Below are positions 1-64,000 of a stretch of 64,000 nt of DNA, piece by piece. The stretch spans positions 124,001 to 188,000 of the IMG/VR virus record IMGVR_UViG_3300030419_004471. The stretch is one strand, 5' to 3'. The position numbers and the translations under genes are program-made. Numbering within the stretch: the first letter of the stretch is position 1; each line of letters starts with the position of its first letter. This DNA comes from a virus. The notes beneath the pieces are model-generated. The model was not told the origin of the DNA. It ran no database searches and saw only the letters and a program-made list of their open reading frames with translations.

Positions 1-391
1 AGACACCAATTAATTTAATAGTATTATACTTTATATTTCTTCTTGTAAGTTCGTTATCCCATCTTTTAAAATCTTCTTCTCTTCTATGCTCACCCATAAA
101 ATCTATAACAAATGTATCACATTCTATATCATAAAAAGTTGGATTTTCAGAACTAATCTTATTACCAGTACCAGTACCATCATCTGTCCAGTTTATATTG
201 GGACTACACATTTCTTCTAATTCATATCCATGCACAAAAAACATATCAAACTTTCTATCTAATGTATCTCTTAATACAGATATTGGATAATTTAATCCAA
301 TTCCATTATTACTTTTTAGTAGAAGTGAAATTCGGTGTTTATTTAATGTACCTAATTTTAACTCTTTATTTAATTGAGTAGTGTAGGGCAT
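1..391 (-). CDS. Hypothetical protein, 3' end outside window
   Basis: Open frame of 130 codons that begins with ATG at 391 and runs off the left edge, so the C-terminus is missing. The protein begins MPYTTQLNKELKLG and has a hydrophilic, mixed alpha/beta look with a FFVHGYELEE stretch and a C-terminal FYDIECDTFVIDFMGEH segment. I do not recognise the family. Its start codon lies directly against the stop codon of the APS kinase gene at 392, so the two are almost certainly co-transcribed. A role that uses the PAPS made by the kinase, such as a sulfotransferase, is a guess from position only. Confidence 0.7.
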   Translation of the reverse strand, partial: MPYTTQLNKELKLGTLNKHRISLLLKSNNGIGLNYPISVLRDTLDRKFDMFFVHGYELEEMCSPNINWTDDGTGTGNKISSENPTFYDIECDTFVIDFMGEHRREEDFKRWDNELTRRNIKYNTIKLIGV

Positions 392-862
392 TTATAATTT
401 TTCTAATTTGTGTAAGTGATTTATAATTTTAGAAAAAGACATATCGGGAGAATCTTCTGTTGTATCTATATCTATGAAATTTATTTCTGGTGCTTCGTAA
501 TCTTTAGCTCTAAACTTATATCTTTCTCTCTTCTCTGTAGTATGAAGATATATCTCTACGATATCTGAACTTAATTTATCTTTAAATTCTTCTCTTAGTT
601 TTCTAAATGGTGCAACTACTGAAACAACAACATCACATCCATTGTTATGAGCAAATTCTGCTATCATCTGAGCATTGCGGATATTGGTTTCTCTACCTTT
701 ATCTGAATAATCTTTGTTTACCGTTAATTTTCTTAAATCATCTCCGTCAATATGGAAAACATCTCGTCTCCAATTTCTTTTTTCGGTTTTTAAAAATTTG
801 TATAGTTTATTGCCTAACGTAGTCTTACCACTTGAAGGTTGTCCTGTAAACCAGTATATCAT
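392..862 (-). CDS. cysC: Adenylylsulfate (APS) kinase-like protein
   Basis: Predicted P-loop kinase that phosphorylates APS to PAPS, the activated sulfate donor. Residues 7-15 form the Walker A loop (GQPSSGKTT). The family signature DGDDLR lies at 39-44, followed by a GRETNIRNAQMIAEF helix and the VVSVVAPFR strand that in CysC enzymes corresponds to the SPYR region. At 156 aa it is slightly shorter than cellular CysC (about 175-200 aa) but keeps the whole core. It sits between a YkuD-like gene and an unknown gene in a tight run. A host phage pair of APS kinase and sulfotransferase would sulfate a surface glycan; the sulfotransferase is not visible here. A more general nucleotide or sugar kinase is the alternative. 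Confidence 0.8.
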   Translation of the reverse strand: MIYWFTGQPSSGKTTLGNKLYKFLKTEKRNWRRDVFHIDGDDLRKLTVNKDYSDKGRETNIRNAQMIAEFAHNNGCDVVVSVVAPFRKLREEFKDKLSSDIVEIYLHTTEKRERYKFRAKDYEAPEINFIDIDTTEDSPDMSFSKIINHLHKLEKL

Positions 863-873
863 AGAATTTATTT

Positions 874-1479
874 TTAAGTTATATCTTTTGATTCAATTAA
901 TGTATAAGAAAAAGAATTACCCCAAATACCAGCACCCTTTTTAACTATTTCCATAAAAGAATTAAAATCAGATTCCTTAGAAAATACTTGACAACCAGCT
1001 GACCATTTATCTACTTGTGTAGAACCATTAACTCTTGAACCTGCTTTATGTATATTAATACCAAATATACCTTCGTGTATATTGGATTCTAACAAATCAT
1101 AATTGTCATCTCTATTATTATCTCTATAAACCTTTATTGGTTTAGCTTGTCTTAGTGCTTCATATTTATTTTGATGCAGTCCAATCTTATGTGAACCTCT
1201 ATATTGACCTGGTTTTACAATTGCAACTCCAGCATTACTCATTATATTTTCTGTCCAATAAGAACCAGGGTCTGTTGTACAATCCCAACAATGAAAATTC
1301 CATTTACCATTTAAATCTTTATATGATAAAGTCATTTTATCATCAAACCTATTAGTAACTTTTCCATGCGTTGCTGAATTTCTAACTCCTACGATATTTA
1401 CATCGTATCCTTTGTTACCAGTGAACCACTTATAACCTTTTGATTGAACTGCTTTTTGTATTTGTTGTATTGTGTACAT
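874..1479 (-). CDS. L,D-transpeptidase (YkuD)-like catalytic domain protein
   Basis: A 201-aa protein whose C-terminal half carries the YkuD signature: His144 in GINIHKAG and Ser160/Cys163 in KWSAGCQVF, the Cys being the expected nucleophile. In cells such domains form or exchange L,D cross-links in peptidoglycan; in phages they are often found among lysis or virion genes and may act as a muralytic or wall-remodelling enzyme. The N-terminal 100 residues are rich in aromatic residues and could bind wall material. No signal peptide is visible, so the protein may need a holin or be virion-borne. It sits 11 nt upstream of the APS kinase gene. The catalytic motif is clear; the lysis role is inference. 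Confidence 0.65.
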   Translation of the reverse strand: MYTIQQIQKAVQSKGYKWFTGNKGYDVNIVGVRNSATHGKVTNRFDDKMTLSYKDLNGKWNFHCWDCTTDPGSYWTENIMSNAGVAIVKPGQYRGSHKIGLHQNKYEALRQAKPIKVYRDNNRDDNYDLLESNIHEGIFGINIHKAGSRVNGSTQVDKWSAGCQVFSKESDFNSFMEIVKKGAGIWGNSFSYTLIESKDIT

Positions 1480-1500
1480 ATTCCTTGTATTTAGTTGTTA

Positions 1501-2058
1501 TTAATTTAGTAAATATCCATAAGGAGTTGCTGATATATCTTGTCCTATTGGATAGTATTCCAATTTCATTGATACAGTCATAGTTCTTTGAATGTATGGA
1601 TTAAAGAATTCTCCAGCAGCTTCTAAAGAAATTAAACCACTATGAGATTGACCTGCATCATAAACAATGACTTCATTCCAAACAATATATTCTTGGTCAC
1701 CTGGTATTTCTACTCCAGCATATTTGTTATCTGGATTTTCCCAAGTGTATGTACCAAGATCTAATAGTTCTCCATCATCGTTTGCATCTGAATCTAAACA
1801 ATACAATGCAAAGTGTTGTCTATCTAATCTTGGGTCACCTTCATCTATTTGAAGATACAGAATAAATATCTTTTTAAGTTTTTGGTCTACCCATTTTTCT
1901 CCAGCAAATGTAGTGATAACTGAATATCTTTCACTTGGGTCAAATGTTTCACCATCTAAAGTCATTTCGAATTTAGGTAGAAGTATCTCTTCTTCTTCCT
2001 TTTTACAACTGACAGTTAGTAGTACAATTCCTAATAATATCAATAATAATTTTTTCAT
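1501..2058 (-). CDS. Putative outer-membrane lipoprotein
   Basis: Begins MKKLLLILLGIVLLTVSC, a short basic N-terminus, hydrophobic stretch and lipobox with Cys18, then an acidic linker (KKEEEE) typical of Bacteroidota surface-exposed lipoproteins. The rest is beta-rich (EMTLDGETF, YTWENPDN) without a recognised domain. I chose the ATG at 2058 over an upstream GTG at 2070 because the upstream gene stops at 2060 and a purine-rich AGAGGTGG lies just before it. Likely exported to the periplasm or outer membrane during infection. A superinfection-exclusion or envelope-modifying role is possible but not shown by sequence. Confidence 0.7.
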   Translation of the reverse strand: MKKLLLILLGIVLLTVSCKKEEEEILLPKFEMTLDGETFDPSERYSVITTFAGEKWVDQKLKKIFILYLQIDEGDPRLDRQHFALYCLDSDANDDGELLDLGTYTWENPDNKYAGVEIPGDQEYIVWNEVIVYDAGQSHSGLISLEAAGEFFNPYIQRTMTVSMKLEYYPIGQDISATPYGYLLN

Positions 2059-2059
2059 T

Positions 2060-2311
2060 TTAGTTACCACCTCTCCTCTTCTTTAATCTTTCTCTTCTTT
2101 GTTTCTGAATTTTTTCCCACTCCTCTTTGGTGTAAACCTTTATAGTTTTAGTGTTGTTACACTTATTAATAGTAGTAACAGTAACTTTTTCTTTTTCTAC
2201 TATCTTAGTGTGTATGCATTTATTTGCAGTTTGTGCTGTTCTTTGTCCTCTTTGTTGAGCGTTAGCTGTTAAGGAAAATAGAACTAATAATGTTATTAAT
2301 AAATTTTTCAT
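2060..2311 (-). CDS. Small exported basic protein
   Basis: An 83-aa protein with a signal peptide (MKNLLITLLVLFSLTANAQ) cut after an A-Q pair as in many flavobacterial exported proteins. The mature part is very basic and ends in an Arg/Lys-rich helix (KQRRERLKKRRGG). It has two Cys residues. No family recognised. The stop codon is one nucleotide from the start of the downstream lipoprotein gene, so they form a coupled exported pair. Confidence 0.7.
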   Translation of the reverse strand: MKNLLITLLVLFSLTANAQQRGQRTAQTANKCIHTKIVEKEKVTVTTINKCNNTKTIKVYTKEEWEKIQKQRRERLKKRRGGN

Positions 2312-2329
2312 AATTTTTTCTCTTTAATT

Positions 2330-3580
2330 TTATCTTGTGATTCCCTTACCGTAATCTGATTTTCTGTAATCCCTCACTCTGTATGGAATCTGATGCGATT
2401 TCCAATAGTGATTTAATGTATTTACCAAGTCTTTTACAACTGTTTTAAGTTTTTCTTTCTTTTGGTCGGTTGTGGTATCAAACATTCCTTTAGGTATCAT
2501 TCCTTTAATATAATTTTTTATTGGAAATATACCTACTTCGTTTACTGATTCGTTTGTTCTGTAAACTTGTCTTACAACTTTTCTATTTTTTAATAAATCA
2601 ATATAAACATCTAAACCCTTTCTTTCCATATCCTTTTTGAATTTGGAAAATAACTTATCATTATATTGAGAATCTCTTACTGTCTTAACAACTTTATTAC
2701 CTTTAGTTGCATATGCTACATATTGTTCATTCTCGTTTACTGATTCATAAATACCAATATTTATATTACCTGGTTCGAATTTAACTAATTTAGCTCCCAT
2801 TTCTTTACCAAACTTTTCCCATGCATCTTTATTTTTCATATAAGATGACATTCTTACTTCAAATCCTTTTCCTTTTTTAGTAATCTTTTTTAATGCTTTT
2901 GGTGAAATACCAACTTTATCCAATGCATTTATAATATCATATTTAAAATCTTTAATATTCCCTCTGTATCTTTCATTCATATTATCTTTTTTATAATCAT
3001 CATAGTTTTTCTTTGATAATTTTTGGCCACTTTCATTAAACATAGTACCAGTTTTCCAACTACCAGTGTGTTTTTTTAATACATTGTAAATCTTATGTAT
3101 CTCTGCATCATTATCATGCCCATGTCCTAATTCTATACTTAATTCACCTTTAGTGACAGGATGTTTACTGATGTAAACTCTTATTTTTCTGTTAATCTTT
3201 CTAACATCATTTTGGATTTTCAATAATTGTTTTGGAGTTACCTCAGGTTTCTTAGCGAATTTATTTTCTTCTATATCAGGTTGACCAGAATACTTTTTTT
3301 TCTTACCTAAGTTATTATCATCATCGTGGTCTCTCTTCTTAGCTCTAGTTTGAACGTGATAAAATGCGTATTCTTTTTTTAGTCTGTTAAGTATTTCTTG
3401 TTTTACTTTTTTTGGAAGTCCTTTATGTTTGGTTGATGCGTAGTCCTTTGCATCCTTTTTACTCATAGATTTAGCTGCATCTTTTACATCTTGAGATACA
3501 TCAGATGGTTTGATATCACCTTTTTTTAATCCGTGAACCATACCCATAAACTTTTGCTGTGCTATACTTTTACTTGGCAT
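2330..3580 (-). CDS. DUF3008-type N-terminus, probable virion-associated protein
   Basis: Residues 1-60 (MPSKSIAQQKFMGMVHGLKKG, then AKSMSKKDAKDYASTKHKGLP) match the DUF3008 family, small phage proteins of unknown function. The 416-aa length is far above the roughly 60-100 aa of most members, so the domain is fused here to a long lysine-rich region with separate segments, including one with HPVTKGELSIELGHGHDND, and short NESVNE linkers at about 280 and 340. The linkers suggest a modular protein, perhaps cleaved in the prohead. A TATTTATAG box and a GGAAGGA Shine-Dalgarno-like stretch precede the ATG, which fits late expression. Function unknown. Confidence 0.7.
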   Translation of the reverse strand: MPSKSIAQQKFMGMVHGLKKGDIKPSDVSQDVKDAAKSMSKKDAKDYASTKHKGLPKKVKQEILNRLKKEYAFYHVQTRAKKRDHDDDNNLGKKKKYSGQPDIEENKFAKKPEVTPKQLLKIQNDVRKINRKIRVYISKHPVTKGELSIELGHGHDNDAEIHKIYNVLKKHTGSWKTGTMFNESGQKLSKKNYDDYKKDNMNERYRGNIKDFKYDIINALDKVGISPKALKKITKKGKGFEVRMSSYMKNKDAWEKFGKEMGAKLVKFEPGNINIGIYESVNENEQYVAYATKGNKVVKTVRDSQYNDKLFSKFKKDMERKGLDVYIDLLKNRKVVRQVYRTNESVNEVGIFPIKNYIKGMIPKGMFDTTTDQKKEKLKTVVKDLVNTLNHYWKSHQIPYRVRDYRKSDYGKGITR

Positions 3581-3595
3581 AATAATTTCCTTCCA

Positions 3596-3604
3596 CTATA
3601 AATA
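3596..3604 (-). promoter_or_regulatory. TATTTATAG box, putative late promoter (DUF3008-type gene)
   Basis: TATTTATAG on the coding strand, 15 nt before the ATG, with GGAAGGA between them. No -33 box seen. Confidence 0.6.
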
Positions 3605-3631
3605 TAAAGAATGTGAAGAAAATGTATATAT

Positions 3632-4684
3632 TTAGTTATTTATGCCACCTCTTGAAGAACCTCCAGAACTTCCTCCACTTGATACTCCACCGCTTGAACC
3701 TCGTGATGAACCTCCACTACTAACACCACTTGAACTTCCTCTACTAAAATTATTTGAACTTCCTCTACTGAAAGAATTAGAAGAGTTATTGATATTTGGA
3801 ATGGATGGTCTGGAGTTAATAGTGTTATTCCAATTATTAACTGGTCTACTATTATTGTTATTATTGTTAATAGGAACTACTGGTCTACCATTATTATATC
3901 TAATAACATTATTATTAGGTACATTATTTGGATTATTATAAACTCTAACATCATTAAACCTATCTCTTAATCTATCAACAATATTATCAATAACATTATT
4001 ATTATTGTTATTATTGTTATTTACATTATTTCTTGGTTTGTTATATCTTGTACTGATTAGGTTTTCTATATTACTATTACCATTATCTATAAATCTACTT
4101 CCTCTTCCTCCTCTAACATATGCAATATTTGTATTTTCTCTACTAGAATTCCAAATTACATTGTACCCTGGATTACCCCAAGGCCCATTGTACCAATTGT
4201 TCCATGGTCTGTAAGGTCTGTGCCAATTCCAAGCCCATCCATAATTCCAATTGTTCCATCCCCAATTATTATATCCCCATCCATAATTAAAGAATGGATA
4301 GTTAAATGCCCAATCATTCCAAAATTGATATCTATTCCAATAAACATCAAATGCTGTATATGGTCTCCAATAGCTAAAACTGTAGTTAGATGTGTACCAA
4401 CTATAAGGTTGGTCCATAGCATATTGTGCAAAATCCCATCTGAATCTTGAATCTGTTCTTAGTTTCCATCTTAATTGAGAATAAGATAAGGTATCTATTT
4501 TTACATCACTTGGTACTTCTAATGCTACTTCATGCGGCCCATATAATGGGTCGTGATACATAGTTGATAATTTAAATGATGCACATCCTGTAAATAAATT
4601 TAGTATAATCAATCCAGCTATTACACCAAGTACCTTAGCTATTGCATCAGCGTAACGTGTTGATTTTTTCTCTGATTGTGTCAT
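3632..4684 (-). CDS. Trp/Tyr/Asn-rich low-complexity lipoprotein
   Basis: N-terminal membrane segment ends in a lipobox (NLFTGC, Cys34), followed by a folded-looking region (about 40-85), a block extremely rich in Trp, Tyr and Asn (about 90-180, e.g. WGYNNWGWNNWNYGWAW), poly-Asn tracts (about 215-285) and a Ser/Gly/Arg tail with repeated SRGSSGG units. Asn/Trp-rich lipoproteins of this kind are a familiar uncharacterised class in Flavobacteriia, so it may be host-derived. A textbook AGGAGG Shine-Dalgarno lies 6 nt upstream of the ATG, unusual for this host group and pointing to high expression. The start overlaps the upstream lipoprotein gene by 38 nt. A surface-coating or adhesin role is speculation. 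Confidence 0.75.
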   Translation of the reverse strand: MTQSEKKSTRYADAIAKVLGVIAGLIILNLFTGCASFKLSTMYHDPLYGPHEVALEVPSDVKIDTLSYSQLRWKLRTDSRFRWDFAQYAMDQPYSWYTSNYSFSYWRPYTAFDVYWNRYQFWNDWAFNYPFFNYGWGYNNWGWNNWNYGWAWNWHRPYRPWNNWYNGPWGNPGYNVIWNSSRENTNIAYVRGGRGSRFIDNGNSNIENLISTRYNKPRNNVNNNNNNNNNVIDNIVDRLRDRFNDVRVYNNPNNVPNNNVIRYNNGRPVVPINNNNNNSRPVNNWNNTINSRPSIPNINNSSNSFSRGSSNNFSRGSSSGVSSGGSSRGSSGGVSSGGSSGGSSRGGINN

Positions 4685-4922
4685 TTAGTACCTCCTTTTC
4701 CAATTCGTTAATTCTATTTAAAATTTTTGAAATATCTTCACGAGTAGTTTTTATTGTACTCCTAATCTCTTTCCATTCTTTAATAGTATTTGTTGTATCT
4801 TTATCTATTTCTGATAAACTTACACTTTTCGTAGTATCGTTATTTGTTTGATTCTCTTCTTTAATAACATCACTACAGGACAATCCTAACATTGTTAGTA
4901 GTCCCAGTAAAAAACATTTCAT
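4647..4922 (-). CDS. Small lipoprotein with coiled-coil, spanin-like architecture
   Basis: A 91-aa protein with signal peptide and lipobox (LLTMLGLSC, Cys16), an acidic/Thr-rich spacer and a C-terminal helix with heptad character (ISKILNRINELEKEVL). This architecture is that expected of an outer-membrane spanin subunit, but also of many small lipoproteins. The gene overlaps the next lipoprotein gene by 38 nt, which resembles nested spanin gene pairs, though the downstream protein is itself a lipoprotein and not a typical inner-membrane spanin. Transcription probably starts from the TATTTATAG box at 4939-4947. Confidence 0.65.
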   Translation of the reverse strand: MKCFLLGLLTMLGLSCSDVIKEENQTNNDTTKSVSLSEIDKDTTNTIKEWKEIRSTIKTTREDISKILNRINELEKEVLNDTIREKINTLR

Positions 4923-4938
4923 ATAATCTAATCTTTAC

Positions 4939-4947
4939 CTATAAATA
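4939..4947 (-). promoter_or_regulatory. TATTTATAG box, putative late promoter (small lipoprotein)
   Basis: TATTTATAG, 16 nt before the ATG at 4922. Lies in a 32-nt gap between the HAD gene stop and the lipoprotein start. Confidence 0.6.
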
Positions 4948-4954
4948 TAAGATT

Positions 4955-5485
4955 TTAGTGTTTTATGTGTTGTACTCTCCACTTTACATCCTTATTTCGT
5001 AGCATTCTTTTAGTAACATCTACATTCTTTTTAGAATCATCTGCGAAGTAAACATCATCATAGCCCTCATTATCAATCTTATCTTCAATCCAATCAGCTT
5101 TATCCTTTGGATTATTAGATGCTAATGCGGTTACATAAATCTTACTCATATTAATACCAATATCTTTGAGGTATTGTCTAATTGGTTTGTATGCAGCTCG
5201 TGCGGTTAGAATGTAAACTCCATCACCTCCACTACTACTAACAATTCTTCGTAGAACCGAAGTTATCTTTTTTATCTCGTTTGGATTCTGAACCTTTTCA
5301 AAATCTTTAAAATCAAATTCATCACCTGGTTTCTCTTTGTACACTGCGTATTGACCTGGTGTTAGTTTTCTTGTCTTACCTTTATTGGTAACATAAATAT
5401 ATGATGTGGTCTTTACCAGAGTATCATCAAAATCAAATACTCTGAGTTTTTTTGATTCCACAAATAAACTTCTTAATAATACCAT
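4955..5485 (-). CDS. HAD-superfamily phosphatase, PNKP 3'-phosphatase-like
   Basis: Carries the HAD motif I DFDDTL near residue 18, a motif II region (VYILTAR) and motif III/IV (FADDSKKNVDV), all of the acid phosphatase type. The FDFDDTLVKT opening and the YILTARAAYKPIRQYL region resemble phage proteins annotated as polynucleotide-kinase 3'-phosphatase-like or plain HAD hydrolases. No kinase domain is present. Substrate cannot be assigned; a nucleic-acid 3'-phosphate end or a small sugar phosphate are both possible. The ATG is only 3 nt after a TATTTATAG box, so the message may be leaderless. Confidence 0.7.
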   Translation of the reverse strand: MVLLRSLFVESKKLRVFDFDDTLVKTTSYIYVTNKGKTRKLTPGQYAVYKEKPGDEFDFKDFEKVQNPNEIKKITSVLRRIVSSSGGDGVYILTARAAYKPIRQYLKDIGINMSKIYVTALASNNPKDKADWIEDKIDNEGYDDVYFADDSKKNVDVTKRMLRNKDVKWRVQHIKH

Positions 5486-5488
5486 ATA

Positions 5489-5497
5489 CTATAAATA
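5489..5497 (-). promoter_or_regulatory. TATTTATAG box, putative late promoter (HAD gene)
   Basis: TATTTATAG occupies nearly the whole 14-nt gap after the metallopeptidase stop; ATG is 3 nt downstream. Confidence 0.6.
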
Positions 5498-5499
5498 TA

Positions 5500-5889
5500 T
5501 TACATAAATAGTTTGTAATTCTTTTCTTCGTTAACTGCTTCTATTTCATATGGATGAGTAGTATAATCATGTCCATATTTATCATAATATCTTTTAAACC
5601 AAGTAGGTGATTGTAAGTAGTGAACGTATTCGTGGATAAGAGTTTGAATAATCATTTTTCTACTTTTCATCTGAGGATAGTAAACACTAATCTCATTCAA
5701 CATTGAACAATACTCAGCGTGACATTTATCTTCTTCACCTTGAGCACCATCTTCACCACTATATTTTTCGTAGATGTTTTTGTGAAGTTCTATATAAGGA
5801 GTACATTCTTGGAATTTAGAGAACCCATAGTGCTTCTCAATCTTAGGATAAACTTCATCGATGATTTTTAACACTTTATCTTTAGTCAT
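5500..5889 (-). CDS. Zinc metallopeptidase-like protein (HEYVH)
   Basis: A 129-aa protein with a zincin signature HEYVHYLQ near residue 89 and a downstream Glu in HPYEIEAVNEE that could be the third ligand. Small HExxH proteins of this sort are frequent and uncharacterised in T4-type phages. No signal peptide, so cytoplasmic or virion-borne. It has its own promoter of the 17-nt spacer class (5907-5938), which sets it apart from the neighbouring late-type genes. It may process host or phage proteins; the substrate is unknown. Confidence 0.65.
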   Translation of the reverse strand: MTKDKVLKIIDEVYPKIEKHYGFSKFQECTPYIELHKNIYEKYSGEDGAQGEEDKCHAEYCSMLNEISVYYPQMKSRKMIIQTLIHEYVHYLQSPTWFKRYYDKYGHDYTTHPYEIEAVNEEKNYKLFM

Positions 5890-5906
5890 AACAATTATTT
5901 ACATAG

Positions 5907-5938
5907 TAAATATACGAAAAAAAATTGAATTATCCAAG
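5907..5938 (-). promoter_or_regulatory. Promoter, -33/-7 class, for metallopeptidase gene
   Basis: On the coding strand: CTTGGAT (5938-5932), 17-nt spacer, TATATTTA (5914-5907). Matches the Bacteroidota -33 TTG and -7 TAnnTTTG form. Start codon is 16-17 nt downstream. Confidence 0.75.
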
Positions 5939-5957
5939 GATTTTGGTGGATTTTTTA

Positions 5958-6575
5958 CTATATTTCTAAGAAATTTGATAAATATCCAGCTATTCTACCT
6001 GCTTTTATTTGGAAATGTTCCCATTCATTTTTTGTCATTTTGTGCTTACGTTTTACATAATCACATCCTAAACATCCTATGAATTTTTCATCTAATGTGA
6101 ATAGAGGAATAACATAAGAAGATTTATCACCAGCAGCAATTCCTGCTTCTCTTAAACCATATGTTTTCCACTTTGAATCTTTGTAATCTGGTATAAAGAT
6201 ACCATTTTTCTTACCAAGATGATTAAATGCATGTGGGTAAAGTGATACGGGAATGTTATTGAATATATTTGCTACTGAAGAAATACCTCTATTTGCTGCT
6301 TCATAGAAGATTGAAAACTTTTGAATTGATTTACCTGTTGGATAATAATTACCACCATTGTGAAACTGAGTAATCCATACTCTACATCCTTTAAATTCTT
6401 CTCTTATCTCTTCAATTTCATCTTGAATTAGATTAGAATCCAACATTACCTGTTTGATTGTATCTTTCTTTTTTGCTAATTGTTTCTTTTGGTGATTTGT
6501 AATTATCAGGTATAATATCGGTCCTACCACACCTGTGATGAATGCCCCAATAAGCTCTATAAGTCCACTTTCCAT
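5958..6575 (-). CDS. Membrane-anchored GAF-like domain protein
   Basis: Residues 5-27 form one transmembrane helix, followed by a basic helical linker and a C-terminal domain from about 60 onward that looks like a GAF sensor fold (CRVWITQFHNGG at the start, SYVIPLF and IGCLGCDYV strands, a closing amphipathic helix). GAF domains bind small molecules or serve as dimerisation platforms. The topology places the domain in the cytoplasm. It is in a tight row with small genes of unknown role. No output domain is present, so if it senses something it must act through a partner. Confidence 0.55.
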   Translation of the reverse strand: MESGLIELIGAFITGVVGPILYLIITNHQKKQLAKKKDTIKQVMLDSNLIQDEIEEIREEFKGCRVWITQFHNGGNYYPTGKSIQKFSIFYEAANRGISSVANIFNNIPVSLYPHAFNHLGKKNGIFIPDYKDSKWKTYGLREAGIAAGDKSSYVIPLFTLDEKFIGCLGCDYVKRKHKMTKNEWEHFQIKAGRIAGYLSNFLEI

Positions 6576-6579
6576 TCTA

Positions 6580-6855
6580 CTAATCTTTTACTTTTAATTC
6601 TGCGTTTTTATATAATCCTGCTACCTTATCGTCCAACTCTTTAGTATATTTTTTCTTTAACGTAGTTAATTTAAGTAATTTTTGCTTAGATTTCTCAGCT
6701 TTCTTAGGGTCTTTATCTTTATATTTTAAATAAATCTGAACTTCAGCTTTCATAGTATCAACAACTTTACCTAAATCTTTAGATATTGTTTTAACACCTC
6801 TGGCTTCTTTTATTACAAATTCTCTTATTTTGTTTATTAGTTCAGAATTATTCAT
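6580..6855 (-). CDS. Hypothetical lysine-rich helical protein
   Basis: A 91-aa, strongly helical protein beginning MNNSELINKIREFVIKEA, about a quarter Lys. I use the ATG at 6855 instead of one at 6882 because the upstream gene ends at 6857, giving a 1-nt gap, and the upstream residues are not compatible with a coupled start. No family recognised; it could be a small structural or DNA-associated protein. Confidence 0.6.
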   Translation of the reverse strand: MNNSELINKIREFVIKEARGVKTISKDLGKVVDTMKAEVQIYLKYKDKDPKKAEKSKQKLLKLTTLKKKYTKELDDKVAGLYKNAELKVKD

Positions 6856-6856
6856 T

Positions 6857-7264
6857 TTAAAATTGTCCTGCTTTCTTAACATCTTCTATTGCTTCTTGTA
6901 ACTCATCTAATGTAACAGGACATTCTAAATCTAATCCTGCTTTAAAACTTTCTTCGTTGATACCATCTTTAAAAATTATTAAAGTTGGTGCCATTCGAAT
7001 TCTATATTCTTTTTTAGCCTTTGGAGCTTTAGCTATATCAACTCTGTAATACTTAACTCCATCTATCTTATCCCAATCAGCGAATGCATTTGCTTCATTA
7101 AATTTAGCCCAAAACTCTACAACTACTATATTTGCCTCATCATCTCCAAACGCTTCCTTATGGTTTATCTTATCTTCAAAATTTGAATCATCAATAAATT
7201 CTTGGCCGAAACTATTAAATCCGCAAACTAAAGATAAGATAAATATGAATAAAAATTTTCTCAT
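6857..7264 (-). CDS. Exported thioredoxin-fold protein lacking the CXXC motif
   Basis: Signal peptide MRKFLFIFILSLVCGFNSFGQ, then a thioredoxin-like fold: VVVEFWAKFNEANAF strand-helix, YYRVDIAKAP, and the cis-Pro region RMAPTLIIFKDG. Where thioredoxins have WCGPC this protein has AKFNEA, so it cannot do dithiol chemistry. The start at 7264 is chosen because it gives a proper signal peptide and because the upstream gene ends at 7275. Probably periplasmic; could be a chaperone-like or binding module. Confidence 0.65.
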   Translation of the reverse strand: MRKFLFIFILSLVCGFNSFGQEFIDDSNFEDKINHKEAFGDDEANIVVVEFWAKFNEANAFADWDKIDGVKYYRVDIAKAPKAKKEYRIRMAPTLIIFKDGINEESFKAGLDLECPVTLDELQEAIEDVKKAGQF

Positions 7265-7274
7265 ATTTGTCCTA

Positions 7275-7607
7275 TCAGTTATTTTTTTGTATTTCATATA
7301 AACGCTCATCGATTTTATCTAACTTTTCCTTAATCTCATCAACATCATCTTGAGTGTCCATAATAGTTTGGCGAATCAGCTCATCCTTCATATCAAACTC
7401 CATTCTTTCGATAACAGGTGTTGGTAACTCTTTCGCCTCTTGAATGTCAGCTTGTAGGGAATACCACATACCAATTAATGTAGCTAGTCCTACAACTACC
7501 ATTCCTATAGTTTTTAAACTTATCGAGAAATCAGATTTTCCATCCCCATCAATATCAATTCCCATTGATGTATCTTCACCTAATTCTCTAGTACCTTTTC
7601 TTGCCAT
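7275..7607 (-). CDS. Small membrane protein with C-terminal coiled coil
   Basis: A 110-aa protein: a soluble N-terminus (GIDIDGDGKSDF, a Ca-binding-loop-like acidic stretch), one transmembrane helix (TIGMVVVGLATLIGMWYSL, about 33-51) and a C-terminal acidic helical part with heptads (VDEIKEKLDKIDERLYEI). Proteins of this design occur in marine T4-type phages near lysis or envelope genes. It could be an inner-membrane spanin or a holin accessory protein, but nothing in the sequence proves that. Confidence 0.6.
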   Translation of the reverse strand: MARKGTRELGEDTSMGIDIDGDGKSDFSISLKTIGMVVVGLATLIGMWYSLQADIQEAKELPTPVIERMEFDMKDELIRQTIMDTQDDVDEIKEKLDKIDERLYEIQKNN

Positions 7608-7627
7608 AATCTTCTTTCTTTAGTCTA

Positions 7628-8857
7628 TTATCTAAATGTATAGTTTATTCCAAATGTTGAATTAAAGAATTTAGTATCCCACATTTTATTGTATTCACCT
7701 TCAGCAAAAACTCCTAAATTCTTACCTATTTTCCAACCAAAGTTGATACCAAATTGATAATCTTCCCATTGTTCACCTTCTGCATCTTGTACCAATCCAC
7801 CTTTACCCCAATTGTTTCTGTTTAAGTAAGAGAAATCTTCATCTCCTTTAACATATTTGTGATATCCTGGTAGATAGTTTGCGTATCCGTGAAACCAAAA
7901 GTTATTCTTATAATGATAGAAATCAGCTCCTAAGATTGGTGATACAACACCGAATGGGTCTATACTATCCCAAATTTCATTATTATATCTGTTAATAAGG
8001 TCTCTGAATACTGTGTTTCTAAAATCTAAATCTGAATGTGCTACGATATTTCCTTGTTCATCTCTCCAAATCCAATCAAATCTTTCATTACCAGTTTCTA
8101 AATCAGTATAAGTTGTTGCGTGGTCTGTGTATCCATACTCGTATCCTAAAGAGTACCAAGGATTAGCTGGATATTCTTCCCCATCAATTATTTGAATTTC
8201 ATTTAACCAAATTTCAATCGGGTTATATCCATATGCTCTAGTGTGAGTTCTATATATTGCTCCAGCTGATAAACTAAATTTCTTACCAATTGGTAATCTA
8301 GCTCTTACTTCTGCTGATTTATATTCGAAATCAAATGCACCTTGGCTTCTTGATTCTAACTTAACAATATGATTTTTACCTGTGTGTCTAATAAAATACC
8401 TAAAGTTATTCCATTCTTCACCTCTAAGTCTTTCCTTTTCAAAGTGAAATAAATATTCAAATCCTTGAACTGCTGATGTTGGTGCGGATAATGCTTGTTG
8501 ACTTTCTCTGTATTGATTACCTGTCCAGAAGTTACCTGGTTTTCTTTCGTATTGAAATCTTCCTAGTTTACGGATACCTATTCCATATCTGTAATCAAAT
8601 GGATAATATTCTGTTACTTCTATAACTCTTGGTATAGCGTACAAATCTCCATCAGCTGGTCTTTCTACAAAGAAATCTTTTCTTGAGTTTTCATATGCAT
8701 TTCTGATATCACCGGCTGCATAAATTGTTCCGTATTTTAAGAAGTCATTATAGAACTCTTTAAATATATTCTTTTTTACTTTCGTTTCTTCTATTTCTTG
8801 GGCATTAACATTAAATGAAAGTAATAAACTTAACATTAATAATAGTAAATTTCTCAT
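7628..8857 (-). CDS. Outer-membrane beta-barrel protein
   Basis: Signal peptide ending FNVNAQ, then about 390 residues of alternating aromatic/polar beta-strands (for example GIGIRKLGRFQYE, FSLSAGAIYRTHT, NLGVFAEGEYNKMW) and a C-terminal strand FGINYTFR with the terminal aromatic residue expected for Bam-dependent insertion. The phage therefore places a barrel in the host outer membrane. Possible roles are receptor masking, superinfection exclusion or channel formation. A GGGAG Shine-Dalgarno site and an inverted repeat (8879-8912) with a TATTTATAG-like box lie upstream. I do not recognise a named family. Confidence 0.7.
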   Translation of the reverse strand: MRNLLLLMLSLLLSFNVNAQEIEETKVKKNIFKEFYNDFLKYGTIYAAGDIRNAYENSRKDFFVERPADGDLYAIPRVIEVTEYYPFDYRYGIGIRKLGRFQYERKPGNFWTGNQYRESQQALSAPTSAVQGFEYLFHFEKERLRGEEWNNFRYFIRHTGKNHIVKLESRSQGAFDFEYKSAEVRARLPIGKKFSLSAGAIYRTHTRAYGYNPIEIWLNEIQIIDGEEYPANPWYSLGYEYGYTDHATTYTDLETGNERFDWIWRDEQGNIVAHSDLDFRNTVFRDLINRYNNEIWDSIDPFGVVSPILGADFYHYKNNFWFHGYANYLPGYHKYVKGDEDFSYLNRNNWGKGGLVQDAEGEQWEDYQFGINFGWKIGKNLGVFAEGEYNKMWDTKFFNSTFGINYTFR

Positions 8858-8878
8858 TTTTTCTCCCTAATTTTATAA

Positions 8879-8912
8879 GGTTATATTTGTATATAAGTAT
8901 TAAAAAATAACC
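8879..8912 (-). repeat. Inverted repeat with 6-bp arms before beta-barrel gene
   Basis: GGTTAT and ATAACC, 22 nt apart, enclosing the TACTTATAT box. The outer TTTGG and inner TATATACAA are like those at 32946-32984. Confidence 0.4.
8891..8899 (-). promoter_or_regulatory. TATTTATAG-like box (beta-barrel gene)
   Basis: TACTTATAT, one variant position (C) and final T, inside the inverted repeat 8879-8912 and 33 nt before the ATG. Confidence 0.4.
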
Positions 8913-8920
8913 AAATCGTG

Positions 8921-9583
8921 CTATATTTTGTTTTCTATATCACTTTTTATGTATTGAAATAACTTTTTACCTATCTTTTCTCCAAAATCCTTATCAGAGG
9001 AATAATGTGCTCTAGCTATAAGTCTACTTTTTGATATATCCTTACCTGCGTTGATAAATTCATTTCGTAATCTACCTTTATCGTATTTTTCTGCTAAATA
9101 TAATCCTATTAATGTACCCTGAACTGCATGTCCTGAGGGATACGATGGTGTTTTCATAGAGGAAAGTATTACCTCTGCTAACTTCATATTATATTCTTGT
9201 GCTAATTTGCCTGGTCTTGGTCTATTAAAGTGATATTTTAGGTCTAAAATAATACCAGCTGAATCATCCATTAACTTTTCCACCATTTCTTTTGGAAACT
9301 CAACTCCATTTTTTTTACAAACTTTTTCAAAAACATCATCAATTTCATCATTTTCTACAACAAAGTTTTTATCTTCAGGTAATTTTTGTAAGGTTTTTAA
9401 TTCATTATATGTTTGTAGTGATTCATTTTTTGGTGGATGAGCATCTTTAAATTCTGAATAATCTAAATCACTAAATAGTCCATTTTTAACCTTATCTATC
9501 TTTTTTTGATGTTTAGGCTTGATGGAATCTGAATGCTTTAGATTCTTAATTGATACTATGTTTTCAAATGTATATACAAACAT
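8921..9583 (-). CDS. PAP2-superfamily acid phosphatase
   Basis: Contains the three phosphatase motifs in order: K-x6-RP in KYHFNRPRP (about 125), PSGH in PSYPSGHAV (about 155) and SR-x5-H-x3-D in SRLIARAHYSSD (about 195). These enzymes remove phosphate from lipid phosphates or small molecules. No membrane helices or signal peptide are seen, so it is a soluble PAP2, as found in other large phages. The ATG is 2 nt after a TATTTATAG box that fills the whole gap to the upstream gene. Confidence 0.8.
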   Translation of the reverse strand: MFVYTFENIVSIKNLKHSDSIKPKHQKKIDKVKNGLFSDLDYSEFKDAHPPKNESLQTYNELKTLQKLPEDKNFVVENDEIDDVFEKVCKKNGVEFPKEMVEKLMDDSAGIILDLKYHFNRPRPGKLAQEYNMKLAEVILSSMKTPSYPSGHAVQGTLIGLYLAEKYDKGRLRNEFINAGKDISKSRLIARAHYSSDKDFGEKIGKKLFQYIKSDIENKI

Positions 9584-9585
9584 AC

Positions 9586-9594
9586 CTATAAATA
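9586..9594 (-). promoter_or_regulatory. TATTTATAG box, putative late promoter (PAP2 gene)
   Basis: TATTTATAG fills nine of the eleven bases between the stop at 9595 and the ATG at 9583. Confidence 0.6.
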
Positions 9595-9780
9595 TTACTT
9601 TTTAAAGTAATTCCAAATATCTATAGCTTTTGAAGTGATTTTTTCTGTTGCGTTACCAACTTTTTTTGAGATTTGTTTTGCGATTGGAGTAGGTAATACC
9701 TTTTCTAATTTCTTTTTGGCTTTACCCTTTGCGATTAAACCTGCACCTTTTTCGATTATTTTTTCTTTTAGCTTTCCCAC
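9595..9780 (-). CDS. Small basic protein, GTG start
   Basis: A 61-aa, Lys-rich helical protein (GKLKEKIIEKGAGLIAKGKAKKK) with an aromatic end. The start is GTG at 9780; no ATG lies near, and a TATTTATAT box ends 2 nt upstream. No family recognised. Amphipathic and cationic, so a membrane- or nucleic-acid-binding peptide is possible. Confidence 0.55.
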   Translation of the reverse strand: MGKLKEKIIEKGAGLIAKGKAKKKLEKVLPTPIAKQISKKVGNATEKITSKAIDIWNYFKK

Positions 9781-9782
9781 AA

Positions 9783-9791
9783 ATATAAATA
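9783..9791 (-). promoter_or_regulatory. TATTTATAG-like box (61-aa gene)
   Basis: TATTTATAT, 2 nt before the GTG start at 9780. Confidence 0.5.
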
Positions 9792-9802
9792 TACTCAGTA
9801 TA

Positions 9803-10690
9803 TTATTTCCATAATCCCATTTCGGAATTACATCCTGCTTCTGCTATTTTTTTAAATTCTTCTCTTCTATCTATGCCAGGTACAAAATCTGTAAGATGTT
9901 TGTTATTTCTGTATTTATAGTTTTCACAAACTACTAAATTTTTTATTTTGAATTGAATTCCTTCTTTGTGATGTTCACACCACCACATTATATATGTATC
10001 TTCTAAACCATAGTGTCCAAATGATTCAGGAACAGTCACCTTATCTAATAGTTCTTTAGATAAACAAGTAAACCAACCACCAGCAAATTTCATTCTTGGT
10101 TGTCCTATCACATTATTATTTACTGTTTCTATTCCAATGTTTCCATTCTTAATCCCACAATCTACAAATGGGTCATTTGTTTTTTGATAACCTAATGGTT
10201 CATTTAGGTATTGTTCATTTACTAAACAATCCCAAGTTGAATCCCATATACGAACTATTTCAGGAGTAACCACCGATAGTGGATACTTATCTTTTATAGA
10301 TTTAATAGAACTATCAATATAAGCAAGAGTTCTTTCATCGAATATGATATCTGTATCTAACCAAATATGATAATCTACATCTTTGTGAGTTTTCCAAGTT
10401 TTTCTTCTTTTCGATACACAACCCAAAACTTCTGATTTATCTTCAACTCTAAAGTATTTGTTAGTAATCCAATCTGATTGTTTTCTAAGTTTATCAAACT
10501 TACCAAAAAAGTACTCCATAGGAATTTTACTATTTTCCCATAACGTTAATTCACCAGTTAATGCTAATGTTATATCTAAAATAAAATCTTTTTCATCGAT
10601 ATAACGAAATGCTTTTTGTAGTTGAATTAATGTTAATTCTAAATCATCTATCTCGTGTGGTAAACAAAATATGGAAATACAATACTTCAT
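9803..10690 (-). CDS. GT-A type glycosyltransferase
   Basis: A 295-aa enzyme with a nucleotide-sugar-binding opening (CISIFCLPHEIDDLELTL), the metal-binding DxD motif at Asp112-Thr-Asp114 (WLDTDIIFD) and a downstream GLEDTYIMWW motif like the xED acid/base region of GT-A enzymes such as galactosyltransferases. It is the last gene of the glycan island. Sugar and acceptor are unknown. Confidence 0.65.
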   Translation of the reverse strand: MKYCISIFCLPHEIDDLELTLIQLQKAFRYIDEKDFILDITLALTGELTLWENSKIPMEYFFGKFDKLRKQSDWITNKYFRVEDKSEVLGCVSKRRKTWKTHKDVDYHIWLDTDIIFDERTLAYIDSSIKSIKDKYPLSVVTPEIVRIWDSTWDCLVNEQYLNEPLGYQKTNDPFVDCGIKNGNIGIETVNNNVIGQPRMKFAGGWFTCLSKELLDKVTVPESFGHYGLEDTYIMWWCEHHKEGIQFKIKNLVVCENYKYRNNKHLTDFVPGIDRREEFKKIAEAGCNSEMGLWK

Positions 10691-11085
10691 TATGCGTTAT
10701 AATCTACTTTAGTCCATTTATCATCTGAATCCATTCTGAAAGAACCTACATAAACTTGATTCCATTCATCAGGTGCTATTAGAGATAAGAATAGAGTTTC
10801 ATCTTTTTGTTGGTATAAATGATAAGTATGTCCTTTAATTGGTTCAAATCTAAACTCACTATTATATACTAACTTGTTCCACTCATATGCTTCTAATAAC
10901 TTTCTATACTCTTCTTTTATCTCTTCATAACGTGCTTCGAAGTAATGATTTGTCTTAATTAAGTTCTTTTGTTTGTATGAAGATATATCTGTTGTTCTAA
11001 TAGCTGGTGCTCCGACGTGGTCTCCATAAGGCATTATCGCCTTATTCTCTGCAAACATATCTGGTTTCTTTTTCTTTTTAGCCAT
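10690..11085 (-). CDS. DUF2452 domain protein
   Basis: The core matches DUF2452: a PYGDHVGAPAI start, FEARYEEIKEEYRKLLEAYEWN helix and ends with SLIAPDEWNQVYVGSF. The family is small (about 130-170 aa), found in bacteria and some phages, with unknown function. Start ATG at 11085 overlaps the upstream stop by 8 nt; an alternative start at 11097 adds four residues. Its stop overlaps the next start by 1 nt. Confidence 0.75.
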   Translation of the reverse strand: MAKKKKKPDMFAENKAIMPYGDHVGAPAIRTTDISSYKQKNLIKTNHYFEARYEEIKEEYRKLLEAYEWNKLVYNSEFRFEPIKGHTYHLYQQKDETLFLSLIAPDEWNQVYVGSFRMDSDDKWTKVDYNA

Positions 11086-11311
11086 TACATTCACCATTAA
11101 CTATACAAGAATTATCCCAACCATCCTTCTGTGCATAACAAGAGTTCATATAAGTTGTTCCATCTGGTGCACATACTGGTTCATATATCTCTATACATAC
11201 AGCTCCTTTTGTATATTCTCCCTTAACACAAGTATCATCCTCTTCTTGACAAGATGTTAATAAAAACATTAGAAGCATAGAAGTCCAAAATGTTATTAAT
11301 ATATTTCTCAT
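11078..11311 (-). CDS. Kazal-domain lipoprotein, putative protease inhibitor
   Basis: Signal sequence with lipobox (MFLLTSC, Cys21), then 56 residues with six Cys (28, 39, 47, 58, 69, 75) spaced as in a Kazal module and carrying the signature PVCAPDGTTYMNSC at 46-59. Kazal domains block serine proteases with a reactive loop; here the loop would display the residues between Cys39 and Cys47 (IEIYEPV). As a lipoprotein it would sit on the host envelope and could protect surface or virion proteins from proteases. Lies in a tightly overlapping row with DUF2452 and DUF6580 genes. Confidence 0.75.
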   Translation of the reverse strand: MRNILITFWTSMLLMFLLTSCQEEDDTCVKGEYTKGAVCIEIYEPVCAPDGTTYMNSCYAQKDGWDNSCIVNGECNG

Positions 11312-11787
11312 ACAACTACAACTAATTTTTTAGCTCCTTCAAATCCATACTTTAAACTATAAGTAAAAAGAAAATCACCAATTATTGTATTAACAAAAAA
11401 TGGTAATGCTAATACATAGCAACTTATTAATCCTTCTACTGTATGTGGGTATCCTAATAAGAAAACTCCAAAATTTGTAATTAAAAAGAACAATAATGAA
11501 CTACTAAATATTACTTTATTTGAAATTCTTTTAGAATTCATACCAATTAAAGATATTAACATAAATGATAAATAAACAAATATCGATATACTACTAAATC
11601 CTAAAAATAAATCAGATAGCCCCATACATAATAAAGGTAGTCCAAATGCTAACCATTTATTATCAAATCGGTTTCCACCAAATAAAGCTATTGCTGTTAT
11701 TGGAGCAACGTTAGGTGGGTGTGGTAATAATCTTGCTAATAATGCCAATACTATTAATAATAATACAACTTTATTTTTACTTATCAT
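11308..11787 (-). CDS. DUF6580 family integral membrane protein
   Basis: A 159-aa membrane protein with about five helices. The motifs RLLPHPPNVAPITAIALFGG, PLLCMGLSDLFLGF and FFLITNFGVFLLGYP are those of the DUF6580 putative transporter family common in Bacteroidota. It resembles vitamin-transporter S components in helix layout. The gene overlaps its neighbours (4 nt and 11 nt). Substrate unknown. Confidence 0.75.
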   Translation of the reverse strand: MISKNKVVLLLIVLALLARLLPHPPNVAPITAIALFGGNRFDNKWLAFGLPLLCMGLSDLFLGFSSISIFVYLSFMLISLIGMNSKRISNKVIFSSSLLFFLITNFGVFLLGYPHTVEGLISCYVLALPFFVNTIIGDFLFTYSLKYGFEGAKKLVVVV

Positions 11788-11983
11788 TGTTTTTCTTTTC
11801 TAATTTTATCCAAAATCTTTCAAATCCAAAATAACTTAATGTTTTAATTAGAGTATCTATTCCACCAATAGCTAAACCAAATTTCCAATTACCACTAACA
11901 AACCAACCTGATAATATAGTGATTGAGGTTGCTATACATCTCCAAATAATTGTTTTCGCTATTGTACTCCTATAACTTGTCAA
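11777..11983 (-). CDS. DUF2061 small membrane protein
   Basis: A 68-aa protein matching DUF2061: SYRSTIAKTIIWRCIATSIT, a GGIDTLIKTLSYFGFERFW second helix. DUF2061 proteins have two transmembrane helices and in Bacteroidota often sit beside or fused to sulfate-activation genes (cysC/cysN), so its presence in the same phage as an APS kinase (392-862) is suggestive although 11 kb separates them. Confidence 0.75.
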   Translation of the reverse strand: MTSYRSTIAKTIIWRCIATSITILSGWFVSGNWKFGLAIGGIDTLIKTLSYFGFERFWIKLEKKNNDK

Positions 11984-12777
11984 CTATATTTTTGGTATAT
12001 AAAATCTTTAAATTCTGGTATTCTATCATACTGATGAACTAAACAAAATGGTTCACCTTTTTGATTCTTAACAATATAATTTTCATCTACAATGGGTGTT
12101 GGTTCTAATAGAACATCTTTAAACTCATCTTTCTTTACTAATACAGTTCCCAATTGTGTAACAAATCCTTCTTCTTGATTTACTTTTTGTACATTTTGTA
12201 CGATACCATTTAAGTTAATTAGTACATTGTATGCAGCTTGGTCTGATAATTGGTCTGGATTCGATGTAGTCATACTCCATCTGTAGATGTTAATAAATAA
12301 ATCTCTAAGATATTCTGCTTCTCCAACTATTGTTCCAGCGCAATAAGATACTTTATTTTGTAACCATTCCCATTCCATAGGAAAAGATGTTCCACTATTT
12401 ACACAAGCCCAAGGGTCATCTTTCATAGTTATTGATTCTGAAAAAGCCATTATCTCATCATCCATATTATAATCAATCCATTCAGTAGGGTCTTTTTGAA
12501 ATATCACATCTTTTACATCTGTCCAAATAATCGTTTCATCTTTTGGAAACTGCTCTAACAATTTGTAGATATCTCTGAATCTTTGTAAGATGATATGTTG
12601 TTGTAATTCGTTCTGATACAACTCCCATCCTTTTGATTTAAGGTAATCAATAGTTTCTTGGGGTATATCATATACCATCATTACTTTTCTTCCCTTAAAA
12701 CCACTCTGATGGATTGATTCAACATAAGGTCTTATATCTTCTGGTCTATATTTTGTTATGCATCCTAATATTGTCAT
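11980..12777 (-). CDS. Putative glycosyltransferase, GT-A like
   Basis: A 265-aa protein with the layout of a nucleotide-diphospho-sugar transferase. A TDVKDVIFQKDP motif at 86-97 resembles the TDxxDVxF metal-binding motif of eukaryote-like and capsular GT families. The 4-nt overlap (ATGA) with the genes on both sides shows it is part of one operon. Donor and acceptor unknown; the assignment rests on the motif and the neighbourhood. Confidence 0.5.
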   Translation of the reverse strand: MTILGCITKYRPEDIRPYVESIHQSGFKGRKVMMVYDIPQETIDYLKSKGWELYQNELQQHIILQRFRDIYKLLEQFPKDETIIWTDVKDVIFQKDPTEWIDYNMDDEIMAFSESITMKDDPWACVNSGTSFPMEWEWLQNKVSYCAGTIVGEAEYLRDLFINIYRWSMTTSNPDQLSDQAAYNVLINLNGIVQNVQKVNQEEGFVTQLGTVLVKKDEFKDVLLEPTPIVDENYIVKNQKGEPFCLVHQYDRIPEFKDFIYQKYS

Positions 12778-13541
12778 AATTTAATTAAGTTATGGTCTTT
12801 ACATGCGGTTAATATTTCTATTCCCAATTCTTCATAATTTGGTACTTCCCAGTGTTCACATAATTTAGTATTCTGAATTATCTCATATCCAGCTAACATC
12901 ATAACATACTGAAATAAGAAATCTTGCCAACCATATATTTTATTTATTTTAGTAAAATCATCAAAAGGTTTTAAATATAAATCTAATGCCCTTTCATATG
13001 AATCCATATATTGAACTCTATTAAAAATAGTTCCTCCTCCACTAGCATAACCTGGACAATTATCCACTCCACCTACATGCCTTGAATAATCAAAATATTG
13101 ACCTGGAATATAATTTGCTCTCATTCTTCCTGTAGGTGATGGTGTTGTTGGGTGTATTGCCATAGAAAACTCTTCACTTAAAATACTGATTGGTTTTAAT
13201 ACAAAGTCATCTTCTTCGAATAACATAATATATTTTGAATCAGTTTTTTTACAAGCATCATAAATTCCTCTTAACCATTCTACTGCTTTTTCTTTTGTCC
13301 AATGTTCGTATCCTATATCCCTATCACCAAAGTTACCAGGATATCCTACTTGAAAATTATTTCTTGTAACAGTTGCTCCTATCTCCTTACCAACTTTAGT
13401 ATAATTTTCAATATCTCCATCGTAATCTACATTTATAAAAAGGTCTGCATCAGGATAAAACTTTTTTAAAGTTTGCATAGATTTCTTTCCTGCTTCCCAT
13501 TCAGTCCATGCCCACAAATATCCACTTATTAATTTACTCAT
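12774..13541 (-). CDS. Putative glycosyltransferase, GT-A like
   Basis: A 255-aa protein with ADLFINVDYDGD near 32-43 and a likely metal site EEDD at 109-112 (YIMLFEEDDFVLKP), as in family-2-like enzymes. C-terminal half has DNCPGYASGGGTIFN, a Gly-rich acceptor loop. Overlaps the next gene by 4 nt. Function inferred from these motifs and the glycan island context. Confidence 0.5.
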   Translation of the reverse strand: MSKLISGYLWAWTEWEAGKKSMQTLKKFYPDADLFINVDYDGDIENYTKVGKEIGATVTRNNFQVGYPGNFGDRDIGYEHWTKEKAVEWLRGIYDACKKTDSKYIMLFEEDDFVLKPISILSEEFSMAIHPTTPSPTGRMRANYIPGQYFDYSRHVGGVDNCPGYASGGGTIFNRVQYMDSYERALDLYLKPFDDFTKINKIYGWQDFLFQYVMMLAGYEIIQNTKLCEHWEVPNYEELGIEILTACKDHNLIKL

Positions 13542-13551
13542 AATTTATTTT

Positions 13552-13860
13552 TTAACATAATTCACATTCAGGCATAAACCAAAAGATTAGTATAATTAAC
13601 AGAATTGCTATTATTGTTACCAATATTCTAATTGGTCTTGATTGTTGTTCTTTCCATGCCCTAATTTTTAATCCCCACTTTGTACCTACTCTAGCAGCCC
13701 AATCAAATCCTCTACCTACCCAATCAAATGGTGGTACTTTTAAAAGTGTTACTAATCCTATAAGGAAACCTGTAAATCCTTCTCCTCCTACAATTAGTAA
13801 GATTGATGCTCCTAAGAAGTACCAACCTATGTATCTCTGTAAGTGTTGTTTCATATTCAT
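13552..13860 (-). CDS. Hypothetical membrane protein
   Basis: A 102-aa protein with two or three hydrophobic segments (about 12-42 and 80-96) and a cytoplasmic basic linker between (RAWKEQQSRPIRI). It ends in PECELC, two Cys three residues apart. Start overlaps the stop of the oxygenase gene. No family recognised; may anchor or assist the glycan enzymes at the membrane. Confidence 0.6.
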   Translation of the reverse strand: MNMKQHLQRYIGWYFLGASILLIVGGEGFTGFLIGLVTLLKVPPFDWVGRGFDWAARVGTKWGLKIRAWKEQQSRPIRILVTIIAILLIILIFWFMPECELC

Positions 13861-14528
13861 AATTGTTCGAAGTATCCTCCAATTTTAAATTTAACATCGG
13901 CTGTTACACTTCCTTTATCAGATGTTTTAAAATCATCAGGATGTACTACTCTAAAATCAATAGAACATCTCGTATCTTTTTCTTCGTTTGTTTGATTACC
14001 GTGCAAAAGATTTGGTCCACTAAATACTAAAATTTCACCATAAGATACATCGTAACCTTTGAAATCTTCTTTTCCTTCTTCTGATTCCATCCATATGGTG
14101 TTCGTTCCATATGCATCAGTAAATGGTAACCATAAGTTAATCTCATCTACTCCGTGATTGTAATCTCTATCTCTATGCCATTCACCAACCCCCAAGTTAT
14201 CAACTTGATGTACTCTAAATGTAGGAATCTTTTGATAAATTAAATTATCCCAGTTTCTTGATGTTCCCAAATATACACTATCATTCCAATTAAAATGCTC
14301 TACTACAACATCTCTAACAAATTCCCAATACAATGGATAAAATTCTGATTTGAATTTATCATAATATGTTTTGTGCCACATTGTAGCTTGGTCAGTAGGT
14401 TCAGTATATCTTTCATACTTCTTAACCTCGTGTAAATTTTCTAAACTTTTTTCACCTAAGATATCTTTTATCAAAGGTCTGAATTGATACTTAGATGTAT
14501 CGTATTTAATTTTATGTGTTTTTATCAT
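13857..14528 (-). CDS. 2-oxoglutarate/Fe(II) oxygenase, StrG-like
   Basis: A 223-aa enzyme with a jelly-roll facial triad: His118-Arg-Asp120 (EWHRDRDYNHG) and a distal His176 (GPNLLHGNQT), with Arg187 or Arg193 positioned for 2-oxoglutarate. The motif layout is that of StrG-type proteins from streptomycin pathways and related dioxygenases found in sugar or antibiotic clusters. Flanked by glycosyltransferase-like and formyltransferase genes and linked by 4-nt overlaps, it probably hydroxylates a sugar or its carrier. Confidence 0.65.
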   Translation of the reverse strand: MIKTHKIKYDTSKYQFRPLIKDILGEKSLENLHEVKKYERYTEPTDQATMWHKTYYDKFKSEFYPLYWEFVRDVVVEHFNWNDSVYLGTSRNWDNLIYQKIPTFRVHQVDNLGVGEWHRDRDYNHGVDEINLWLPFTDAYGTNTIWMESEEGKEDFKGYDVSYGEILVFSGPNLLHGNQTNEEKDTRCSIDFRVVHPDDFKTSDKGSVTADVKFKIGGYFEQL

Positions 14529-15199
14529 TCTGTTCTTTCTAATTTATATAAACTATTATCTACTGCTGATTTAAATTCATCATCCAACCACACAACATTA
14601 TCTTCACCAACTTGATTTACCATCGGTAAGTATAAGTTATGCATCCCAGAGTTAACTCCATGCGGAGGATTAGTTTCCATTTCCAATACTGCATCAAAAA
14701 ATGATTCCAACATTGAATATGGAAAAACTATAAATGTATCGTTTACTATTGGTAAATCCATAAACTCAGGTTCTCTCCAAAGAAAACTACACTTTGTAAA
14801 ATCATAATCATATTCTTCAAATGGATTTCTGAAAAAGTTTATATCATATCTAGTAGATATAACTAAATCTAAATCTTGATTGTAAAGTTGTTGTAAACTA
14901 TTTAGATATGAAACAGTCATTACTTTCATACCATTACCAACTCTATCACCACCACCTAATTTATTTAATTGCTGTTCTATAAATGTGTGTTTTATTGCTG
15001 GTGAATAATCTTCTACTATTTTATCTTGCTTTTCATTTTTATAACTGAAAAGGTAAAACTTTACTTCATGCCCATCTTTTCTCAATGGATTAACTACATT
15101 CTTATAAAAGTTTTGTATAGAGTTTTCATAATCTCTTAATCTACCGCCTTCTATTGCATTATTATAAGAAACTCCAACTAAATTAATTCCTATCTTCAT
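14525..15199 (-). CDS. Hypothetical glycan-island protein with RYD motif
   Basis: A 224-aa protein starting with a Rossmann-like strand (KIGINLVGVSYNNA) and a DLVISTRYDINFF motif at 111-123. The neighbouring gene at 16964-17638 has an equivalent CVIRSRYDLGA motif, so the two are distant relatives, probably of a capsular-polysaccharide glycosyltransferase type. Overlaps both neighbours by 4 nt. Confidence 0.5.
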   Translation of the reverse strand: MKIGINLVGVSYNNAIEGGRLRDYENSIQNFYKNVVNPLRKDGHEVKFYLFSYKNEKQDKIVEDYSPAIKHTFIEQQLNKLGGGDRVGNGMKVMTVSYLNSLQQLYNQDLDLVISTRYDINFFRNPFEEYDYDFTKCSFLWREPEFMDLPIVNDTFIVFPYSMLESFFDAVLEMETNPPHGVNSGMHNLYLPMVNQVGEDNVVWLDDEFKSAVDNSLYKLERTE

Positions 15200-15783
15200 A
15201 TGTTATATACTTTATTAATGGTTGGTATAAATTTTTTGTAAGTATCTAAATCACTATCATCTATATTACCTCTCTTATATATCTTTGGTTCGTGTTCATA
15301 ACAATCATCAACCGAAGGAATAGATTCTAATAATTTTAAAGAACCCAAAACAAACGCTGGAGCTATTTGTATTAATCTTTTATATAACTCCACCATTGTA
15401 TCTCCTTTAAATACAGGATATGTCATTTTACTAATAATCGGTCCTTTATCAAATACTTCTGTCATTTTATGGAAAGTTAAACCTTGTTCTATAGAATCTT
15501 CTTTTAAGGTATGATACAATATATCAGTTCCACCCCACTCAGGTAATAATCCCGTATGAACATTAAATGCGTTTTCCAAATTTAATAATCTTCTATTATA
15601 TTGTAGTGATAATTTTATATCATGCTCAACACTTTCATCAACAACTGGTAAACTCATTTCAGAACCAATAACAGGATTCTGAGAAGGAATATGTCCAACT
15701 AACTCATAATGATTTTGTAACAAATCACAAGTTACTTTTGTTAAGTGCGCAGAACCATAAATTAAAATCTTCTTTATTTCCAT
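15196..15783 (-). CDS. Sugar N-formyltransferase-like protein
   Basis: A 195-aa protein of the formyltransferase fold. The catalytic triad is visible as Asn74 and His76 (NVHTGLLPEWGG) and Asp112 (VFDKGPII). The family uses N10-formyltetrahydrofolate to formylate an amino group; members such as the C-terminal partners of sugar pathways make Qui4NFo or Qui3NFo. It overlaps the DegT aminotransferase gene by 10 nt, so the two steps are coupled: amination, then formylation, of a nucleotide-linked sugar. It is at the short end of the family, lacking the C-terminal OB-domain of Fmt. Confidence 0.75.
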   Translation of the reverse strand: MEIKKILIYGSAHLTKVTCDLLQNHYELVGHIPSQNPVIGSEMSLPVVDESVEHDIKLSLQYNRRLLNLENAFNVHTGLLPEWGGTDILYHTLKEDSIEQGLTFHKMTEVFDKGPIISKMTYPVFKGDTMVELYKRLIQIAPAFVLGSLKLLESIPSVDDCYEHEPKIYKRGNIDDSDLDTYKKFIPTINKVYNI

Positions 15784-16964
15784 TTTTTAATACAATCTAC
15801 AATATATTCTCTTTGTTCTTTAGTTACCCACCAACCAACTGGTATCGAAACTACCTTATCAATTGTTTTTTCCAAATTAGGTAAATCAGTTTTAAACTCT
15901 TCCATACAACTATGTTTATCGTTTCTTTCGTGAACCTGAGATACCATAATGTTACACTCTTTCATATACTCATAGAACGAAGGTCTATCATCAACTAATA
16001 GTGAGTAAATCCAAAATGATGATTCAAATCCTTCTTCTCTTTTCAATAATGTAACTCCTTCTACATTTTGTAATTCAGAATCATAATAAGCTGCGTTATC
16101 TTTATGTTTACTAACAATATCATCTATATGTTTAAAATTCTCCATACCAACAGCTGCACATATATCATTCATATGAAACTTAAATCCCCATTCAGGAATA
16201 TCTGCTTCACATCTAAAATCAGTTCTACCCTTTGGATTTCTATCAATACCATACCATCTAAGTAATTTTGCTCTTTCATATAATTCATCATGCGGACAAA
16301 ATAATAAACCACCATCAACAGAGGTTATATGTTTGATTGCTTGTAATGAGTTCATCACAAAATTATTATGATTTCCTAAATATTTTCCTTTATACTTTGA
16401 ACCAAAAGCATGAGCCGCATCTTCTATCAATGCTGGTGCCCATCCATTCTTGCCTCTGAATTTAGCTCTGATATCTCTAATCTTATCTAAATCCAATGGA
16501 TATCCTCCCCAATGAACTCCCATAATAGCTTTTGTTTTTGGAGTCATCTTCTTTTCCAAATCCTCCAAACACATATTCAAAGTTGTTGGGTCAATATCTA
16601 CCCATTTGATTTTAAGATTGTTTGCTACGATTGGCCAATTAGATGCAGTACAAGTTAATGGTGTTGCTAATACCTCATCACCATCTTCTATACCAGGCCA
16701 ATTATGTTCTACAAAAGCAACTCCAAAAAATTCTTCTCTCCAATGTGGTTTTGGTTTTTTTAATAAATGTAATGCTAAATGTAAAGCTGATGTTCCAGCA
16801 TTTGTAGTTACTACTTTCTCATTACCAAAGTATTCCCCAAGTTGTTTTTCAAACTCATCTACTTTAGTTCCTTGTCCAATGTAACCACTATCTAATACTT
16901 CTCCAACTTTTTCTTTGGCAGTTGGTGCCATAAAAACTTTAAATAAAGGGATTGTTTCTTTCAT
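15774..16964 (-). CDS. DegT/DnrJ/EryC1/StrS sugar aminotransferase
   Basis: A PLP-dependent sugar aminotransferase of 396 aa. The pocket includes TNAGTSALHLAL (about 55-66), IEDAAHAFGSK (about 180) and the Schiff-base Lys at about 211 in SLQAIKHITSVDGG. These enzymes move an amino group to a keto-sugar nucleotide. I chose ATG at 16964, which overlaps the upstream stop as TAATG, over 16973. No sugar dehydratase or epimerase is seen in the window, so the keto sugar may come from the host or from genes outside. Confidence 0.85.
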   Translation of the reverse strand: MKETIPLFKVFMAPTAKEKVGEVLDSGYIGQGTKVDEFEKQLGEYFGNEKVVTTNAGTSALHLALHLLKKPKPHWREEFFGVAFVEHNWPGIEDGDEVLATPLTCTASNWPIVANNLKIKWVDIDPTTLNMCLEDLEKKMTPKTKAIMGVHWGGYPLDLDKIRDIRAKFRGKNGWAPALIEDAAHAFGSKYKGKYLGNHNNFVMNSLQAIKHITSVDGGLLFCPHDELYERAKLLRWYGIDRNPKGRTDFRCEADIPEWGFKFHMNDICAAVGMENFKHIDDIVSKHKDNAAYYDSELQNVEGVTLLKREEGFESSFWIYSLLVDDRPSFYEYMKECNIMVSQVHERNDKHSCMEEFKTDLPNLEKTIDKVVSIPVGWWVTKEQREYIVDCIKKWK

Positions 16965-17638
16965 TAATACCATAGTTTATTATCTCTTAGTAAATCAAAT
17001 GGTAAATCATTAGATTTATTAACTAAGTGATATAGATTTTTTCTTTTTAATATATTCATAAAATTCTTTTCTGCAAATTCTATATATCCAATTTTTTTGG
17101 AGTGTTTAAGATATTCACTAAAAATATCTGAGAAAAGAATATCTGCGTTATCTTGATTTAAAATACAAAGATTATCATCTGTAATTTCACTACCAGGCCA
17201 ATGTTGATTTGATATGTTTATTTTATCCATATCTAATTTATTTAAATCAATATCAATACTAGCTCCCAAATCATATCTACTTCTAATAACACAATCATAT
17301 TTTTCACCTGATAATTGTATGTGTTTGTAAGTCATTTCCCAACTATAAAACATTGGAAATGTTCTAAAGTTACCCCAAACATCATAATCCTCTAAAGGTC
17401 TACTTCTATCATCGTTTGGAGATTCAATACCTTCTCTATGTTTTGTAAACTTAACTGGTTTTTGTATGAAGAGTATTTTTGGTTTGTTATATATCCTTTT
17501 AACTTCATCGTATTCTTCATCTTTCCAACAATGTAAATACAAATCCACATCGTTATTATCAATAATATGTTTCCAATATTGTTTATATCCTTCTTCAACT
17601 TTTCTGGCTAAACCAGTTAACATTAATGCTACCTTCAT
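16964..17638 (-). CDS. Putative capsular glycosyltransferase-like protein
   Basis: A 224-aa protein beginning MKVALMLTGLARKVEEGYKQYW, the style of capsule-locus proteins that act on sugars. An RSRYD motif lies at 119-123, shared with 14525-15199. It abuts the GDPD-like gene at 17639. A glycosyltransferase is likely but not proven. Confidence 0.5.
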   Translation of the reverse strand: MKVALMLTGLARKVEEGYKQYWKHIIDNNDVDLYLHCWKDEEYDEVKRIYNKPKILFIQKPVKFTKHREGIESPNDDRSRPLEDYDVWGNFRTFPMFYSWEMTYKHIQLSGEKYDCVIRSRYDLGASIDIDLNKLDMDKINISNQHWPGSEITDDNLCILNQDNADILFSDIFSEYLKHSKKIGYIEFAEKNFMNILKRKNLYHLVNKSNDLPFDLLRDNKLWY

Positions 17639-18127
17639 CTAAATAATTGTTTGATTTCTTTTTGTAAAGATTTCATCTTTAAAATTTGATATAAAATCTG
17701 AACATACTCCATAACATTTACTAACATCATCATTGTATCTTTCAGGTTGAACTGCTATACTATACTTTAATGGTTGTTTACCTGGAAAAGCCCAAATATA
17801 ACCTTTAGAAGTGATAGTTACATCATCAGTTTGATGATAAAAATAATTTAATTCTTTATATCCAAGAGTTTCTTCTAAATTTTTGAGTTCTTCTATTGTT
17901 TTTATATCTTTACAATGAACCCATAATTGATTACTTCTTCTTGTTAACCATTTAAAAGCTACTTCATATTGAGGTTCATCGTGTCCCAACCAAAAAAATC
18001 CATCTACAAACCATAAATCTATCTCAACATCATAACCTTGTTTTAAAGCATCATTAATATATTTAGGTTCATTTTCTAAATCTGGTTGCTTACCATTAAT
18101 ATTTCCTCTATGCGATATTAATCTCAT
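17639..18127 (-). CDS. Glycerophosphodiester phosphodiesterase-like protein
   Basis: The N-terminus SHRGN and then EIDLWFVDGFFWLGHDEP are the two metal/catalytic regions of the GDPD/PI-PLC barrel (His5, Glu/Asp in EID, His54 in GHDEP). At 162 aa it is shorter than usual GDPDs (about 240 aa or more), and similar short forms occur in bacterial capsule loci. Overlaps its neighbours by 1 nt at both ends. It may process a phosphodiester-linked glycan precursor. Confidence 0.65.
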   Translation of the reverse strand: MRLISHRGNINGKQPDLENEPKYINDALKQGYDVEIDLWFVDGFFWLGHDEPQYEVAFKWLTRRSNQLWVHCKDIKTIEELKNLEETLGYKELNYFYHQTDDVTITSKGYIWAFPGKQPLKYSIAVQPERYNDDVSKCYGVCSDFISNFKDEIFTKRNQTII

Positions 18128-18555
18128 TAATTAAAATAAATTTCTGAAGCATCATCTTCTATCTCTTCTATCCGTTTTGCTTTATCATCAATCACTAAAT
18201 CAAAGTGTGGTTTTGTTGGTTGAAAGGGTTTATCCTCTCTATAACCTACAATCAAATCATCAAATTTACATCCCCAACTTTCTAATTGTTTTGTTGTAAA
18301 ATCATATAAATCTCTCTGAGAAGTTCCTCCTCTACCAGTCCAATATGTTACATGCCAACCATCATCTTTAAATTTATTTATTTTATCAATATTTTTTTGA
18401 TTAGGTATAGCTGCTTCATAAACTCTCTTTCCTTCATAAAAACAAATTGTTTCATCTATATCTACAAATACTCTCTTTTGTCCTGTTGAGAATCTATTAG
18501 ATTCTATTGGTTGTTTATTTTTTGGTGTTTGGTTTTGTGGTACAAATAACTTCAT
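18127..18555 (-). CDS. HAD-superfamily phosphatase
   Basis: A 142-aa HAD protein: motif I VDIDETICF (about 32-40), motif II TYWTGRGG, motif III/IV FDLVIDDKAKR. Short HAD phosphatases of this kind occur in capsule and LPS loci. It lies between the GDPD-like gene and the bifunctional HAD-nucleotidyltransferase, with 1-nt overlaps, so the three form one module. Confidence 0.7.
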   Translation of the reverse strand: MKLFVPQNQTPKNKQPIESNRFSTGQKRVFVDIDETICFYEGKRVYEAAIPNQKNIDKINKFKDDGWHVTYWTGRGGTSQRDLYDFTTKQLESWGCKFDDLIVGYREDKPFQPTKPHFDLVIDDKAKRIEEIEDDASEIYFN

Positions 18556-19922
18556 TACTTATAATTTTCTAAATAGTATTTTAAATCTTCAGGTGTTCCC
18601 AGTCCCCACATCTTATCAATATTAAATGTACGAATTTCTTTTCCATCGCCTATTGCTTGATTGAAAACAGGACAAACATAAAACTCATTGTTCACTCTGA
18701 TATCCTTTTCAATCATATCCTCTGCATAGTTTACAAAATCAGAACCTTTCTTCCAATAGTAAAAACCAACAGTTGCTATATCTGATATAGGATTTTTCTC
18801 AGCTACCTCAGTTACTAATCCCTCATCATTAACTTTAGCGAAACTCCATTTAGGATGGGTTGCTTTGAAAGATACGATACCACCATCAGCTTCAGTTTCA
18901 TTCATTTTATATAAAAACTCATTTGAATCCCATTCTACGAATTGGTCTGAGTTAGCAAAAAATAATGGATTATCTGAATTGATGTATTCTTTGGCTAATA
19001 GTGCAGTACAAGCTGCTCCTTCGGTTATTCCATCTACTTCTACTATTTTACAACCTGGTGTTATTAGATTCAATAAAGTATCTAAGTTATATTTTTCTCT
19101 ATGTTCTTTTTGTACAACATAAACATAATTTGCTTTTATATTTAGATTTTCAACTACCACTTGAATCATAGGTTTTCCTTTTACATCTATTAATGGTTTA
19201 GGAAATGTATATCCAGCTTGTTGAAATCTACTTCCAGCTCCTGCCATTGGAATTAAAACTGTTAGGTTTTCATCTCTCCAAGCAGGTGTTGATTGTATCT
19301 CTCCCATATTGATTTGATTTAATTTGTTTTTAATATTTTGTAATGTAACTTCTTTTGTATTCTTAACTCTTAGTATATGTGATTTAGAACGAGCTGCTGC
19401 AAGTAATCCATAAGGTGAATCTTCTACTATTAATGTTTCTTCAGGTAAACAACTCATCATTGATATTGCTTTCCAATACATCTCTGGATGTGGTTTACCA
19501 TTTTTAACATCTTCGTTAGATATTATTAAATCCATATATTCCATAATACCCAATTTAGATAAAACTGTCAAGCAAGTTTTTCTAATTGAGTTTGAACATA
19601 CTGCAATCTTATATCCACATTCTACCAAATCACTCATCAATTCAATAAGAACATTATTAACTTCAAGTGTTTTAAGTTTTTCTAAAGTTAATCTTTGTTT
19701 GGTTTCCCAAACCTCAGAATGATTTTCTGTTGGTAATCCTTTCTTTTCGGATAACATATCTAATTTTTGAACTGTTTTCAATCCATCGTAAGTAGATAAA
19801 TGTTCATTCCAACTAATAGCATATTTTTTACCTAACGCTTCATTTAGTGCATTATAGTGAATGTTTTTAGCTTCAACTAAAACTCCATCCAAATCAAATA
19901 TAACTAATTTTATTTTACTCAT
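18555..19922 (-). CDS. Bifunctional HAD hydrolase-sugar nucleotidyltransferase
   Basis: A 455-aa fusion. Residues 1-200 are a beta-phosphoglucomutase-like HAD domain (Asp10-Leu-Asp12 in FDLDGVLVE; VCSNS; EDSPYGLLAA). Residues 218-455 are an RmlA-type NTP transferase: LIPMAGAGSRF at 223-233, Lys242 in FPKPLIDVKGKP, FANSDQFVE with the metal Asp, and GFYYWKKGSDF. Together they could interconvert and activate a sugar phosphate. Such fusions occur in bacterial surface-glycan loci. The stop overlaps the GDPD module and the start overlaps GroES by 4 nt. Confidence 0.8.
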   Translation of the reverse strand: MSKIKLVIFDLDGVLVEAKNIHYNALNEALGKKYAISWNEHLSTYDGLKTVQKLDMLSEKKGLPTENHSEVWETKQRLTLEKLKTLEVNNVLIELMSDLVECGYKIAVCSNSIRKTCLTVLSKLGIMEYMDLIISNEDVKNGKPHPEMYWKAISMMSCLPEETLIVEDSPYGLLAAARSKSHILRVKNTKEVTLQNIKNKLNQINMGEIQSTPAWRDENLTVLIPMAGAGSRFQQAGYTFPKPLIDVKGKPMIQVVVENLNIKANYVYVVQKEHREKYNLDTLLNLITPGCKIVEVDGITEGAACTALLAKEYINSDNPLFFANSDQFVEWDSNEFLYKMNETEADGGIVSFKATHPKWSFAKVNDEGLVTEVAEKNPISDIATVGFYYWKKGSDFVNYAEDMIEKDIRVNNEFYVCPVFNQAIGDGKEIRTFNIDKMWGLGTPEDLKYYLENYK

Positions 19923-20224
19923 TTTTTAAGAATACCTAACAATTGATGTTCATTAAATAAAAGAAATTTATCATCTCCCATTTTGATTTCATCGCCTGCC
20001 ATATCTTTAGCATACATAACTTTATCACCAACTTTAACTGTCATTGGTATTCGTTCTCCTGTTTGTGAAAAAATACCAGTTCCAACTGATACTACTTCAC
20101 CATATACTTTTTGTCCTCTTGTTGCACTATCTGCTATGATAATACCGCTTTTTGTTTTCATTTCGCCAGAGTCTATCTTTACAAGTACTCTGTCTCCTAA
20201 TGGTCTAAATTTACCTTCTTCCAT
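19919..20224 (-). CDS. groES: GroES-like co-chaperonin
   Basis: A 101-aa protein with the Cpn10 hallmarks: FRPLGDRVLVKID at the start, a mobile loop (GEMKTKSGIIIADSA), GEVVSVGTG and a DKVMYAKDMAGDEIK end. T4 uses gp31 for the same job and replaces host GroES during capsid folding; this protein is more GroES-like in sequence than gp31. It lies in the glycan operon between HAD-nucleotidyltransferase and a glycosyltransferase, overlapping both, so its position is unexpected. Confidence 0.9.
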   Translation of the reverse strand: MEEGKFRPLGDRVLVKIDSGEMKTKSGIIIADSATRGQKVYGEVVSVGTGIFSQTGERIPMTVKVGDKVMYAKDMAGDEIKMGDDKFLLFNEHQLLGILKK

Positions 20225-20954
20225 GCTTACCTTCGTCTAAATGACAAAATAACCCTTCACCATGCGCTACTTTGTATGTTTGTTTTGCCCACCACTTTGA
20301 AATATTACCTTCTAATGCAATACCCTCACCAGCGAACTGTTTAACTGTTTCTAAATAAAAATCCTTTTTGTATAAACAAGGATTATTTGTCCAATTACCA
20401 TAACGAGAAGTGGTGATAAAATATTCACCATCTCTTTTTATATGTTCTGGAAACTTTTCAGCTGGGTTACACCAATGAACCGAATCCAATAAATGAGGTG
20501 ATGTACATTCAATCTCTTTATCGTAATAGTCTAATTCTCTTCCTTGATATTGGAATGAGAAGTGTGGAAATCCCGGATTAGCTCTGTGTCTATATCTTAC
20601 ACAACTAAATCCATTATCTAATAATTTCACTCCACTTAACAATCTTGTTCTTGCGAGTTCTTTATCTTCTATTAATTTCCAATCATGCTCTAATACTAGA
20701 ACATTTTCTGTTTTAGCTTGTTCGGTAAGTTCTATAAATGCACTACCGATGCCAATGTTTTCTTTTTTTGCGATATATGGAATCCCAAAATGATTTGCTA
20801 TATCTTTATCTTGTTCTGAGAATTCTTGAAATAGGATACAAACATCATTAATCTGATGTAGAAATTCTTGATTGAAATATGTTTGTAGTGTGTTAACTAA
20901 AGTTTGTCCACTGTTCCATGCTAAAATTCCTATACTTATTGGGAGTTTTTCCAT
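20211..20954 (-). CDS. Putative family-2-like glycosyltransferase
   Basis: A 247-aa protein with the GT-A start PISIGILAWNSGQTLVNTLQ and LVLEHDWKLIED (about 85-96), where EHD replaces the usual DxD. The C-terminal part is aromatic-rich. It overlaps GroES (14 nt) and the upstream glycosyltransferase (19 nt). Donor and acceptor unknown. Confidence 0.55.
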   Translation of the reverse strand: MEKLPISIGILAWNSGQTLVNTLQTYFNQEFLHQINDVCILFQEFSEQDKDIANHFGIPYIAKKENIGIGSAFIELTEQAKTENVLVLEHDWKLIEDKELARTRLLSGVKLLDNGFSCVRYRHRANPGFPHFSFQYQGRELDYYDKEIECTSPHLLDSVHWCNPAEKFPEHIKRDGEYFITTSRYGNWTNNPCLYKKDFYLETVKQFAGEGIALEGNISKWWAKQTYKVAHGEGLFCHLDEGKHGRR

Positions 20955-21838
20955 TCTTCGTATTTATCAATTATAAAATCAACTCTTTGCTTTTGTGTAT
21001 GGTTATCTAATACTTTTCTATATCCATTCTCAGCTATTCTTTCTCTCTCTTTATTATCATCTGCATATTTGTTCATTTTGTTAATACAATCAACCATATC
21101 ATTATAGTAAACTATATCCTCACCATCAACAAATAGTTCATCTAATCTTTTTGATTTATTTAATCTATCAGTTAGTACCATTTTTTTACAAGCCATTCCT
21201 TCAAATATTCTACGAGTAATTTCACCCCATCTACTATGTTGAAGTACTATCATACCACTATTTAAAAATTGAGTATGTTCATCAGATTCCATTCCATTTT
21301 TATTACCAATACTTCCAGCTGAATGTGCAGTTATAGTATCTAAAAACTGAGAACCTCCCATACCTCTAGTTGTAACTGCTATAAATTGATTTTCAACTTC
21401 TTCTATTGGATATTGAACTCTTGTATCTGCAAAGTGTGTCCACCAATAAGCATTTCTTCCTCTTTTCTTATATTCTTCAGCTGATTCATAATCAGGTGAA
21501 AGAGTCATATGAAATCTTTCAGATTTTGGATAGTTGTTTTCAAAATTTTGTGGGTCATCTCCACTCTCTTGTACCCAAAATGCTGATGGTAGTTTTTCTT
21601 TATCTAATTCTGGTGAATCAAATCTACCCCAATCCATAAACAATACGATATTAGAATCATCTTCTTTACTTAACCAATCTTTAATATTATCATCAAAGTA
21701 TTGACCTGTTCTATTTGAACCTATGGAAACTATATTAACATCCCATCCTCTATCTTCAAACTCATAAGCTAATGATAATGGTGTTGACCACTTCTCACCA
21801 TCATATGCATATACAAATGTTATTTTAGATTGTTTCAT
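20936..21838 (-). CDS. Group-1-type glycosyltransferase
   Basis: A 300-aa GT-B protein; start ATG at 21838 gives MKQSKITFVYAYDG, preferable to 21928 which would overlap the upstream gene by over 100 nt. The C-terminal half carries HSRWGEITRRIFEGMACKK, the E-x7-E-like donor site of CgeB/group-1 enzymes, and ends with AENGYRKVLDNHTQ as in this family. It belongs to the glycan island. Confidence 0.65.
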   Translation of the reverse strand: MKQSKITFVYAYDGEKWSTPLSLAYEFEDRGWDVNIVSIGSNRTGQYFDDNIKDWLSKEDDSNIVLFMDWGRFDSPELDKEKLPSAFWVQESGDDPQNFENNYPKSERFHMTLSPDYESAEEYKKRGRNAYWWTHFADTRVQYPIEEVENQFIAVTTRGMGGSQFLDTITAHSAGSIGNKNGMESDEHTQFLNSGMIVLQHSRWGEITRRIFEGMACKKMVLTDRLNKSKRLDELFVDGEDIVYYNDMVDCINKMNKYADDNKERERIAENGYRKVLDNHTQKQRVDFIIDKYEEWKNSQ

Positions 21839-22448
21839 AAAATTCGTTTTGTTTTTCCTGTCTTTCAATTTTTTTGTGATGATATAAACAATATTCTTCT
21901 TGTGGAGGAAAGTTTGAAACAGTATCATAACCTGTAATTCTTTCGTGAACTTTATTCATCCACATTATTTCTGGTGTGTTTCTATAAACTCTAGTTTGAT
22001 AATCAGGGAAATTAACCCAACCTTTATCACTTACATTCCATCCCCATTTTTTAATATGTTCATCTGTTAATCCTTCAACAGTATTTATTCTTGGAATAAA
22101 AATAACATCAACTTCATTACCATCCAATATATCAGCTAATGAACTTGCTAAGTATTCATTTGGAATTTCATCTGCATCAATCTGAAAAATATAATCTTTG
22201 GTACAATGTGATTTTAAATTATTTTTAAATGATGCGAAATCTTTATTTAATGGAAATGCAATTACTTTGTATCCGTGCATCTTTTCCATTATTTTTAGAT
22301 ATTCCAATACTTCATCAGTAACCGATGATTCATCATACTGAACAACTACTTCATCATTTTCATTTGAGTGTAATTGTAAAAAGTTTAGAAGATTCGTTAT
22401 CTCTTCTAATTCATTACATACTGTTATTGCGTAACTAATCGTTTTCAC
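21825..22448 (-). CDS. Family 2 glycosyltransferase
   Basis: Classical GT2 fold in 207 aa: AITVCNELEEITNLL at 7-21, PLNKDFASFKNN, and DxD at Asp91-Ala-Asp93 (FQIDADEIP). The C-terminal YLYHHKK-like end (CLYHHKKIERQEK) is usual for the WaaE-like group. Overlaps both neighbours (14 nt). Confidence 0.75.
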   Translation of the reverse strand: MKTISYAITVCNELEEITNLLNFLQLHSNENDEVVVQYDESSVTDEVLEYLKIMEKMHGYKVIAFPLNKDFASFKNNLKSHCTKDYIFQIDADEIPNEYLASSLADILDGNEVDVIFIPRINTVEGLTDEHIKKWGWNVSDKGWVNFPDYQTRVYRNTPEIMWMNKVHERITGYDTVSNFPPQEEYCLYHHKKIERQEKQNEFYETI

Positions 22449-22962
22449 TTCTATCTTGTTTTAATACGTCTTTAATTTCTGCTTTTGTATCTGTCTCTTC
22501 ATTAAATAATTTTACTAATGCATCATATTCAAAAACTACTTCACTAGCGTTTTGTATTTTATCTATAAAATATGTTCTATAGTTACCTAATCTATAGGAA
22601 TAGACAGCTCTATTATTTTTAATAAACCCATCAAATAATCTTTTACCTGGTGCATCAAATTTTTTCAATAAAGATGCCAAATCTTTATAATCTGGTGTTA
22701 TTGGGTTAGTTTTATCTCTTAGCTTTCTAAGCATTGATATTAAGGATGTTGGTAATACCTCATTAATTTTTATACAATGTAATTTCATCTTACCTCCATC
22801 AGAAACTCTACCAATTACAAAAACATATCTTGCATCAGGTCCTCTTTTAGTATCACCACCATAGTTAACAAGTCTGTAAATATTTCCTTGTTTTATCTGA
22901 GCTTTAGCTACTCTTCTTTCTGGTTTAAGAAACTCTAAATATTGATTTATATAATTTGGCAT
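22435..22962 (-). CDS. Hypothetical phage protein
   Basis: A 175-aa protein with a beta-rich core (NIYRLVNYGG, RYVFVIGRVSDGGKMKLHCIKIN, YRLGNYRTYFIDK) that resembles uncharacterised proteins of marine T4-type phages. The core recalls a small SH3/OB-like fold. It lies between two glycosyltransferase genes with a 1-nt overlap. Function unknown. Confidence 0.65.
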   Translation of the reverse strand: MPNYINQYLEFLKPERRVAKAQIKQGNIYRLVNYGGDTKRGPDARYVFVIGRVSDGGKMKLHCIKINEVLPTSLISMLRKLRDKTNPITPDYKDLASLLKKFDAPGKRLFDGFIKNNRAVYSYRLGNYRTYFIDKIQNASEVVFEYDALVKLFNEETDTKAEIKDVLKQDRSEND

Positions 22963-24224
22963 TATAACTTTTTAATTTCAGGTAATTTTAAACTTACAAA
23001 CTCTGGTAGTTTGATATATTTATCCATAATTTTTCCGAACTTCTCATGCATTGCTTTTAAAGAAAAGTTTTTCTTTGTATTATTAACTAATCCTTTTGAT
23101 TTATTTGAATAAGTTTTATAATCGTTAAATACTTTATCAATCATACCAGCCGCATAAGAGTAATTTAATTGATACCATTTTGCTTCTTTTAATAAGAACT
23201 TATCTGCAACACTTGGATGAATATTATCCAATGCTCCTTCTAAAAATACAGTGTTCTCTTCTGGTAAGAAATCTAAATGCCCACTCCATTTGGATACTAA
23301 GATAGGTTTTCCTGTTAGTGAGAATTCACATAATGGTCTCCCATATCCCTCACCTTTAGTAAAAGATATCATAGCTTTTACTTTTGGATGATGATACAAA
23401 GATGCCATTTCATCTTCATGCAAATCACCAAATAAAAGATATATTGGTGGACAGTTATCTCCGAATTGAGATTTTATTGATTTAATCTTAGCTGATATAT
23501 CTTCTCTATCAATAACTGAGAATCCAGCTGAAGATGTTTTTAATATTAATCCTGGTTGTTTATTTTTTGGAGTATTTTTAAAAACAGTACAGAATGTTTG
23601 AATCATCATACCAACATCCTTTCTATCTTTACCTAAATCTCCTTTTAACCAATGCCCAACAAAAAGATAATTCCAATCAGTTTCTATCCCTTCTAAAACA
23701 TCTTTTTCTGTTTTAGGATTTAAAAATGTTTCTAATTGAACTCCCTCATGCAAAACTTCTATAGGTGTAGTTACCTTATGTTGTTTTACAACTTTATTTG
23801 TTCTCTTATCTCTTTCATCATATATAGTATTTGCCAATGTAGCTTTAGAGAATTCTGTAGGTACTATAATCAAATCCATTCTATTACATCCATCAATCCA
23901 ATCTTTTGGTGCTAATGTTGATTCAATACCAGCCGTTATACCAATACTAAACTTAGCTCTTTTTTGGAATTCATTTGGTACTGTCATTTGAATATGAACC
24001 TCTGGTTGTTTATCTACTGGTCTTGCACAACTTTCTAATAATTTTTTACCAAAATCTGTTGTTGGATTTATTTGATTTTGTGGTGTAGTACCCCAACGAG
24101 TTGGAATAGTATGTACATCAAACTTATCATATTCAAAAATTGATTTCAAGATATCTCTTGAATGGTCACCATATCCACTTCTTGTTGCAACTGGCGCCTG
24201 ATATATTAATAATGGTTTACTCAT
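22962..24224 (-). CDS. GT-B glycosyltransferase, family 4-like
   Basis: A 420-aa GT-B enzyme. The N-terminal domain starts LLIYQAPVATRSGYGDHSRD; the C-terminal donor domain has FVGHWLKGDLGKDRKD and the E-x7-E signature in GEGYGRPLCEFSLTGKPIL. The upstream glycosyltransferase (24226-25617) has the same architecture and the genes are one nucleotide apart. Acceptors may be surface glycan or DNA; the sequence cannot decide. Confidence 0.75.
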   Translation of the reverse strand: MSKPLLIYQAPVATRSGYGDHSRDILKSIFEYDKFDVHTIPTRWGTTPQNQINPTTDFGKKLLESCARPVDKQPEVHIQMTVPNEFQKRAKFSIGITAGIESTLAPKDWIDGCNRMDLIIVPTEFSKATLANTIYDERDKRTNKVVKQHKVTTPIEVLHEGVQLETFLNPKTEKDVLEGIETDWNYLFVGHWLKGDLGKDRKDVGMMIQTFCTVFKNTPKNKQPGLILKTSSAGFSVIDREDISAKIKSIKSQFGDNCPPIYLLFGDLHEDEMASLYHHPKVKAMISFTKGEGYGRPLCEFSLTGKPILVSKWSGHLDFLPEENTVFLEGALDNIHPSVADKFLLKEAKWYQLNYSYAAGMIDKVFNDYKTYSNKSKGLVNNTKKNFSLKAMHEKFGKIMDKYIKLPEFVSLKLPEIKKL

Positions 24225-24225
24225 C

Positions 24226-25617
24226 TTATTTTATTTTGTATAAATTATATCTCTTTTTAGGTTTCCAGTTCTTTATTGCTTTCTCAATACCATCTGCCAT
24301 ACATTTATTTTGGTTATCTACATTTAATCCTAAATCCCCTAAAAATGCTTCTCTTCCAGCTTTTCCAGCTTTTTTTCTACCTTCATCACCTTTATCATAC
24401 CAATATCTAATTGCTTGTGCAACTTCAGTTACATCAACTTTATCATCAATAATATAAGGTGTTGGAACTGAACCTGTCATTGTTTGTACTCTACTCCATA
24501 CGGGCTTTACCCATTCACCGTGAGTTACTTTATCTTCCCAATCTCTCCAATTATGAAGTGAACCAATTTTCTTATAATCTTCTGCAGTAAATAATTTACC
24601 ATCTGATTTCTTTCTAAATCCACATTGGTCTTGCAATCCACCAGTAATGTTTACTATAATTGGTGTTTCAGCCATTACTGATTCAGCGGTTGTTAATCCG
24701 AATCCTTCATTACCTGCTATATTGATTGTAACATCAGCTAAGTTGTATAGATAATTTAATTGTTGTGTATCTATTCTTGCTGTTGAAAATCTAACATCAT
24801 AATCAGGACAAATATTATCTTTTACTGCAAATAAATTTGTTCCATTTTGGTCGATAGGTTGTGTGTGCATCACTAAACAACACTTATCTCTATCTTCTTC
24901 AGGTAAACCATCTACAAATTGTTTGTATGCCCATATAACATCTGATGGTTGTTTTCTTTTAATATTTCTATTCATCCAAAATAAAACAAATTTATAATCT
25001 TTATCACCTAATATTTGTTTTTTGAAATCATCAGGAATATCATTTACTTCTTTAAAACTTTCAGAATTAATACCGTGTGGTACATAATCTACTTGCCAAT
25101 CTTCTAATGGTGTAATGGTTTCTGAATCTAATTTACCTAACCTACTTACTATACCATAAGTTTGTCTTGATATACATCCTAACCAATCACAACTTTCATA
25201 ATAATCTCTATTATATTTTGGGTCAGGTAAGTCATCCCATATATGATAAAATAATATTGGAATGTTTTCTCTAATCTCTGCTTCAATATCATATAACCAT
25301 CTCCAATATCTTGGGTCTGTAAAATGTAATATAGCATCTGGGTTATGTCTCATTATCAATTGCCTTAAAACATCTGGGTCTCCATACCCAGTCCAAGGAA
25401 TTATCTTTAATGATGCATCTTCAACGCCAGTTTGTTTTCTAACATCTGCACCCAAATCTATTTCTTTACCTTTATCAGGATGATTTACAGCTGCACCTAA
25501 CTGAACCCAATGGAATCTATCTAAAGTTCCCATAACAAATTCTTTAGATACTGTTGCTATACCTGATGTCATTCTTAAATCATCAGATAGTAATAGAATC
25601 TTCTTTTTTTCTGCCAT
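24226..25617 (-). CDS. GT-B glycosyltransferase, family 4-like
   Basis: A 463-aa GT-B enzyme: N-terminal KKILLLSDDLRMTSGIATVSK (a glycine-loop start typical of GT4), donor site GNEGFGLTTAESVMAETPII, and a C-terminal PTPYIIDDKVDVTEVAQAIRYW helix. First enzyme gene of the glycan operon in transcription order. Companion of the next gene, which it resembles; they may extend a glycan in turn. Confidence 0.8.
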   Translation of the reverse strand: MAEKKKILLLSDDLRMTSGIATVSKEFVMGTLDRFHWVQLGAAVNHPDKGKEIDLGADVRKQTGVEDASLKIIPWTGYGDPDVLRQLIMRHNPDAILHFTDPRYWRWLYDIEAEIRENIPILFYHIWDDLPDPKYNRDYYESCDWLGCISRQTYGIVSRLGKLDSETITPLEDWQVDYVPHGINSESFKEVNDIPDDFKKQILGDKDYKFVLFWMNRNIKRKQPSDVIWAYKQFVDGLPEEDRDKCCLVMHTQPIDQNGTNLFAVKDNICPDYDVRFSTARIDTQQLNYLYNLADVTINIAGNEGFGLTTAESVMAETPIIVNITGGLQDQCGFRKKSDGKLFTAEDYKKIGSLHNWRDWEDKVTHGEWVKPVWSRVQTMTGSVPTPYIIDDKVDVTEVAQAIRYWYDKGDEGRKKAGKAGREAFLGDLGLNVDNQNKCMADGIEKAIKNWKPKKRYNLYKIK

Positions 25618-25627
25618 TAATTGTTAT

Positions 25628-25768
25628 TTAAATTGTTCTGAATCTTCGTGATGAATTCCAATATACTCTTGGTGTATTACCTAAGTATTTTTTACGATAT
25701 ATTCTATCGTTGAAATCATTACGGATGGAATTTAATTGTGTATTACCGTTTTCTTGATTTTGTTTCAT
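25628..25768 (-). CDS. Small hypothetical protein (46 aa)
   Basis: Short open frame with ATG at 25768 and TAA at 25628. The product starts MKQNQENGNTQLNSIRND and ends in an Arg-rich SSRRFRTI. It fits precisely between its neighbours (2 nt from the RHH gene stop and 10 nt from the glycosyltransferase start), which supports it being real. No Shine-Dalgarno site is seen. Function unknown. Confidence 0.5.
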   Translation of the reverse strand: MKQNQENGNTQLNSIRNDFNDRIYRKKYLGNTPRVYWNSSRRFRTI

Positions 25769-25770
25769 TT

Positions 25771-25965
25771 TTAAAATTGCGAACCACTTACTTCTAATAA
25801 TGTGTATTCATTGATTTCTTCCCTAAAATCTTTATCTTCAACATATTTATCAACCGCTCTATTAACTAATTTTTGAAGTGTAATGTCCGAATCAAAAGAT
25901 AAACTTTTAAACTTGGAGTAAACATTTTTCAGAATCTTTACTGTTGTTAATTTTGTTTCTACCAT
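25771..25965 (-). CDS. Ribbon-helix-helix-like DNA-binding protein
   Basis: A 64-aa protein with the RHH layout: an N-terminal beta strand (KLTTVKILKN), helix A (VYSKFKSLSFDSD) and helix B (ITLQKLVNRAVDKYVED). Such proteins dimerise on DNA as repressors. It is the first gene after a TATTTATAT box (25995-26003) and directly precedes the glycan operon, so it may regulate that operon or itself. Confidence 0.6.
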   Translation of the reverse strand: MVETKLTTVKILKNVYSKFKSLSFDSDITLQKLVNRAVDKYVEDKDFREEINEYTLLEVSGSQF

Positions 25966-25994
25966 AATCTCTTTTATTTGTTATATATAAGTAT

Positions 25995-26003
25995 ATATAA
26001 ATA
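25995..26003 (-). promoter_or_regulatory. TATTTATAG-like box (RHH gene and glycan operon)
   Basis: TATTTATAT, 29 nt before the ATG at 25965. It is the only promoter-like element seen before the 16-kb glycan operon. Confidence 0.5.
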
Positions 26004-26022
26004 TAAGAAAATTATAAAAACA

Positions 26023-26880
26023 TTAATTCCAAGCCGAACACAATCCTCTTTCTTTAAACTCACACCAATCACATAATCTAGTTTTGTTTGTAAAGTAATC
26101 TATATCCCTATGCTTACCCTCATCATCAAACACAGTTTCAATGAAATTCATAAACCCATTCCAAGCCTTATTAATGGATGGTTTTCCATTAGCTGGAATG
26201 TGAGATGATATACGAGGAATAGGAAAATCATAATTCTCATTTATTTTTCTTTTAAGAATCTGAAACTCTACGTGAACTTTATTTAGAGGTAAATTATACT
26301 TCTCTGCGTAAATCTTTTTGTACAATAAAATTTGTGCGTTTTTTATTGGGTCTCGCTTTTGGTATTTATTCCAACCTCTTGTTGATGTTTTTAAGTCTAT
26401 AATAGTAATTGAGTTATCATATAAATTCCTTATAACAACATCAATAAAACCAAGAAAATTTATATTTGGTTTTACTTTAGCGTTTAAGGGTAGCTCAATA
26501 GCTTCTAACTTTTGATTCTTTTTAGAATACCATTTAGCTAATTTTGTTTTAAAAAACTTTAGTATCTGCCTACCATCCCCAAAAAACTCTTCCAATTCAA
26601 TTTGAGTACAGGGTAATCTATCACCTTGCTTTTCTTTTTCTTTCTTAAACTCTTCAACCAATTTATCTTTTAGTAATAAATCCAAGTCTATTTCCATAGC
26701 TTGTTTCTTTGTTACATTGTACATCACATCCAAAAAATGTTGGATGGTTTCGTGCATAGCCGTACCAAAGATTGTGTGAATGTTACCAGAACTTTCACCT
26801 AATTTATCAATATAGTTTAGTTTGAATTGTTGTGGACATGAACTCCACATATTATATTGTGAGAAAGACACTCTAGCCAT
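26023..26880 (-). CDS. PD-(D/E)XK nuclease, RecB/Cas4-like
   Basis: A 285-aa RecB-type nuclease. N-terminal SFSQYNMWSSCPQQFKLNYID carries the first Cys/Tyr motif, FGTAMHETIQHFL contains the His, GFIDVVIRNL the Asp, IIDLKTSTRGW the DxK catalytic pair, and the end CDWCEFKERGLC holds three Cys, as in the Fe-S or zinc-binding Cas4/AddB-like proteins. Likely processes DNA ends during recombination or replication. Has its own 17-nt spacer promoter (26897-26928). Confidence 0.75.
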   Translation of the reverse strand: MARVSFSQYNMWSSCPQQFKLNYIDKLGESSGNIHTIFGTAMHETIQHFLDVMYNVTKKQAMEIDLDLLLKDKLVEEFKKEKEKQGDRLPCTQIELEEFFGDGRQILKFFKTKLAKWYSKKNQKLEAIELPLNAKVKPNINFLGFIDVVIRNLYDNSITIIDLKTSTRGWNKYQKRDPIKNAQILLYKKIYAEKYNLPLNKVHVEFQILKRKINENYDFPIPRISSHIPANGKPSINKAWNGFMNFIETVFDDEGKHRDIDYFTNKTRLCDWCEFKERGLCSAWN

Positions 26881-26896
26881 ATACTAATTTGTTATA

Positions 26897-26928
26897 TAAA
26901 TATACAAAAAATTCCTGAGAAATCCAAA
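26897..26928 (-). promoter_or_regulatory. Promoter, -33/-7 class, for RecB-like nuclease
   Basis: TTTGGAT, 17-nt spacer, TATATTTA on the coding strand. The spacer is nearly the same as in the gp45 promoter (38006-38037), sharing TTCTCAGGAATTTTT. ATG 16 nt downstream. Confidence 0.8.
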
Positions 26929-26932
26929 TATT

Positions 26933-27736
26933 TTACCAAAAAGTTTTCTCTCTATCTGAATCAGGTTCGTATGTAGTATGATGTACCACATCTGTATTAT
27001 AATCACTAGCTGATTTTGGATAAGGTTTTGTTTCGTGTTTTAATCTTTTTACCAAATCTCTCTTCTCTTTTTTACTCTGAGGTAGAATCTGAATGTATCT
27101 ATGTTTTGGTGGTTCTTCTCTTCTCCAGAACTCTTTATAACCTTGCTTACCGATTTCTTTTCTAAGGTGTTCTAAGTTACCACTACCCCATAAATTAAAT
27201 ACACTTCTACTATGAATCCAATCATATGGGTCTTTACTTAATGAGATACCCCAATTAGGCATAAGAGCGATATCTGTTGATAATCCTTGATAAATCCAAT
27301 TGGTAGCTTGATATATTCCTCCTAAGTGTTCTTGTCCATTATCAGCATAAGATAATAAAACTTTTATATTTTTATCATTATCTTTAATCCATTTAAATGT
27401 TTTTGCCAATGCATTAGATTCTATATTTGAACCATACCCATCATCAACATATAATCTAGTCAACTCTAAGATGTTATCTTTAGATAATCCCTCACAAACA
27501 GAAGTTGCTGCTTTTGCTCCTACTGGAAATCCATATATTGCACATCCTATTAGTTTATCTTTATTACCAAATACATCTTCTTCATCTAACTTATAGTAAA
27601 TACCCAAAGCATATCTACACATAGTCCAAGCATGCGTATAATGCTTCTTTACTATAATATCCTTCGCTATGGATTTAGATATTTGTGCAACGTGCACTCT
27701 ACTAACATCACAATATTCTTTACCTTCTACTTTCAA
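26933..27736 (-). CDS. Mom-like DNA-modification protein (GNAT fold), copy A
   Basis: A 267-aa protein of the phage Mu Mom type. Characteristic features are AKDIIVKKHYTHAW (His32-Tyr-Thr-His35), CAIYGFPVG, a central LTRLYVDDGYGSNIES strand-turn-helix and SYADNGQEHLGGIYQATNWIYQG at 129-151. In Mu, Mom turns adenine into N6-methylcarbamoyl-adenine so that host restriction enzymes cannot cut. The C-terminus PPKHRYIQILPQSKKEK is shared with copy B. Start overlaps the upstream copy by 17 nt. The assignment is by motif; the chemistry could differ. Confidence 0.75.
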   Translation of the reverse strand: MKVEGKEYCDVSRVHVAQISKSIAKDIIVKKHYTHAWTMCRYALGIYYKLDEEDVFGNKDKLIGCAIYGFPVGAKAATSVCEGLSKDNILELTRLYVDDGYGSNIESNALAKTFKWIKDNDKNIKVLLSYADNGQEHLGGIYQATNWIYQGLSTDIALMPNWGISLSKDPYDWIHSRSVFNLWGSGNLEHLRKEIGKQGYKEFWRREEPPKHRYIQILPQSKKEKRDLVKRLKHETKPYPKSASDYNTDVVHHTTYEPDSDREKTFW

Positions 27737-28466
27737 TTGGTTCTAATTTATGTATTTCTAATTCATCCGTATCATTATTCTTAGGATAAGTTTCTGATGG
27801 ATGTTTTAATGTTTTTAATATTTTCTTTCGTTCACCACCTTTACTCAGTATGTAAACGTATCTATGTTTTCTTGGTTCTTTACGAATCCAAAATGGTTTA
27901 TCAACTTTTTCTTGTATTTTCTTTGGGTCATTAGTTCCATAATATGGGAAGATAGTTCTACCATGCTGCCATTCACCATCTTCATTAAATTTAAAACTCC
28001 AACTATCATTGTATCTAAGTGAGTTACCCTGATAAATCCAATTGGTAGCTTGATAAATTGTACCAGCGTGTCCTTCTTTTGGGTCTGAATATGATATTAA
28101 TCCTTTAATTTGTGGTGCGTTTTCTCTTAACCATTTAAAACTCTGTCCTATAAACCAACTTTCTATATTCGAACCATAATCATCAAATATAAAAACTCTA
28201 ACTAACTCTAATACTTCTGTTCTATCTAATAAAGGTGATATTGATTGTCCACTTAATCTTCCGATTGGGTCTCCATAACATATTACACCTATAAGTTTTT
28301 CTGATGAATTAAAAAATTGATGTGAATCATCTTCGATATATAATCCTAATGAATAGGATACTTTTGTCCAAAGATGTGAATAATGATTTTTAACTATAAT
28401 ATCTTTAGCTACAGATTTGGAAATCTTTCTAATAGATAATTTTGATGTATCACAATATTGCTTCAT
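27720..28466 (-). CDS. Mom-like DNA-modification protein (GNAT fold), copy B
   Basis: A 248-aa paralogue of the next gene with the same skeleton: SVAKDIIVKNHYSHLW, CYGDPIG, LVRVFIFDDYGSNIES, ISYSDPKEGHAGTIYQATNWIYQG and EPRKHRYVYIL. The ATG at 28466 overlaps the stop of the HTH gene as ATGA, so I use it rather than 28481. Copies A and B are clearly homologous but strongly diverged, so they have probably been kept for separate jobs or as a heterodimer, and not as a recent duplication. Confidence 0.75.
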   Translation of the reverse strand: MKQYCDTSKLSIRKISKSVAKDIIVKNHYSHLWTKVSYSLGLYIEDDSHQFFNSSEKLIGVICYGDPIGRLSGQSISPLLDRTEVLELVRVFIFDDYGSNIESWFIGQSFKWLRENAPQIKGLISYSDPKEGHAGTIYQATNWIYQGNSLRYNDSWSFKFNEDGEWQHGRTIFPYYGTNDPKKIQEKVDKPFWIRKEPRKHRYVYILSKGGERKKILKTLKHPSETYPKNNDTDELEIHKLEPIESRR

Positions 28467-28666
28467 AAACTTCCAGTCCAAAACTCATTTAAATGTTGCC
28501 AAGTCTTGTTGGTTATGATTTTGTTTATGTTAGCTGGTGAGACTTTATTGTTACGAGCTATGATGGTTATATTTCTATGACCCATTCTCCATAACTTTCT
28601 TATTTGTATAACCTGTTCATCCGTCAGTTTTGCTGATGGATGTGATTGGCCTCTTCTTATTGGCAT
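28463..28666 (-). CDS. Small helix-turn-helix protein
   Basis: A 67-aa protein in which residues 11-56 form an HTH: SAKLTDEQVIQIRKLWRMG then ARNNKVSPANINKIITNKTW. This module is typical of phage homing-endonuclease C-termini and of stand-alone DNA-binding proteins. Its gene abuts the thioredoxin gene and overlaps Mom-like copy B by 4 nt, so it may help target or control the modification genes. Confidence 0.65.
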   Translation of the reverse strand: MPIRRGQSHPSAKLTDEQVIQIRKLWRMGHRNITIIARNNKVSPANINKIITNKTWQHLNEFWTGSL

Positions 28667-28930
28667 TTATAAATTTTCATTAATACTATTTGTGTACGCT
28701 AGCTCTGATTGCACTCCTACAAATCTATTTATTTCAACTCCATCCTTCTCTATTACTACTGTAGGAACTGACCTAACGTGGTATTTTTGAGCTTCTTCAA
28801 ATTGTTCGTCTATATTAATATACGAAAAATTTACCGAATTTCCAAATTTTTGATTAACTTTTTCTAAAATCGGTTTTAGAGCTTTGCAAGGTCCACACCA
28901 AGGGGCTTCGAATTTTTTAACTTCTATCAT
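28667..28930 (-). CDS. trx: Thioredoxin
   Basis: An 87-aa cytoplasmic thioredoxin with the WCGPC active site at about residues 11-15 (FEAPWCGPCKALKP) and cis-Pro (VRSVPTVVIEKDG). It directly follows nrdA in transcription order and so probably supplies electrons to the ribonucleotide reductase. An AGGAG Shine-Dalgarno is 6 nt before the ATG. Confidence 0.9.
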   Translation of the reverse strand: MIEVKKFEAPWCGPCKALKPILEKVNQKFGNSVNFSYINIDEQFEEAQKYHVRSVPTVVIEKDGVEINRFVGVQSELAYTNSINENL

Positions 28931-28949
28931 TTTTTTCTCCTATTTAAAT

Positions 28950-30734
28950 TTAACCATCACACGCAACACAATCAGGGTCAACTGCTCTATCTGCAATATC
29001 ACCTCTGAGTACACTTTCCGTTCTCATATAATACAAAGTTTTTATACCTTGTTTCCACGCTTCCATTGTAACTTGATTAATCCACTTCGGTGTTGCAATC
29101 GAAGGGAACGCCAAATTTAATGATACGGATTGGTCAATATACTGCTGTCTAACACCAGCTTGCTTAACCAAATCCATTTGATTAATTTCTTTGAATGTTT
29201 TAAATACTTCTTTTACTGGATAAACCTTATCCCTATCTCCATTTTTAATATCTTTACATAATGTAAGTTTTCCATCTAAATAACACCATTTATCCAATTC
29301 TTTTAATGATTGAACAGAACCACCGTCATCCAATATTTTATCCCAAGTTTCCTTTTTATTTATACCAGCTTTTCTTAGTGCTTTTTCTAGCTCCCCATTC
29401 TTTCTAATAAATGTACCTTTAGAAGTTTGCTCAGTAAATACATTAGCTGCCCAAGGCTCAATACCTGGTGATACATTACCACTAAGTTTTGAATTACTAA
29501 CAGTTGGTGCAACTGCTCTTAAATGTGTATTTCTAAATCCACTTTCTCTACACCATAATGGTTCACCATATTCTTCTGCTAATTGTCTACTAGCTCTTTC
29601 TGATTCAATTTTTAATTGTGAAAATATTTTACGAGTTTCAAACTGAGCTTCCATACCTTCAAATGGAATACCTCTTTGTTGTAAGTAAGTGTGCCATCCT
29701 AAAACTCCTAATCCTAATGCTCTACCTTTTTCAGCAGATGCTACTGAATTTTCAAATCCTCTCATATTTTTAGCTTTCTGAATAAATTCTGAAAGTACTC
29801 CATCTAAAAATATAGTTGCAGTATGAACTAAATCAGTATCTCTCCACTCATCATACTTTGCTAAGTTAAGTGAAGATAAACAACATACAAATGAATGATT
29901 CTCATCAGTATGTAAAGTGATTTCTGAACAGATATTAGTCATAAATACTTTTAATCCATTCTTTTTGTACATATCAGGATTACCTTTGTTTACATTACCT
30001 TTAAACATAATGTAAGGTTCACCTGTTGCTTTTCTTTTTTGTAATAATTTACCCCATTTTCTTCTTGCATCTTCATTACCATCTTGAAGTTTTCTCATAA
30101 ATTTATCACCAACGATTGCACATTGATGTAAATTAAGTGATTGTCTGTTTACATCACCTTTAGGTTCTCTTATCTCTAACCAATCTTCAAAATCATCGTG
30201 TTCAATGTTTAAGTTAACTGAAGCAGCTCCTCTTCTTACTGAACCTTGATTCGTAGCAAGAATTGTAGAATCATATATTTTTGCGAAAGGTACAACACCA
30301 TCTGATGTACCATTCATAGTAATTATAGAACCTGCTGGTCTAATTTGGTTAATACATATACCAACACCACCACCATGCTTTGCTAATAGCATTAATTCTA
30401 AATTCTTTTTTCCAATCTCATAGATACTATCACCCACATCTATACCAAAGCAACTTATTGGTAATCCTCTATCTGTTCCAGTATTTGAAAGAACTGGTGT
30501 TGCTAAATTTAACCAACCTTTCCAGATGTAATCAAAGAACTTTGTTGCCATCTGAGGTTTGTTTAATCTTTGTGCAATACGAGTAGCTACTCTCCAATAT
30601 GCATCTTTGGGTTTTTCACCAGGTAAAAGATACCCTTTTGAAATTGTTTTAACATATATTTCTGTATTTGCCCAAGATGGAAAATCTACATCAATTTCCC
30701 ATTCAAACTCTTCACCATAATTTTTTGCTGCCAT
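28950..30734 (-). CDS. nrdA: Ribonucleotide reductase class I, large subunit
   Basis: A 594-aa alpha subunit. Visible catalytic residues: Cys95 (GLPISCFG), the N-x-C-x-E motif in TNICSEI, FVCCLSSLN, the radical-transfer Tyr pair in LYYMRTES and the C-terminal CVACDG redox pair. The N-terminal ATP-cone of long NrdA proteins (about 760 aa) is absent, so overall activity control by dATP is probably lost. Encoded with thioredoxin and, 1 kb downstream-to-upstream, the beta subunit, so the phage provides its own dNTP supply. Confidence 0.93.
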   Translation of the reverse strand: MAAKNYGEEFEWEIDVDFPSWANTEIYVKTISKGYLLPGEKPKDAYWRVATRIAQRLNKPQMATKFFDYIWKGWLNLATPVLSNTGTDRGLPISCFGIDVGDSIYEIGKKNLELMLLAKHGGGVGICINQIRPAGSIITMNGTSDGVVPFAKIYDSTILATNQGSVRRGAASVNLNIEHDDFEDWLEIREPKGDVNRQSLNLHQCAIVGDKFMRKLQDGNEDARRKWGKLLQKRKATGEPYIMFKGNVNKGNPDMYKKNGLKVFMTNICSEITLHTDENHSFVCCLSSLNLAKYDEWRDTDLVHTATIFLDGVLSEFIQKAKNMRGFENSVASAEKGRALGLGVLGWHTYLQQRGIPFEGMEAQFETRKIFSQLKIESERASRQLAEEYGEPLWCRESGFRNTHLRAVAPTVSNSKLSGNVSPGIEPWAANVFTEQTSKGTFIRKNGELEKALRKAGINKKETWDKILDDGGSVQSLKELDKWCYLDGKLTLCKDIKNGDRDKVYPVKEVFKTFKEINQMDLVKQAGVRQQYIDQSVSLNLAFPSIATPKWINQVTMEAWKQGIKTLYYMRTESVLRGDIADRAVDPDCVACDG

Positions 30735-30735
30735 T

Positions 30736-31155
30736 TTATAATAATTTTATTTGTGATGAATCACCATAATTTCCAAATAATTCATCGTCTTTTTTAATAT
30801 CTCTTAATGCTATTCCTGTATTGCTATCTATATTACCTTTTTCATACATAGTGTTTATCATAGCCAATGGTTCTGAAAATAAAAAATTAGTATCCTTTAT
30901 CAATCTAAAACTGATATATGAATAATCATCATTTATTCTACTCCCATATGAACGTAACAAATATGCTAAAACTTCTTTAGGTAACTCCTTAGCTTCTTTA
31001 AATCTTATTCTATACCATTTAGTTTTTCCTTCCCAATTTGGAAAAACCTGCTCTCCTTTCTTAATATCTACCAAAGCAAACAAACCAACACCGTGCACTT
31101 TGCTTGGTCTTTGATATGATTTTACACTCGTATTAAGATAATCAAATGGTTTCAT
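30736..31155 (-). CDS. SET-domain protein
   Basis: A 139-aa protein with SET motifs: SKVHGVGLFALVDIKKGEQVF (the GxG motif) and a C-terminal IALRDIKKDDELFGNYG that matches the RDI-x-GEEL-x-xYG box. The SET fold methylates lysine in proteins using SAM. I use the ATG at 31155, which overlaps the upstream gene by 14 nt; an in-frame start at 31221 would overlap by 80 nt. It lies between nrdA and a class I methyltransferase, an unusual pairing in phages. The substrate is not known. Confidence 0.7.
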   Translation of the reverse strand: MKPFDYLNTSVKSYQRPSKVHGVGLFALVDIKKGEQVFPNWEGKTKWYRIRFKEAKELPKEVLAYLLRSYGSRINDDYSYISFRLIKDTNFLFSEPLAMINTMYEKGNIDSNTGIALRDIKKDDELFGNYGDSSQIKLL

Positions 31156-31732
31156 ACTTTTTTCTTTTTTGAAAATCCCCATCGATAAAATAAGTCCAGT
31201 TACAATTGTGTCCATCTTCAATTATTTTAGGATAATTCTCCCTGTGTGGAGAATTAATCTTAAACCAGTGAGAATGTAAATCTTTTGTATCTCTTATAGA
31301 AAAATAACTAAAAATTGATAAAACACAATTTTCATTTGCAACCATCTTTGCATAATCCTCAAACTTATTATAGTTTGAATCATCATAAGTATCCATAAAG
31401 ATACCATCAAATTTGATATCCAGCTCTGGTATTACATCTATCCAATCTCCAAAATGTATATGAACATTCTCTTTACCCTCAGCCCACTCTAGAGCTTTTG
31501 AATAAATTTGTGGATTTGATTCGATACAATGATAGTTGCCAACTCTTTTATAAATGGCATCTGCACTATATCCAAGTCCAAATCCTACATCTAATACTTT
31601 ACCACCATTTTGTGTAACTATATTAGAATAAAATTCCATCAATTCTTTAGATACAATATCCATAACAATTGATGAATGGTCATCAGAATAATATATTCTG
31701 CTATCTGTTATTGTAACCTTTTTATTTTTCAA
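31142..31732 (-). CDS. Class I SAM-dependent methyltransferase, RMT2/GAMT-like
   Basis: A 196-aa Rossmann methyltransferase: motif I LDVGFGLGYSADAI, motif II acidic YHCIESNPQIY, FGDWIDVIPEL and FDGIFMDTYDDS. The DGIFMDTYD signature resembles guanidinoacetate and arginine (RMT2-type) N-methyltransferases. It sits between nrdB and the SET gene. A target that carries a guanidino or amine group is likely but unproven. Confidence 0.7.
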   Translation of the reverse strand: MKNKKVTITDSRIYYSDDHSSIVMDIVSKELMEFYSNIVTQNGGKVLDVGFGLGYSADAIYKRVGNYHCIESNPQIYSKALEWAEGKENVHIHFGDWIDVIPELDIKFDGIFMDTYDDSNYNKFEDYAKMVANENCVLSIFSYFSIRDTKDLHSHWFKINSPHRENYPKIIEDGHNCNWTYFIDGDFQKRKKYETI

Positions 31733-31737
31733 TTTTT

Positions 31738-32733
31738 TTAAAATAAATCATCCCAATCTTCTCCCTCATTAGCTTTACTATAATCAGTAGGTCTAATAGC
31801 GAAAAAATCGGTATGAGTGTGTCCACCTGTCAAATGATAAAACCAATCTAAATTATCAGCTTTCTTCTTATCGAATTCAAAGATACCTTTGTATCCTAGT
31901 TCTTCTAATTTAGTATTGGTTCGTTGTTTAATAAACTCTTTTAAATCATCTGCTTTTAAATTTTCCAAATCACCCATCTCAAACATTTTATCAATAAATT
32001 TAAGTTCGAGTTCAACGATTAATTTAGCGGCTTCAGTAATACTCTTTTTACATTGTTTTAATAAGTCTGGATATTCATCACACATATGTCTGAATAATAC
32101 ACATCCCATTTTAGAATGTAAAGATTCATCTCGTACTGACCATTTCATTTGCTGACCAATACCTTTGAGTTTATTTCTCATTTGAAATGAATATAGAACA
32201 GCGAATGAAGAATACAAAGAAACTCCTTCAGCAAATGCAGAAAAGATAGCTAAACTTCTACCTACTTCTTGTCTTGCTTTTTCATTTTTTTGTAAATCTT
32301 CATGTGTCCAATCTGCAGAGGTTTCTGTGAGTAATTCAAATTTTTCCGCTACTGCTGGTTCGTGTAGAAAAGCTTCGAAGTTTTCCAATCCTAATGTTTC
32401 ATTTAGATATGAATATGCAGTTGCATGAATGGTTTCTTGTGAACCAAACATCATTGCCATTTGTCTTATCTCATGCTTAGGAAACCATTTAGTAACCATA
32501 TTAGTCCAATAATCTGAAACTGCACATTCTGTTTGTGCAAATCCCAATAGAATATTACCAACTAAGTTTTTTTCTTCCTTAGTTAAGGTTTCATTCCAAT
32601 CCTTGACATCCATTTGCATGGGTATCTCGGTGTGAAGCCAAAATGCTTGTGCTTGTTTTAACCAGCCTTCATTATAATATATTGGATATTCGAATGGTTT
32701 GAACGGAATTCGTTCTTTGAATAGTTTACTCAT
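31738..32733 (-). CDS. nrdB: Ribonucleotide reductase class I, small subunit
   Basis: A 331-aa ferritin-like beta subunit. Metal ligands and radical site align: SQETIHATAY gives the Glu-x-x-His pair and a Tyr four residues after the His, FAEGVSLYSSF gives the third carboxylate, and RDESLH the last Glu and His. Upstream in AQTECAVSDYW a Glu stands 31 residues before the ETIH Glu, where most class Ia/Ib enzymes have Asp. Encodes the tyrosyl-radical subunit for NrdA. Confidence 0.92.
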   Translation of the reverse strand: MSKLFKERIPFKPFEYPIYYNEGWLKQAQAFWLHTEIPMQMDVKDWNETLTKEEKNLVGNILLGFAQTECAVSDYWTNMVTKWFPKHEIRQMAMMFGSQETIHATAYSYLNETLGLENFEAFLHEPAVAEKFELLTETSADWTHEDLQKNEKARQEVGRSLAIFSAFAEGVSLYSSFAVLYSFQMRNKLKGIGQQMKWSVRDESLHSKMGCVLFRHMCDEYPDLLKQCKKSITEAAKLIVELELKFIDKMFEMGDLENLKADDLKEFIKQRTNTKLEELGYKGIFEFDKKKADNLDWFYHLTGGHTHTDFFAIRPTDYSKANEGEDWDDLF

Positions 32734-32746
32734 TTTTTTATAACCT

Positions 32747-32917
32747 TTATTTGTTTTCCTCTACAGACGCTTTTCTATAATCTGTAACTAATTTTTTAAT
32801 TTCACCAATAGCTTTTCTTGCTCTTGATTTAGCTGCTTTTGATGTTCCATTGTGTTCTAATTCGAATTGTGTGTACAATTCTTTAATTTGTTCGAAAAGT
32901 TCCTGTGATTTTGCCAT
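32747..32917 (-). CDS. Histone H1-like (Hc1-type) small protein
   Basis: A 56-aa protein starting MAKSQELFEQIKELYTQFEL and followed by SKAAKSRARKAIGEIKKL. This pattern of an acidic helix then a Lys/Arg-rich helix with xxAAxxRxRKAxxEIKxL is that of the histone H1-like proteins of Bacteroidota, which bind DNA. A clear AAAGGAG Shine-Dalgarno lies upstream of the ATG. It sits in the gap after the helicase gene and before nrdB, and is too short for ordinary gene calling. Role in packaging or modulating phage or host chromatin is inference. Confidence 0.7.
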   Translation of the reverse strand: MAKSQELFEQIKELYTQFELEHNGTSKAAKSRARKAIGEIKKLVTDYRKASVEENK

Positions 32918-32945
32918 AATTTATTTCTCCTTTTAATTTAAGTTC

Positions 32946-32984
32946 GGTGAATATAACTATTGTATATATTTAAAAAAATTCACC
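32946..32984 (-). repeat. Inverted repeat with 7-bp arms before H1-like gene
   Basis: GGTGAAT and ATTCACC, 25 nt apart, enclosing AT-rich bases with TATATACA. It shares TTGGT and TATATACAA with the repeat at 8879-8912, so the two may be related operator-type sites. The rest of the gap holds nothing recognised. Confidence 0.45.
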
Positions 32985-33011
32985 AATGTTATTTATTTTT
33001 GTAACTTTTTT

Positions 33012-34373
33012 CTAAAAGTTCATACTCTCCACATATTTCTTATGTAATAATTGCTTCCTTTCTATGTTTCCACTAGCGGATTCTTTAGTAGAAAGTATCC
33101 CTTCGGCTGAAGTTCCTTCGTAAACTTCTATGAATCCTGTATTAGTATCCATCTTACAAGGGAATGTTATTCCATCAGGTCCGAATCTGTTTTTCATAAT
33201 GTGAGCTCTTGCAGTATTATTCAATTTATCTTTTGATTTTCTACTCCAACTCATAATGAAATCAGCATTCATAACTTTTGCATAAGAGTCTGAAATTTTA
33301 TCTGCTTCTATAACTTCTGAATCAATTGCTGAACGATTAGTTTGAGATGCTGTCCATATTGGAATACCATATTCACCACTTAATCCTCTTAAGTCAATAT
33401 AAACACCACCTTGCTCAGCGTATGTTGAATCAGTTTTATTTGAATGTGATAGTAACAAATCTGCATAATCGATTAAGATTAAATCAGGTTTATTATCTGT
33501 TGCTATCATTTTATCTATGTGTTGTGCAATCTTCTTTGAAGATACACCTTTAGGTGGGAAATATTTAATTAATAATCTTCCCTGCAATCCTTTAATTTTT
33601 TCTTTTACTTTTTCTTTATTTTCTTTAATATCAGCTGATGGTATTTTAGAAAATACAGTATCATATCTTTGTCCTACATAATGTTCTGATAATTCTAATG
33701 AATAATGAACTACACTTAATCCTTGTTTTACTGCTGATGCTCCTAATGTAGTTAGTATCCAAGTTTTACCAACACCAGATGGTGCAACTACAACTCCCAA
33801 TTCACCTGGTCCTAATCCACCATCCATTAAATCATTCACTGGTTTCCAATCGGTTGGTACGGTATCTCTTTTTACATCATCTATACGAGAATCAAAATCA
33901 TCTTTATAGTCATGTCCTAAATCAGTCTCAATACCTACTTTCATAGCTTTATCAACCAAATCTTTTATCCTATTGTAATTACCAGCTTTTAATAAATCAA
34001 CTGATGTTAATATTACCTGTTTAAGATTTTGATTTCTACAAAACGAAGTAAACTCTTTTTTAATATAATCTAAATCTACATTACCAACTTGAGTATAAAC
34101 ATGTCTAAGTTGTTCTTTAACTGTAGTTTTTAAAATTTCATTATCTAATTTAGAAACTTTTACTTTGAAAACATCCATAGTAGGAGGTTTTCTAAACTCT
34201 TCATTATAATCTATGATTTCACCAATAATCCATTTATTAGCTTCTGATTCAAAAAACTTTGGTGATACTACTTCTGAAAGTTTATCTAAGAATTTACCAT
34301 CTGTAAGTAATGCTGAAACTACTTTAGATTGGAATGAATTTCCATATTTTGATAAATTATCTATCTCTTGCAT
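33012..34373 (-). CDS. Replicative DNA helicase, DnaB/gp41-like
   Basis: A 453-aa RecA-fold helicase. The N-terminal domain (1-150) resembles the DnaB N-domain; the motor has Walker A at 198-204 (PSGVGKT), Walker B PDLILIDYADLL, and the H3/H4 region IWTASQTNRSA. It abuts the gp62-like gene (1-nt overlap). Equivalent to T4 gp41, it unwinds the lagging-strand template. No separate primase or gp59 was seen in this window. Confidence 0.88.
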   Translation of the reverse strand: MQEIDNLSKYGNSFQSKVVSALLTDGKFLDKLSEVVSPKFFESEANKWIIGEIIDYNEEFRKPPTMDVFKVKVSKLDNEILKTTVKEQLRHVYTQVGNVDLDYIKKEFTSFCRNQNLKQVILTSVDLLKAGNYNRIKDLVDKAMKVGIETDLGHDYKDDFDSRIDDVKRDTVPTDWKPVNDLMDGGLGPGELGVVVAPSGVGKTWILTTLGASAVKQGLSVVHYSLELSEHYVGQRYDTVFSKIPSADIKENKEKVKEKIKGLQGRLLIKYFPPKGVSSKKIAQHIDKMIATDNKPDLILIDYADLLLSHSNKTDSTYAEQGGVYIDLRGLSGEYGIPIWTASQTNRSAIDSEVIEADKISDSYAKVMNADFIMSWSRKSKDKLNNTARAHIMKNRFGPDGITFPCKMDTNTGFIEVYEGTSAEGILSTKESASGNIERKQLLHKKYVESMNF

Positions 34374-34822
34374 TAAACTTTTAGTTTAAGTTTTGTTATT
34401 TGTTTCTTCTCTGTTCCGTATTTTTCGCAGATATATTTAATGTGTTCTCTGCCTTCTCTAGTAGAATAAAGTATTTCTAAATATTCATTTGCTTCTTTTT
34501 TTGAACATTCATAATCTACACAAACCAAATCTACTAACCAATCCTCATACTTTTGTGATTTTTTCCCCTTTACATATCTAAGATAATGCCTCCCCTTTGG
34601 TATGATACCAATGTATGCTAAATATAATGCTTTCGGAGGAAGAGCTTGTGTATATGGTTGTAGTTCCGCTATTAAATCAATCCAATCTGGATTCATTGAA
34701 AGAAACCTATGAATCATATAATTTGACCAACTCTTCAAATCTTCGTCCTCTAACTTATCGAAATATTTAGGGTCTTGATATTGTGTTATCGCTTTTATGT
34801 GGTCAAATAATCCTTTAGCCAT
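34373..34822 (-). CDS. Clamp-loader small subunit, gp62-like
   Basis: A 149-aa protein with SWSNYMIHRFLSMNP and IPKGRHYLRYVKGKK, the same sequence elements that occur in gp62 proteins (an NRxLS-like start and a lysine/Gly-rich strand). Location next to the clamp loader and helicase genes, and the short size, match T4 gp62, which binds gp44 to form the clamp loader. Sequence similarity is weak, so the assignment leans on position. Confidence 0.6.
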   Translation of the reverse strand: MAKGLFDHIKAITQYQDPKYFDKLEDEDLKSWSNYMIHRFLSMNPDWIDLIAELQPYTQALPPKALYLAYIGIIPKGRHYLRYVKGKKSQKYEDWLVDLVCVDYECSKKEANEYLEILYSTREGREHIKYICEKYGTEKKQITKLKLKV

Positions 34823-35105
34823 TCTTCTTAGTGTCTATTTTTTTATCCAAGTGTTTAATCTCTTCAGGTAATAATTGCTCATTTAAAGCCCCACATTCAC
34901 CACAAAGATAAACGTCAATTGGTATCATCACATCTTGCGCTGTACCAGTAATTAAACGAGATATTGTTCTAAGCTTTACACCTGGTAAAAATACATCATA
35001 ACCACATTCAGTACATACCATTGGTTTTGATGTTTTTAAATCTATTTTAGGTTGTTGTTGAGGTGTGTTTCCTGCTCCTCCTGCAGTTCCTATAATTTTT
35101 GCCAT
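34815..35105 (-). CDS. Zinc-ribbon protein
   Basis: A 96-aa protein with two Cys pairs: CTECGYD and CGECGAL spaced by about 40 residues, a classic zinc ribbon. The N-terminus is GGAGNTPQQQPKID, disordered. It lies between gp44-like and gp62-like genes and overlaps gp62 by 8 nt, so it is likely part of the replication machinery. Similar zinc-ribbon genes occur among marine T4-type phage replisomes. Role unknown. Confidence 0.65.
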   Translation of the reverse strand: MAKIIGTAGGAGNTPQQQPKIDLKTSKPMVCTECGYDVFLPGVKLRTISRLITGTAQDVMIPIDVYLCGECGALNEQLLPEEIKHLDKKIDTKKNG

Positions 35106-35106
35106 A

Positions 35107-36057
35107 TTATTTGTTTATCGTTGATAAAATGTTTAGTATCGTAGCCATAAAGGGTATTTCCTTATCGACTGCTAAAGCATCTCTATGTTGACCTTCTGCT
35201 AATACCAAAATTACTCCACTAACCTTACCTGAAGCATATTCATCTACCTTTTCATAGAGTACTGAATACATTTCTGTAAAATCTTGCATTTTAGAATCCG
35301 CAACCATCTGCCTTATTTTCATATATTTATTCCTACTATCATCTGATGATTTAAGAATATCTAATATTTTAGTTTTGAAATCAGAATCCATCAAATCATT
35401 TTTAGAAAGTTTTAACTCACCCTTAACAGAATTAAGTTGACAAGTATTTATTACTTTTCTTATATCAGGATATGATGAATCTATGATAGGAACTAAATCC
35501 TTTACATCATATTTTATTTCTTCGGAACTAAGTATCTTATCTAATTGTACTGCAACTTCTTTTTTAGAAGGTGGTACAATTTGGAATGTTTGACATCTAC
35601 TTTGAATTGGGTCAATTATCTTCTCAACATAATTACAGGTCAAAATAAACCTACAATGTTTTGAAAATGTTTCCATAAGATTTCTTAATATAGCTTGTGC
35701 ATTTGGAGTCATATAATCAAACTCATCCAATATAACAATCTTATATTTCTTAAATCCTTGTGATGATGCAAAGTTCTTAACTTTATTTCTAACTGTATCT
35801 ACATTGTTTTCATCAGATGCATTTATAATCATATAATCACATTCAATTGATTTAACAATGAGTTTAGCCAAAGTTGTTTTACCAGTACCAGCTTTACCAA
35901 AAAGTAAAAGGTGTGGAACATCTGATGTTTCCAAATATCCTGCAACCTTTTCCTTTAGATGTTCATTACCAACATAATCATCTAATTTTACGGGTCTATA
36001 TTTCTCTACCCATAATGAATTATCTATTGTTTCTTCTGTTTGTTCGAAAAATCCCAT
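35107..36057 (-). CDS. Clamp loader large subunit, gp44/RFC-like
   Basis: A 316-aa AAA+ ATPase: Walker A FGKAGTGKTTL (about 54-64), Walker B VILDEFD, sensor-1 LTCNYVEK and the SRCQTF motif. It matches T4 gp44 and loads the clamp encoded at 37279-37974. The gene abuts its neighbours by 1-2 nt and stands in the T4-type order (clamp, loader, small subunit). Confidence 0.92.
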   Translation of the reverse strand: MGFFEQTEETIDNSLWVEKYRPVKLDDYVGNEHLKEKVAGYLETSDVPHLLLFGKAGTGKTTLAKLIVKSIECDYMIINASDENNVDTVRNKVKNFASSQGFKKYKIVILDEFDYMTPNAQAILRNLMETFSKHCRFILTCNYVEKIIDPIQSRCQTFQIVPPSKKEVAVQLDKILSSEEIKYDVKDLVPIIDSSYPDIRKVINTCQLNSVKGELKLSKNDLMDSDFKTKILDILKSSDDSRNKYMKIRQMVADSKMQDFTEMYSVLYEKVDEYASGKVSGVILVLAEGQHRDALAVDKEIPFMATILNILSTINK

Positions 36058-36058
36058 A

Positions 36059-37279
36059 TTATCTTCCTACTTCTTTTAAATAATTGTTTTTCATTGTTTC
36101 CCAATCCATACCAATAGCATCTATATAAAATAAATGTTCTGGTTTCAATCGATTAGAATCATATAACTTTGTATATCTTTTTATGGCTTGTCTTTTCCAC
36201 CACTTATTAATGTAATCAACTCCCTCTTCAAACTTCTTTTTCATCTTTAAATCTTTTTCTTCAATTTCTGAACGAAGAAATTCTGGTCCGTTTTCATACA
36301 TCATAGCAAGATACACTCCTCTTTTGAATCCGTGATGGTAATCAGCTGCTCTGATACCACATTCTTTAAAGATTCTTCCTAAAATCTTTTGTTTAATACC
36401 ACTAACAGGTCCTTGTCGTTGAGATTCAGCTCCATACATATTAGCTCCGTTTCTTTTTCTTTCTTCTGTAATATGTTCTTTATACCAATCCTCTCTGTTT
36501 TCTTTTAACCATTGGTGCCACGGGTCATAAAATTTATCATCAGGTTTAATTGCTATCTTACCAGCAGATTCCCCTAATGTTTTAAAATGTGGAATACCAT
36601 TATATTGAGAATGAATACCATATAAAGAAGTTGTACCAACACCAATTAGAGTTTGTCCATATTTCTTTTTCCAAAAATCTCTAATTTCAGGTACAGTAGT
36701 CATCATCGCTGTAAGTTTACCACCTAAGAAATTATATCCTAATGGTTGTGTACATACTATCGTAGAAGCGATTGTTGTATAATTTAACTTACCCTTTTTA
36801 AACTTATCTTCTTTATTCCATCCTATGTATTTATCTCTAACACCCATCGATGTAACATCAGATGCTAAAGATATCATACCCAGCAATTTACCACTTTTCT
36901 TATCCTTAACAAAAACTTTAACATTTCTACCAGGGTTAGCTGTCCAACTCATTGTATGAATCATCTTTCTAAGATGTGTCCATTTTGTAGCTTCTTTAGT
37001 ATCTTCTACAATTTCAACGTATGGTTCTAACTCTTCAATTTCTTTTATTGTAAGTTCTTTATCATTAATATCTGTAGGTCTCCATTGCCAATCATAATAA
37101 GATGCTATAGCAGATTTATCTCTAATCATAGAATCTCCTTGCAACTCTACCCACTTTTTATATAAAGTTTGTTCCTCTACAGACATCTGCATAAGATAGT
37201 CCATATTCTCAATGAGCTTTTTCTTCTCATCTTCGAATACAAATTGAGGTTTAGCTGGTTCGGTATCCCAAAAACTCAT
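36059..37279 (-). CDS. DruA-like (DUF4338) protein
   Basis: A 406-aa protein whose middle (about 100-240) matches the DUF4338 domain: LGMISLASDV, Arg148-Asp-Lys-Tyr-Ile-Gly-Trp154, VCTQPLGYNFLGGKL and YNGIPHFKTLGESAG. DUF4338 is the DruA component of the Druantia anti-phage defence system and its core is thought to have a GNAT-like fold. It lies between the clamp and clamp-loader genes with a 1-nt spacing, a place where it would be co-expressed with replication. Function in a phage is unknown; DNA modification is an attractive guess given the two Mom-like genes. Confidence 0.65.
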   Translation of the reverse strand: MSFWDTEPAKPQFVFEDEKKKLIENMDYLMQMSVEEQTLYKKWVELQGDSMIRDKSAIASYYDWQWRPTDINDKELTIKEIEELEPYVEIVEDTKEATKWTHLRKMIHTMSWTANPGRNVKVFVKDKKSGKLLGMISLASDVTSMGVRDKYIGWNKEDKFKKGKLNYTTIASTIVCTQPLGYNFLGGKLTAMMTTVPEIRDFWKKKYGQTLIGVGTTSLYGIHSQYNGIPHFKTLGESAGKIAIKPDDKFYDPWHQWLKENREDWYKEHITEERKRNGANMYGAESQRQGPVSGIKQKILGRIFKECGIRAADYHHGFKRGVYLAMMYENGPEFLRSEIEEKDLKMKKKFEEGVDYINKWWKRQAIKRYTKLYDSNRLKPEHLFYIDAIGMDWETMKNNYLKEVGR

Positions 37280-37974
37280 TACTTAATCTCTACTAAATAA
37301 TAATTTGATGTATAATCTCCGTCCTCAAATGAAAGATGTGCTAATCCTTTAGATGAAATTTTTAATGAAGATGATTTTGAACCTTTGTTAGCTATAAGAA
37401 TAGCTTTTAGATATTTAGCTGAAAATGCTATAGGTTTTATATCATTATCACATTTACAATTAACATCAATACTAATTCTATTTGAATTAATTGATGAATA
37501 ACCTAAAATGATTTCACCTTTGTTTTTTGTACAAGTAAAAGTAAATGTATCTGCATCTGCTAATGCTCCTTTTGATTTGATAAATTTATTTACAAACTCA
37601 TCATCTAATGTTACCTCAGAATCAAATTCAGGTAATGCCTTTAAATCAGGTACAGCAGGTATAACAGATGGAGCAGCTAGCATATATTGTACTTTCGTAC
37701 CCTTATCACTAAATTTAAGAGCTCCTGTTACCTCTTCTACTTTTATTGATGAATCTAATACACTTAACAATCCTCTCAATTGAGAAGTTGTATAAATACC
37801 AAATTCACCACTAGGAAACTCACTATCTTTCACAGATACGTTTCCTAATAATGTCTTATCATCAGAAATCATTCTGACTGACATTGAATCATCAGTAGAG
37901 TTCATCATTACTGATTCAACCTCGCCACCGAGATTATATCGATTTATGAACCCATCTAATTTTAATTTTTCCAT
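37279..37974 (-). CDS. Sliding clamp, gp45-like
   Basis: A 231-aa protein with the fold and size of a T4 gp45 clamp (228 aa): repeated beta motifs, SMSVRMISDDKTLLGNV, and KYLKAILIANKGSKSSSLKIS near the end. It precedes the DruA-like and loader genes and has a strong promoter at 38006-38037 plus an AGGA site. Confers processivity on PolB. Confidence 0.85.
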   Translation of the reverse strand: MEKLKLDGFINRYNLGGEVESVMMNSTDDSMSVRMISDDKTLLGNVSVKDSEFPSGEFGIYTTSQLRGLLSVLDSSIKVEEVTGALKFSDKGTKVQYMLAAPSVIPAVPDLKALPEFDSEVTLDDEFVNKFIKSKGALADADTFTFTCTKNKGEIILGYSSINSNRISIDVNCKCDNDIKPIAFSAKYLKAILIANKGSKSSSLKISSKGLAHLSFEDGDYTSNYYLVEIK

Positions 37975-38005
37975 AATTATCCTTTTATTAATTTATTTAT
38001 TGTTA

Positions 38006-38037
38006 CAAATATACGAAAAATTCCTGAGAAATCCAAA
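38006..38037 (-). promoter_or_regulatory. Promoter, -33/-7 class, for sliding clamp
   Basis: TTTGGAT, 17-nt spacer, TATATTTG, a perfect -7 box. About 31 nt leader with an AGGA site before the clamp ATG. Confidence 0.85.
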
Positions 38038-39084
38038 TTATTTCGTAATTATATTTCCAAAAGTATCCCTCAACCAATCATTAAAATTTTTACCAAATGC
38101 ATCAGTAACCTTATATTTTACTAATGTTTTCATAATATCTAATTTATTGATTGGATTTACTTCTTCATCATATCTATCTAAGATATTCATCTTAATGTTA
38201 CCACTAATATCTGGGTCATGCAATTGCATCAATTCTCTATTCATTAAGATTTGTTCTTTTGAATTTAATATCTCATCATAAATTTTAAGCTTTCCTTTCT
38301 TTTCATCAGCTAATTTTAATAAATCTTCAACTGATATTTTTTTATTTTCTGTAATTTCAGGAAATCTTTTAACTAATGTTTTAATACCACATCCGTGAAC
38401 ACCTGGTATATTATCTGAAGTATCACCATCTAATACTCTAAATAGTAATAAATTTTTAGATTCAATACCATATTCTTCCTTTACCAACTCTTTGTTGTAA
38501 AGTTTCTTTTTGGTAGGAGACCAAACGATGGTCGTATCATCTACTAATTGTAGGAAATCCTTATCAGTAGACATAACCACCGCTTGTTCGTTCTCTTTAA
38601 GAAGTTGGGTACTAATGTACGCCATTACATCATCCGCTTCACAACCATCGTAAATCATTGTTGTAATAGGTAAATAATTTAAGATATCAGCTAACCAAAC
38701 GAATTGTCTCTTCATTGATTCTCTTTCATCTTCTTCATTCATCAAATCAGCATATTGTCTATTGACTCTTAACTTATTTTTTGAACGTTCTGATTTATAC
38801 CCACTAAATCTTTTCTTTCTTTTCTGAGAACCTCCCTTACCATCAAAAACTACAATGACTCTTGTCGGTTGAGTGTTTCTAATCGCATAACCTATTGATT
38901 TCAGAACACCAGTTACACCACCAACGTGGTCACCATCATCATTCATTGTAGGAATGGATGACCAGCATCTGATAAATGTATTTAAACCATCGATAATTAG
39001 AACTCGGTCATTTCGTTTCCTATCGATATTTTGGTCGTGTGCTCTTTCAACCGAATTAAGTATGTCTTTGTAGAGTTTCTTCAT
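38038..39084 (-). CDS. 5'-3' exonuclease / RNase H, T4 rnh-like
   Basis: A 348-aa FEN/RNase H-type nuclease with the acidic cluster: LIIDGLNTFIR (about 28-38), VVFDGKGG, EADDVMAY, STDKDFLQL and DGDTSDNIPGV. This layout equals T4 RNase H and other 5'-nucleases that remove RNA primers. It overlaps the small gene upstream by 1 nt. Confidence 0.88.
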   Translation of the reverse strand: MKKLYKDILNSVERAHDQNIDRKRNDRVLIIDGLNTFIRCWSSIPTMNDDGDHVGGVTGVLKSIGYAIRNTQPTRVIVVFDGKGGSQKRKKRFSGYKSERSKNKLRVNRQYADLMNEEDERESMKRQFVWLADILNYLPITTMIYDGCEADDVMAYISTQLLKENEQAVVMSTDKDFLQLVDDTTIVWSPTKKKLYNKELVKEEYGIESKNLLLFRVLDGDTSDNIPGVHGCGIKTLVKRFPEITENKKISVEDLLKLADEKKGKLKIYDEILNSKEQILMNRELMQLHDPDISGNIKMNILDRYDEEVNPINKLDIMKTLVKYKVTDAFGKNFNDWLRDTFGNIITK

Positions 39085-39317
39085 TAAAGTACTTCTTTTG
39101 TTGTTGAAAAATACTTTTCTAATGTTTCTAATCTCTCATCAGCAGATGCTAATAACTTTAAAGCTTGTGTTGCATTATCCCAAAAATCTTTTGTGGAATG
39201 GTCTCCGATTCCAGCAGGAAAGTTTTTCAGTAAATCCAATGATAACAAAGCTTTGTTCTTATCAGCTTCAGCTTCTGATTTTAACATGTCAAATATTCTT
39301 TTATCTATTTTTGCCAT
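39084..39317 (-). CDS. Hypothetical small helical protein
   Basis: A 77-aa protein beginning MAKIDKRIFDMLKSEAEADK; it is highly helical with acidic stretches. Start ATG at 39317 was preferred to an upstream ATG at 39335 because the upstream gene ends at 39322. It lies between recombination and exonuclease genes, perhaps a small partner of the replisome. No family recognised. Confidence 0.6.
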   Translation of the reverse strand: MAKIDKRIFDMLKSEAEADKNKALLSLDLLKNFPAGIGDHSTKDFWDNATQALKLLASADERLETLEKYFSTTKEVL

Positions 39318-39321
39318 AATT

Positions 39322-40443
39322 TTAATCATTTTCACCAGGTAACTCAGTATCTACTTCCATAGCATCTATATCTAATGTATCTGATTTGTATTGAAGTATT
39401 GTTGATTCACATATCTTTTTGTAAATCTGGTCTCTAACTTCTTCTCTATCATCCATCAATTCGATAAAATCCTTAGATTGAAACTTTAGTTCTTCACCAG
39501 TTTCAGTATCTATGTAAGTGTACCAAGCGCCAGCTTGTTTTACTAATTTATTATCTTTCATTACTCGTAACCAAGAACCATAGTTATCAATACCTCTATC
39601 GAAGTAGATTTCAAAATCAGCCGCTCTTAAAGGTGGCCCCATTCGATTCTTTATTACTTGACATCTCACTTTCATACCAACAACCTTATCCAATCCATTC
39701 ACTTTCATTTTGATTTGCCCCATTCCCTTCAATCTCAGTCTAACTGAAGAGTGGAAAGCTAGTGCTTTACCACCTGAAGTAGTCCAAGGGTCACCAAACA
39801 TTGCGTTCATTTTTTGTCTAAGTTGATTAGTAAATACTAATGAAATTTTCTGTCTACCAATCATATTGGTAATCTTTCTCATCGCCTTAGAAATAATAAT
39901 AGCTTTATCTGTAGCATATCCATCTTTATTATAATCAGCTGCTAACTCATTCTTAGTTGAAGCTGCTGCTACTGAATCTACTACGATTGTAACTAATTTA
40001 TCTCTTGAGGTTTGTCTTACCTTTTCAATGATAGTTTCACAATAATCAAAGATTTGTTCAACAGAATCCGCTGATACATAAAGAAGTTTAGAAACATCAA
40101 CACCGATAGCTTCTAAAAATTCTCTACTTACTGCAGTTTCGGTATCAATTAATACAGCTACACCACCTTGCTTTTGTGTTTCAGCAAGACAATGAGCAGA
40201 TACTAATGATTTACCACTCTGTTCCAAACCTGTAATCTCTGTAATTCTACCAACAGGCAACCCACCATATGGGCGATTAGAAATTGCAACATCCAACATA
40301 GCACATCCAGTCGAAATCCAACCCTCAACATTTGTGGGTGCTTCATCCGAATCAAGGAAAAATGCTACCTTCTGGTCTTTCGCTGATTTATTCAGCTCGC
40401 CAGCTAGAATATCTGCTAGTTCTAATTCTTTTTTCTTTGCCAT
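39322..40443 (-). CDS. uvsX: Recombinase, UvsX/RecA-like
   Basis: A 373-aa RecA-type ATPase: Walker A GLEQSGKSL (about 69-77), a YVSADS strand, LVTIVVDSVAAASTKNE Walker B, LVFTNQLRQKM and the DNA-binding loops (MFGDPWTTSGGKALAFHSS). Matches T4 UvsX in length (about 390) and layout. Performs strand exchange for recombination-dependent replication and repair. Ends with an acidic tail (EVDTELPGEND). Confidence 0.92.
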   Translation of the reverse strand: MAKKKELELADILAGELNKSAKDQKVAFFLDSDEAPTNVEGWISTGCAMLDVAISNRPYGGLPVGRITEITGLEQSGKSLVSAHCLAETQKQGGVAVLIDTETAVSREFLEAIGVDVSKLLYVSADSVEQIFDYCETIIEKVRQTSRDKLVTIVVDSVAAASTKNELAADYNKDGYATDKAIIISKAMRKITNMIGRQKISLVFTNQLRQKMNAMFGDPWTTSGGKALAFHSSVRLRLKGMGQIKMKVNGLDKVVGMKVRCQVIKNRMGPPLRAADFEIYFDRGIDNYGSWLRVMKDNKLVKQAGAWYTYIDTETGEELKFQSKDFIELMDDREEVRDQIYKKICESTILQYKSDTLDIDAMEVDTELPGEND

Positions 40444-40456
40444 TTAGTTTTTAATA

Positions 40457-41284
40457 TTATTTGTTAAACAAATCATCAAATGCAGCCGCAACATCATCAG
40501 TTTTCTTAGATGTTTTTGGTTTATCATCAGTATCAAATGGTAAATCATCAACTTCTTTTTCTGATTTAACCTCTTTGTTTGATAATGTTTCCTCAGCTAC
40601 TGAAGGTTCACCATCTTCATTTTTATCTGAAGTTGGATTTAACCATCCTTCTAATACTGCTTTTAATTCATCATAAGATAATTCTGAATATAAATCAGTA
40701 ATTTCAGTTTGAGTTTCTAAAAATTTAGTAACATCTTCAGCTTTATCAGATAATGCACTTTGATTTGGTTTAACTCTAATAGTTGTAACAGGATATGAAG
40801 TTCCTGCTTCTTCGGCAGATTGGTATTCTATAGTAATATCTCTACCCGTTTTAGGGTCTGTTATATCACCATAATCTGGGTCTGCTATATATCCAAGAAT
40901 TTCTTGATATACAGTTTTACCGAATCCCCAAAATTTGATTCCTTCTCCTTCTTGTCCTCTCACTAAAATAGGAACGAAAGTTCTTAATTTCGGCTCCATC
41001 TGCTTAGCAGCTTTCCAATCTTCCTTATCACCCATTCTTTTCAATCTATCAGCAAACTCAACTATAGGGTCAGGTCTACCAAATGATTGTGGTGAGAGAT
41101 AAGTTTTATTATTAATGTTGTAGTGAAAATACAATTCGATGAAAGGATTATCTTTTTCGAATTTGTAGGGAACGATTCTGACTTGATGTTTACCAGGTGT
41201 TGGTTTCCATAGATTGTCAGACTTCTTTTGTGTGTTTTGTAGTTTGTTCAGTCTACCTCTGATTGCGTCAATATTAATTGCCAT
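40457..41284 (-). CDS. Single-stranded DNA-binding protein, gp32-like
   Basis: A 275-aa protein with the gp32 pattern: a lysine-rich N-terminus, the core KHQVRIVPYKFEKDNPFIELYFHYN, and an acidic C-terminal tail ending in DDVAAAFDDLFNK that in gp32 recruits partners. It is missing the four zinc ligands in a clear order, so may be a zinc-less variant. AAAGGAG lies 6 nt before the ATG, suggesting high expression. Confidence 0.85.
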   Translation of the reverse strand: MAINIDAIRGRLNKLQNTQKKSDNLWKPTPGKHQVRIVPYKFEKDNPFIELYFHYNINNKTYLSPQSFGRPDPIVEFADRLKRMGDKEDWKAAKQMEPKLRTFVPILVRGQEGEGIKFWGFGKTVYQEILGYIADPDYGDITDPKTGRDITIEYQSAEEAGTSYPVTTIRVKPNQSALSDKAEDVTKFLETQTEITDLYSELSYDELKAVLEGWLNPTSDKNEDGEPSVAEETLSNKEVKSEKEVDDLPFDTDDKPKTSKKTDDVAAAFDDLFNK

Positions 41285-41362
41285 AATTTACTCCTTTTAA
41301 GTGTTAATATAATTTTAAATTTTACAGTTTAGTTTGAGATGCGTTTCTTACATCCGGTGTAT

Positions 41363-41371
41363 ATATAAATA
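41363..41371 (-). promoter_or_regulatory. TATTTATAG-like box (gp32-like gene)
   Basis: TATTTATAT, 78 nt before the ATG. A TTTTTGGAA stretch lies just upstream of it, closer than in the -33/-7 class, so the element is ambiguous. Confidence 0.4.
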
Positions 41372-41415
41372 TAACAAACTTCCAAAAACCACCGATATTT
41401 TTAGAGTTTTTTTAA

Positions 41416-41760
41416 CTATTTTGCCCACTTTTTTCGGTTAACAATTTGAGAGATAACACCATAGACTGAAAGGTCTTGATATGTATCTTCTATTGCTTCA
41501 CCAACCTCATCAGGTTGACCTTTTACAACCAATTGTTTTAACCTCTGAATCTTATCGTTTTTTCTAAACCAAAGACCAGTAAGCGCAACGTTAATATCAT
41601 CCGATGATTCCAATACTGAACCTACTGATATATTATCAGGTCCATAATTTCTTTGTTTCTTACAAAATGTATCGTACATCTCATCTAATATTTTTTTAAA
41701 TTCTTGAGTTGTTGCTGGAAATTTATCCTCACAATACTCAATCGCAGTTTGTTTTTTCAT
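41416..41760 (-). CDS. Nmad1-like (DUF1599) protein
   Basis: A 114-aa all-alpha protein matching the DUF1599 family, named nucleotide modification associated domain 1 (Nmad1). Key patches are KKQRNYGPDNIS, WFRKNDKIQRLKQLV and GEAIEDTYQDLSVYGVI; the E-D pair in the last is the likely metal site. The family resembles MazG-type nucleotide hydrolases and is often associated with phage base-modification systems. It has its own promoter (41781-41812) directly abutting the polymerase stop codon. Confidence 0.75.
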   Translation of the reverse strand: MKKQTAIEYCEDKFPATTQEFKKILDEMYDTFCKKQRNYGPDNISVGSVLESSDDINVALTGLWFRKNDKIQRLKQLVVKGQPDEVGEAIEDTYQDLSVYGVISQIVNRKKWAK

Positions 41761-41780
41761 ATAATATAACTTTATTTCTA

Positions 41781-41812
41781 CTAATATACAAAAAATTTTT
41801 CACATTTCCAAA
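41781..41812 (-). promoter_or_regulatory. Promoter, -33/-7 class, for Nmad1-like gene
   Basis: TTTGGAA, 17-nt spacer, TATATTAG. The -33 box directly abuts the DNA polymerase stop codon at 41813. Confidence 0.75.
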
Positions 41813-44326
41813 TTAAAATGAAAAAAACTTTTCAGCTGTTTTTGTTGAGGATAAAACCTCACCCCATTTCATAGCCCCATAAAAATCCTCTAACTTCTTT
41901 AAAAGTTCTCTTTCAAAGATTTTATCATAATCAATATAGGTCTTTACTAAATCCATAATTTCCTTTGGGTCATCATATCCTTTGAATGCTACTCCATCTA
42001 ATCCCATTGGATTTTGTTTAAGATACACCCATTTAACCTTATCACCATTTTTCATAGGTTCATATTTCATCTCACATTTAAAATGAGATAATAGTTGATT
42101 AAATGCTATAGCTGCTTTTACGTGAGCTGGTGTGCCTGATACAAATTGGAACATTCTGATTTGTTTACCCTTTGGAAGATATTTTGTTAAATTCTTTACA
42201 GATGTATTTTTTGCAATATCTACAACATTCATCTGAGATAAATTATTTTTGAAATCATAAATCTTATCAGTAAGTTCAGTTTCCGTTTTACCTTTTAGAA
42301 TATCAATTAGAACTTCACTCATAAACTTTCTAAATGCCGCTGGATAAGATGACCTAACAACATCTAAGCCCTTTACATCTAATTTATTAACAGATACACC
42401 ATTATCAGATATAATCCATTGTGCGTATCGTTTTTTAGCTATCCAAATACCTGATTTAGAAACATATTCTTTTTTAATCTCAAATCTATGTTTATCAATA
42501 TTGAAAATTCTTTTTGCAAGTATATCATAAAAATCATTTAGATAATCTTGCATTTCTCCTGCTATTCCATTTACGAAACCAGCGATATCATCATCAGAAT
42601 TATCTCTCCAAGTTGGGTTTCTACTATCAAGTAAGGGAGTAGCACTAAAAAAAACGGAATCAGTGTCAATGTATATATTACTATCCAAATCGGGATTACC
42701 CAATTCTTTATTGTACCTGATGTTAGCCATGTCAGCAGTTGACTTAATAACTGTCTGTCCTGTCGTGGTAACAGCGGTAGCATTATCAACATCATAAAAC
42801 CTAAAGGCAGGAAGGCCAAGCACCCCATATAAAGAATTAAGTAGAATTTTTTGTACCAATTGACGTTTTTTATACCATTCATATTTTTCATTATCTCCGC
42901 TTTTTCCATATTGTTTCATTTTATTTTTGAACTCAACTCTTTGATTAAACCAAATATCTAAGATATCAGGTATACAACCAACAGTATCAGTTCTATATAA
43001 TACACCATTAGATGCAACTGAAAATTTTGAATTATCTAAATACTTTTTAAGATTTTCTTTTGTAATCGTATCTTCACCGATTGTATAAGTATCCTTACCA
43101 CCCTTTACAAACTCATTCGCATCCCAATCATTAATCTTACCAATCTTAGTTTCTGGTGAGATATTAATACTCATAATAATAGATGGATATAGAGAAGTTA
43201 AATCTAAATCATAAATCCATTCATATTTTCCAACGATAGGTGCTTTTACATATGCTCCGATAAACTTCTCCTCATTGTTATCTCTTAATGCTTGCATTCT
43301 CTCCTGTCTATCAGCTGGTTTATTTGGTGCTACGATACCTTTTCTTTTCAAATAACATAACAATGCTCCTTCTAAGTATTTTGATGAATAAACAAAATCT
43401 TCGTATGGAACGTGACCTGCATGACAAATACCTCTTGCCGTATCGATGAATTGTAACTTCTTATCCATATCAACTACCAACTCAACATCCACTAAGTTAT
43501 ACTCAATAAACTTCTCTATATCATCTCTAAATAATTGGTCTAAGTTTCCTTGATATTCTACCTTACCTCTACCTAACTCTTTTGATGCAATACTATCTAA
43601 ACGATAATTGTCTAATTCTGTATAAGTAAAGTTTTTGTAAAGTGCTAAATAATCTAAATAAGATACACCAGCCATAAAGAATCTCTTACGATAAGGTGAC
43701 CAGAAACATTCACCGATTGGTGATAATCTATTTGCGTTTCTTTTACCTATAACATTTTTTATTCTATTATAAAGATATGGTGTATCAAAGTAATCTATAT
43801 TCCATCCAGTAACAATAGTTGGATTAATATATTCATATAGTTCTAAATATTTTTCTAATAATTCTGCTTCACTTCTAAATGGTAGTACAATAGCTTTATC
43901 AGTTTTCTTATTTGATAAAACATTATCTTTATCTAAAACCAAAACATAATATTGATTGGTAGCTGAATCATGCAATGCTATAGAAGTAATTTCATTCTTA
44001 GCTTCTTGCATATCAGGTAAACCTGTTTCCATCTCTACCTCAATATCATATGTAAGAGTTATATGCCCTTCTGATGGTAAATCCGAATCAGTATATGTAT
44101 CTACTAAAACTCTAGTCGTTTCTGCAACATCTGATTCAAAAAGATTAGGATTATCTTTATTGAATTTATATATCTTAGTTAACCTATCTCCATACAAAGA
44201 TACACACTCACCATTTTCTGCTTTTTCATATGCATATCTTGTATAAGGGAAAGTTCTGTAACCTAATTTATCATCCCATAAGTGTATGAGATTCTTCTGT
44301 CTTTGGTAATATACGTTTTGGTACAT
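41813..44326 (-). CDS. Family B DNA polymerase, gp43-like
   Basis: An 837-aa replicative polymerase with proofreading. Exo I Asp94/Glu96 (YDIEVE), exo II Asn177-Ile-Asp (GWNIDYFD), exo III YNLVD at 276-280; motif A DLDLTSLYPSII with Asp373/Asp375; motif B KILLNSLYG; motif C YIDTDSVFF. Length is near T4 gp43 (898). Its start overlaps the stop of the glycosyltransferase gene upstream. Confidence 0.95.
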   Translation of the reverse strand: MYQNVYYQRQKNLIHLWDDKLGYRTFPYTRYAYEKAENGECVSLYGDRLTKIYKFNKDNPNLFESDVAETTRVLVDTYTDSDLPSEGHITLTYDIEVEMETGLPDMQEAKNEITSIALHDSATNQYYVLVLDKDNVLSNKKTDKAIVLPFRSEAELLEKYLELYEYINPTIVTGWNIDYFDTPYLYNRIKNVIGKRNANRLSPIGECFWSPYRKRFFMAGVSYLDYLALYKNFTYTELDNYRLDSIASKELGRGKVEYQGNLDQLFRDDIEKFIEYNLVDVELVVDMDKKLQFIDTARGICHAGHVPYEDFVYSSKYLEGALLCYLKRKGIVAPNKPADRQERMQALRDNNEEKFIGAYVKAPIVGKYEWIYDLDLTSLYPSIIMSINISPETKIGKINDWDANEFVKGGKDTYTIGEDTITKENLKKYLDNSKFSVASNGVLYRTDTVGCIPDILDIWFNQRVEFKNKMKQYGKSGDNEKYEWYKKRQLVQKILLNSLYGVLGLPAFRFYDVDNATAVTTTGQTVIKSTADMANIRYNKELGNPDLDSNIYIDTDSVFFSATPLLDSRNPTWRDNSDDDIAGFVNGIAGEMQDYLNDFYDILAKRIFNIDKHRFEIKKEYVSKSGIWIAKKRYAQWIISDNGVSVNKLDVKGLDVVRSSYPAAFRKFMSEVLIDILKGKTETELTDKIYDFKNNLSQMNVVDIAKNTSVKNLTKYLPKGKQIRMFQFVSGTPAHVKAAIAFNQLLSHFKCEMKYEPMKNGDKVKWVYLKQNPMGLDGVAFKGYDDPKEIMDLVKTYIDYDKIFERELLKKLEDFYGAMKWGEVLSSTKTAEKFFSF

Positions 44327-45456
44327 TAACTATTTAATTGTTTATGAAGTTCTTTAATCATTTTATCTTCGTTATTGGATAATTGTTTAGCTCTTTCGAT
44401 TGAACGAAGTTCTTGTGTAAATCTAAATATATCATCATCCAACATTTTATCTAACATTTCAAAGAAATCTTTCTTTTTTGTGAAAAATAATCCATCTGGG
44501 TCTATTTCTCTATAACATAAAGAATCTTGAAATATCATTGGAGTACCATTCATCATACAATCAGTACCACTAACACTCCAACCATAATTTGTTTGTCTCA
44601 TCTGTACACCAACTTTACAATTTTGTAATCTTTCGTAGTATTCATGCTTTGGAACTTTTGTATTATCAATCCAAGATTCACTTGGTTTACCTTTAAGTTG
44701 TGGCACCCATAAAACAAAATCATCTCTTTGTTTTCTATATTCCTTCATAAGTTTTAAAAACGCAGGCCATCCTTTGTAACCAGCAGCCCTATGATTGAAT
44801 ACAATAACATTTCTTTTTTCGTTTGAAGGTTTTTCAACTATAAATTCTTTTGGTAATCCTAAATTCCATACTGTAAGAATATCATCTAATTTATTTACAA
44901 ATTCTTCAGTAAATGTTTCTTTAGCTTCTTCTAATACTCTATTCTTTTGGTCTTGTGTATTTAAATAACAAGTATCCATTTGAGATACTCCTAATAATTC
45001 TATAGGTAACCACATCCATTTTGCTTTACCCGGCCTTCTATCTGCTCCATTTGCCGATTTCATTTCCCACCAATGACAATAACCAATTATTTTTGTATCC
45101 ATATTCTTTTTATATCTACCAGTCTGAACCCAATCTGGTAAATGAGAATATATTACATCATAATCTATGTCTTTTGATAATTTTATTAAATCTAATGGAG
45201 GGAATGCTCTTTGATTCATCATATCACCACTAAATGGTGCAATATGTTGTTTTACATTTTCTAAATTAAGTTTTCTTACTGGTTTTGGTAATATTACATT
45301 CCAAAAGTAATCACCTAATTTATCCAATGCAATAATATGGTTGTATAAAACATCCACAAATGAATCTTTTTCAATACTACCAGCATTCGTGATATTTGGT
45401 ATCACCAACACTTTTCTAGCATCTTTGTAATCTATTTTAGTTTCCCAAAAACTCAT
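44326..45456 (-). CDS. GT-B glycosyltransferase next to DNA polymerase
   Basis: A 376-aa GT-B enzyme: N-terminal RKVLVIPNITNAGSIEKDS, GYCHWWEMKSANGADRRPGK, IVFNHRAAGYKGWPAFL, and a C-terminal SVSGTDCMMNGTPMIFQD donor region. Lying between polymerase and a PD-(D/E)XK protein and overlapping the polymerase start by 1 nt, it would be expressed with replication. T4-type phages have glucosyltransferases for DNA; a DNA-glucosyltransferase role is plausible but no hydroxymethyl-pyrimidine gene appears here. Confidence 0.6.
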   Translation of the reverse strand: MSFWETKIDYKDARKVLVIPNITNAGSIEKDSFVDVLYNHIIALDKLGDYFWNVILPKPVRKLNLENVKQHIAPFSGDMMNQRAFPPLDLIKLSKDIDYDVIYSHLPDWVQTGRYKKNMDTKIIGYCHWWEMKSANGADRRPGKAKWMWLPIELLGVSQMDTCYLNTQDQKNRVLEEAKETFTEEFVNKLDDILTVWNLGLPKEFIVEKPSNEKRNVIVFNHRAAGYKGWPAFLKLMKEYRKQRDDFVLWVPQLKGKPSESWIDNTKVPKHEYYERLQNCKVGVQMRQTNYGWSVSGTDCMMNGTPMIFQDSLCYREIDPDGLFFTKKKDFFEMLDKMLDDDIFRFTQELRSIERAKQLSNNEDKMIKELHKQLNS

Positions 45457-45465
45457 TATCTCTAT

Positions 45466-45972
45466 TTAGTGTATTTGGATTCCATTCTCATATATTTCTT
45501 TAGTTTGTAGGTGAGCTGCTAATCTTGGGTCTTTACCTTTATTCTTCTTCTTAAATTGTTTTTTTAGTTTTGGTAAAAGTAAATTATAAACAGTATCTCC
45601 ATCCAATTTCCATATCTCTGCTATTGGATTGCTTGGGTCTGTAGTAAATCTAGCAATATAATGGTTTTTATATTTTTTAATTTTTTCTTTTTTTAAATAA
45701 TCATTTTGTTCTTTCCAAGTATTAAATACGGAAATTCCAGAATATGCAGCTTTTATTTTATCAGCTGTTGTTGATTTATATTCACAATCTCCATCGGAGT
45801 CTATCCCATCAGCTCCACTCAATGTTTCCGCCACTTTATGACCAAGTTTAATTGCTATCAAAATCTCTCTACTTCGTGCATAAGAAAATGGGTCTCCCCA
45901 ATTTCCTTCTTTACAAGCCTCCATCATAAGATTCCAAGCTTTTGAATATTTTTGTTCTGGTGTTATACGCAT
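45466..45972 (-). CDS. PD-(D/E)XK-type endonuclease-like protein
   Basis: A 168-aa protein with ILIAIKLGHKVAETLSGADG and a DGDCEYKSTTADK segment whose E-x-K, with the preceding Asp, is a PD-(D/E)XK nuclease signature. Such compact enzymes cut specific or structured DNA, and it resembles small restriction-type nucleases. It has a 17-nt-spacer promoter (45992-46023). Cleavage of host or unmodified competitor DNA is one possibility. Confidence 0.5.
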   Translation of the reverse strand: MRITPEQKYSKAWNLMMEACKEGNWGDPFSYARSREILIAIKLGHKVAETLSGADGIDSDGDCEYKSTTADKIKAAYSGISVFNTWKEQNDYLKKEKIKKYKNHYIARFTTDPSNPIAEIWKLDGDTVYNLLLPKLKKQFKKKNKGKDPRLAAHLQTKEIYENGIQIH

Positions 45973-45991
45973 ATTTTAGGGTTTTATGTTA

Positions 45992-46023
45992 CTAATATAC
46001 GAAATTATTTTGAATTATCCAAG
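45992..46023 (-). promoter_or_regulatory. Promoter, -33/-7 class, for PD-(D/E)XK gene
   Basis: CTTGGAT, 17-nt spacer, TATATTAG. Leader of about 19 nt to the ATG at 45972; would also transcribe the glycosyltransferase and PolB genes. Confidence 0.75.
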
Positions 46024-46047
46024 GAAAAAGTGAAGTTTTTTTCAGTT

Positions 46048-46443
46048 TTATGAAAATTTTATTACATCGAATACTCTTGTGTTGATTTTCTTAGTGCCTT
46101 CAACATTAGTTACTATGATTGAGTTTCTGAATTTATCCCAATCTACTGTAAAAGATTTATCAATTACACCATTATTCTCTTCTTTTATCAGTTCGTTTAA
46201 TGCGTTTATTGTGTACAATGTATTTGATTGTTTTTTTCTATGTACCAATATAGTATCAGATAATGGTTTATCTGGTTTATATTTAGTGTCTATATTATAA
46301 GTTACGAACAACTCTTCTAAATCTGATTTATTTTGAAGAACATAAATGTAGTTATAAACTATATGGTATGTTTCTCTGATGTCTTGAAGTGTTGTTTGTA
46401 ACCTCTCTTTTGTTGTAAAAGTACACAATAGTTGAGTTTTCAT
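46048..46443 (-). CDS. Hypothetical protein (131 aa)
   Basis: A 131-aa protein beginning MKTQLLCTFTTKERLQTTLQDIRE with an alternating alpha/beta pattern and YNYIYVLQNKSDLEELFVTYNI. It resembles uncharacterised conserved proteins of marine phages. It occupies a place near the polymerase but no similarity to RegA was seen. Regulatory or assembly role cannot be judged. A TATTTATAG-like box is upstream. Confidence 0.6.
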   Translation of the reverse strand: MKTQLLCTFTTKERLQTTLQDIRETYHIVYNYIYVLQNKSDLEELFVTYNIDTKYKPDKPLSDTILVHRKKQSNTLYTINALNELIKEENNGVIDKSFTVDWDKFRNSIIVTNVEGTKKINTRVFDVIKFS

Positions 46444-46469
46444 AAATCTTTCTTCCGATTTTTATACAC

Positions 46470-46478
46470 CTATAAGTA
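46470..46478 (-). promoter_or_regulatory. TATTTATAG-like box (131-aa gene)
   Basis: TACTTATAG; the next bases GTGTATAAAAAT match the leader of the 63836 gene (TTGTATAAAAAT). It overlaps the left arm of the 46478-46498 inverted repeat by one base. Confidence 0.5.
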
Positions 46479-46498
46479 TTAATCGCAAAAAGATTAAT
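46478..46498 (-). repeat. Inverted repeat, 7-bp arms
   Basis: ATTAATC and GATTAAT separated by 7 nt, just downstream of the 674-aa gene stop. No T-run follows, so it is not a classic terminator; it may be an operator or processing site next to the 46470 box. Confidence 0.4.
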
Positions 46499-46500
46499 TA

Positions 46501-48525
46501 TTATGATGGTTTCTTATCACCTGATTTCAAACATTTCTGTAAAGATGGATGATAATTGTATACTGTTGATAGTTTACCTAAGATTCCTGTCTTAGAACGT
46601 TGTTTCTTTTCACCAATTGGATATCTATCACCACCTTCTGTTACTGCATATATTATTTTAGAAGCACCTGTTATTGCTGTTCCACCTCTTTGAGTCTGTT
46701 CAGATTCTTCACTTACTTCAAAGTTTTTAATCATTTGATTTTTATTTTCAAATGGTAGACAGTTTGATAATGATTTTTTATCTACTTTTACACCACCACT
46801 TTCTTGATAAAATGCGTCTTGGTCTTGGAAAACACCTTCACCACCAAACATCATACCTAAGTGAAGTTTTTCTGCAACTGATTCTGCTTCTAATACAGTA
46901 CCCATACCCATTTCTTTACCATCCACCATCACTTTAGTTTCGTTCAACTTTTTAATAGTATCTAAATCTGTACCAATTGTTGCTTTTCTAATTTTACCAA
47001 TTTCTGCACCAATTCGAGGACCACCTGTTGCATTTGATAAATCTGCTACAATTCTTTGTTCATCCTTTGTTAAATCATTTGGGTTTTTATTAGCGTAGTT
47101 TACAAATCCCTTCATAATCTGTTCATCTGTTGGTGGGGTATCCGAACCATCAGGTAAATATTCAGTTTTCTTTGAAATCTTTTTTTCCATCGCTTTCCAA
47201 TATTTTAAAGGGTCTTTTCCTTTTGATAATGTTTTTGAAAGTTCCACTAACTCACTTGTATTAACACTATCTAAATGTTTTCCAGGTCCTGAAGTTACAG
47301 TATTTAGTTTTTCTTCCAATTCTGAATATTTCTTTTCTTGGTCATCCATTATCGTTTTAGCAATCTCACCTTGTTTTTTATCTAGTGTACCCTTTGATAC
47401 TAAATTATCTACTTCTTTCTTTTTTAAAGTAAATTCTGCTTTTAATGATGATTGTGCTACTAAGGCGTTAACATTATCTTTATCAGAATAAAAAGTCATA
47501 TGTAAATCACCTGTATCTTCATTGGTAACGAATATTGCTGTATCCGATGGATTTGCTCCACCACCACCACTTTTGATTATATCAATTGCTTCTTCTTTAC
47601 TAACTTCTGTATTTCCTAAAAATACTTTACCTGTTACACCATTTACCATATTTTCTTGGGCTTTTAAACCTTTTGAATCTCCGAAAAATGGTTCTGCTTT
47701 AGCATTTGTGATATTATTTTTGCTAAGAATATTTTGTCTAACGTGGTCATTTTTACTTTGTGCTGCTCGAGTAGCGATTATTGCTTTACCAGCCTCACCT
47801 ATTGATATACCATATTTTTCTGCTATTGGGGCCGCTTCTTTTTTTGTTATACCTGTTGGTAGGTTATCACTTTTATTATCTTTTCCTAAACCACTTCCTT
47901 TTAATTGGTTACAAGTATTCTCTAAAACGGAATCATAATTAAATTCTTTTCCCGAGTTTATTGAGTCTGTTGCTCCTGTAGATGAAAATATCTCATTTAA
48001 CATTGAACCTGCTGAACCTGGCGCACCTTTTTCAAATCCCGTTTCAATAAATTTATCCATTGATGCTCTATTATCTTCTGATGAAAAAGTATCTGATTCT
48101 TCACTCGGTTTATCAGTTTTTTCTTTTTCCTTCTCTATCTTTTTCTTTATATCAGGTGCATGAGCAAAATCACCTTTACCACTTATAGCAGTTTTTGGTT
48201 TTTCTTCTGTTGATTGTGCATCTGTATCTATTGGTGTATATTTTCCACCATCATCTTTTTTAAAGGTTTGTGCATCTTTTTTATCCTTATCACCTATCTT
48301 AACATAAACACCTTTTCCTTTATGATGGTATTTCTCATCTTCCTTTTCATCTTCCTTTAATAAGTTTTTGATTAGTTCGTATTTGACATCAGTCAATCCC
48401 ATTTCAGTAAGAACCTCACTCAAAATACTAATATGAGCAGGTTTACTAAAATTAGGATATCCTTCATCTGAACGATAGGATATTTCTAATAGTATATCTT
48501 TTATAATGTCATCTTTATTCACCAC
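46501..48525 (-). CDS. Large hypothetical protein (about 674 aa)
   Basis: A 674-aa protein with no recognised domain. The N-terminal part has KGKGVYVKIGDKDKKDAQTFKKDD, like low-complexity linkers in marine phage proteins; the middle is rich in Ser, Lys and Asp; the C-terminal 300 residues look globular (KIRKATIGTDLDTIKKLNE, TAITGASKIIYAVTEGGDRYP). The start is GTG at 48525 or the adjacent GTG at 48522; the latter stands 3 nt from a TATTTATAG box, the same spacing as at other sites. Size and late-type box suggest a virion or packaged protein. Confidence 0.7.
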   Translation of the reverse strand: MVNKDDIIKDILLEISYRSDEGYPNFSKPAHISILSEVLTEMGLTDVKYELIKNLLKEDEKEDEKYHHKGKGVYVKIGDKDKKDAQTFKKDDGGKYTPIDTDAQSTEEKPKTAISGKGDFAHAPDIKKKIEKEKEKTDKPSEESDTFSSEDNRASMDKFIETGFEKGAPGSAGSMLNEIFSSTGATDSINSGKEFNYDSVLENTCNQLKGSGLGKDNKSDNLPTGITKKEAAPIAEKYGISIGEAGKAIIATRAAQSKNDHVRQNILSKNNITNAKAEPFFGDSKGLKAQENMVNGVTGKVFLGNTEVSKEEAIDIIKSGGGGANPSDTAIFVTNEDTGDLHMTFYSDKDNVNALVAQSSLKAEFTLKKKEVDNLVSKGTLDKKQGEIAKTIMDDQEKKYSELEEKLNTVTSGPGKHLDSVNTSELVELSKTLSKGKDPLKYWKAMEKKISKKTEYLPDGSDTPPTDEQIMKGFVNYANKNPNDLTKDEQRIVADLSNATGGPRIGAEIGKIRKATIGTDLDTIKKLNETKVMVDGKEMGMGTVLEAESVAEKLHLGMMFGGEGVFQDQDAFYQESGGVKVDKKSLSNCLPFENKNQMIKNFEVSEESEQTQRGGTAITGASKIIYAVTEGGDRYPIGEKKQRSKTGILGKLSTVYNYHPSLQKCLKSGDKKPS

Positions 48526-48534
48526 CTATAAATA
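48526..48534 (-). promoter_or_regulatory. TATTTATAG box, putative late promoter (674-aa gene)
   Basis: TATTTATAG followed at once by GTGGTG, so the second GTG (48522) is 3 nt downstream. Confidence 0.6.
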
Positions 48535-48537
48535 TCC

Positions 48538-49170
48538 TTATATAATAGTTTTACTTCTTCTATTAACCTGACATTGGATTTCGTAATCACTCCAATGTTT
48601 TGTTGGTACTGAATTTGGAAAGTAAAAACATTCTTTTCTACCATCTGGGAATGTTATATGTTTCCAATAACCATTTGGTACATGCCCACCAGTTGGTAAT
48701 ATTAAATGGTCTTTTTCAAAATGTAAAACAATTCTTACTTTTAAAGTACCATATTTTTTAGCCCATTCTCTTTCTTGAGCTTCCAACTCTCTCCACGCAC
48801 CTCTATTTAACTTATCAAATTGTAGAGAACAATTTAAATAAGAAAATGTAGTTTTTAAATTTTCTTTAGTGTCGGTAAAAGCAGCGGCTGGTGCCATATG
48901 ACCTTTATCCCACACATTATTTTTATAATCATCATTATCTGATGTATAAACTCCTTTAGGAACATAAAAATCCATACTACCTCTATCGAATTTTTTAACA
49001 ATATTCCTAACTTCATACTCAACCCAATTTGGTTGTTCTAATGTTTCATTGTAAGAAACTTTAAATACATCATTCTCAATTCTTACATCTGTTCTGTTTT
49101 GTCCAAAGCTACTAAGGAAAACTCCTACGCATAATAGTAGGGATAAGCTTAATTTCAATTTGTATTTCAT
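48538..49170 (-). CDS. Exported DNA/RNA non-specific endonuclease (NUC-type)
   Basis: Signal peptide ending SSFGQ, then a beta-beta-alpha-metal nuclease: DKGHMAPAAAF with the catalytic His of the DRGH-type motif and metal-binding Asn plus helix residues in YLNCSLQFDKLNRGAWRELE. Such enzymes cut any DNA or RNA. As an exported protein it would act in the periplasm or outside the cell, possibly on incoming competing DNA or on released DNA. Sequence fits the NucA/EndA type closely. Confidence 0.8.
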   Translation of the reverse strand: MKYKLKLSLSLLLCVGVFLSSFGQNRTDVRIENDVFKVSYNETLEQPNWVEYEVRNIVKKFDRGSMDFYVPKGVYTSDNDDYKNNVWDKGHMAPAAAFTDTKENLKTTFSYLNCSLQFDKLNRGAWRELEAQEREWAKKYGTLKVRIVLHFEKDHLILPTGGHVPNGYWKHITFPDGRKECFYFPNSVPTKHWSDYEIQCQVNRRSKTII

Positions 49171-49194
49171 AATCTATCTTTACTTGTAATCACT

Positions 49195-49214
49195 TCTAAT
49201 ATATAAATATTAGA
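49195..49214 (-). repeat. Perfect 8-bp palindrome with 4-nt loop
   Basis: TCTAATAT, TTAT, ATATTAGA on the coding strand, in the gap before the exported nuclease. It contains the TATTTATAT box at 49201-49209. Possible operator or stem-loop. Confidence 0.55.
49201..49209 (-). promoter_or_regulatory. TATTTATAG-like box (exported nuclease)
   Basis: TATTTATAT in the palindrome 49195-49214, 30 nt before the ATG at 49170. Confidence 0.45.
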
Positions 49215-49219
49215 TTTAT

Positions 49220-50458
49220 CTAAATAAGTTTTATTTTTGGCTTTTCAGGTTCTTTACTATCTAATTCTTCACCATCTAATAAATGGTATAAATTTGAATG
49301 TACAAAGGGTATTGGGTCTGAATCACCTCTCGGGTTTTGCTTGGTTCTTCGTACTAATTTTTTAAGTTGTTCTATAAGTATAGGATATTTTGGATGTGTA
49401 GATACACACACATTTCTATCATTATACCATTCCTCTGTATGCACTCTCCAATCTTGAATCGCTCTAAACATTATATGATAATCTGTAAAAGAATCTTTGA
49501 ATATATCTTCTATCATATCAACGAAATCTATCATTTGTTCTACATTATGGTCTTGTACAACAAAAGAGAAGGTACAATTTAATATTGGTTCATCTATAGT
49601 AGCTATAAATTTTAAATTCTCCATTAATACATCCCATCTACCATTTAATCTTACTTTATTTTCATAAGTTTCTTTTTCTGCCGCATCTATTGATATTTCT
49701 ATACCTTCAATAATTGGATGTACATTAGATATGGAGTTCCACATCTTTTCAGTAAGCATATTACCATTTGTAACTATAAAAAGATTTTTAAGTTTTGGAT
49801 ATTTCTTTATGTCTAAATTTTGTAACCATTTTCTAAATACATTAGAATAAAATGGGTCACCACTACCTGTACATATTATTTTTTCTACTCCTTCACTAAA
49901 CTGAGTATCGAATGAATTCATTATACTTTCTGCGTTAGGATTATGAGCATTTGTATTTAAATGTATTCTACAAGATGGACATTTAAGATTACAACTAGCA
50001 TCGAAATTTAAATAAACTTGGTCTGGTAATTTTTGATGTTGAATATATTCAAATTCTTTTAAAGAATAGTTTTTTCCAGTATGAGGGTCAATGAATTTAG
50101 CCTTAAATTCCTTTTCTGGTAATGAACTATGTTCATTTACCCAAGGACACATCATAGAACAATACTTATAATCTCCTTCAGATATTGCTTCTCTTAATTT
50201 AGTATGAAATTTATTATTCCAATTTTTAGAAAGGTCATTTATATCTTCTATTTCTGATACATCGTGAGCTGATAATTGTCTAGGGAAATTTTTTTTATCC
50301 TTATGTCTTGATAATAGTTCGGCTTCAAATTCTTTTTTAAGAGTATCTTGGTCGAACCATTCTGGACAACAAGGGGATGTTGAGGTGTTAAATATCTGTA
50401 ACTCCCTGAATGGGGCTGGACATCTAAAATCTTTTAATCTTTTTAGATTCTTCTTCAT
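49220..50458 (-). CDS. Radical SAM protein
   Basis: A 412-aa radical SAM enzyme. The cluster motif CNLKCPSC (Cys-x3-Cys-x2-Cys) follows NFDASC near residue 145; a second Cys-rich region lies near the N-terminus (CPAPFRE and CCPEW), and a CSMMCPW motif precedes it, so there may be an auxiliary cluster. The C-terminal half has GIEISIDAAEKETYE, typical of radical SAM barrels. The substrate is not clear; such phage proteins may modify nucleobases or peptides. Confidence 0.75.
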   Translation of the reverse strand: MKKNLKRLKDFRCPAPFRELQIFNTSTSPCCPEWFDQDTLKKEFEAELLSRHKDKKNFPRQLSAHDVSEIEDINDLSKNWNNKFHTKLREAISEGDYKYCSMMCPWVNEHSSLPEKEFKAKFIDPHTGKNYSLKEFEYIQHQKLPDQVYLNFDASCNLKCPSCRIHLNTNAHNPNAESIMNSFDTQFSEGVEKIICTGSGDPFYSNVFRKWLQNLDIKKYPKLKNLFIVTNGNMLTEKMWNSISNVHPIIEGIEISIDAAEKETYENKVRLNGRWDVLMENLKFIATIDEPILNCTFSFVVQDHNVEQMIDFVDMIEDIFKDSFTDYHIMFRAIQDWRVHTEEWYNDRNVCVSTHPKYPILIEQLKKLVRRTKQNPRGDSDPIPFVHSNLYHLLDGEELDSKEPEKPKIKLI

Positions 50459-50470
50459 ATACTATATATA

Positions 50471-51544
50471 TTATACCTTCGAATAATCTTTTATTACCAT
50501 CGCACCATTTATATATGTAAAATCTTCAAACATTTTTTGAAGTTCATAATTAGAAAACTTTTTATGTAATCCGTTATGACATTCATTACATAGAATTTGT
50601 ATATCATTTTCTTCTTCAAACCCCATTCTTTTATAGGTATTATGATGGGCATGATATTCCGATTCTTTTTTTGATGCATCTCCACACATCTGACACTTAC
50701 ATCCTCTTTTTTTAAGTAGATATTTTCTTTTTCTTTTCCAACAACCAGAACCTATGTAGAGAGAATGTTGATTCTCAAATTGCACTTCTGATAAATTAAA
50801 TTTTTCAGAAAAGGGATTCTTCACATCTTCCTTTAATGATAAATCACCATTTAATATTAGATATATTAAATCTCTATTTTGTCGTATTACTCTCAAAGAA
50901 CTATTATCATAAATTGGTGATAAAGCTTTCTGAATAATATTCAAATGTTTATCATTTAAAATACCACCATAGGTTATTGATGAAGAAATCATAGTTCTGG
51001 ACTGAGAGTTGATTTGTTTCCAAACTTTTTTATTTTGTTTAATTTGAATTAACATATTAATCATCTCTTCGTTAAGATAATATTTATAATTTACTTCTGT
51101 TTTTGGAATTTTTCTAACATATGGTTTTGTTTCAAGTGATGTTACTTTGGGTTTTTTAATTCTTGTTATTTTTGTGGGTTTTATTTCTTTAACTTTAGCG
51201 TAAAAGAATCGTGGATTCGATTCATCTAATATATCCATTATACCCTTTATCTTAACTGCTTTTTGAATTGGTTTAAGATGTTTTGAGTTTAGAATTCCTT
51301 TTCTTCTAATAGATTGAGTAATTAATCCTTTTGTATTTGGGTTAACTTTTTTATAATCTTTAGATTGTTTAAATAACTTTAAAAATTCTATTTGTCCAGG
51401 GTTCAATGGATACATTACCCTACCCCTCGACTTTTTCTTTTTCTTTCTTTTGGGTTTTGATTTAGTATTTTTAGTGCGTTTTTTAGAAGGTAGAGTAAGT
51501 TCTCCACTTTTATATTTTTTAAATATAATATCCATTTCACTCAT
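50471..51544 (-). CDS. HNH endonuclease with internal repeat
   Basis: A 357-aa protein. C-terminal residues 270-335 form an HNH domain (KCQMCGDA, YHAHHNTYKRM, ILCNECHNGLH) with two Cys pairs for zinc and the HH active site. Residues 46-98 and 156-208 are a tandem copy of one module, each with NxxxRxxIxxSIxxxGILNxKHLxxIQKA. The N-terminal 40 residues are Lys/Arg-rich. Freestanding HNH genes are commonly mobile and nick near their own site. It overlaps nothing but is 3-12 nt from both neighbours. Confidence 0.75.
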   Translation of the reverse strand: MSEMDIIFKKYKSGELTLPSKKRTKNTKSKPKRKKKKKSRGRVMYPLNPGQIEFLKLFKQSKDYKKVNPNTKGLITQSIRRKGILNSKHLKPIQKAVKIKGIMDILDESNPRFFYAKVKEIKPTKITRIKKPKVTSLETKPYVRKIPKTEVNYKYYLNEEMINMLIQIKQNKKVWKQINSQSRTMISSSITYGGILNDKHLNIIQKALSPIYDNSSLRVIRQNRDLIYLILNGDLSLKEDVKNPFSEKFNLSEVQFENQHSLYIGSGCWKRKRKYLLKKRGCKCQMCGDASKKESEYHAHHNTYKRMGFEEENDIQILCNECHNGLHKKFSNYELQKMFEDFTYINGAMVIKDYSKV

Positions 51545-51547
51545 ACC

Positions 51548-52825
51548 TTAAACTTTCGAATAATCTTTACCAAAGCTCATTCTAGTCGGAAATCCAAAAC
51601 TTTCAATAGTTGATTGAACATCCATTAACCATTGAACATCTTTTGGAGCTTCTTCCGCAAGTTCAAATAAGAATGAATCATATGTATATAAAATCGGTAA
51701 GGGTAAACTCTTTTCCTTCAGCTTTTTCATAACCTCAATATTAAATTCAGTTTCAGTCGCTTGAAGTAGATAATTGAAGTACTTTTGTCCAGTCGGTTGT
51801 TCTATCCAACCTATAGGTATTCTTCTACCTTTTGGGGTTTTGATATAACCATTCTTTATAGCTTCTTCTTGCATCTTTCTAATAAATCTATCAACTTTAT
51901 CAAAGAATGGGATTTTTCTATCTTCATCAGTTACACCACCATAAAGTATTTTAAATGTTCTTCCTTTTGAATCATCATAGGAACATCCATATTGGTCTGC
52001 TAACCATTGGTGAACGGATGTATCGGGTAATTTATACTTAATCATTTTAGCAATAATCCTAACGTGATATGCATCATAATCGAATTGTACAAACTTTTTA
52101 CCTTTTGGGGGAATGAATATCTCTCTACTACCATCACTTTTATTAAGAGCTGAATAATTAATACCCAAATGCCTGTTGGATGGTCTGCTTGTTATTGTAT
52201 ATGGATTGTATTCTGTAAATGTTCGAGAGAACCAAAGTGATTTCTTATTATCTGGCCATCTATCAAGAAATTTTTCCCTATCGACCTGAATCCCCTTTTG
52301 TTCGATTTCTGAAAGAATAGGTATCATAGTATCATCAATCCACGAATTTGTTGATGGAATTAGTAATTGTTGTCTTAATTCATCTAAAATATCCTTTATA
52401 ACCTCTATAAACTTCATTATAGGGATACTTTTACCTAAACTATCTCTTATACCCAAACGAGTGTAAAAGTTCGTTAAATCCTCTATTTTCTCTCCATAAG
52501 GATATAGTTTGTTATTTTCAAAGAAAAGATTTGATTGTATATCCTTAGTATTCTTTATATTTAACTTAGTTTGTAGTAGCCCTTTCTTATTCCATACCCA
52601 TTTTTCTTTTTTTGATTTTGATAAATCTATTTCTAATTTTTCACAATCATTATGATTAAATGGTAAAATAAAATGTAAATTTTCAAATGCTACATATAAA
52701 AAGGATATATCAGAAGTCATTGGATGACGCTCTAAATCCTCCCAAATAGGCATAATTAATGAAGTTTCATTATTCCAATATTCGAGAAATTGTTCTTTTT
52801 CACTATGTGACTCAACAATAATCAT
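51548..52825 (-). CDS. Second DNA polymerase, family A palm domain
   Basis: A 425-aa PolA-like protein. The polymerase motifs are: thumb/fingers TSRPSNRHL at 212-220, motif A QFDYDAYHVRIIA with Asp249, motif B Lys287-x3-Phe291-x3-Tyr295-Gly, LQATETEFN and motif C YTYDSFLFE with Asp383. The two catalytic Asp remain, but the steric-gate Glu (E710 in E. coli) is His254 and motif C has Ser instead of Glu. The N-terminal 150 residues look like a degenerate proofreading domain. Thus the phage has both family A and family B polymerases. Its ATG lies 4 nt after the -7 box. Confidence 0.75.
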   Translation of the reverse strand: MIIVESHSEKEQFLEYWNNETSLIMPIWEDLERHPMTSDISFLYVAFENLHFILPFNHNDCEKLEIDLSKSKKEKWVWNKKGLLQTKLNIKNTKDIQSNLFFENNKLYPYGEKIEDLTNFYTRLGIRDSLGKSIPIMKFIEVIKDILDELRQQLLIPSTNSWIDDTMIPILSEIEQKGIQVDREKFLDRWPDNKKSLWFSRTFTEYNPYTITSRPSNRHLGINYSALNKSDGSREIFIPPKGKKFVQFDYDAYHVRIIAKMIKYKLPDTSVHQWLADQYGCSYDDSKGRTFKILYGGVTDEDRKIPFFDKVDRFIRKMQEEAIKNGYIKTPKGRRIPIGWIEQPTGQKYFNYLLQATETEFNIEVMKKLKEKSLPLPILYTYDSFLFELAEEAPKDVQWLMDVQSTIESFGFPTRMSFGKDYSKV

Positions 52826-52829
52826 TGTA

Positions 52830-52861
52830 CAAATATACGAAAAATATTTTAATTTTCCAAA
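52830..52861 (-). promoter_or_regulatory. Promoter, -33/-7 class, for family A polymerase
   Basis: TTTGGAA, 17-nt spacer, TATATTTG. Only TACA lies between the -7 box and the ATG, so the transcript may start at the ATG. Confidence 0.8.
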
Positions 52862-53274
52862 TCTTTTTGAGATATTTTGATAAGTGGGAATATAATTCCA
52901 ACTGTTTTTCTCATTTTAGAATAATTGAAGAAGAATCTTATAGGATATTCTTTTAATGGTTTTACTGTTGCTATAGCAAATGGTTTAGTATCAGCGTGTC
53001 CACCAATAATAATACCCCCACCTAAACTAAATTGTTCGAAATGATATTGTGAATTAACCATAACCTTTCCTTTGTTTAGATTTTCTATTGGAGTCATATA
53101 AGCAATCCCAACTGATACTATTGTATCATACCTTTGATTTAAAGATATTCCAATCATATCGTCTCCTACATTAAGTGCTCTTCCAGTCATAACTCCTACA
53201 GTTGTTTGTGCAAATGTAGTAGTTGATAGCAATAATAATAAAATTATTGCAATTATAATTTTAAAAGTTCTCAT
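52849..53274 (-). CDS. Exported small beta-rich protein
   Basis: Signal peptide (FKIIIAIILLLLLSTTTFAQ), then about 115 residues of alternating beta-strands, with GVMTGRALNVGDDMIGIS and SLGGGIIIGGHADTKPFA. It may be a small outer-membrane or periplasmic protein. It overlaps the UvsE stop by 4 nt. No family recognised. Confidence 0.6.
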   Translation of the reverse strand: MRTFKIIIAIILLLLLSTTTFAQTTVGVMTGRALNVGDDMIGISLNQRYDTIVSVGIAYMTPIENLNKGKVMVNSQYHFEQFSLGGGIIIGGHADTKPFAIATVKPLKEYPIRFFFNYSKMRKTVGIIFPLIKISQKDLEN

Positions 53275-54170
53275 TTTATAAATGGTAATATTGATAATTC
53301 TTTTGCTTTAGATTCCACCATAACATCCACATCATTACCATAAGTATTTGGTAAAGTATCAATATAATCCGAATGTGCTTGTGGTTTAAGTTTTTCGTTA
53401 CCTTCGTGTAATGATTTAGATTCTGAATAGTGAACAATTGGTTTGATACCTTTAGGCCAAGTAGATATTGCTAACTCTAAAGCTTCTTGCTCTGATAAAT
53501 CACCTGTACAAAATTTGTGGTGATGATAATCAAATACAATAGGGATACCGATTCTTTCGTGTATGTACATCAAATCTTTTACTGAGTACATAGATGCTTT
53601 ATCATCGTTTTCTACAGTCAATCTAGTCTGAACTGATTCTGGTAATCTTTCGAAGTTTTTACAAAACCTATCCATAGCGGATATCTTATCACCATAAACA
53701 CCATTACAATGAATATTGATTTTGTTATAAGGTGAACGTTCTAAACCAATCATATCGAAAACTTCGCCATGTATCCGTAAATCAGTAATAGTTTTTTCTA
53801 CAACACTTTCTCGTGGTGAAACCAATACATTGAATGGACCTGGATGTGAAGTCAAACGTAATCCGTTGTTTTTTGCATAAAACCCACAACCAGCCAATAA
53901 TGTTTTGATTCTTAGGTATTGTGGTAAATCTTCAAATTTGTATTCAGATGCCCAAGGAAAGAACTCTGATGATATTCTGAAACATTTGATTCCATTCTTT
54001 ACATTCCATCTAAGTATCCTACCTAAATCAGCTGCGTTTAACATACCCAACTCACCAGCATAATCCAAACCTCTTTCTTTAAAGGTTCTTTTTATCATAC
54101 TACGATTAGTTGTTATTTTTGGTTTTTGACTAGATAAAGTCATATTGATGCAAGCGTATCCTAAATTCAT
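53271..54170 (-). CDS. uvsE: UV damage endonuclease
   Basis: A 299-aa TIM-barrel UvdE-type repair enzyme. Typical elements: LGYACINMTLSS at the start, FRISSEFFPWAS, SHPGPFNVL with a metal His, NIHCNGVYGDK, ENDDK and DYHHHKFC. The family cuts 5' of photoproducts and is well known in phages of light-exposed waters. It has a strong promoter (54191-54222). Confidence 0.9.
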   Translation of the reverse strand: MNLGYACINMTLSSQKPKITTNRSMIKRTFKERGLDYAGELGMLNAADLGRILRWNVKNGIKCFRISSEFFPWASEYKFEDLPQYLRIKTLLAGCGFYAKNNGLRLTSHPGPFNVLVSPRESVVEKTITDLRIHGEVFDMIGLERSPYNKINIHCNGVYGDKISAMDRFCKNFERLPESVQTRLTVENDDKASMYSVKDLMYIHERIGIPIVFDYHHHKFCTGDLSEQEALELAISTWPKGIKPIVHYSESKSLHEGNEKLKPQAHSDYIDTLPNTYGNDVDVMVESKAKELSILPFIK

Positions 54171-54190
54171 ATATTATTATTTGTGTTATA

Positions 54191-54222
54191 CAAATATACG
54201 AAAAATTATTGAAATATCCAAG
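54191..54222 (-). promoter_or_regulatory. Promoter, -33/-7 class, for uvsE
   Basis: CTTGGAT, 17-nt spacer, TATATTTG. About 20 nt leader to the ATG. Confidence 0.8.
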
Positions 54223-54239
54223 GAAAAAGTGAATTATTT

Positions 54240-54629
54240 TTAAAGTTTTTTAGAATATGTGTGAAGTGATTCATTTTGAATTTTAATCCAATCTTCTATA
54301 TTTACTTTAATACCCAATTCATTAGCGAATAGTAATCCTTTTTTCCAAGCGTTGATTTCGTTAATATATTGGTAGAATTTAAACTTTTTAGGTTCTTTAT
54401 CCTCATCTATAGTTTTAAAATAATTATCTTTATCAGTTTGAAGAAAATGTCCTACTTCGTGTAAAAGAGAATATAATCCGTTTTTTTCTAAATTGTGATT
54501 ATGGTGAATAAATATCTTTTTATTCTTATGCCCCATAAAAGCAGTGATTTGTCCAAGTAATACATCGATTCCAAATTTCTCCTTGAGATAATCAGAAACT
54601 TTTTTAAATTGTTTAGGGTATTTTTTCAT
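54240..54629 (-). CDS. Zinc metallopeptidase-like protein (HEVGH)
   Basis: A 129-aa protein with LLHEVGHFLQTDKD, a zincin HExxH, and an INEINAWKKGLLFANEL third-ligand Glu region. Resembles the other zincin-type gene at 5500-5889 in size and HExxH, but the sequences differ elsewhere. The start overlaps the PIG-L stop by 17 nt. Substrate unknown. Confidence 0.6.
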   Translation of the reverse strand: MKKYPKQFKKVSDYLKEKFGIDVLLGQITAFMGHKNKKIFIHHNHNLEKNGLYSLLHEVGHFLQTDKDNYFKTIDEDKEPKKFKFYQYINEINAWKKGLLFANELGIKVNIEDWIKIQNESLHTYSKKL

Positions 54630-55134
54630 ATTTTACTATTCGTTCACAATCCCACCTAAACCATCTTGTTACCTGTTTTTGAGATGGATAACATTCTTTG
54701 AGTATATTACCTTTTAATTTTTTTGTATCTTCATCAAGTGGTTGTTTATAACAAGTATCAAATACCCATAATTTTTCAGGGCATAACCTACTCATTACAT
54801 TATGAGTTCCAATATGTCTATAATGACCATATTCACCACCTTGATTATGTGTTACTACTTTTTCCCAATTCCTTTCGTTCAAAACTCGTTCCAAACGAGG
54901 AATCAAAATCGATTCATTATATGCTGTGGAAGATTTGTAAGGTTCTCCATCCCAATGTTCCCATTTCTCTACTCCCAACATTTCCATCGCTTTGATGAAT
55001 TCTTTATGTCTTATTAAGTGGTTTCCATAATCTAATACAACCACTTTGTATTCATTTGGATGTTTAATTAACTCTCCACCACCAAATAGTGTCTCATCAT
55101 CTGGATGAGCAACTACCATTAATTTGTTAATCAC
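54613..55134 (-). CDS. PIG-L/LmbE-family deacetylase
   Basis: A 173-aa PIG-L protein with the metal-binding AHPDDETLFGGGE motif at about 9-21 and a distal GHYRHIGTHN with the His pair. The family removes the acetyl group from N-acetylglucosamine derivatives. The start is GTG at 55134, 3 nt after the -7 box; an internal ATG at 55119 is an alternative. It may act on a surface glycan or a nucleotide-linked sugar, as the phage has a large glycan island. Confidence 0.78.
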   Translation of the reverse strand: MINKLMVVAHPDDETLFGGGELIKHPNEYKVVVLDYGNHLIRHKEFIKAMEMLGVEKWEHWDGEPYKSSTAYNESILIPRLERVLNERNWEKVVTHNQGGEYGHYRHIGTHNVMSRLCPEKLWVFDTCYKQPLDEDTKKLKGNILKECYPSQKQVTRWFRWDCERIVKYEKIP

Positions 55135-55137
55135 ATC

Positions 55138-55169
55138 TAAATATAGACAATTTTTAGGAAAAATCCAAG
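55138..55169 (-). promoter_or_regulatory. Promoter, -33/-7 class, for PIG-L gene
   Basis: CTTGGAT, 17-nt spacer, TATATTTA. GTG start lies 3 nt downstream; ATG at 55119 is the alternative start. Confidence 0.75.
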
Positions 55170-55175
55170 GAAAAT

Positions 55176-55931
55176 TTAAGATATTTTTGCAGAACCTACA
55201 TCAATTGGTTCTCTTTTCATATGATTTCCTTTAGCGAAGTTTGCACCTTCTTTGATATAACCAGTTAAGAATGCTCTTCTGAATCTTTTTGAAGTGTTTG
55301 GTTCTGAACCGTGTACTACATTTGAATGAAGTAATGCAACCTGTCCTTTCCTTAGATACCCATCTATATGTGGAAAATTATGGTCATCTGGTAATACACA
55401 AGGTTTTCCTCTTTCGTTCCTCCAATTCTTAGGATTTGAACCAGCTCTTTCTTCATCTACTTCTATTGGTAATCTACCTAAGTGATGAGAACCTTCCAAA
55501 TACCAAACAGAACCATTGTTAGGGTCGTGATTATCAAGTGCAATAGAAACATTAACTATTTCATTTGCATTACATTGTGTATAGAATATGTTTTGATGTT
55601 GGTCTCTTCCTAATTGACCTGGTGGTTTGAAGTATGCCCAAGTTTGTACTCCAAATATTTTAGAATTCATCAGAAACTCACACGCTTCTATAATCTTAGG
55701 ATGTTTCATTAAACCAGTTAGAACCTTTGATTCTTTGTGTGGATACATATATGGGTCATATTCTCCCCATTCACCTTCTGTATCATTTTCTTGTCTTTTA
55801 ACTCTGACTCTTTCTAATTCATCTCCTATAGCATCAGCTTCTGATTCTGTTAAGAGGTTTAAAATAGATACTCCTTTGTATCTCCAGTCAAATTGTAATT
55901 GTTGTTTTTCTAATTCGGTAAGATAACTCAT
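55176..55931 (-). CDS. PhyH-family Fe(II)/2-oxoglutarate oxygenase
   Basis: A 251-aa phytanoyl-CoA dioxygenase-like protein. The jelly-roll core has DQHQNIFYTQ (112-114), VSIALDNHDPNNGSVWYLEGSHH and a distal His207 in HSNVVHGSEPNTS followed by Arg216/218. The usual H-x-D metal pair is His112-x-Asn114, so Asp has been replaced by Asn. Other known halogenase-like enzymes replace Asp by Ala/Gly; an Asn could still bind metal. Substrate unknown. Confidence 0.7.
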   Translation of the reverse strand: MSYLTELEKQQLQFDWRYKGVSILNLLTESEADAIGDELERVRVKRQENDTEGEWGEYDPYMYPHKESKVLTGLMKHPKIIEACEFLMNSKIFGVQTWAYFKPPGQLGRDQHQNIFYTQCNANEIVNVSIALDNHDPNNGSVWYLEGSHHLGRLPIEVDEERAGSNPKNWRNERGKPCVLPDDHNFPHIDGYLRKGQVALLHSNVVHGSEPNTSKRFRRAFLTGYIKEGANFAKGNHMKREPIDVGSAKIS

Positions 55932-55954
55932 ATAACTTTAATTTATGTTGTATA

Positions 55955-55986
55955 TGTATATATATTAGTTTTTTGAATATTCCAAT
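55955..55986 (-). promoter_or_regulatory. Promoter, -33/-7 class (weaker -7), for PhyH gene
   Basis: ATTGGAA, 17-nt spacer, TATATACA. The -7 box departs from TATATTTG at the last three positions, but the spacing is the same. Leader 23 nt. Confidence 0.6.
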
Positions 55987-56321
55987 AAATTTACTAATCT
56001 ATTTTTTAATTGTGGCATTACTTTCAATTGTTCACCAATACTAGCTTTGTTGGATTTTTTGATTTCTTCTTTAGTTCCAGTAATTCTCCATTTTAAACTT
56101 GCAACTCTAAATAGTGGATTTCCTCTTAGTATCGCAAACCTGTCACTGGATACTTCTGAAATTGGTGATAAATTATCATTTGTTTTTTGTGCAAATCGTC
56201 TTACAATATATCCTCTATTAATATCGTATTTTGAAATTTTAGGAATATGTGGTTTTATCTCAGCTGAAAGCTTTATATTTCTTGATACAGTTAATCCTTT
56301 ATATTGTTCGTTATTATCCAT
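55965..56321 (-). CDS. Small virion-like protein
   Basis: A 118-aa protein with YDINRGYIVRRFAQKTNDNLSPI and FRVASLKWRITGT, a beta-rich core typical of small baseplate or neck proteins in marine phages. It overlaps the start of the baseplate hub gene by 1 nt, so is part of the late tail operon. No certain family. Confidence 0.6.
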   Translation of the reverse strand: MDNNEQYKGLTVSRNIKLSAEIKPHIPKISKYDINRGYIVRRFAQKTNDNLSPISEVSSDRFAILRGNPLFRVASLKWRITGTKEEIKKSNKASIGEQLKVMPQLKNRLVNLLEYSKN

Positions 56322-58639
56322 TATGCTTTAGGTCTAAATTGCCCCTCTATTGTTGTTTTCCAATTCATACCATCTATCGAATGTTCTACAGATGTAGTAG
56401 TAAATTCTCCGGTTCTAGTATATTTCTCAGGAATACCAGTTATTGTGAATGTATCCCCAAATGCTATACCACTATTACCGTGTATATCAAAATTATATTT
56501 TACTGTTCCCATTAACGGACCTGTTCCTTTGATTGCTTTTCCGTCTGAATCATAATTTGGATTATCTTTTGTTTGATTTTTCTTCCATAACATTTCATCA
56601 TCATATGTTGGGAACATTATTACAGAATCTAAATCTGTAGTATCTAAATCTATATGACCATCTTTTACGGATGGATATGCTCCTATCTTTTCTAAGAAAG
56701 AGTTGTACAAATCAGCTTTATCTTTTTCGGGAATATCACTTTCTACATCCTCCATTGGTTTTGTATCATCTTTATTTACTGCAGCTTTAGCATTATGTAA
56801 ATCTAATACAGAATCTCTAAATGTGGGTTGATTAAATAATGCATTGTTAGTTTCTCTCTCATCCGCATCTCCAGATATATTAGCTGCTCCACCATCGGCA
56901 GCTTTTCTATCAGCTATTATAGAACTTGCCATATCTCCAGGTAAATCTATATCTAATGTACCTCCTAAGAAAAATGATTGTTCACCATTATGTACAAATG
57001 GTGTTGGTGAAGATTCTTCGTGAGTTGTACACGCCATATCAACTACTTGTAGACATCTCTGTCCTTGTTTTAAATCCATTATAGCTTCAGGAGCAGCTGA
57101 TTCTACTATTTCAAACTTCCATAAGTTACCACAAGCTGCTGACATACCATTTAATATTTCCATTAAAACATCTCTATATGTTGTTGATTCTTTTTCTAAT
57201 ACCCCAATGATAAAATCCATATTAACATAAAGATTATCTAAATATCCCCAAGTATTTGCATCTCTAGCTATTGTTCTAAATCCATGCTCTGTAGGTTCTA
57301 ATTGTCTTGAAGCTAAAGCTGTTGGTTCTGGGAATTGTACAGCTATATTTCCTGATTCATCTCTTTGTGCGCAAGGATTCGGTGGATTTTTTTTCTGTTC
57401 TTGTGTTCCTTCACTTATTATTTCAAGAAATCCAAAATCAGGACAATTTTCATTTGGTACTAACAATACATCTTTTTTAGTTGAAAACATACTTTTAAAT
57501 CCACCACAAACTGTCCATTCTGTAAATATTTTTATTGGATAATTATTAGGTCCAACTTGGAATCCCTTTTCTAACATTATTTTATCGTTAGTATCTAATA
57601 CTTTCTTTATTACAGAAAATTTAACAAATCTTTCCGTTCCAATTAAATCCGTACCATTTGGTATTTCTAATTGTGAACCATTTAACTGAACATCATTTGT
57701 GAAAATCCACCAACCACCTTCTGATTCACCACCTAATTTATTTCTAGTTGAAGTATTGAAATTTATATAATTTTCTTCTTTACTAAGTTCACCAGCTAAA
57801 GCTTTTATTGCAGCTGTTTGTTTATGATTTGGTAATGAATTAAAGAAATATCTCCAATTTTTTTCTCCTGCTGTTAGGCTTGATGTACTTTTTTTCCCTA
57901 AGTCAGCATATTTTAAACCTGGTGTTGGTTGTTTCTCTTTAGAATCATCATCATCACCTTTATCAGATGATATAATAGGTTTTGTAGTTTGAATCATTCC
58001 CGGCATATTACCCATACCTTTGATGGTTACATCCAATTTATAAACATCACCATCACTTCCTACTTTAAATCCAGTTATAAATCCTAAAATAGCGTTATAA
58101 TCTCCTTGTGAATCTTTTCTTTTTTTCAAAAGTAAATTGAAATCCATACCCACATTTGCAATAGCTTCTGTATTTAAATCAATTAATTCATTATGAGCTC
58201 TATGTAAATCCCAACCAAACTCAACCAATATAGTATGACCTGGTTCACCAAAATATTTTTGAAGTACATCTACTTGACCACTTGTATATGCATCTATTGT
58301 GAAGTTACATTCTCTAGCTAATCCCCAATCATTATCCTTTAAAGTTAATCCACTAATTGTTGGAGATGGTCTTATTCCTCTATCTTCGCCTTGTACCGTA
58401 ACTGGCTCTCCTGCCCAATTTAATCCAACTACACCAGGAGAATCTGCAGTTCCATAAACCGAACTGGTACTACCAAATAGAGGTAAATCAGGATTTGATT
58501 GTAAAACCAATCCTTCTCCAGAATTACCAATTACTCGTATCCATGCATTTAATCTAGTTGTATAGTGTGCTTCTCTCTTTCTATAAAGATTATCTACAAC
58601 CCATTCTGGTATCGCTCTGTATGCTGGCCATTTGCTCAT
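56321..58639 (-). CDS. Baseplate hub-like protein
   Basis: A 772-aa protein. The first 330 residues have the design of a phage hub: NFTIDAYTSGQVDVLQKYFGEPG and TILVEFGWDL, which mark the gp27/VgrG-like tail-hub family; the rest is an extended beta-rich body (LGGTLDIDLPGDM, SGIAFGDTFTITGIP). It lies with LysM-like and tape-measure genes. Assignment to gp27-type is by architecture and position. Confidence 0.65.
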   Translation of the reverse strand: MSKWPAYRAIPEWVVDNLYRKREAHYTTRLNAWIRVIGNSGEGLVLQSNPDLPLFGSTSSVYGTADSPGVVGLNWAGEPVTVQGEDRGIRPSPTISGLTLKDNDWGLARECNFTIDAYTSGQVDVLQKYFGEPGHTILVEFGWDLHRAHNELIDLNTEAIANVGMDFNLLLKKRKDSQGDYNAILGFITGFKVGSDGDVYKLDVTIKGMGNMPGMIQTTKPIISSDKGDDDDSKEKQPTPGLKYADLGKKSTSSLTAGEKNWRYFFNSLPNHKQTAAIKALAGELSKEENYINFNTSTRNKLGGESEGGWWIFTNDVQLNGSQLEIPNGTDLIGTERFVKFSVIKKVLDTNDKIMLEKGFQVGPNNYPIKIFTEWTVCGGFKSMFSTKKDVLLVPNENCPDFGFLEIISEGTQEQKKNPPNPCAQRDESGNIAVQFPEPTALASRQLEPTEHGFRTIARDANTWGYLDNLYVNMDFIIGVLEKESTTYRDVLMEILNGMSAACGNLWKFEIVESAAPEAIMDLKQGQRCLQVVDMACTTHEESSPTPFVHNGEQSFFLGGTLDIDLPGDMASSIIADRKAADGGAANISGDADERETNNALFNQPTFRDSVLDLHNAKAAVNKDDTKPMEDVESDIPEKDKADLYNSFLEKIGAYPSVKDGHIDLDTTDLDSVIMFPTYDDEMLWKKNQTKDNPNYDSDGKAIKGTGPLMGTVKYNFDIHGNSGIAFGDTFTITGIPEKYTRTGEFTTTSVEHSIDGMNWKTTIEGQFRPKA

Positions 58640-58655
58640 TTTTCATCTTTTAAGT

Positions 58656-59459
58656 TTACCAAGCTTTACAACTCCAATATCTAGCCTTATGTCTTGGGCC
58701 TGGATTATCACAATTGTGTCTTGCTCTGAATGCTTTTCTTCTTGAAGGAATATCTTTTTGAATCTGCATTGTTTTTTGACCTGCTTTTTTTGCGGAAGTT
58801 CCACCGTGTCCAAAGTTTACTTTTACTACATTTCCTTTTGGATTTTTTACATATACTTTAAATTTCTTTACATCACCTCTCATTGGTTTGTTTAATTTAA
58901 CTTTTCTTCCTTGATATTCTGCTTCATTGATTTCAGATTTTAAAGTTTTCATAAATTCTATAAATTCTTTTATATCTTGCTGATTAACAACATCATATTC
59001 ACCGATTTGTTCTTTTTTCCAACCACCACCAGCTGCTTTATATTTTTTAGCTGCCCAAGCATTTGCATAAGCTGATGGATATACATCAAACTTCTTTTTA
59101 GCTTGAGATTTATAATAAGACCATTTAGATGGATTTGTTGGTACATTTTTTTCTAAAAATAATTCTAATTTTTCTTGTATTTCTTTTTTTGTCTTTACCA
59201 TAATCGGTTTCCTTCCTTGTCCTGGTTGGTTTTTACCACCTCTACCAGCTTTGTTTTGTGCTGCTCTTTTTCTACGAGTTGCAGATTCTTTTTCTTTCTT
59301 ACTCATACTACGAGCTTTACTAGCAGGAACACATTTTGCATATCCCCTTTTGTCTCCACTTGTTCCACATTCAGGATGTTTTCCTGATTTATCTTTTTTT
59401 CCAATGTTTACCCATTTCTGTTTAAACCACTTTCTTAAATCTTCGTGTACACTATGCAT
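58656..59459 (-). CDS. DUF5872-type modular basic protein
   Basis: A 267-aa basic protein with three parts. Residues 8-75 (WFKQKWVNIGKKDKSGKHPECG, CVPASKARSMSKKEKES) match the DUF5872-type domain shared by T4-type phages and large eukaryotic viruses. Residues about 115-150 (SYYKSQAKKKFDVYPSAYANAW) form a second module found in phage proteins, and the end (ARHNCDNPGPRHKARYWSCKAW) a third with Cys/His that could bind metal. It lies in the baseplate block. Function unknown. Confidence 0.65.
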   Translation of the reverse strand: MHSVHEDLRKWFKQKWVNIGKKDKSGKHPECGTSGDKRGYAKCVPASKARSMSKKEKESATRRKRAAQNKAGRGGKNQPGQGRKPIMVKTKKEIQEKLELFLEKNVPTNPSKWSYYKSQAKKKFDVYPSAYANAWAAKKYKAAGGGWKKEQIGEYDVVNQQDIKEFIEFMKTLKSEINEAEYQGRKVKLNKPMRGDVKKFKVYVKNPKGNVVKVNFGHGGTSAKKAGQKTMQIQKDIPSRRKAFRARHNCDNPGPRHKARYWSCKAW

Positions 59460-59751
59460 TACTAGTCTCCTTTCTTACAATTTCTGTAAAATCTTTTGGT
59501 ATTCTTAAAATAGTACCATCTGTTAATCCTAACTTAGCATCGTGTATATTATTAGCGTTAGCTATAATCCACCAATAAGCAGGAGTTCCATAATATTGTT
59601 TTGATAATAAATCTAATCTATCACCAGTTTGTGTAGCAACATATATATCATCATTCTTTAAAGGTATTCTTTTTAACCTCTTAGATTTATATACAGTCTT
59701 TCCATCTGTACTCTTTTTTGTTATATTTTTGTGATATCTACTAATTGCCAT
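59452..59751 (-). CDS. LysM-like baseplate protein
   Basis: A 99-aa protein with a LysM-like motif: TGDRLDLLSKQYYGTPAYWW, then ANANNIHDAKLGLTDGTILRIP. Small LysM-like proteins, such as T4 gp53, are baseplate wedge components. A TATTTATAA box lies between it and the upstream gene, 5 nt from its ATG. Overlaps the DUF5872-type gene by 8 nt. Confidence 0.7.
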   Translation of the reverse strand: MAISRYHKNITKKSTDGKTVYKSKRLKRIPLKNDDIYVATQTGDRLDLLSKQYYGTPAYWWIIANANNIHDAKLGLTDGTILRIPKDFTEIVRKETSNA

Positions 59752-59756
59752 TTTTA

Positions 59757-59765
59757 TTATAAATA
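59757..59765 (-). promoter_or_regulatory. TATTTATAG-like box (LysM-like gene)
   Basis: TATTTATAA directly after the stop of the upstream baseplate gene and 5 nt before the ATG. Confidence 0.5.
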
Positions 59766-61460
59766 TTATCCACTTGTATTATATGTTAAAGGTGTAAACC
59801 CATATAAATTTTCTCTTCTTTCAGTATTTCTTCTTTGTTCTAAAAACTTCATTGTTATTGAAACTTCTACTAAATGTGGTAATTTGTATCCTTTTTCTAC
59901 TGTTGGTACATTTTTTACACCAGCTTTTTCAAAAAATGCAGCACTTGATTCATATTCTTTAACTTGTTCTGTAGTTCCATCTAACTGCCAATTAGAATTA
60001 TCAGGAACAGTATATTGTAATGATTCAATAAAAGCTTCTCTCTTTTTATATAAATCACCTAAAGTAAAATATAAAAGTGGTGCTCTTACTGAACCAATTG
60101 AAGATTGATAACCTGATTTAATATCTGGATTACCTAATGGATATGTTAAAGATGTTAAAAATCCAATCTTACTCCAATTATTAAGTAATTCTTTTGAATT
60201 CATTGGATATATTGTAAAATTAAAAGTAACACTTCTTTCTACACCATCATATGTGTAAAAATTAAATGGGTTACCACTAAATTTAGCTCCTGCCCAAGAT
60301 GGAGATACCGTTTCTGAAAGTCCTGTAATAGTTCCTCTGAAGTTTACAGTTTCATCAGTAACAACACTTTGAAATTTTAATGGTACAAAATCCCAGTCAT
60401 CTATTGATTTATTATTAATTTTTAAATCTTCTGAAGTATAGATTCCAGTTTGATTTATTGCATCATCTGTGTTTGTAAATCCTTTATCAGAAATTAATTT
60501 GTTTCCTAACTCATCCTTCTCAGTACTGAATTTATTTTCTTCATTAAACTTTACTGAATCAACATTTGTTTTTATATTAACACCTTCTGCTCCATCTTTT
60601 GTTACTTGTTTACCAAGAGCGTCTTTCCCAGTAACTTGTACATATCCTTTTCCAACTCTTAAAGCAGCTAATTGGGCTTCAGGTGTTTCGTATTTGATGT
60701 AAGTACTACTTTTTTCATCTATATTTAATTTATTTTCTAATGCTTTTTCTGAATATGTAGTACCTGTTACACTTTCAAAAATACCAGGTGATGGTTTTGT
60801 CTCTTTTTCCTTATATGGTTCTTTTTTACCAAATCTACTTTTTAAATTATTTTTAAAACTACTATCATTAAATAATGTATCTCTAAGTGTATCCTTTGCT
60901 TCTTTTAGTAATTTACCAGCTGCTTGTTGAGCAATTGTCTTTGGAGTTCCACCACTTAATAGTCCACCAATAAAACTTCCTTGTGCACCTCTTTTTATTT
61001 TTATTAGTCTTTCTTCATAACCTGATTGAACACCAAGCGTTGGGTCATTTAGTGTACCACCACGACCAAATTTATCACTAGCTTTTGTTACTGCATCATT
61101 AGCAAGTTTTGCTAATCCTTTTAATTCATCACCATCACCACCACCAGCTTTTTTTGTATATGAACTTGGTATAAGAGTTTGAGGTACACCTAATGTAGAG
61201 TTAACTACAGTTCTTAGATTTTTTATCGTACCACCAATTAAACCACCATCACCTTCATCGGTACGCATCTTATCCATATCAGGTGTTGAACGAAGAGCTA
61301 TACGAGTAGCTTCGTTGCCATATATTAATGGATTGTTAAGTTCTACTGCAGATTTTACTCTAACACCAGTAAGTTCTTGCTCAACACCAGTCAATCTATC
61401 TGGTTTTACTTGTTTATCTAATCCTGCTCCCCTAAATAATTCTAATATTGTTCTTCCCAT
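59766..61460 (-). CDS. Baseplate/tail-tube junction protein
   Basis: A 564-aa protein whose C-terminal half (VTFNFTIYPMNSKELL, APLLYFTLGDLYKKRE, LPHLVEVSITMKFLEQR) is like tail-tube-cap or baseplate-junction proteins (gp48/gp54 type). The N-terminal part holds short helical segments and linkers. It lies directly downstream of the tape-measure gene (sharing 1 nt) which is where tube-cap proteins lie. Confidence 0.55.
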   Translation of the reverse strand: MGRTILELFRGAGLDKQVKPDRLTGVEQELTGVRVKSAVELNNPLIYGNEATRIALRSTPDMDKMRTDEGDGGLIGGTIKNLRTVVNSTLGVPQTLIPSSYTKKAGGGDGDELKGLAKLANDAVTKASDKFGRGGTLNDPTLGVQSGYEERLIKIKRGAQGSFIGGLLSGGTPKTIAQQAAGKLLKEAKDTLRDTLFNDSSFKNNLKSRFGKKEPYKEKETKPSPGIFESVTGTTYSEKALENKLNIDEKSSTYIKYETPEAQLAALRVGKGYVQVTGKDALGKQVTKDGAEGVNIKTNVDSVKFNEENKFSTEKDELGNKLISDKGFTNTDDAINQTGIYTSEDLKINNKSIDDWDFVPLKFQSVVTDETVNFRGTITGLSETVSPSWAGAKFSGNPFNFYTYDGVERSVTFNFTIYPMNSKELLNNWSKIGFLTSLTYPLGNPDIKSGYQSSIGSVRAPLLYFTLGDLYKKREAFIESLQYTVPDNSNWQLDGTTEQVKEYESSAAFFEKAGVKNVPTVEKGYKLPHLVEVSITMKFLEQRRNTERRENLYGFTPLTYNTSG

Positions 61461-63562
61461 TATTCTCGTTCTCCGTAATTGTTAGATTGGCTTCTTGATA
61501 CTACTTTAGAAACCCCGTCTGTAACTTTTTTACCATCCATATTTACAACAACCTGTAAATTTCTAATATCTTCACCTAAAGTATTTATAGCTGCTACTAC
61601 TGCTCTATTATCTCCACCACCTCCACCTCTATTACCAAATAAACCACCAAATAAACCTGGAGCTGCTACTAAATCATCATTATCCGATAATTGGAACAAT
61701 CCTCCTTCTTTAGTAGATACTTGTGTTTTACCATCAGCAGGAGATGCCATATCACCAGCTTCACCATATAGTTTACTAAATCCAGTTCCTATAATAGCGG
61801 CTGCTGTAGCAGCACCCAAAATCGGTCCTACTATTGGTATCCAAGCTAATGCACCATATGCTGCATATGCAGCCATTAATATCATAGCTGCTGCCACCAA
61901 TTTTATCATTCCCGCAAAAGGGCCTAAAGCATCTGCCCATCCTCTAATATAGTCTGCAACAGTTCCAACCATAGTAATCATCGAAGTAAAAAAACCTACT
62001 ATACCACTAACAACCCACATTACTCCTTCTAAAGCTGGCATAACACCTTCCATTATTGGTGCAAATGCCAATACTAATTGAGTACCTATTTCTGAAAATG
62101 AGTTCGCTACATTATCTAATACTGATTGCATTTCTTTTTGGTCTTTAATTTTTTGTGTTTGATTTGCTAAATCAGTTTTTGAAATATTATTTAAATCTTT
62201 ACCAGAAGCGATAAGTGCATCATAAGCAGCTTGTTGGTCTGCATTCATTTTACCAAACTTTTGCCTTACATTAAGTTGATTTTGTATTTCACTAAACTCC
62301 ATACCAGCAGCTTCAGCTAATTTCTGCTTTTGGAAGTAATTTAAATTATCTAAATCAATTGTACCTTGTATTTGGTCTAATACTGCTTGTTGTGATTTAA
62401 CTATATCACCAGTAGCTGCTAATTCTCTAGCTCTGTTAAAATTAACTGATTGTCCTAACATAGCAGATGCTTCTAATTCAGCGTTAATACTATTATTAAA
62501 ATCTAATAATCCTTCTGCTACTTTAGATGCCTGACCTATTGATGTTCCTAATCTTGCTGCTTGAACTGCTGCTTTGGTTAAATCTTGTACTGAACCTGAG
62601 AAATGCATTGCTGCTGCTTCTGAGTTTTCAGCTATATCTTTTATTACTTTTGATGGAGCTACTCCAGCAGCTGCAGCTAATTGTGTAGTAAATTCAACTT
62701 GATATTGTGCAGCTTCGGCAGATAATCCTCCTAATTGTTGGAATATAGAATTTAATTTTGCTCCATCTGCAGCTGCTACTCCGAAGTTCTTTTCCAATGC
62801 AACTGTACTTTCTAATACTTCTTTTGATGGTTTTCCTATTCCTTCAAATTCATTAATAAATGCTGCAGCTGCCTTACCCACATCTTCCATTGATGCACCT
62901 AAACCTGCCGTACCTTTTGTTACTGCAGCTATATCACCTTTTAATCCTTTAGTTTGGGAGTTTAATAAACCTGTTTCTTCTCTAACTGCCTTTGCAGCTC
63001 CTTCTAATTTTTGAAACCCAACAAAAGCTAATGCTAATGCCGCGAGTAATCCCATAGCAATAAACATAGGTCCTAATTTTGCAAGCATACCTGACATTGA
63101 TTTTAATGAAGCAGTTCCTCCTGCTACACCAGCTCGAAAAGATTTGAAGAATCCAGCCCCTCCTTTTTGTGCAGCTTGAAATGATGATGTAAATCTACTA
63201 CTGAATCTATGTGCAGCTACATCAAATACTCTACCTGCTTTTGCTGCAAATGGGTCAAATACTTTTCCTAATGATGTACCAATTACTGGAACATCTTTTA
63301 CCATATCGCCTATTTTTTCTAATCCAGCTTTGAATCCTTCTGCTGTTTCTTTTGCTTTTTTATTTACAGATGTTAATACTGCATTTTGTTGTTTAGTTGC
63401 TTTAAGAGCTGCTCTAAGGGCTTTAGCTTTTTCTATTTGATTTTTCTTAACGGCACCACTAGTTTTTTCTATAATTTTCTCACTTGCTAAAATTTCAGCA
63501 TTAAGTGAAGAAATCTGTTTTAAGTTTTCTATTTGCCCTATGTAGTCTTGTTCTCTTGCCAT
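61460..63562 (-). CDS. Tail tape measure protein
   Basis: A 700-aa protein with a helical coiled-coil N-terminus (QKLISSLNAEILASEK-type), Ala/Gly-rich low-complexity helices and hydrophobic segments (MFIAMGLLAALALAFVGF near 170; WVVSGIVGFFTSMITMV near 530; IKLVAAAMILMAAYAAYGAL near 560). These are the features of tape measure proteins that set tail length and enter the membrane. Length would correspond to a tail of about 100 nm by the usual rule of thumb. Confidence 0.82.
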   Translation of the reverse strand: MAREQDYIGQIENLKQISSLNAEILASEKIIEKTSGAVKKNQIEKAKALRAALKATKQQNAVLTSVNKKAKETAEGFKAGLEKIGDMVKDVPVIGTSLGKVFDPFAAKAGRVFDVAAHRFSSRFTSSFQAAQKGGAGFFKSFRAGVAGGTASLKSMSGMLAKLGPMFIAMGLLAALALAFVGFQKLEGAAKAVREETGLLNSQTKGLKGDIAAVTKGTAGLGASMEDVGKAAAAFINEFEGIGKPSKEVLESTVALEKNFGVAAADGAKLNSIFQQLGGLSAEAAQYQVEFTTQLAAAAGVAPSKVIKDIAENSEAAAMHFSGSVQDLTKAAVQAARLGTSIGQASKVAEGLLDFNNSINAELEASAMLGQSVNFNRARELAATGDIVKSQQAVLDQIQGTIDLDNLNYFQKQKLAEAAGMEFSEIQNQLNVRQKFGKMNADQQAAYDALIASGKDLNNISKTDLANQTQKIKDQKEMQSVLDNVANSFSEIGTQLVLAFAPIMEGVMPALEGVMWVVSGIVGFFTSMITMVGTVADYIRGWADALGPFAGMIKLVAAAMILMAAYAAYGALAWIPIVGPILGAATAAAIIGTGFSKLYGEAGDMASPADGKTQVSTKEGGLFQLSDNDDLVAAPGLFGGLFGNRGGGGGDNRAVVAAINTLGEDIRNLQVVVNMDGKKVTDGVSKVVSRSQSNNYGERE

Positions 63563-63575
63563 AGTTAGCTATTAC

Positions 63576-63836
63576 TTATTTTATTCCAAATTGTTTCATA
63601 GCTTTTGCTAACGCTGGAGATGGTTTTAAACCTTTGGCTTTCATCTTAGCGGTTGCTTTTTTTAAATCATCTAAAGCTTTATCACCATCTGCTAAAGCTT
63701 GTTGAAGTGATTTATCTTTAGCCAATACTTTTTGAATTTTTCTTTTGAAAAAATTAACTAAAAATCCTTCTCTTTTTAGATTGTGTTTTTTAACAATATT
63801 AGAGAATAGTATCTTATCGTTTTCGTTTATTTTCAT
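63576..63836 (-). CDS. Small tail-region protein (86 aa)
   Basis: An 86-aa helical Lys-rich protein (MKINENDKILFSNIVKKHN, ... ATAKMKAKGLKPSPALAKAM). It lies directly upstream of tape measure with an AAAGGAG Shine-Dalgarno and a TATTTATAG box. Could be a small tail chaperone or adaptor, but no family is recognised. Confidence 0.65.
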   Translation of the reverse strand: MKINENDKILFSNIVKKHNLKREGFLVNFFKRKIQKVLAKDKSLQQALADGDKALDDLKKATAKMKAKGLKPSPALAKAMKQFGIK

Positions 63837-63868
63837 AGTTTTTCTCCTTTGTGGGTATTTTTATACAA

Positions 63869-63877
63869 CTATAAATA
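63869..63877 (-). promoter_or_regulatory. TATTTATAG box, putative late promoter (tail genes)
   Basis: TATTTATAG just downstream of the terminator at 63884-63913 and 32 nt before the ATG at 63836; a TTGTATAAAAAT leader and AAAGGAG follow. Confidence 0.65.
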
Positions 63878-63883
63878 TAAAGT

Positions 63884-63913
63884 AAAAAAAAAGTGAGGAA
63901 TTATCTCCTCACT
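63884..63913 (-). terminator. Rho-independent terminator
   Basis: Coding strand: stem AGTGAGGA, 6-nt loop, TCCTCACT (arms 63913-63906 and 63899-63892), followed by an unbroken run of eight or more T. The loop contains the stop codon of the upstream gene. It separates that gene from the tail operon. Confidence 0.85.
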
Positions 63914-64000
63914 CTTATGTTTGGTTTTCTGACATTTGGTGATGATTTTTTCATCGCCTTATCATGCTCTTCTTTCTCTTTTTTCTTTGCCTCTCCAAGT
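63901..64000 (-). CDS. Hypothetical protein, 5' end outside window
   Basis: Last 32 codons of a gene that enters from the right edge. The end LGEAKKKEKEEHDKAMKK then VRKPNIRVRR and stop is Lys/Glu-rich then Arg-rich. The stop codon falls in the loop of the terminator hairpin. Family unknown. Confidence 0.5.
   Translation of the reverse strand, partial: LGEAKKKEKEEHDKAMKKSSPNVRKPNIRVRR

Follow-up and report, generated by a model that had tools for sequence, protein, structure and literature searches.

A recurrent ATATTTATA box and a diverged sigma-like protein as a candidate late transcription system of a Far-T4 phage clade

Introduction

Genes in a 64,000-nucleotide stretch of a T4-like phage genome (hereafter the window) are repeatedly preceded by the same short box, ATATTTATA, raising the question of whether this is a promoter and, if so, which way it faces and what reads it. 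A survey of Far-T4 genomes did not detect the core transcription-regulation genes of T4 and noted that transcription patterns might differ (PMC4360716). A 2026 study found that Far-T4 phages are actively produced in seawater, with Flavobacteriales as their largest predicted host group (PMC13037479). Our searches of the open-access literature found no report of the ATATTTATA box or of any Far-T4 late promoter.

The window belongs to a genome of 213.6 kb (213,601 bases) that is almost entirely coded in one direction, with 204,828 of 213,601 bases coding on the minus strand versus 1,926 on the plus strand (small ORFs) and an intergenic share of ~5%. The gp23 of G000 is nearer to the RM378 type than to T4, being 52% identical to Mel-JY01, 48% to immuto and 37% to RM378 (full length), and 35% identical to T4 over 234 aa, which places the phage with the Far-T4 group. 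All evidence described here is computational.

Results

Enrichment, orientation and conservation of the box

The initial annotation had listed 13 sites and described them as boxes before late-type genes, lacking a -33 element. Each of the 13 was found on the minus (coding) strand, between 1 and 79 nt ahead of its gene start; 11 are ATATTTATA and two (starts 8857 and 46443) are ATACTTATA. The most distant copy, at 41364..41372, lies 79 nt before start 41284 of a gp32-like single-strand DNA-binding protein (SSB), followed by the ATACTTATA variant at 8892..8900 (34 nt before start 8857), a box at 63870..63878 (33 nt before start 63836), a box at 49202..49210 (31 nt before start 49170, a nuclease), and a box at 25996..26004 (30 nt before start 25965), where a second copy, in ATACTTATA form, occupies 25986-25994 on the same strand. 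Closer to their genes are the ATACTTATA variant at 46471..46479 (27 nt before start 46443) and boxes at 4940..4948 (17 nt before start 4922), 3597..3605 (16 nt before start 3580), 59758..59766 (6 nt before start 59751, baseplate wedge subunit family) and 48527..48535 (1 nt before GTG start 48525). The leader that starts 63836 and 46443 were said to share is indeed common to both and reads TTATAG(T/G)TGTATAAAAAT. None of the 13 sites has a -33 element; a further gene, with start 26880, has both an upstream host-type -33 TTGG and the hybrid box TATATTTATA (26895..26903, minus strand).

Counting the 9-mer over the whole genome, a check proposed with the original observation, bore out enrichment, orientation and position alike. 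TATTTATA, the core of ATATTTATA, occurs 44 times genome-wide in the coding direction, and 35 of these copies are intergenic, compared to a mean of 3.6 and a maximum of 11 in 500 shuffles; its reverse complement, TATAAATA, has one intergenic copy. TATTTATAG was found 8 times in the window (2.8 expected) and genome-wide is in coding orientation in 14 of 16 cases, all 14 of them intergenic where 0.7 would be expected. Scanning the genome with a position weight matrix (PWM) gave 41 late-box sites.

The same pattern is seen in relatives. Strand bias of the box was 33:2, 1:30 and 0:20 in three of them, and its orientation relative to genes is kept whichever way the contig is oriented. Among all 126 permutations of its bases ATATTTATA ranks first (198 versus a median of 5), and the box is still found in loci of 38-46% GC. 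A base-composition artefact is thus ruled out by the shuffles, the permutations, the reverse complement and these loci; the reversed-sequence control in relatives was uninformative, since ATATTTATA is identical when read backwards.

As with T4-type late promoters, the box precedes virion and packaging genes, a portal gene among them. In the cultured Flavobacterium phage vB_FspM_immuto (Immutovirus) it stands before the annotated terminase, sheath, tube and baseplate hub genes, in Mel-JY01 it is near portal-, sheath- and tube-region genes, and the capsid-region split described below follows the same line. Counting against a late-promoter reading, genes with the box are not all classical late genes, as non-virion genes for the SSB, the nuclease and a polynucleotide-kinase-like protein carry it too.

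A candidate late sigma factor

These observations make it likely that this phage and its Far-T4/Immutovirus-like clade, with Flavobacterium-type hosts, use ATATTTATA as their late promoter, to which a diverged phage sigma would direct RNA polymerase. The initial annotation had suggested a gp55-like sigma, and a very diverged candidate does exist outside the window: a conserved 243-aa sigma-like protein encoded at genome positions 64691-65422, found with a home-made gp55 profile and fold comparison. Sequence similarity to gp55 is marginal, with E 0.006 for our own profile and E 0.002-0.02 (probability 2-13%) by hhalign. The PHROG gp55 profiles phrog_234 and phrog_12791 had no match in this genome, Pfam scans of the protein gave chance matches only and no sigma domain, and PDB sequence searches likewise returned only chance matches.

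Fold comparison points to a sigma factor. The structure model has pLDDT mostly 77-91 over region 2, and nearly all Foldseek matches were sigma factors, with PDB E-values above 0.01. Region 2 of sigma-E superposes at an rmsd of 2-3 A and gp55 (7d7c) matches with probability 0.93, the sigma region 2 matches to sigma-E and 7d7c together spanning 0.82-0.97. The C-terminal half, where sigma region 4 would sit, is predicted to be helical. In the model, then, the protein looks like a sigma factor with a gp55-like region 2, and because it has no significant match to gp55 profiles we regard it as a candidate that works like gp55 rather than as gp55 itself.

Co-occurrence and fold together suggest that the 243-aa protein probably reads the box. 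The sigma-like gene is present in one copy in each of the largest relatives (G002, G006, G026 and G031) and in Mel-JY01, and immuto encodes a member of the same family (gp118) as well. The link consists of co-occurrence and fold, and no sigma match was found in the box-bearing contigs G003 (147.9 kb), G009 (117.6 kb) and G029 (105.3 kb), which may be fragments. This leaves some room, though we think it improbable, for a real late box that is read by another phage protein while the 243-aa protein serves a different step. Against this, the protein is the best gp55-like region 2 candidate in the genome, and the largest box-bearing relatives all encode it.

Host-type promoters mark a separate gene class

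A second class of genes in this genome has promoters of the Bacteroidota housekeeping type, which combine a -33 TTTG or TTGG with a -7 TAnnTTTG. One example, TTGG...CGTATATTTG, precedes the sliding clamp gene (38003..38036, minus strand), and others lie before starts 5889, 41760, 45972, 52825, 54170 and 55134. The operon that contains the sigma-like gene is also preceded by a host-type promoter.

Like the late box, these promoters have TA followed by a run of T, and the TA..TTT pattern of their -7 box TATATTTG is found in the late box too. The late box could therefore be a minor host promoter class, recognized through TATATTTA as a -7 box by the housekeeping sigma of Bacteroidota, with the -33 element dispensable and no phage sigma involved; the hybrid before start 26880 speaks for this. 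We consider this unlikely, as the two classes are nearly exclusive: 41 genes have the late box and 19 a host-type promoter, with 2 of 58 having both. Across the clade the classes also separate by gene region, the ratio of late box to host-type motif being 198:2 in capsid-region gaps and 18:87 in DNA-polymerase-region gaps of relatives (Fisher P=3e-55). The late class lacks the -33 element: apart from a weak bias 17-18 nt ahead of the box, the -33/-35 region of 238 pooled sites has no strongly conserved element. A conserved phage sigma-like protein is also encoded.

Signals consistent with transcription initiation

The favored assignment of ATATTTATA as a late promoter also agrees with signals around the box that, like its enrichment, orientation and region split and the conservation of the sigma-like protein, are read directly from sequence. 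A purine is found 4 nt after the box at 214 of 238 sites (P 4e-26 versus a 59% baseline). Spacing to the start codon falls in two modes, with 26 sites at 3-4 nt, 12 at 5-12 nt and nearly all others at 13 nt or more. Together, the purine and the spacing indicate that transcription would start just after the box. Terminator-like hairpins lie within 60 nt upstream at 54 of 238 sites, compared to 0.1 in shuffles. A box 3-4 nt ahead of the start codon probably gives a leaderless mRNA, as predicted in the window for the polynucleotide-kinase-like gene (box 5490..5498, 4 nt before start 5485) and for the genes with start 9583 (9587..9595, 3 nt) and GTG start 9780 (9784..9792, 3 nt), all on the minus strand.

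Because the box is near start codons, sometimes at 1-6 nt, it might instead work in the RNA 5' leader (as UAUUUAUA), where it would affect processing, stability or translation. This is very unlikely: the downstream purine, the frequent hairpins just upstream and a spacing that sets the box either right beside the start codon or clear of it all fit transcription initiation, and none of them would be required by an RNA signal.

The start-site purine, upstream terminators and downstream genes all agree with the coding direction, and the box was originally described as a flipped T4 late promoter. That description does not hold. The core TATNNATA differs little from its reverse complement, which means that TATTTATA can equally be read, without turning it round, as the T4 sequence TATAAATA with TT in place of the central AA. 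What is supported is that a T4-like phage has a late-type box with no -33/-35 element. At box sites TATAAATA is indeed found on the plus strand, but a plus-facing T4 late promoter driving antisense or divergent transcripts was rejected as having next to no chance of being correct, since with coding sequence almost wholly on the minus strand such transcripts would have nothing to express, and since box-to-gene orientation persists in relatives of either contig orientation.

Discussion

Proposed mechanism and relation to T4

In the scheme we propose, the clamp gene, the sigma operon and other early and middle genes would be transcribed from host-type TTGG / TATATTTG promoters. The phage would then produce the diverged sigma, which would bring host RNA polymerase to ATATTTATA and, in the role that gp55 has in T4, switch on the genes for virion and packaging along with some for DNA metabolism. 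As a -10-type element standing alone, with no -33 element, the box would act in the coding direction, with transcription beginning 4-5 nt later at a purine and probably yielding leaderless mRNA where the box abuts the start codon. The role of the sigma-like protein as box reader, the timing and the link to the clamp are what we infer.

The best reading is that box and sigma form a new variant of the T4 late system in the Far-T4 clade. Similar to T4, there is a single eight-base -10-like box with no -35 element before virion genes, a diverged sigma with region 2, and a replication apparatus with homologues of gp43, gp45, gp44 and gp62, all on the minus strand: a gp43-like DNA polymerase (41813..44326), a gp45-like sliding clamp (37279..37974, PHROG phrog_223 E 4e-13), and gp44-like large (35107..36057, phmmer with T4 gp44 E 4e-34) and gp62-like small (34373..34822, phmmer with T4 gp62 E 2e-4, and position) clamp loader subunits. 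The differences are that the box is TATTTATA, a variant of the T4 consensus with the central AA replaced by TT, that the predicted start is 4-5 nt after the box versus about 6 in T4, and that the sigma is longer, carries the predicted helical half in the place of region 4 and is missed by gp55 profiles.

Aromatic tails are a further likeness. The polymerase ends in KTAEKFFSF, and in part of the clade the sigma tails (DEFFSY/EFW) resemble its KFFSF, so that in those phages the tail may tether sigma to the sliding clamp. A universal clamp-binding tail was rejected, as the sigma of neither immuto nor Mel-JY01 has the aromatic tail, even though a clamp-like gene is present in Mel-JY01. Unlike T4, immuto has box and sigma with no detectable clamp; no gp43 or gp45 match was found there, and family A DNA polymerases are annotated. 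The clamp link of the sigma is not universal.

A broader possibility, which we hold only tentatively, is that an abundant Flavobacteriales phage clade has its own late sigma family, combining region 2 with a half resembling region 4, for which ATATTTATA is the recognition site whether or not a clamp takes part. Some late mRNAs of these phages would begin precisely at the AUG and be leaderless. If true, T4-type late transcription would have a second form in which the clamp is optional. Far-T4 phages now have a proposed late promoter, a candidate late sigma and, in immuto, a phage in culture as a test system, so that gene timing in such phages becomes testable, and clade members with and without a sliding clamp offer a natural setting for comparing T4-type late transcription.

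Two further comparisons bear on the box. In the T4 late region, a weakly informative control, TATAAATA precedes 10 genes and TATTTATA precedes 6, the latter probably being divergent late promoters read as each other's complement. The Far-T4 isolate Rhodothermus phage RM378 encodes a homologue of the sigma (p020, E 4e-11) and differs in its box, having TTATTTAA, with a putative role, in place of ATATTTATA before genes in 20 of 83 gaps.

A predicted promoter upstream of late genes

The phage is T4-like, encoding a T4-like replication set (DNA polymerase gp43, helicase gp41, ribonucleotide reductase, gp45, gp44, gp62 and UvsX) and virion and packaging proteins (major head protein gp23, portal gp20 and terminase gp17). 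Its gp23 shares 52% identity with the protein of Microcystis phage Mel-JY01, 48% with that of Flavobacterium phage immuto and 37% with that of Rhodothermus phage RM378; against T4 the value is 35%, across 234 residues only. On this basis the phage was assigned to the Far-T4 group. The window covers bases 124001-188000 of a 213,601-base virus record. ORF calling on the whole record, with mechanically called starts, assigned 204,828 coding bases to the minus strand, against 1,926 bases on the plus strand, the latter as small scattered ORFs only. Polymerase, gp23, sigma and box all group Mel-JY01 (PP395634; L021, L193, L194) with the Flavobacterium-type phages, and its Microcystis host label deserves a check.

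All thirteen box sites that the initial annotation had read from sequence alone are present, and whole-genome counting confirmed enrichment in gaps in the coding direction: TATTTATAG occurs 14 times in intergenic sequence against 0.7 expected, and TATTTATA 35 times against 3.6 expected (maximum of 11 in 500 dinucleotide shuffles), with its reverse complement TATAAATA found once in the same gaps. A position weight matrix (41 sites) converged on ATATTTATA with T or G as the next base. This box is a predicted promoter of late genes, oriented toward the genes, as indicated by its separation from a second upstream class, its distribution in relatives and in immuto, and the start-site, spacing and hairpin signals given below. 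The two classes of upstream element separate cleanly: the box precedes 41 genes, a host-type promoter of the form TTGG-(17-20)-TATATT(T/A) precedes 19, and both precede 2. The host-type class fits the Bacteroidota -33/-7 pattern, for which the -7 form TAnnTTTG is known in Flavobacterium.

Across many relatives, gaps near the capsid gene held 198 copies of ATATTTATA and 2 host boxes, whereas gaps near the DNA polymerase gene held 18 and 87 (Fisher P 3e-55), and ATATTTATA ranked first in frequency among all 126 orders of its nine bases in relatives' gaps. In immuto, isolated on Flavobacterium, the box lies upstream of the terminase, tail sheath, tail tube and baseplate hub genes. Many boxes stand before genes of unknown function and some before DNA-metabolism genes; late transcripts exist for T4 gene 32 too. 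At 26895-26903, a late-type box combines with a host-type -33 element ahead of a 285-aa gene.

Start sites, spacing and relation to the T4 box

Among 238 pooled, dereplicated boxes, a purine lies 4 nt past the box in 214 (P 4e-26) and 4 or 5 nt past it in 237. Most boxes lie either 3-4 nt from the start codon (26 sites) or 13 nt or more away, and only 12 of 324 sites fall at 5-12 nt, as expected if RNA begins 4-5 nt past the box; depending on this distance, transcripts would be leaderless or carry a usable leader. Of the 238 boxes, 54 have a hairpin plus T run resembling a terminator within 60 nt upstream, versus 0.1 in shuffles, although 26 also read as terminators in the opposite direction. 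The pooled boxes also show a weak, unexplained bias 17-18 nt upstream (A depleted, G/C raised), about -30 from the predicted start.

The box had been described as the reverse complement of the T4 late promoter. That relation holds, but only as a by-product of the near-palindromic TATNNATA: written along the direction of transcription, the clade box TATTTATA is a same-orientation variant of T4's TATAAATA that differs in two central bases. In the structure of the gp55 open complex, pockets receive the bases at -12, -9 and -8 (PMC7892883). If T4 numbering is applied, the clade box keeps A-12 and A-8 and has T at -9 where T4 has A; the start here seems to lie 1-2 nt closer to the box, which makes this register uncertain. 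RM378 has a different yet related pattern, TTATTTAA, upstream of 20 of 83 starts, about a quarter (reverse complement, 9; L299-L301). This is possibly a divergent form of the same promoter, and suggests that the box drifted within the group.

A candidate late sigma factor

The search for a gp55 homologue elsewhere in the genome yielded a very diverged gp55-like candidate. The gp55 families of PHROGs had no match in the genome, and a custom profile of 11 gp55 proteins ranked one ORF first (64691-65422, 243 aa, E 0.006), whose product is the likely reader of the box. Profile-profile comparison aligned its region 2 with that of gp55 at E 0.002 to 0.02, with a probability of only 2-13%. Two AlphaFold2 models (pLDDT 72 and 76) matched almost exclusively sigma factors in the PDB, T4 gp55 among them, with sigma-E region 2 matched at an rmsd of 2-3 A. 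The best viral-model match (E 1.6e-4) is an unnamed 264-aa model equal in length to RM378 p020; Klebsiella phage KPV15 is also represented among the matches, by a sigma-like factor.

Across the clade, the 243-aa protein is strongly conserved, with one copy each in the largest relatives (G002, G006, G026, G031) and Mel-JY01, and it is present in immuto; RM378 p020 is a more distant homologue (E 4e-11). No match was found in three contigs of >100 kb whose completeness is not stated (G003, G009, G029). In-frame stops, one TAG and one TAA, are reported inside the otherwise conserved G020 sigma (L283) and G026 polymerase (L294).

The sigma gene lies in an operon downstream of a host-type promoter, which points to a simple cascade: host sigma would act first, phage sigma and clamp next, and late genes last. 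In T4, gp43 and gp55 share a terminal LDFL(F/Y) motif. In part of the clade, the polymerase has KFFSF at its end, and the sigma terminates in DEFFSY or carries EFW close to its end, with the tail F invariant in 38 sequences. Immuto has the box and a sigma lacking such an aromatic tail, with gp45 and gp43 not detected, and Mel-JY01 has a clamp-like gene but no such sigma tail; we therefore hypothesize a sigma-clamp tether for a subclade, not generally. The operon of the sigma gene also contains an uncalled minus-strand ORF of about 85-90 aa (MVIEILLGVSVVANG...) at about 65424-65690 (L012 about 5424-5690), located between that gene and ORF 65691-66269.

Follow-up and report, generated by a model that had tools for sequence, protein, structure and literature searches.

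A long, fixed-spacing motif at non-structural genes of a T4-like phage genome: probable early/middle promoters read by the Bacteroidota host RNA polymerase

Background

Promoters read by the housekeeping sigma factor of Bacteroidota (sigma-ABfr) consist of a -33 TTTG and a -7 TAnnTTTG element, and the late promoters of phage T4, of the form TATAAATA, involve gp55. BfP1E6, a promoter of a Bacteroides phage, is reportedly strong and constitutive; our literature search for papers on Bacteroidota phage promoters found none. In Flavobacterium johnsoniae, the -7 box is accompanied by AT-rich signals at about -18 and -28 (PMC6847099), and ECF promoters of F. psychrophilum are marked by a CGT -10 box (PMC9723704). 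The early promoters of T4, which are read by host RNA polymerase, contain more and better-matched elements than those of the host, with an A-rich upstream part and extra conserved positions, while the MotA box of its middle promoters, TGCTTtA, is centred at -30, 12 ± 1 bp from the -10 element (PMC2988021).

Here we analysed a 64,000-nucleotide stretch (the window; positions 124,001 to 188,000) of the virus record IMGVR_UViG_3300030419_004471. By its sequence, the record of 213,601 bases (213.6 kb) is a one-stranded, T4-like phage genome, with matches to the T4-type genes for PolB, gp32, clamp, clamp loader, exonuclease, terminase, portal, and baseplate wedge.

Occurrence and genomic context of the sites

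A sequence-only reading of the window had proposed nine sites of the form TTGGAW-N17-TATATTWR, eight of which are exact on the minus (coding) strand. In the whole record, TTGGA[AT]-N17-TATATT occurs 20 times on the coding strand, once on the opposite strand, and not at all in the reversed control. The matrix scan that the same reading had called for, with a matrix trained on its nine sites alone, retrieved 24 coding-strand sites at a score >18, as compared to none on the antisense strand and a mean of 0 in 20 shuffles; 22 of these sites are intergenic, and 14 are located outside the window. Given these controls, the list of sites is far beyond chance.

All sites in the window are on the minus strand, as are the genes which they precede. 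The predicted promoter TTGGAT-N17-TATATTTA at 55138..55168, which has no CG before TATATT, lies 5' of a PIG-L-like gene (54613-55134). TTGGAT-N17-TATATTTG at 54191..54221, with the UP-like sequence AAAAATAATTCACTTTTTCC upstream, precedes an endonuclease gene (53271-54170; site present in 27 of 29 orthologues), and TTGGAA-N17-TATATTTG at 52830..52860 precedes a gene matching a DNA-polymerase-like PHROG (51548-52825; 13 of 24). The site TTGGAT-N17-TATATTAG at 45992..46022 likewise has UP-like upstream sequence; its first gene is 45466-45972, and the DNA polymerase gene (41813-44326) is located further downstream. TTGGAA-N17-TATATTAG at 41781..41811 is followed by gene 41416-41760 (63 of 84 orthologues) and then by the gene of a gp32-like SSB (40457-41284). 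The sliding clamp gene (37279-37974) is preceded by TTGGAT-N17-TATATTTG at 38006..38036 (20 of 21), the exonuclease gene (26023-26880) by TTGGAT-N17-TATATTTA at 26897..26927 (12 of 15), and a gene with weak SprT-like similarity (5500-5889) by TTGGAT-N17-TATATTTA at 5907..5937 (24 of 31). A site overlooked by the earlier reading, TTGGAA-N17-TATATTAA at 28815..28845, is situated within a short, thioredoxin-like ORF (28667-28930).

The ninth proposed site (55955..55985, minus strand) had to be rejected. It lacks CG-TATATT, scores -5.6 against a matrix of the remaining ones, and shares its TTGGA with the final codons of the ORF upstream (55965-56321). A site is absent from all 18 upstream regions of orthologues, most of which keep TAATATATATA instead.

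Among nine site genes with enough orthologues, eight retain the site 5' of 54-100% of the orthologous genes, and the ninth of 20%, whereas control genes have a site upstream in 89 of 1891 cases. The earlier reading placed genes for replication, repair or DNA processing behind eight of the nine sites; this was overstated, since a family match of the first gene to DNA metabolism was obtained in four cases (exonuclease, clamp, polymerase-like protein, endonuclease); the remaining first genes code for a PIG-L deacetylase, a PhyH dioxygenase, the weakly SprT-like protein, and others of unknown function.

Architecture of the motif

The proposed unit of TTGGAW, 17 nucleotides and TATATTWR is correct in its core, but the motif is longer, comprising TTGGAW, an ATnTSAAA element within the spacer that had gone unnoticed, TTTCG, and TATATT[T/A][G/A]. 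In 2 Mb of related loci, retrieved by protein and not by motif, a spacer of 17 was observed 180 times, as compared to 1-26 times for any other length, and conserved columns were T at +9 (89%), C/G at +10 (66%), A/G at +11 (98%), and G at +22 (88%). Apart from the -7 box, the -33 side together with ATnTSAAA is the best-conserved feature; the spacer element appears to be undescribed.

The assignment to the Bacteroidota -33/-7 form holds, as both a TAnnTTTG-type -7 box and a TTG/TTTG -33 element were recovered from 130 distinct orthologous sites, chosen by matrix score. Each position of TATATT is conserved in 95-100% of these sites and followed by T in 69% and then G in 74%, the last two positions of the box deviating in about a quarter to a third of them; TTG at -33 occurs in about 95% and is extended to TTGGAW. 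The -7 box and its distance to the gene resemble those of sigma-ABfr promoters, which in F. johnsoniae also show AT-rich stretches near -28 and -18; in contrast, the -33 element of host promoters is weak and without TTGGA or the TS element, and -5 is A in about a quarter of the phage sites.

Two subclasses, A and B, have the -33 to -7 core in common. Subclass A, to which the site at 5907..5937 belongs, additionally carries an operator-like TTTAC-N3-GTAAA dyad at the start site (TTTAC-TAT-GTAAA at 5898..5910, minus strand), overlapping the end of the -7 box and the predicted start. This dyad, and near-dyads such as TTGGATTTATCCAA in some contigs, might point to an operator, or to another kind of DNA-binding site, which merely overlaps ordinary promoters. 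We consider this very improbable, since the register to TATATT is fixed at 17, as in a promoter, and the C required by a TTGGA-N4-TCCAA dyad is A or G across sites; with A or G in that column in most sites, TTGGA-N4-TCCAA was also discarded as a dimer site. An A-rich, UP-like upstream element (AAAAATAATT...TTTTCC) was recognized by eye in about half of 22 sites.

A separate signal at structural genes

Upstream of structural genes, a different, -7-only signal, TATATTTATA, is found; an example of the late-type TAT[AT]TTTATA is located at 63870..63879 (minus strand), upstream of 63576-63836. The site at 26897..26927 also reads TATATTTATA, as late sites do. Among the products of the record is a candidate region-2-like protein; this gp55-like late sigma candidate probably reads the structural-gene signal, the sigma assignment being weak. 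The arrangement recalls T4 late transcription in its -10-only signal and putative sigma, but the sequence differs.

A shared non-late promoter is strongly favoured by the bias to one strand, the location between genes, the constant spacing, the conservation among orthologues, and this separate late class on structural genes. The earlier proposal of a shared early/middle promoter is supported to this extent, the timing, early or middle, being deduced from gene content only.

Searches for a phage-encoded regulator

In the records searched, no sigma domain scored above the Pfam cut-off. An ordinary phage-encoded sigma factor was dismissed, as the record itself has no r4 or r4_2 match, and weak r2 matches occur in two relatives only, at the protein taken as the late sigma. 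A 185-aa gene product (77716-78273), considered as a candidate regulator, is an LPD29 polyvalent-protein domain, and nothing supports a gp33-like identity of the 114-aa product of a gene adjoining gp32, as first thought.

A MotA-like activator, binding TTGGAW and/or the spacer element and recruiting host RNA polymerase to middle promoters, would account for a motif that is uniform, enriched in the phage, variable in its -33 box among phage lineages, and present at several replication genes, a feature shared with T4 middle promoters. However, the T4 MotA box is absent, TTGGAW standing at 17 bp, and the MotA C-terminal domain (PF09158) was not matched in eight records. Since subclasses A and B share the -33 to -7 core, likely early genes would also need the activator. 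The architecture moreover recurs at host genes and in unrelated phages, including Microviridae of about 6 kb which leave little room for an activator gene, and we regard this explanation as unlikely.

Distribution in hosts and unrelated phages

The claim that the sites are more uniform than host promoters was confirmed against Bacteroidota chromosomes and host promoters derived de novo. Ordinary Bacteroidota chromosomes contain the extended motif at background counts only, and de novo promoter analysis of two hosts, anchored on TAnnTTTG, revealed a weak -33 signal with neither TTGGA nor the spacer element. For host assignment, 108 genomes from the order to which G367 belongs were searched for the gp55-like gene, with no match and hence no information on the host, and a search of plasmids for the motif yielded nothing useful. 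The crAss-like phage cr108_1 has five sites within its first 50 kb (shuffles, 0), and the architecture is shared by Kehishuvirus, the Chryseobacterium jumbo phage MA9V-1, and three Microviridae (about 6 kb) with one site each. The -33 box is TTGGAW in the present phage, TTGCAT in Mel-JY01, and TTCCAT in MA9V-1; what unrelated phages have in common is hence the spacer element and the -7 box rather more than the sequence at -33.

One host clade bears the motif at its own genes, with up to 15 sites per genome and reversed controls near 0. Examples are fabD-like and accB/C-like genes and ECF sigma operons, and the sites often read TATATTNA rather than TTTG, which could indicate another sigma factor. 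An alternative host sigma, of ECF type or other, might read a TTGGAA...CGTATATT class and be borrowed by the phage; the small size of the host-clade class, its frequent lack of the TTTG end, its presence at two ECF sigma/anti-sigma operons of one genome, and a CGT -10 box as in F. psychrophilum ECF promoters are consistent with this. When compared with an ECF-type promoter (GGAAC-like -35, CGT/TC -10, spacing of about 16 nt), GGAW and CG-TA are present, but the distance from the first G to CGT is 19. In ECF promoters, GGAA and CGT are about 21-22 apart. In addition, TATATT[T/A]G keeps its final G in most phage sites, as in the housekeeping box, and unrelated phages of many hosts would all need the same factor, rendering this explanation quite unlikely.

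Proposed mode of recognition

The sites are probably strong early/middle promoters of non-structural genes of a T4-like Bacteroidota phage, read by the host holoenzyme with a housekeeping-type sigma. Of the two readers proposed earlier, host sigma or a phage activator on the -33 side, the evidence leans to the former, based on the same architecture in unrelated phages and one host clade and the lack, in the records searched, of sigma domains above the cut-off and of a MotA C-terminal domain; the -33 side is not the sole conserved part. The near-identical promoters of this phage follow a design also used by unrelated Bacteroidota viruses, including some of only 6 kb, and recognition by the bacterial RNA polymerase itself is therefore suggested. 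In this mechanism, TATATT[T/A][G/A] would act as a form of the known TAnnTTTG box, TTGGAW would supply the -33 contact, and ATnTSAAA (about -29 to -22) and TTTCG (-17 to -13) would contribute, in register, further contacts or a favourable shape of the DNA, thereby fixing the spacer at 17. Sites with the UP-like A-tract and the TTTAC-N3-GTAAA dyad would be stronger early promoters that also possess an operator or a start-site element, while the -7-only signal of structural genes would probably be left to the gp55-like late sigma candidate.

By analogy, over-optimised promoters resembling T4 early ones (UP/-35/TGn/-10, sigma70) are the best explanation for the non-structural class. Both are element-rich, with extra conserved positions and with an A-rich upstream part that is discernible by eye in about half of the sites here, and we infer reading by the host in the present case as well; the sites differ from T4 early promoters in the Bacteroidota -7 box, TTGGAW at -33, ATnTSAAA in the spacer, and the start-site dyad in a subset. 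In view of the background counts and the TTGGA-less host promoters, the host may not use the motif widely, and an undetected phage factor may act within this clade. We tentatively suggest, as a possibility of somewhat less than even weight, that ATnTSAAA is an undescribed core element read by the Bacteroidota RNA polymerase, through sigma or a host accessory factor, on which tailed phages and Microviridae converged to outcompete host promoters.

Implications

Outside the -7 box, little is understood of how Bacteroidota promoters are built, and the long promoter shared by these phages offers a concrete hypothesis on extra polymerase-DNA contacts. The sites may supply strong promoter parts for genetic work in Bacteroidota, and the motif could serve as a metagenome marker for Bacteroidota phages, which may call into question the recorded host of Mel-JY01. 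Within an abundant, uncultivated T4-like clade, the predicted promoter classes separate early/middle from late genes.

Predicted promoter sites in the phage genome

The IMG/VR record IMGVR_UViG_3300030419_004471 comprises 213,601 bases, of which 124001–188000 form the window; the window has 31% GC, and practically all of its genes, as delimited by our own ORF calls, lie on the minus strand. The virus was assigned to the T4-like phages because of family matches to T4-type replication and structural genes (DNA polymerase B, gp32, sliding clamp, clamp loader, exonuclease, RNR, terminase, portal, baseplate and tail-fibre). An ORF between the clamp and clamp-loader genes (window 36059–37279) matches the Pfam family DruA (E 2e-20).

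Of nine promoters listed by the sequence-only reading, each consisting of TTGGAW (−33), a 17-nt spacer and TATATT (−7), eight are exact. We rejected the site at 55955, which has a score of −5.6, takes its TTGGA from the final part of the ORF before it, and is missing from 18 orthologous regions. A further site, at 28815–28845, had been overlooked. In the whole record, exact TTGGAW-N17-TATATT occurs 20 times on the coding strand, once on the opposite strand and never as the reversed pattern. A matrix built from the nine sites bore out this strand bias, yielding 24 coding-strand sites with scores >18 (22 intergenic, 14 beyond the window) and none antisense or in shuffled sequence; since antisense counts were substantial at scores of 8–12, the search is clean at the high threshold alone. 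That eight of the nine promoters precede replication, repair or DNA-processing genes proved overstated: among the nine genes that come first after a site, just four have a DNA-metabolism match.

Motif anatomy and conservation

The TTGGAW/TATATT core stands, but the motif is longer than originally described, with an own-phage consensus tCCTTGGATaTcTCa..aaTtTTTCGTATATTt of about 37 bits. Among 105 distinct sites from relatives, matched at TTGGAW and TATATT only and counted from TTG, position +9 is T (89%), +10 C or G (66%), +11 A or G (98%), +18 to +20 TTT (90–96%), +21 C (81%) and +22 G (88%); in promoter numbering, TS is located at −26/−25 and CG at −14/−13. The 17-nt spacing has 180 occurrences versus 1 to 26 for other lengths in 2.04 Mb of relatives gathered by protein similarity. 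Nine own genes that follow a site have at least five orthologues; for eight of them the site is kept in 54–100% of orthologues, and for the ninth in 20%. Among 63 control genes it occurs in 89 of 1891 orthologues, concentrated in four genes which seem to have a promoter of their own in the relatives.

Promoter subclass and probable late-gene signal

The dyad TTTAC-N3-GTAAA directly follows the TATA element, perfectly in six and near-perfectly in one of 22 own sites; a perfect copy is located at window 5898–5910, at the predicted transcription start of the 5907 site. Since it is perfect in 27 of 169 relatives and one-mismatch forms are absent from them, the dyad sites form a discrete class. The dyad is possibly an operator. 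The associated genes in the record are mostly small ORFs without assigned role. Many dyad sites, and others besides, have the A-rich stretch AAAAATAATTCACTTTTTCC upstream; we infer that this class would comprise stronger early promoters.

Upstream of the structural genes (1–64 kb and 180–213 kb), the signals are TATATTTATA-like and lack TTGGA. These number 22 on the coding strand versus five antisense and 2–8 in shuffles; 19 of the 22 lie close upstream of a start, seven of these 19 in the middle region. The 26897 promoter, before the exonuclease gene, carries both signal types. A clade-conserved 243-aa protein (record 64691–65422, corresponding to 6191–6922 of locus L004) is a candidate gp55-like late sigma factor. 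Its orthologues match Sigma70_r2 weakly and under the cut-off (E 0.004–0.01), PHROG and PDB sequence searches with the protein itself gave no match, and its predicted structure (pLDDT 73, pTM 0.44) retrieved mostly sigma factors, all at E 0.01 or worse.

Occurrence in other phages and in host genomes

The strict pattern TTGGATNNNTCNNNNNNNTTTCGTATATT was found in at least 116 IMG/VR stretches, and in 18 stretches in 257 Gb of bacterial genomes; 105 of the 116 listed viral loci share a protein with our phage. BLAST with the 39-nt consensus also retrieved unrelated phages, namely crAss-like cr108_1 (E 2e-7 and 1e-8), Kehishuvirus and Kolpuevirus (Bacteroides cellulosilyticus), Microviridae, Chryseobacterium MA9V-1/2, and Tenacibaculum and Flavobacterium phages, while phages of other phyla appeared only at E 0.6 or worse. 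A 35-nt query devoid of the −33 box gave, up to E 1, almost exclusively Bacteroidota or gut phages and one Acholeplasma virus. Matrix scans, with shuffle means of 0–0.1, located five sites within the initial 50 kb of cr108_1 and a single site in Kehishuvirus; of four Microviridae scanned, three have one site each. Over 40 kb, MA9V-1 has three sites and a 642-kb uncultured phage has two. Neither Tenacibaculum pT24 nor the Flavobacterium phage was accepted as a carrier, their counts being at or near shuffle level. In the unrelated phages, the −33 box varies (TTGGAT, TTGTAT, TTCCAT, TTTTTT) and ATnTSAAA and TATATTTG are constant. The hosts of the motif-bearing Microviridae are presumably Bacteroidota.

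Mel-JY01, the closest annotated phage by polymerase (53% identity), has about 16 sites that read CTTGCATACGTC...TTTCGTATATTTG with unchanged spacing, a number that is approximate because the EM started from a seed and one of the shuffles attained half its information. This phage (PP395634.1, L387–L396) is annotated as a Microcystis phage; its promoters combine TATATTTG with TTGCAT at −33, and its polymerase is closest to that of our Bacteroidota-type phage. The recorded host may be wrong, possibly owing to a non-axenic culture.

Across hosts of the phylum, the extended motif was at background level (2 of 297 genomes, including the seed genome), as were a looser form (13 of 396, including the seed genome) and the spacer-plus-minus-7 form (4 of 396); in two hosts, EM applied to upstream regions recovered TAnnTTTG, and TTGGA was absent. 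Part of one order is an exception, 21 of 78 genomes having up to 15 copies, with controls near zero. There the motif precedes fabD-like, accB/C-like and PolX-like genes and ECF sigma/anti-sigma operons, names read off the sequences by eye. Five genomes of one Bacteroidota sub-clade (G042, G355, G365, G367, G390) have a few genes of their own whose promoters follow the pattern TTGGAAATnTSR...CGTATATT; in G367 this class includes two ECF sigma/anti-sigma operons. In Chryseobacterium potabilaquae, a single sequence that bears the motif and precedes a transposase-like ORF is present in four copies near contig ends (L127, L131, L136, L142); it looks like an insertion sequence.

Proposed recognition of the promoters

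On sequence evidence, we favour the view that the host RNA polymerase holoenzyme would read these promoters, because their architecture recurs in host genes and in phages too small to accommodate a regulator. A phage-encoded activator, for which the same distribution leaves little place, is improbable. An alternative host sigma factor seems slightly less probable still; the suggestion that it may be of the ECF type is based on the SM6 promoters of F. psychrophilum (PMC9723704). Since the host promoters of F. johnsoniae show TAHHTTTG, a weak −33 element and, around −28 and −18, AT-rich signals (PMC6847099), the phage form resembles an exaggerated version of them; T4 early promoters are likewise an exaggerated form of E. 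coli host promoters (PMC2988021).
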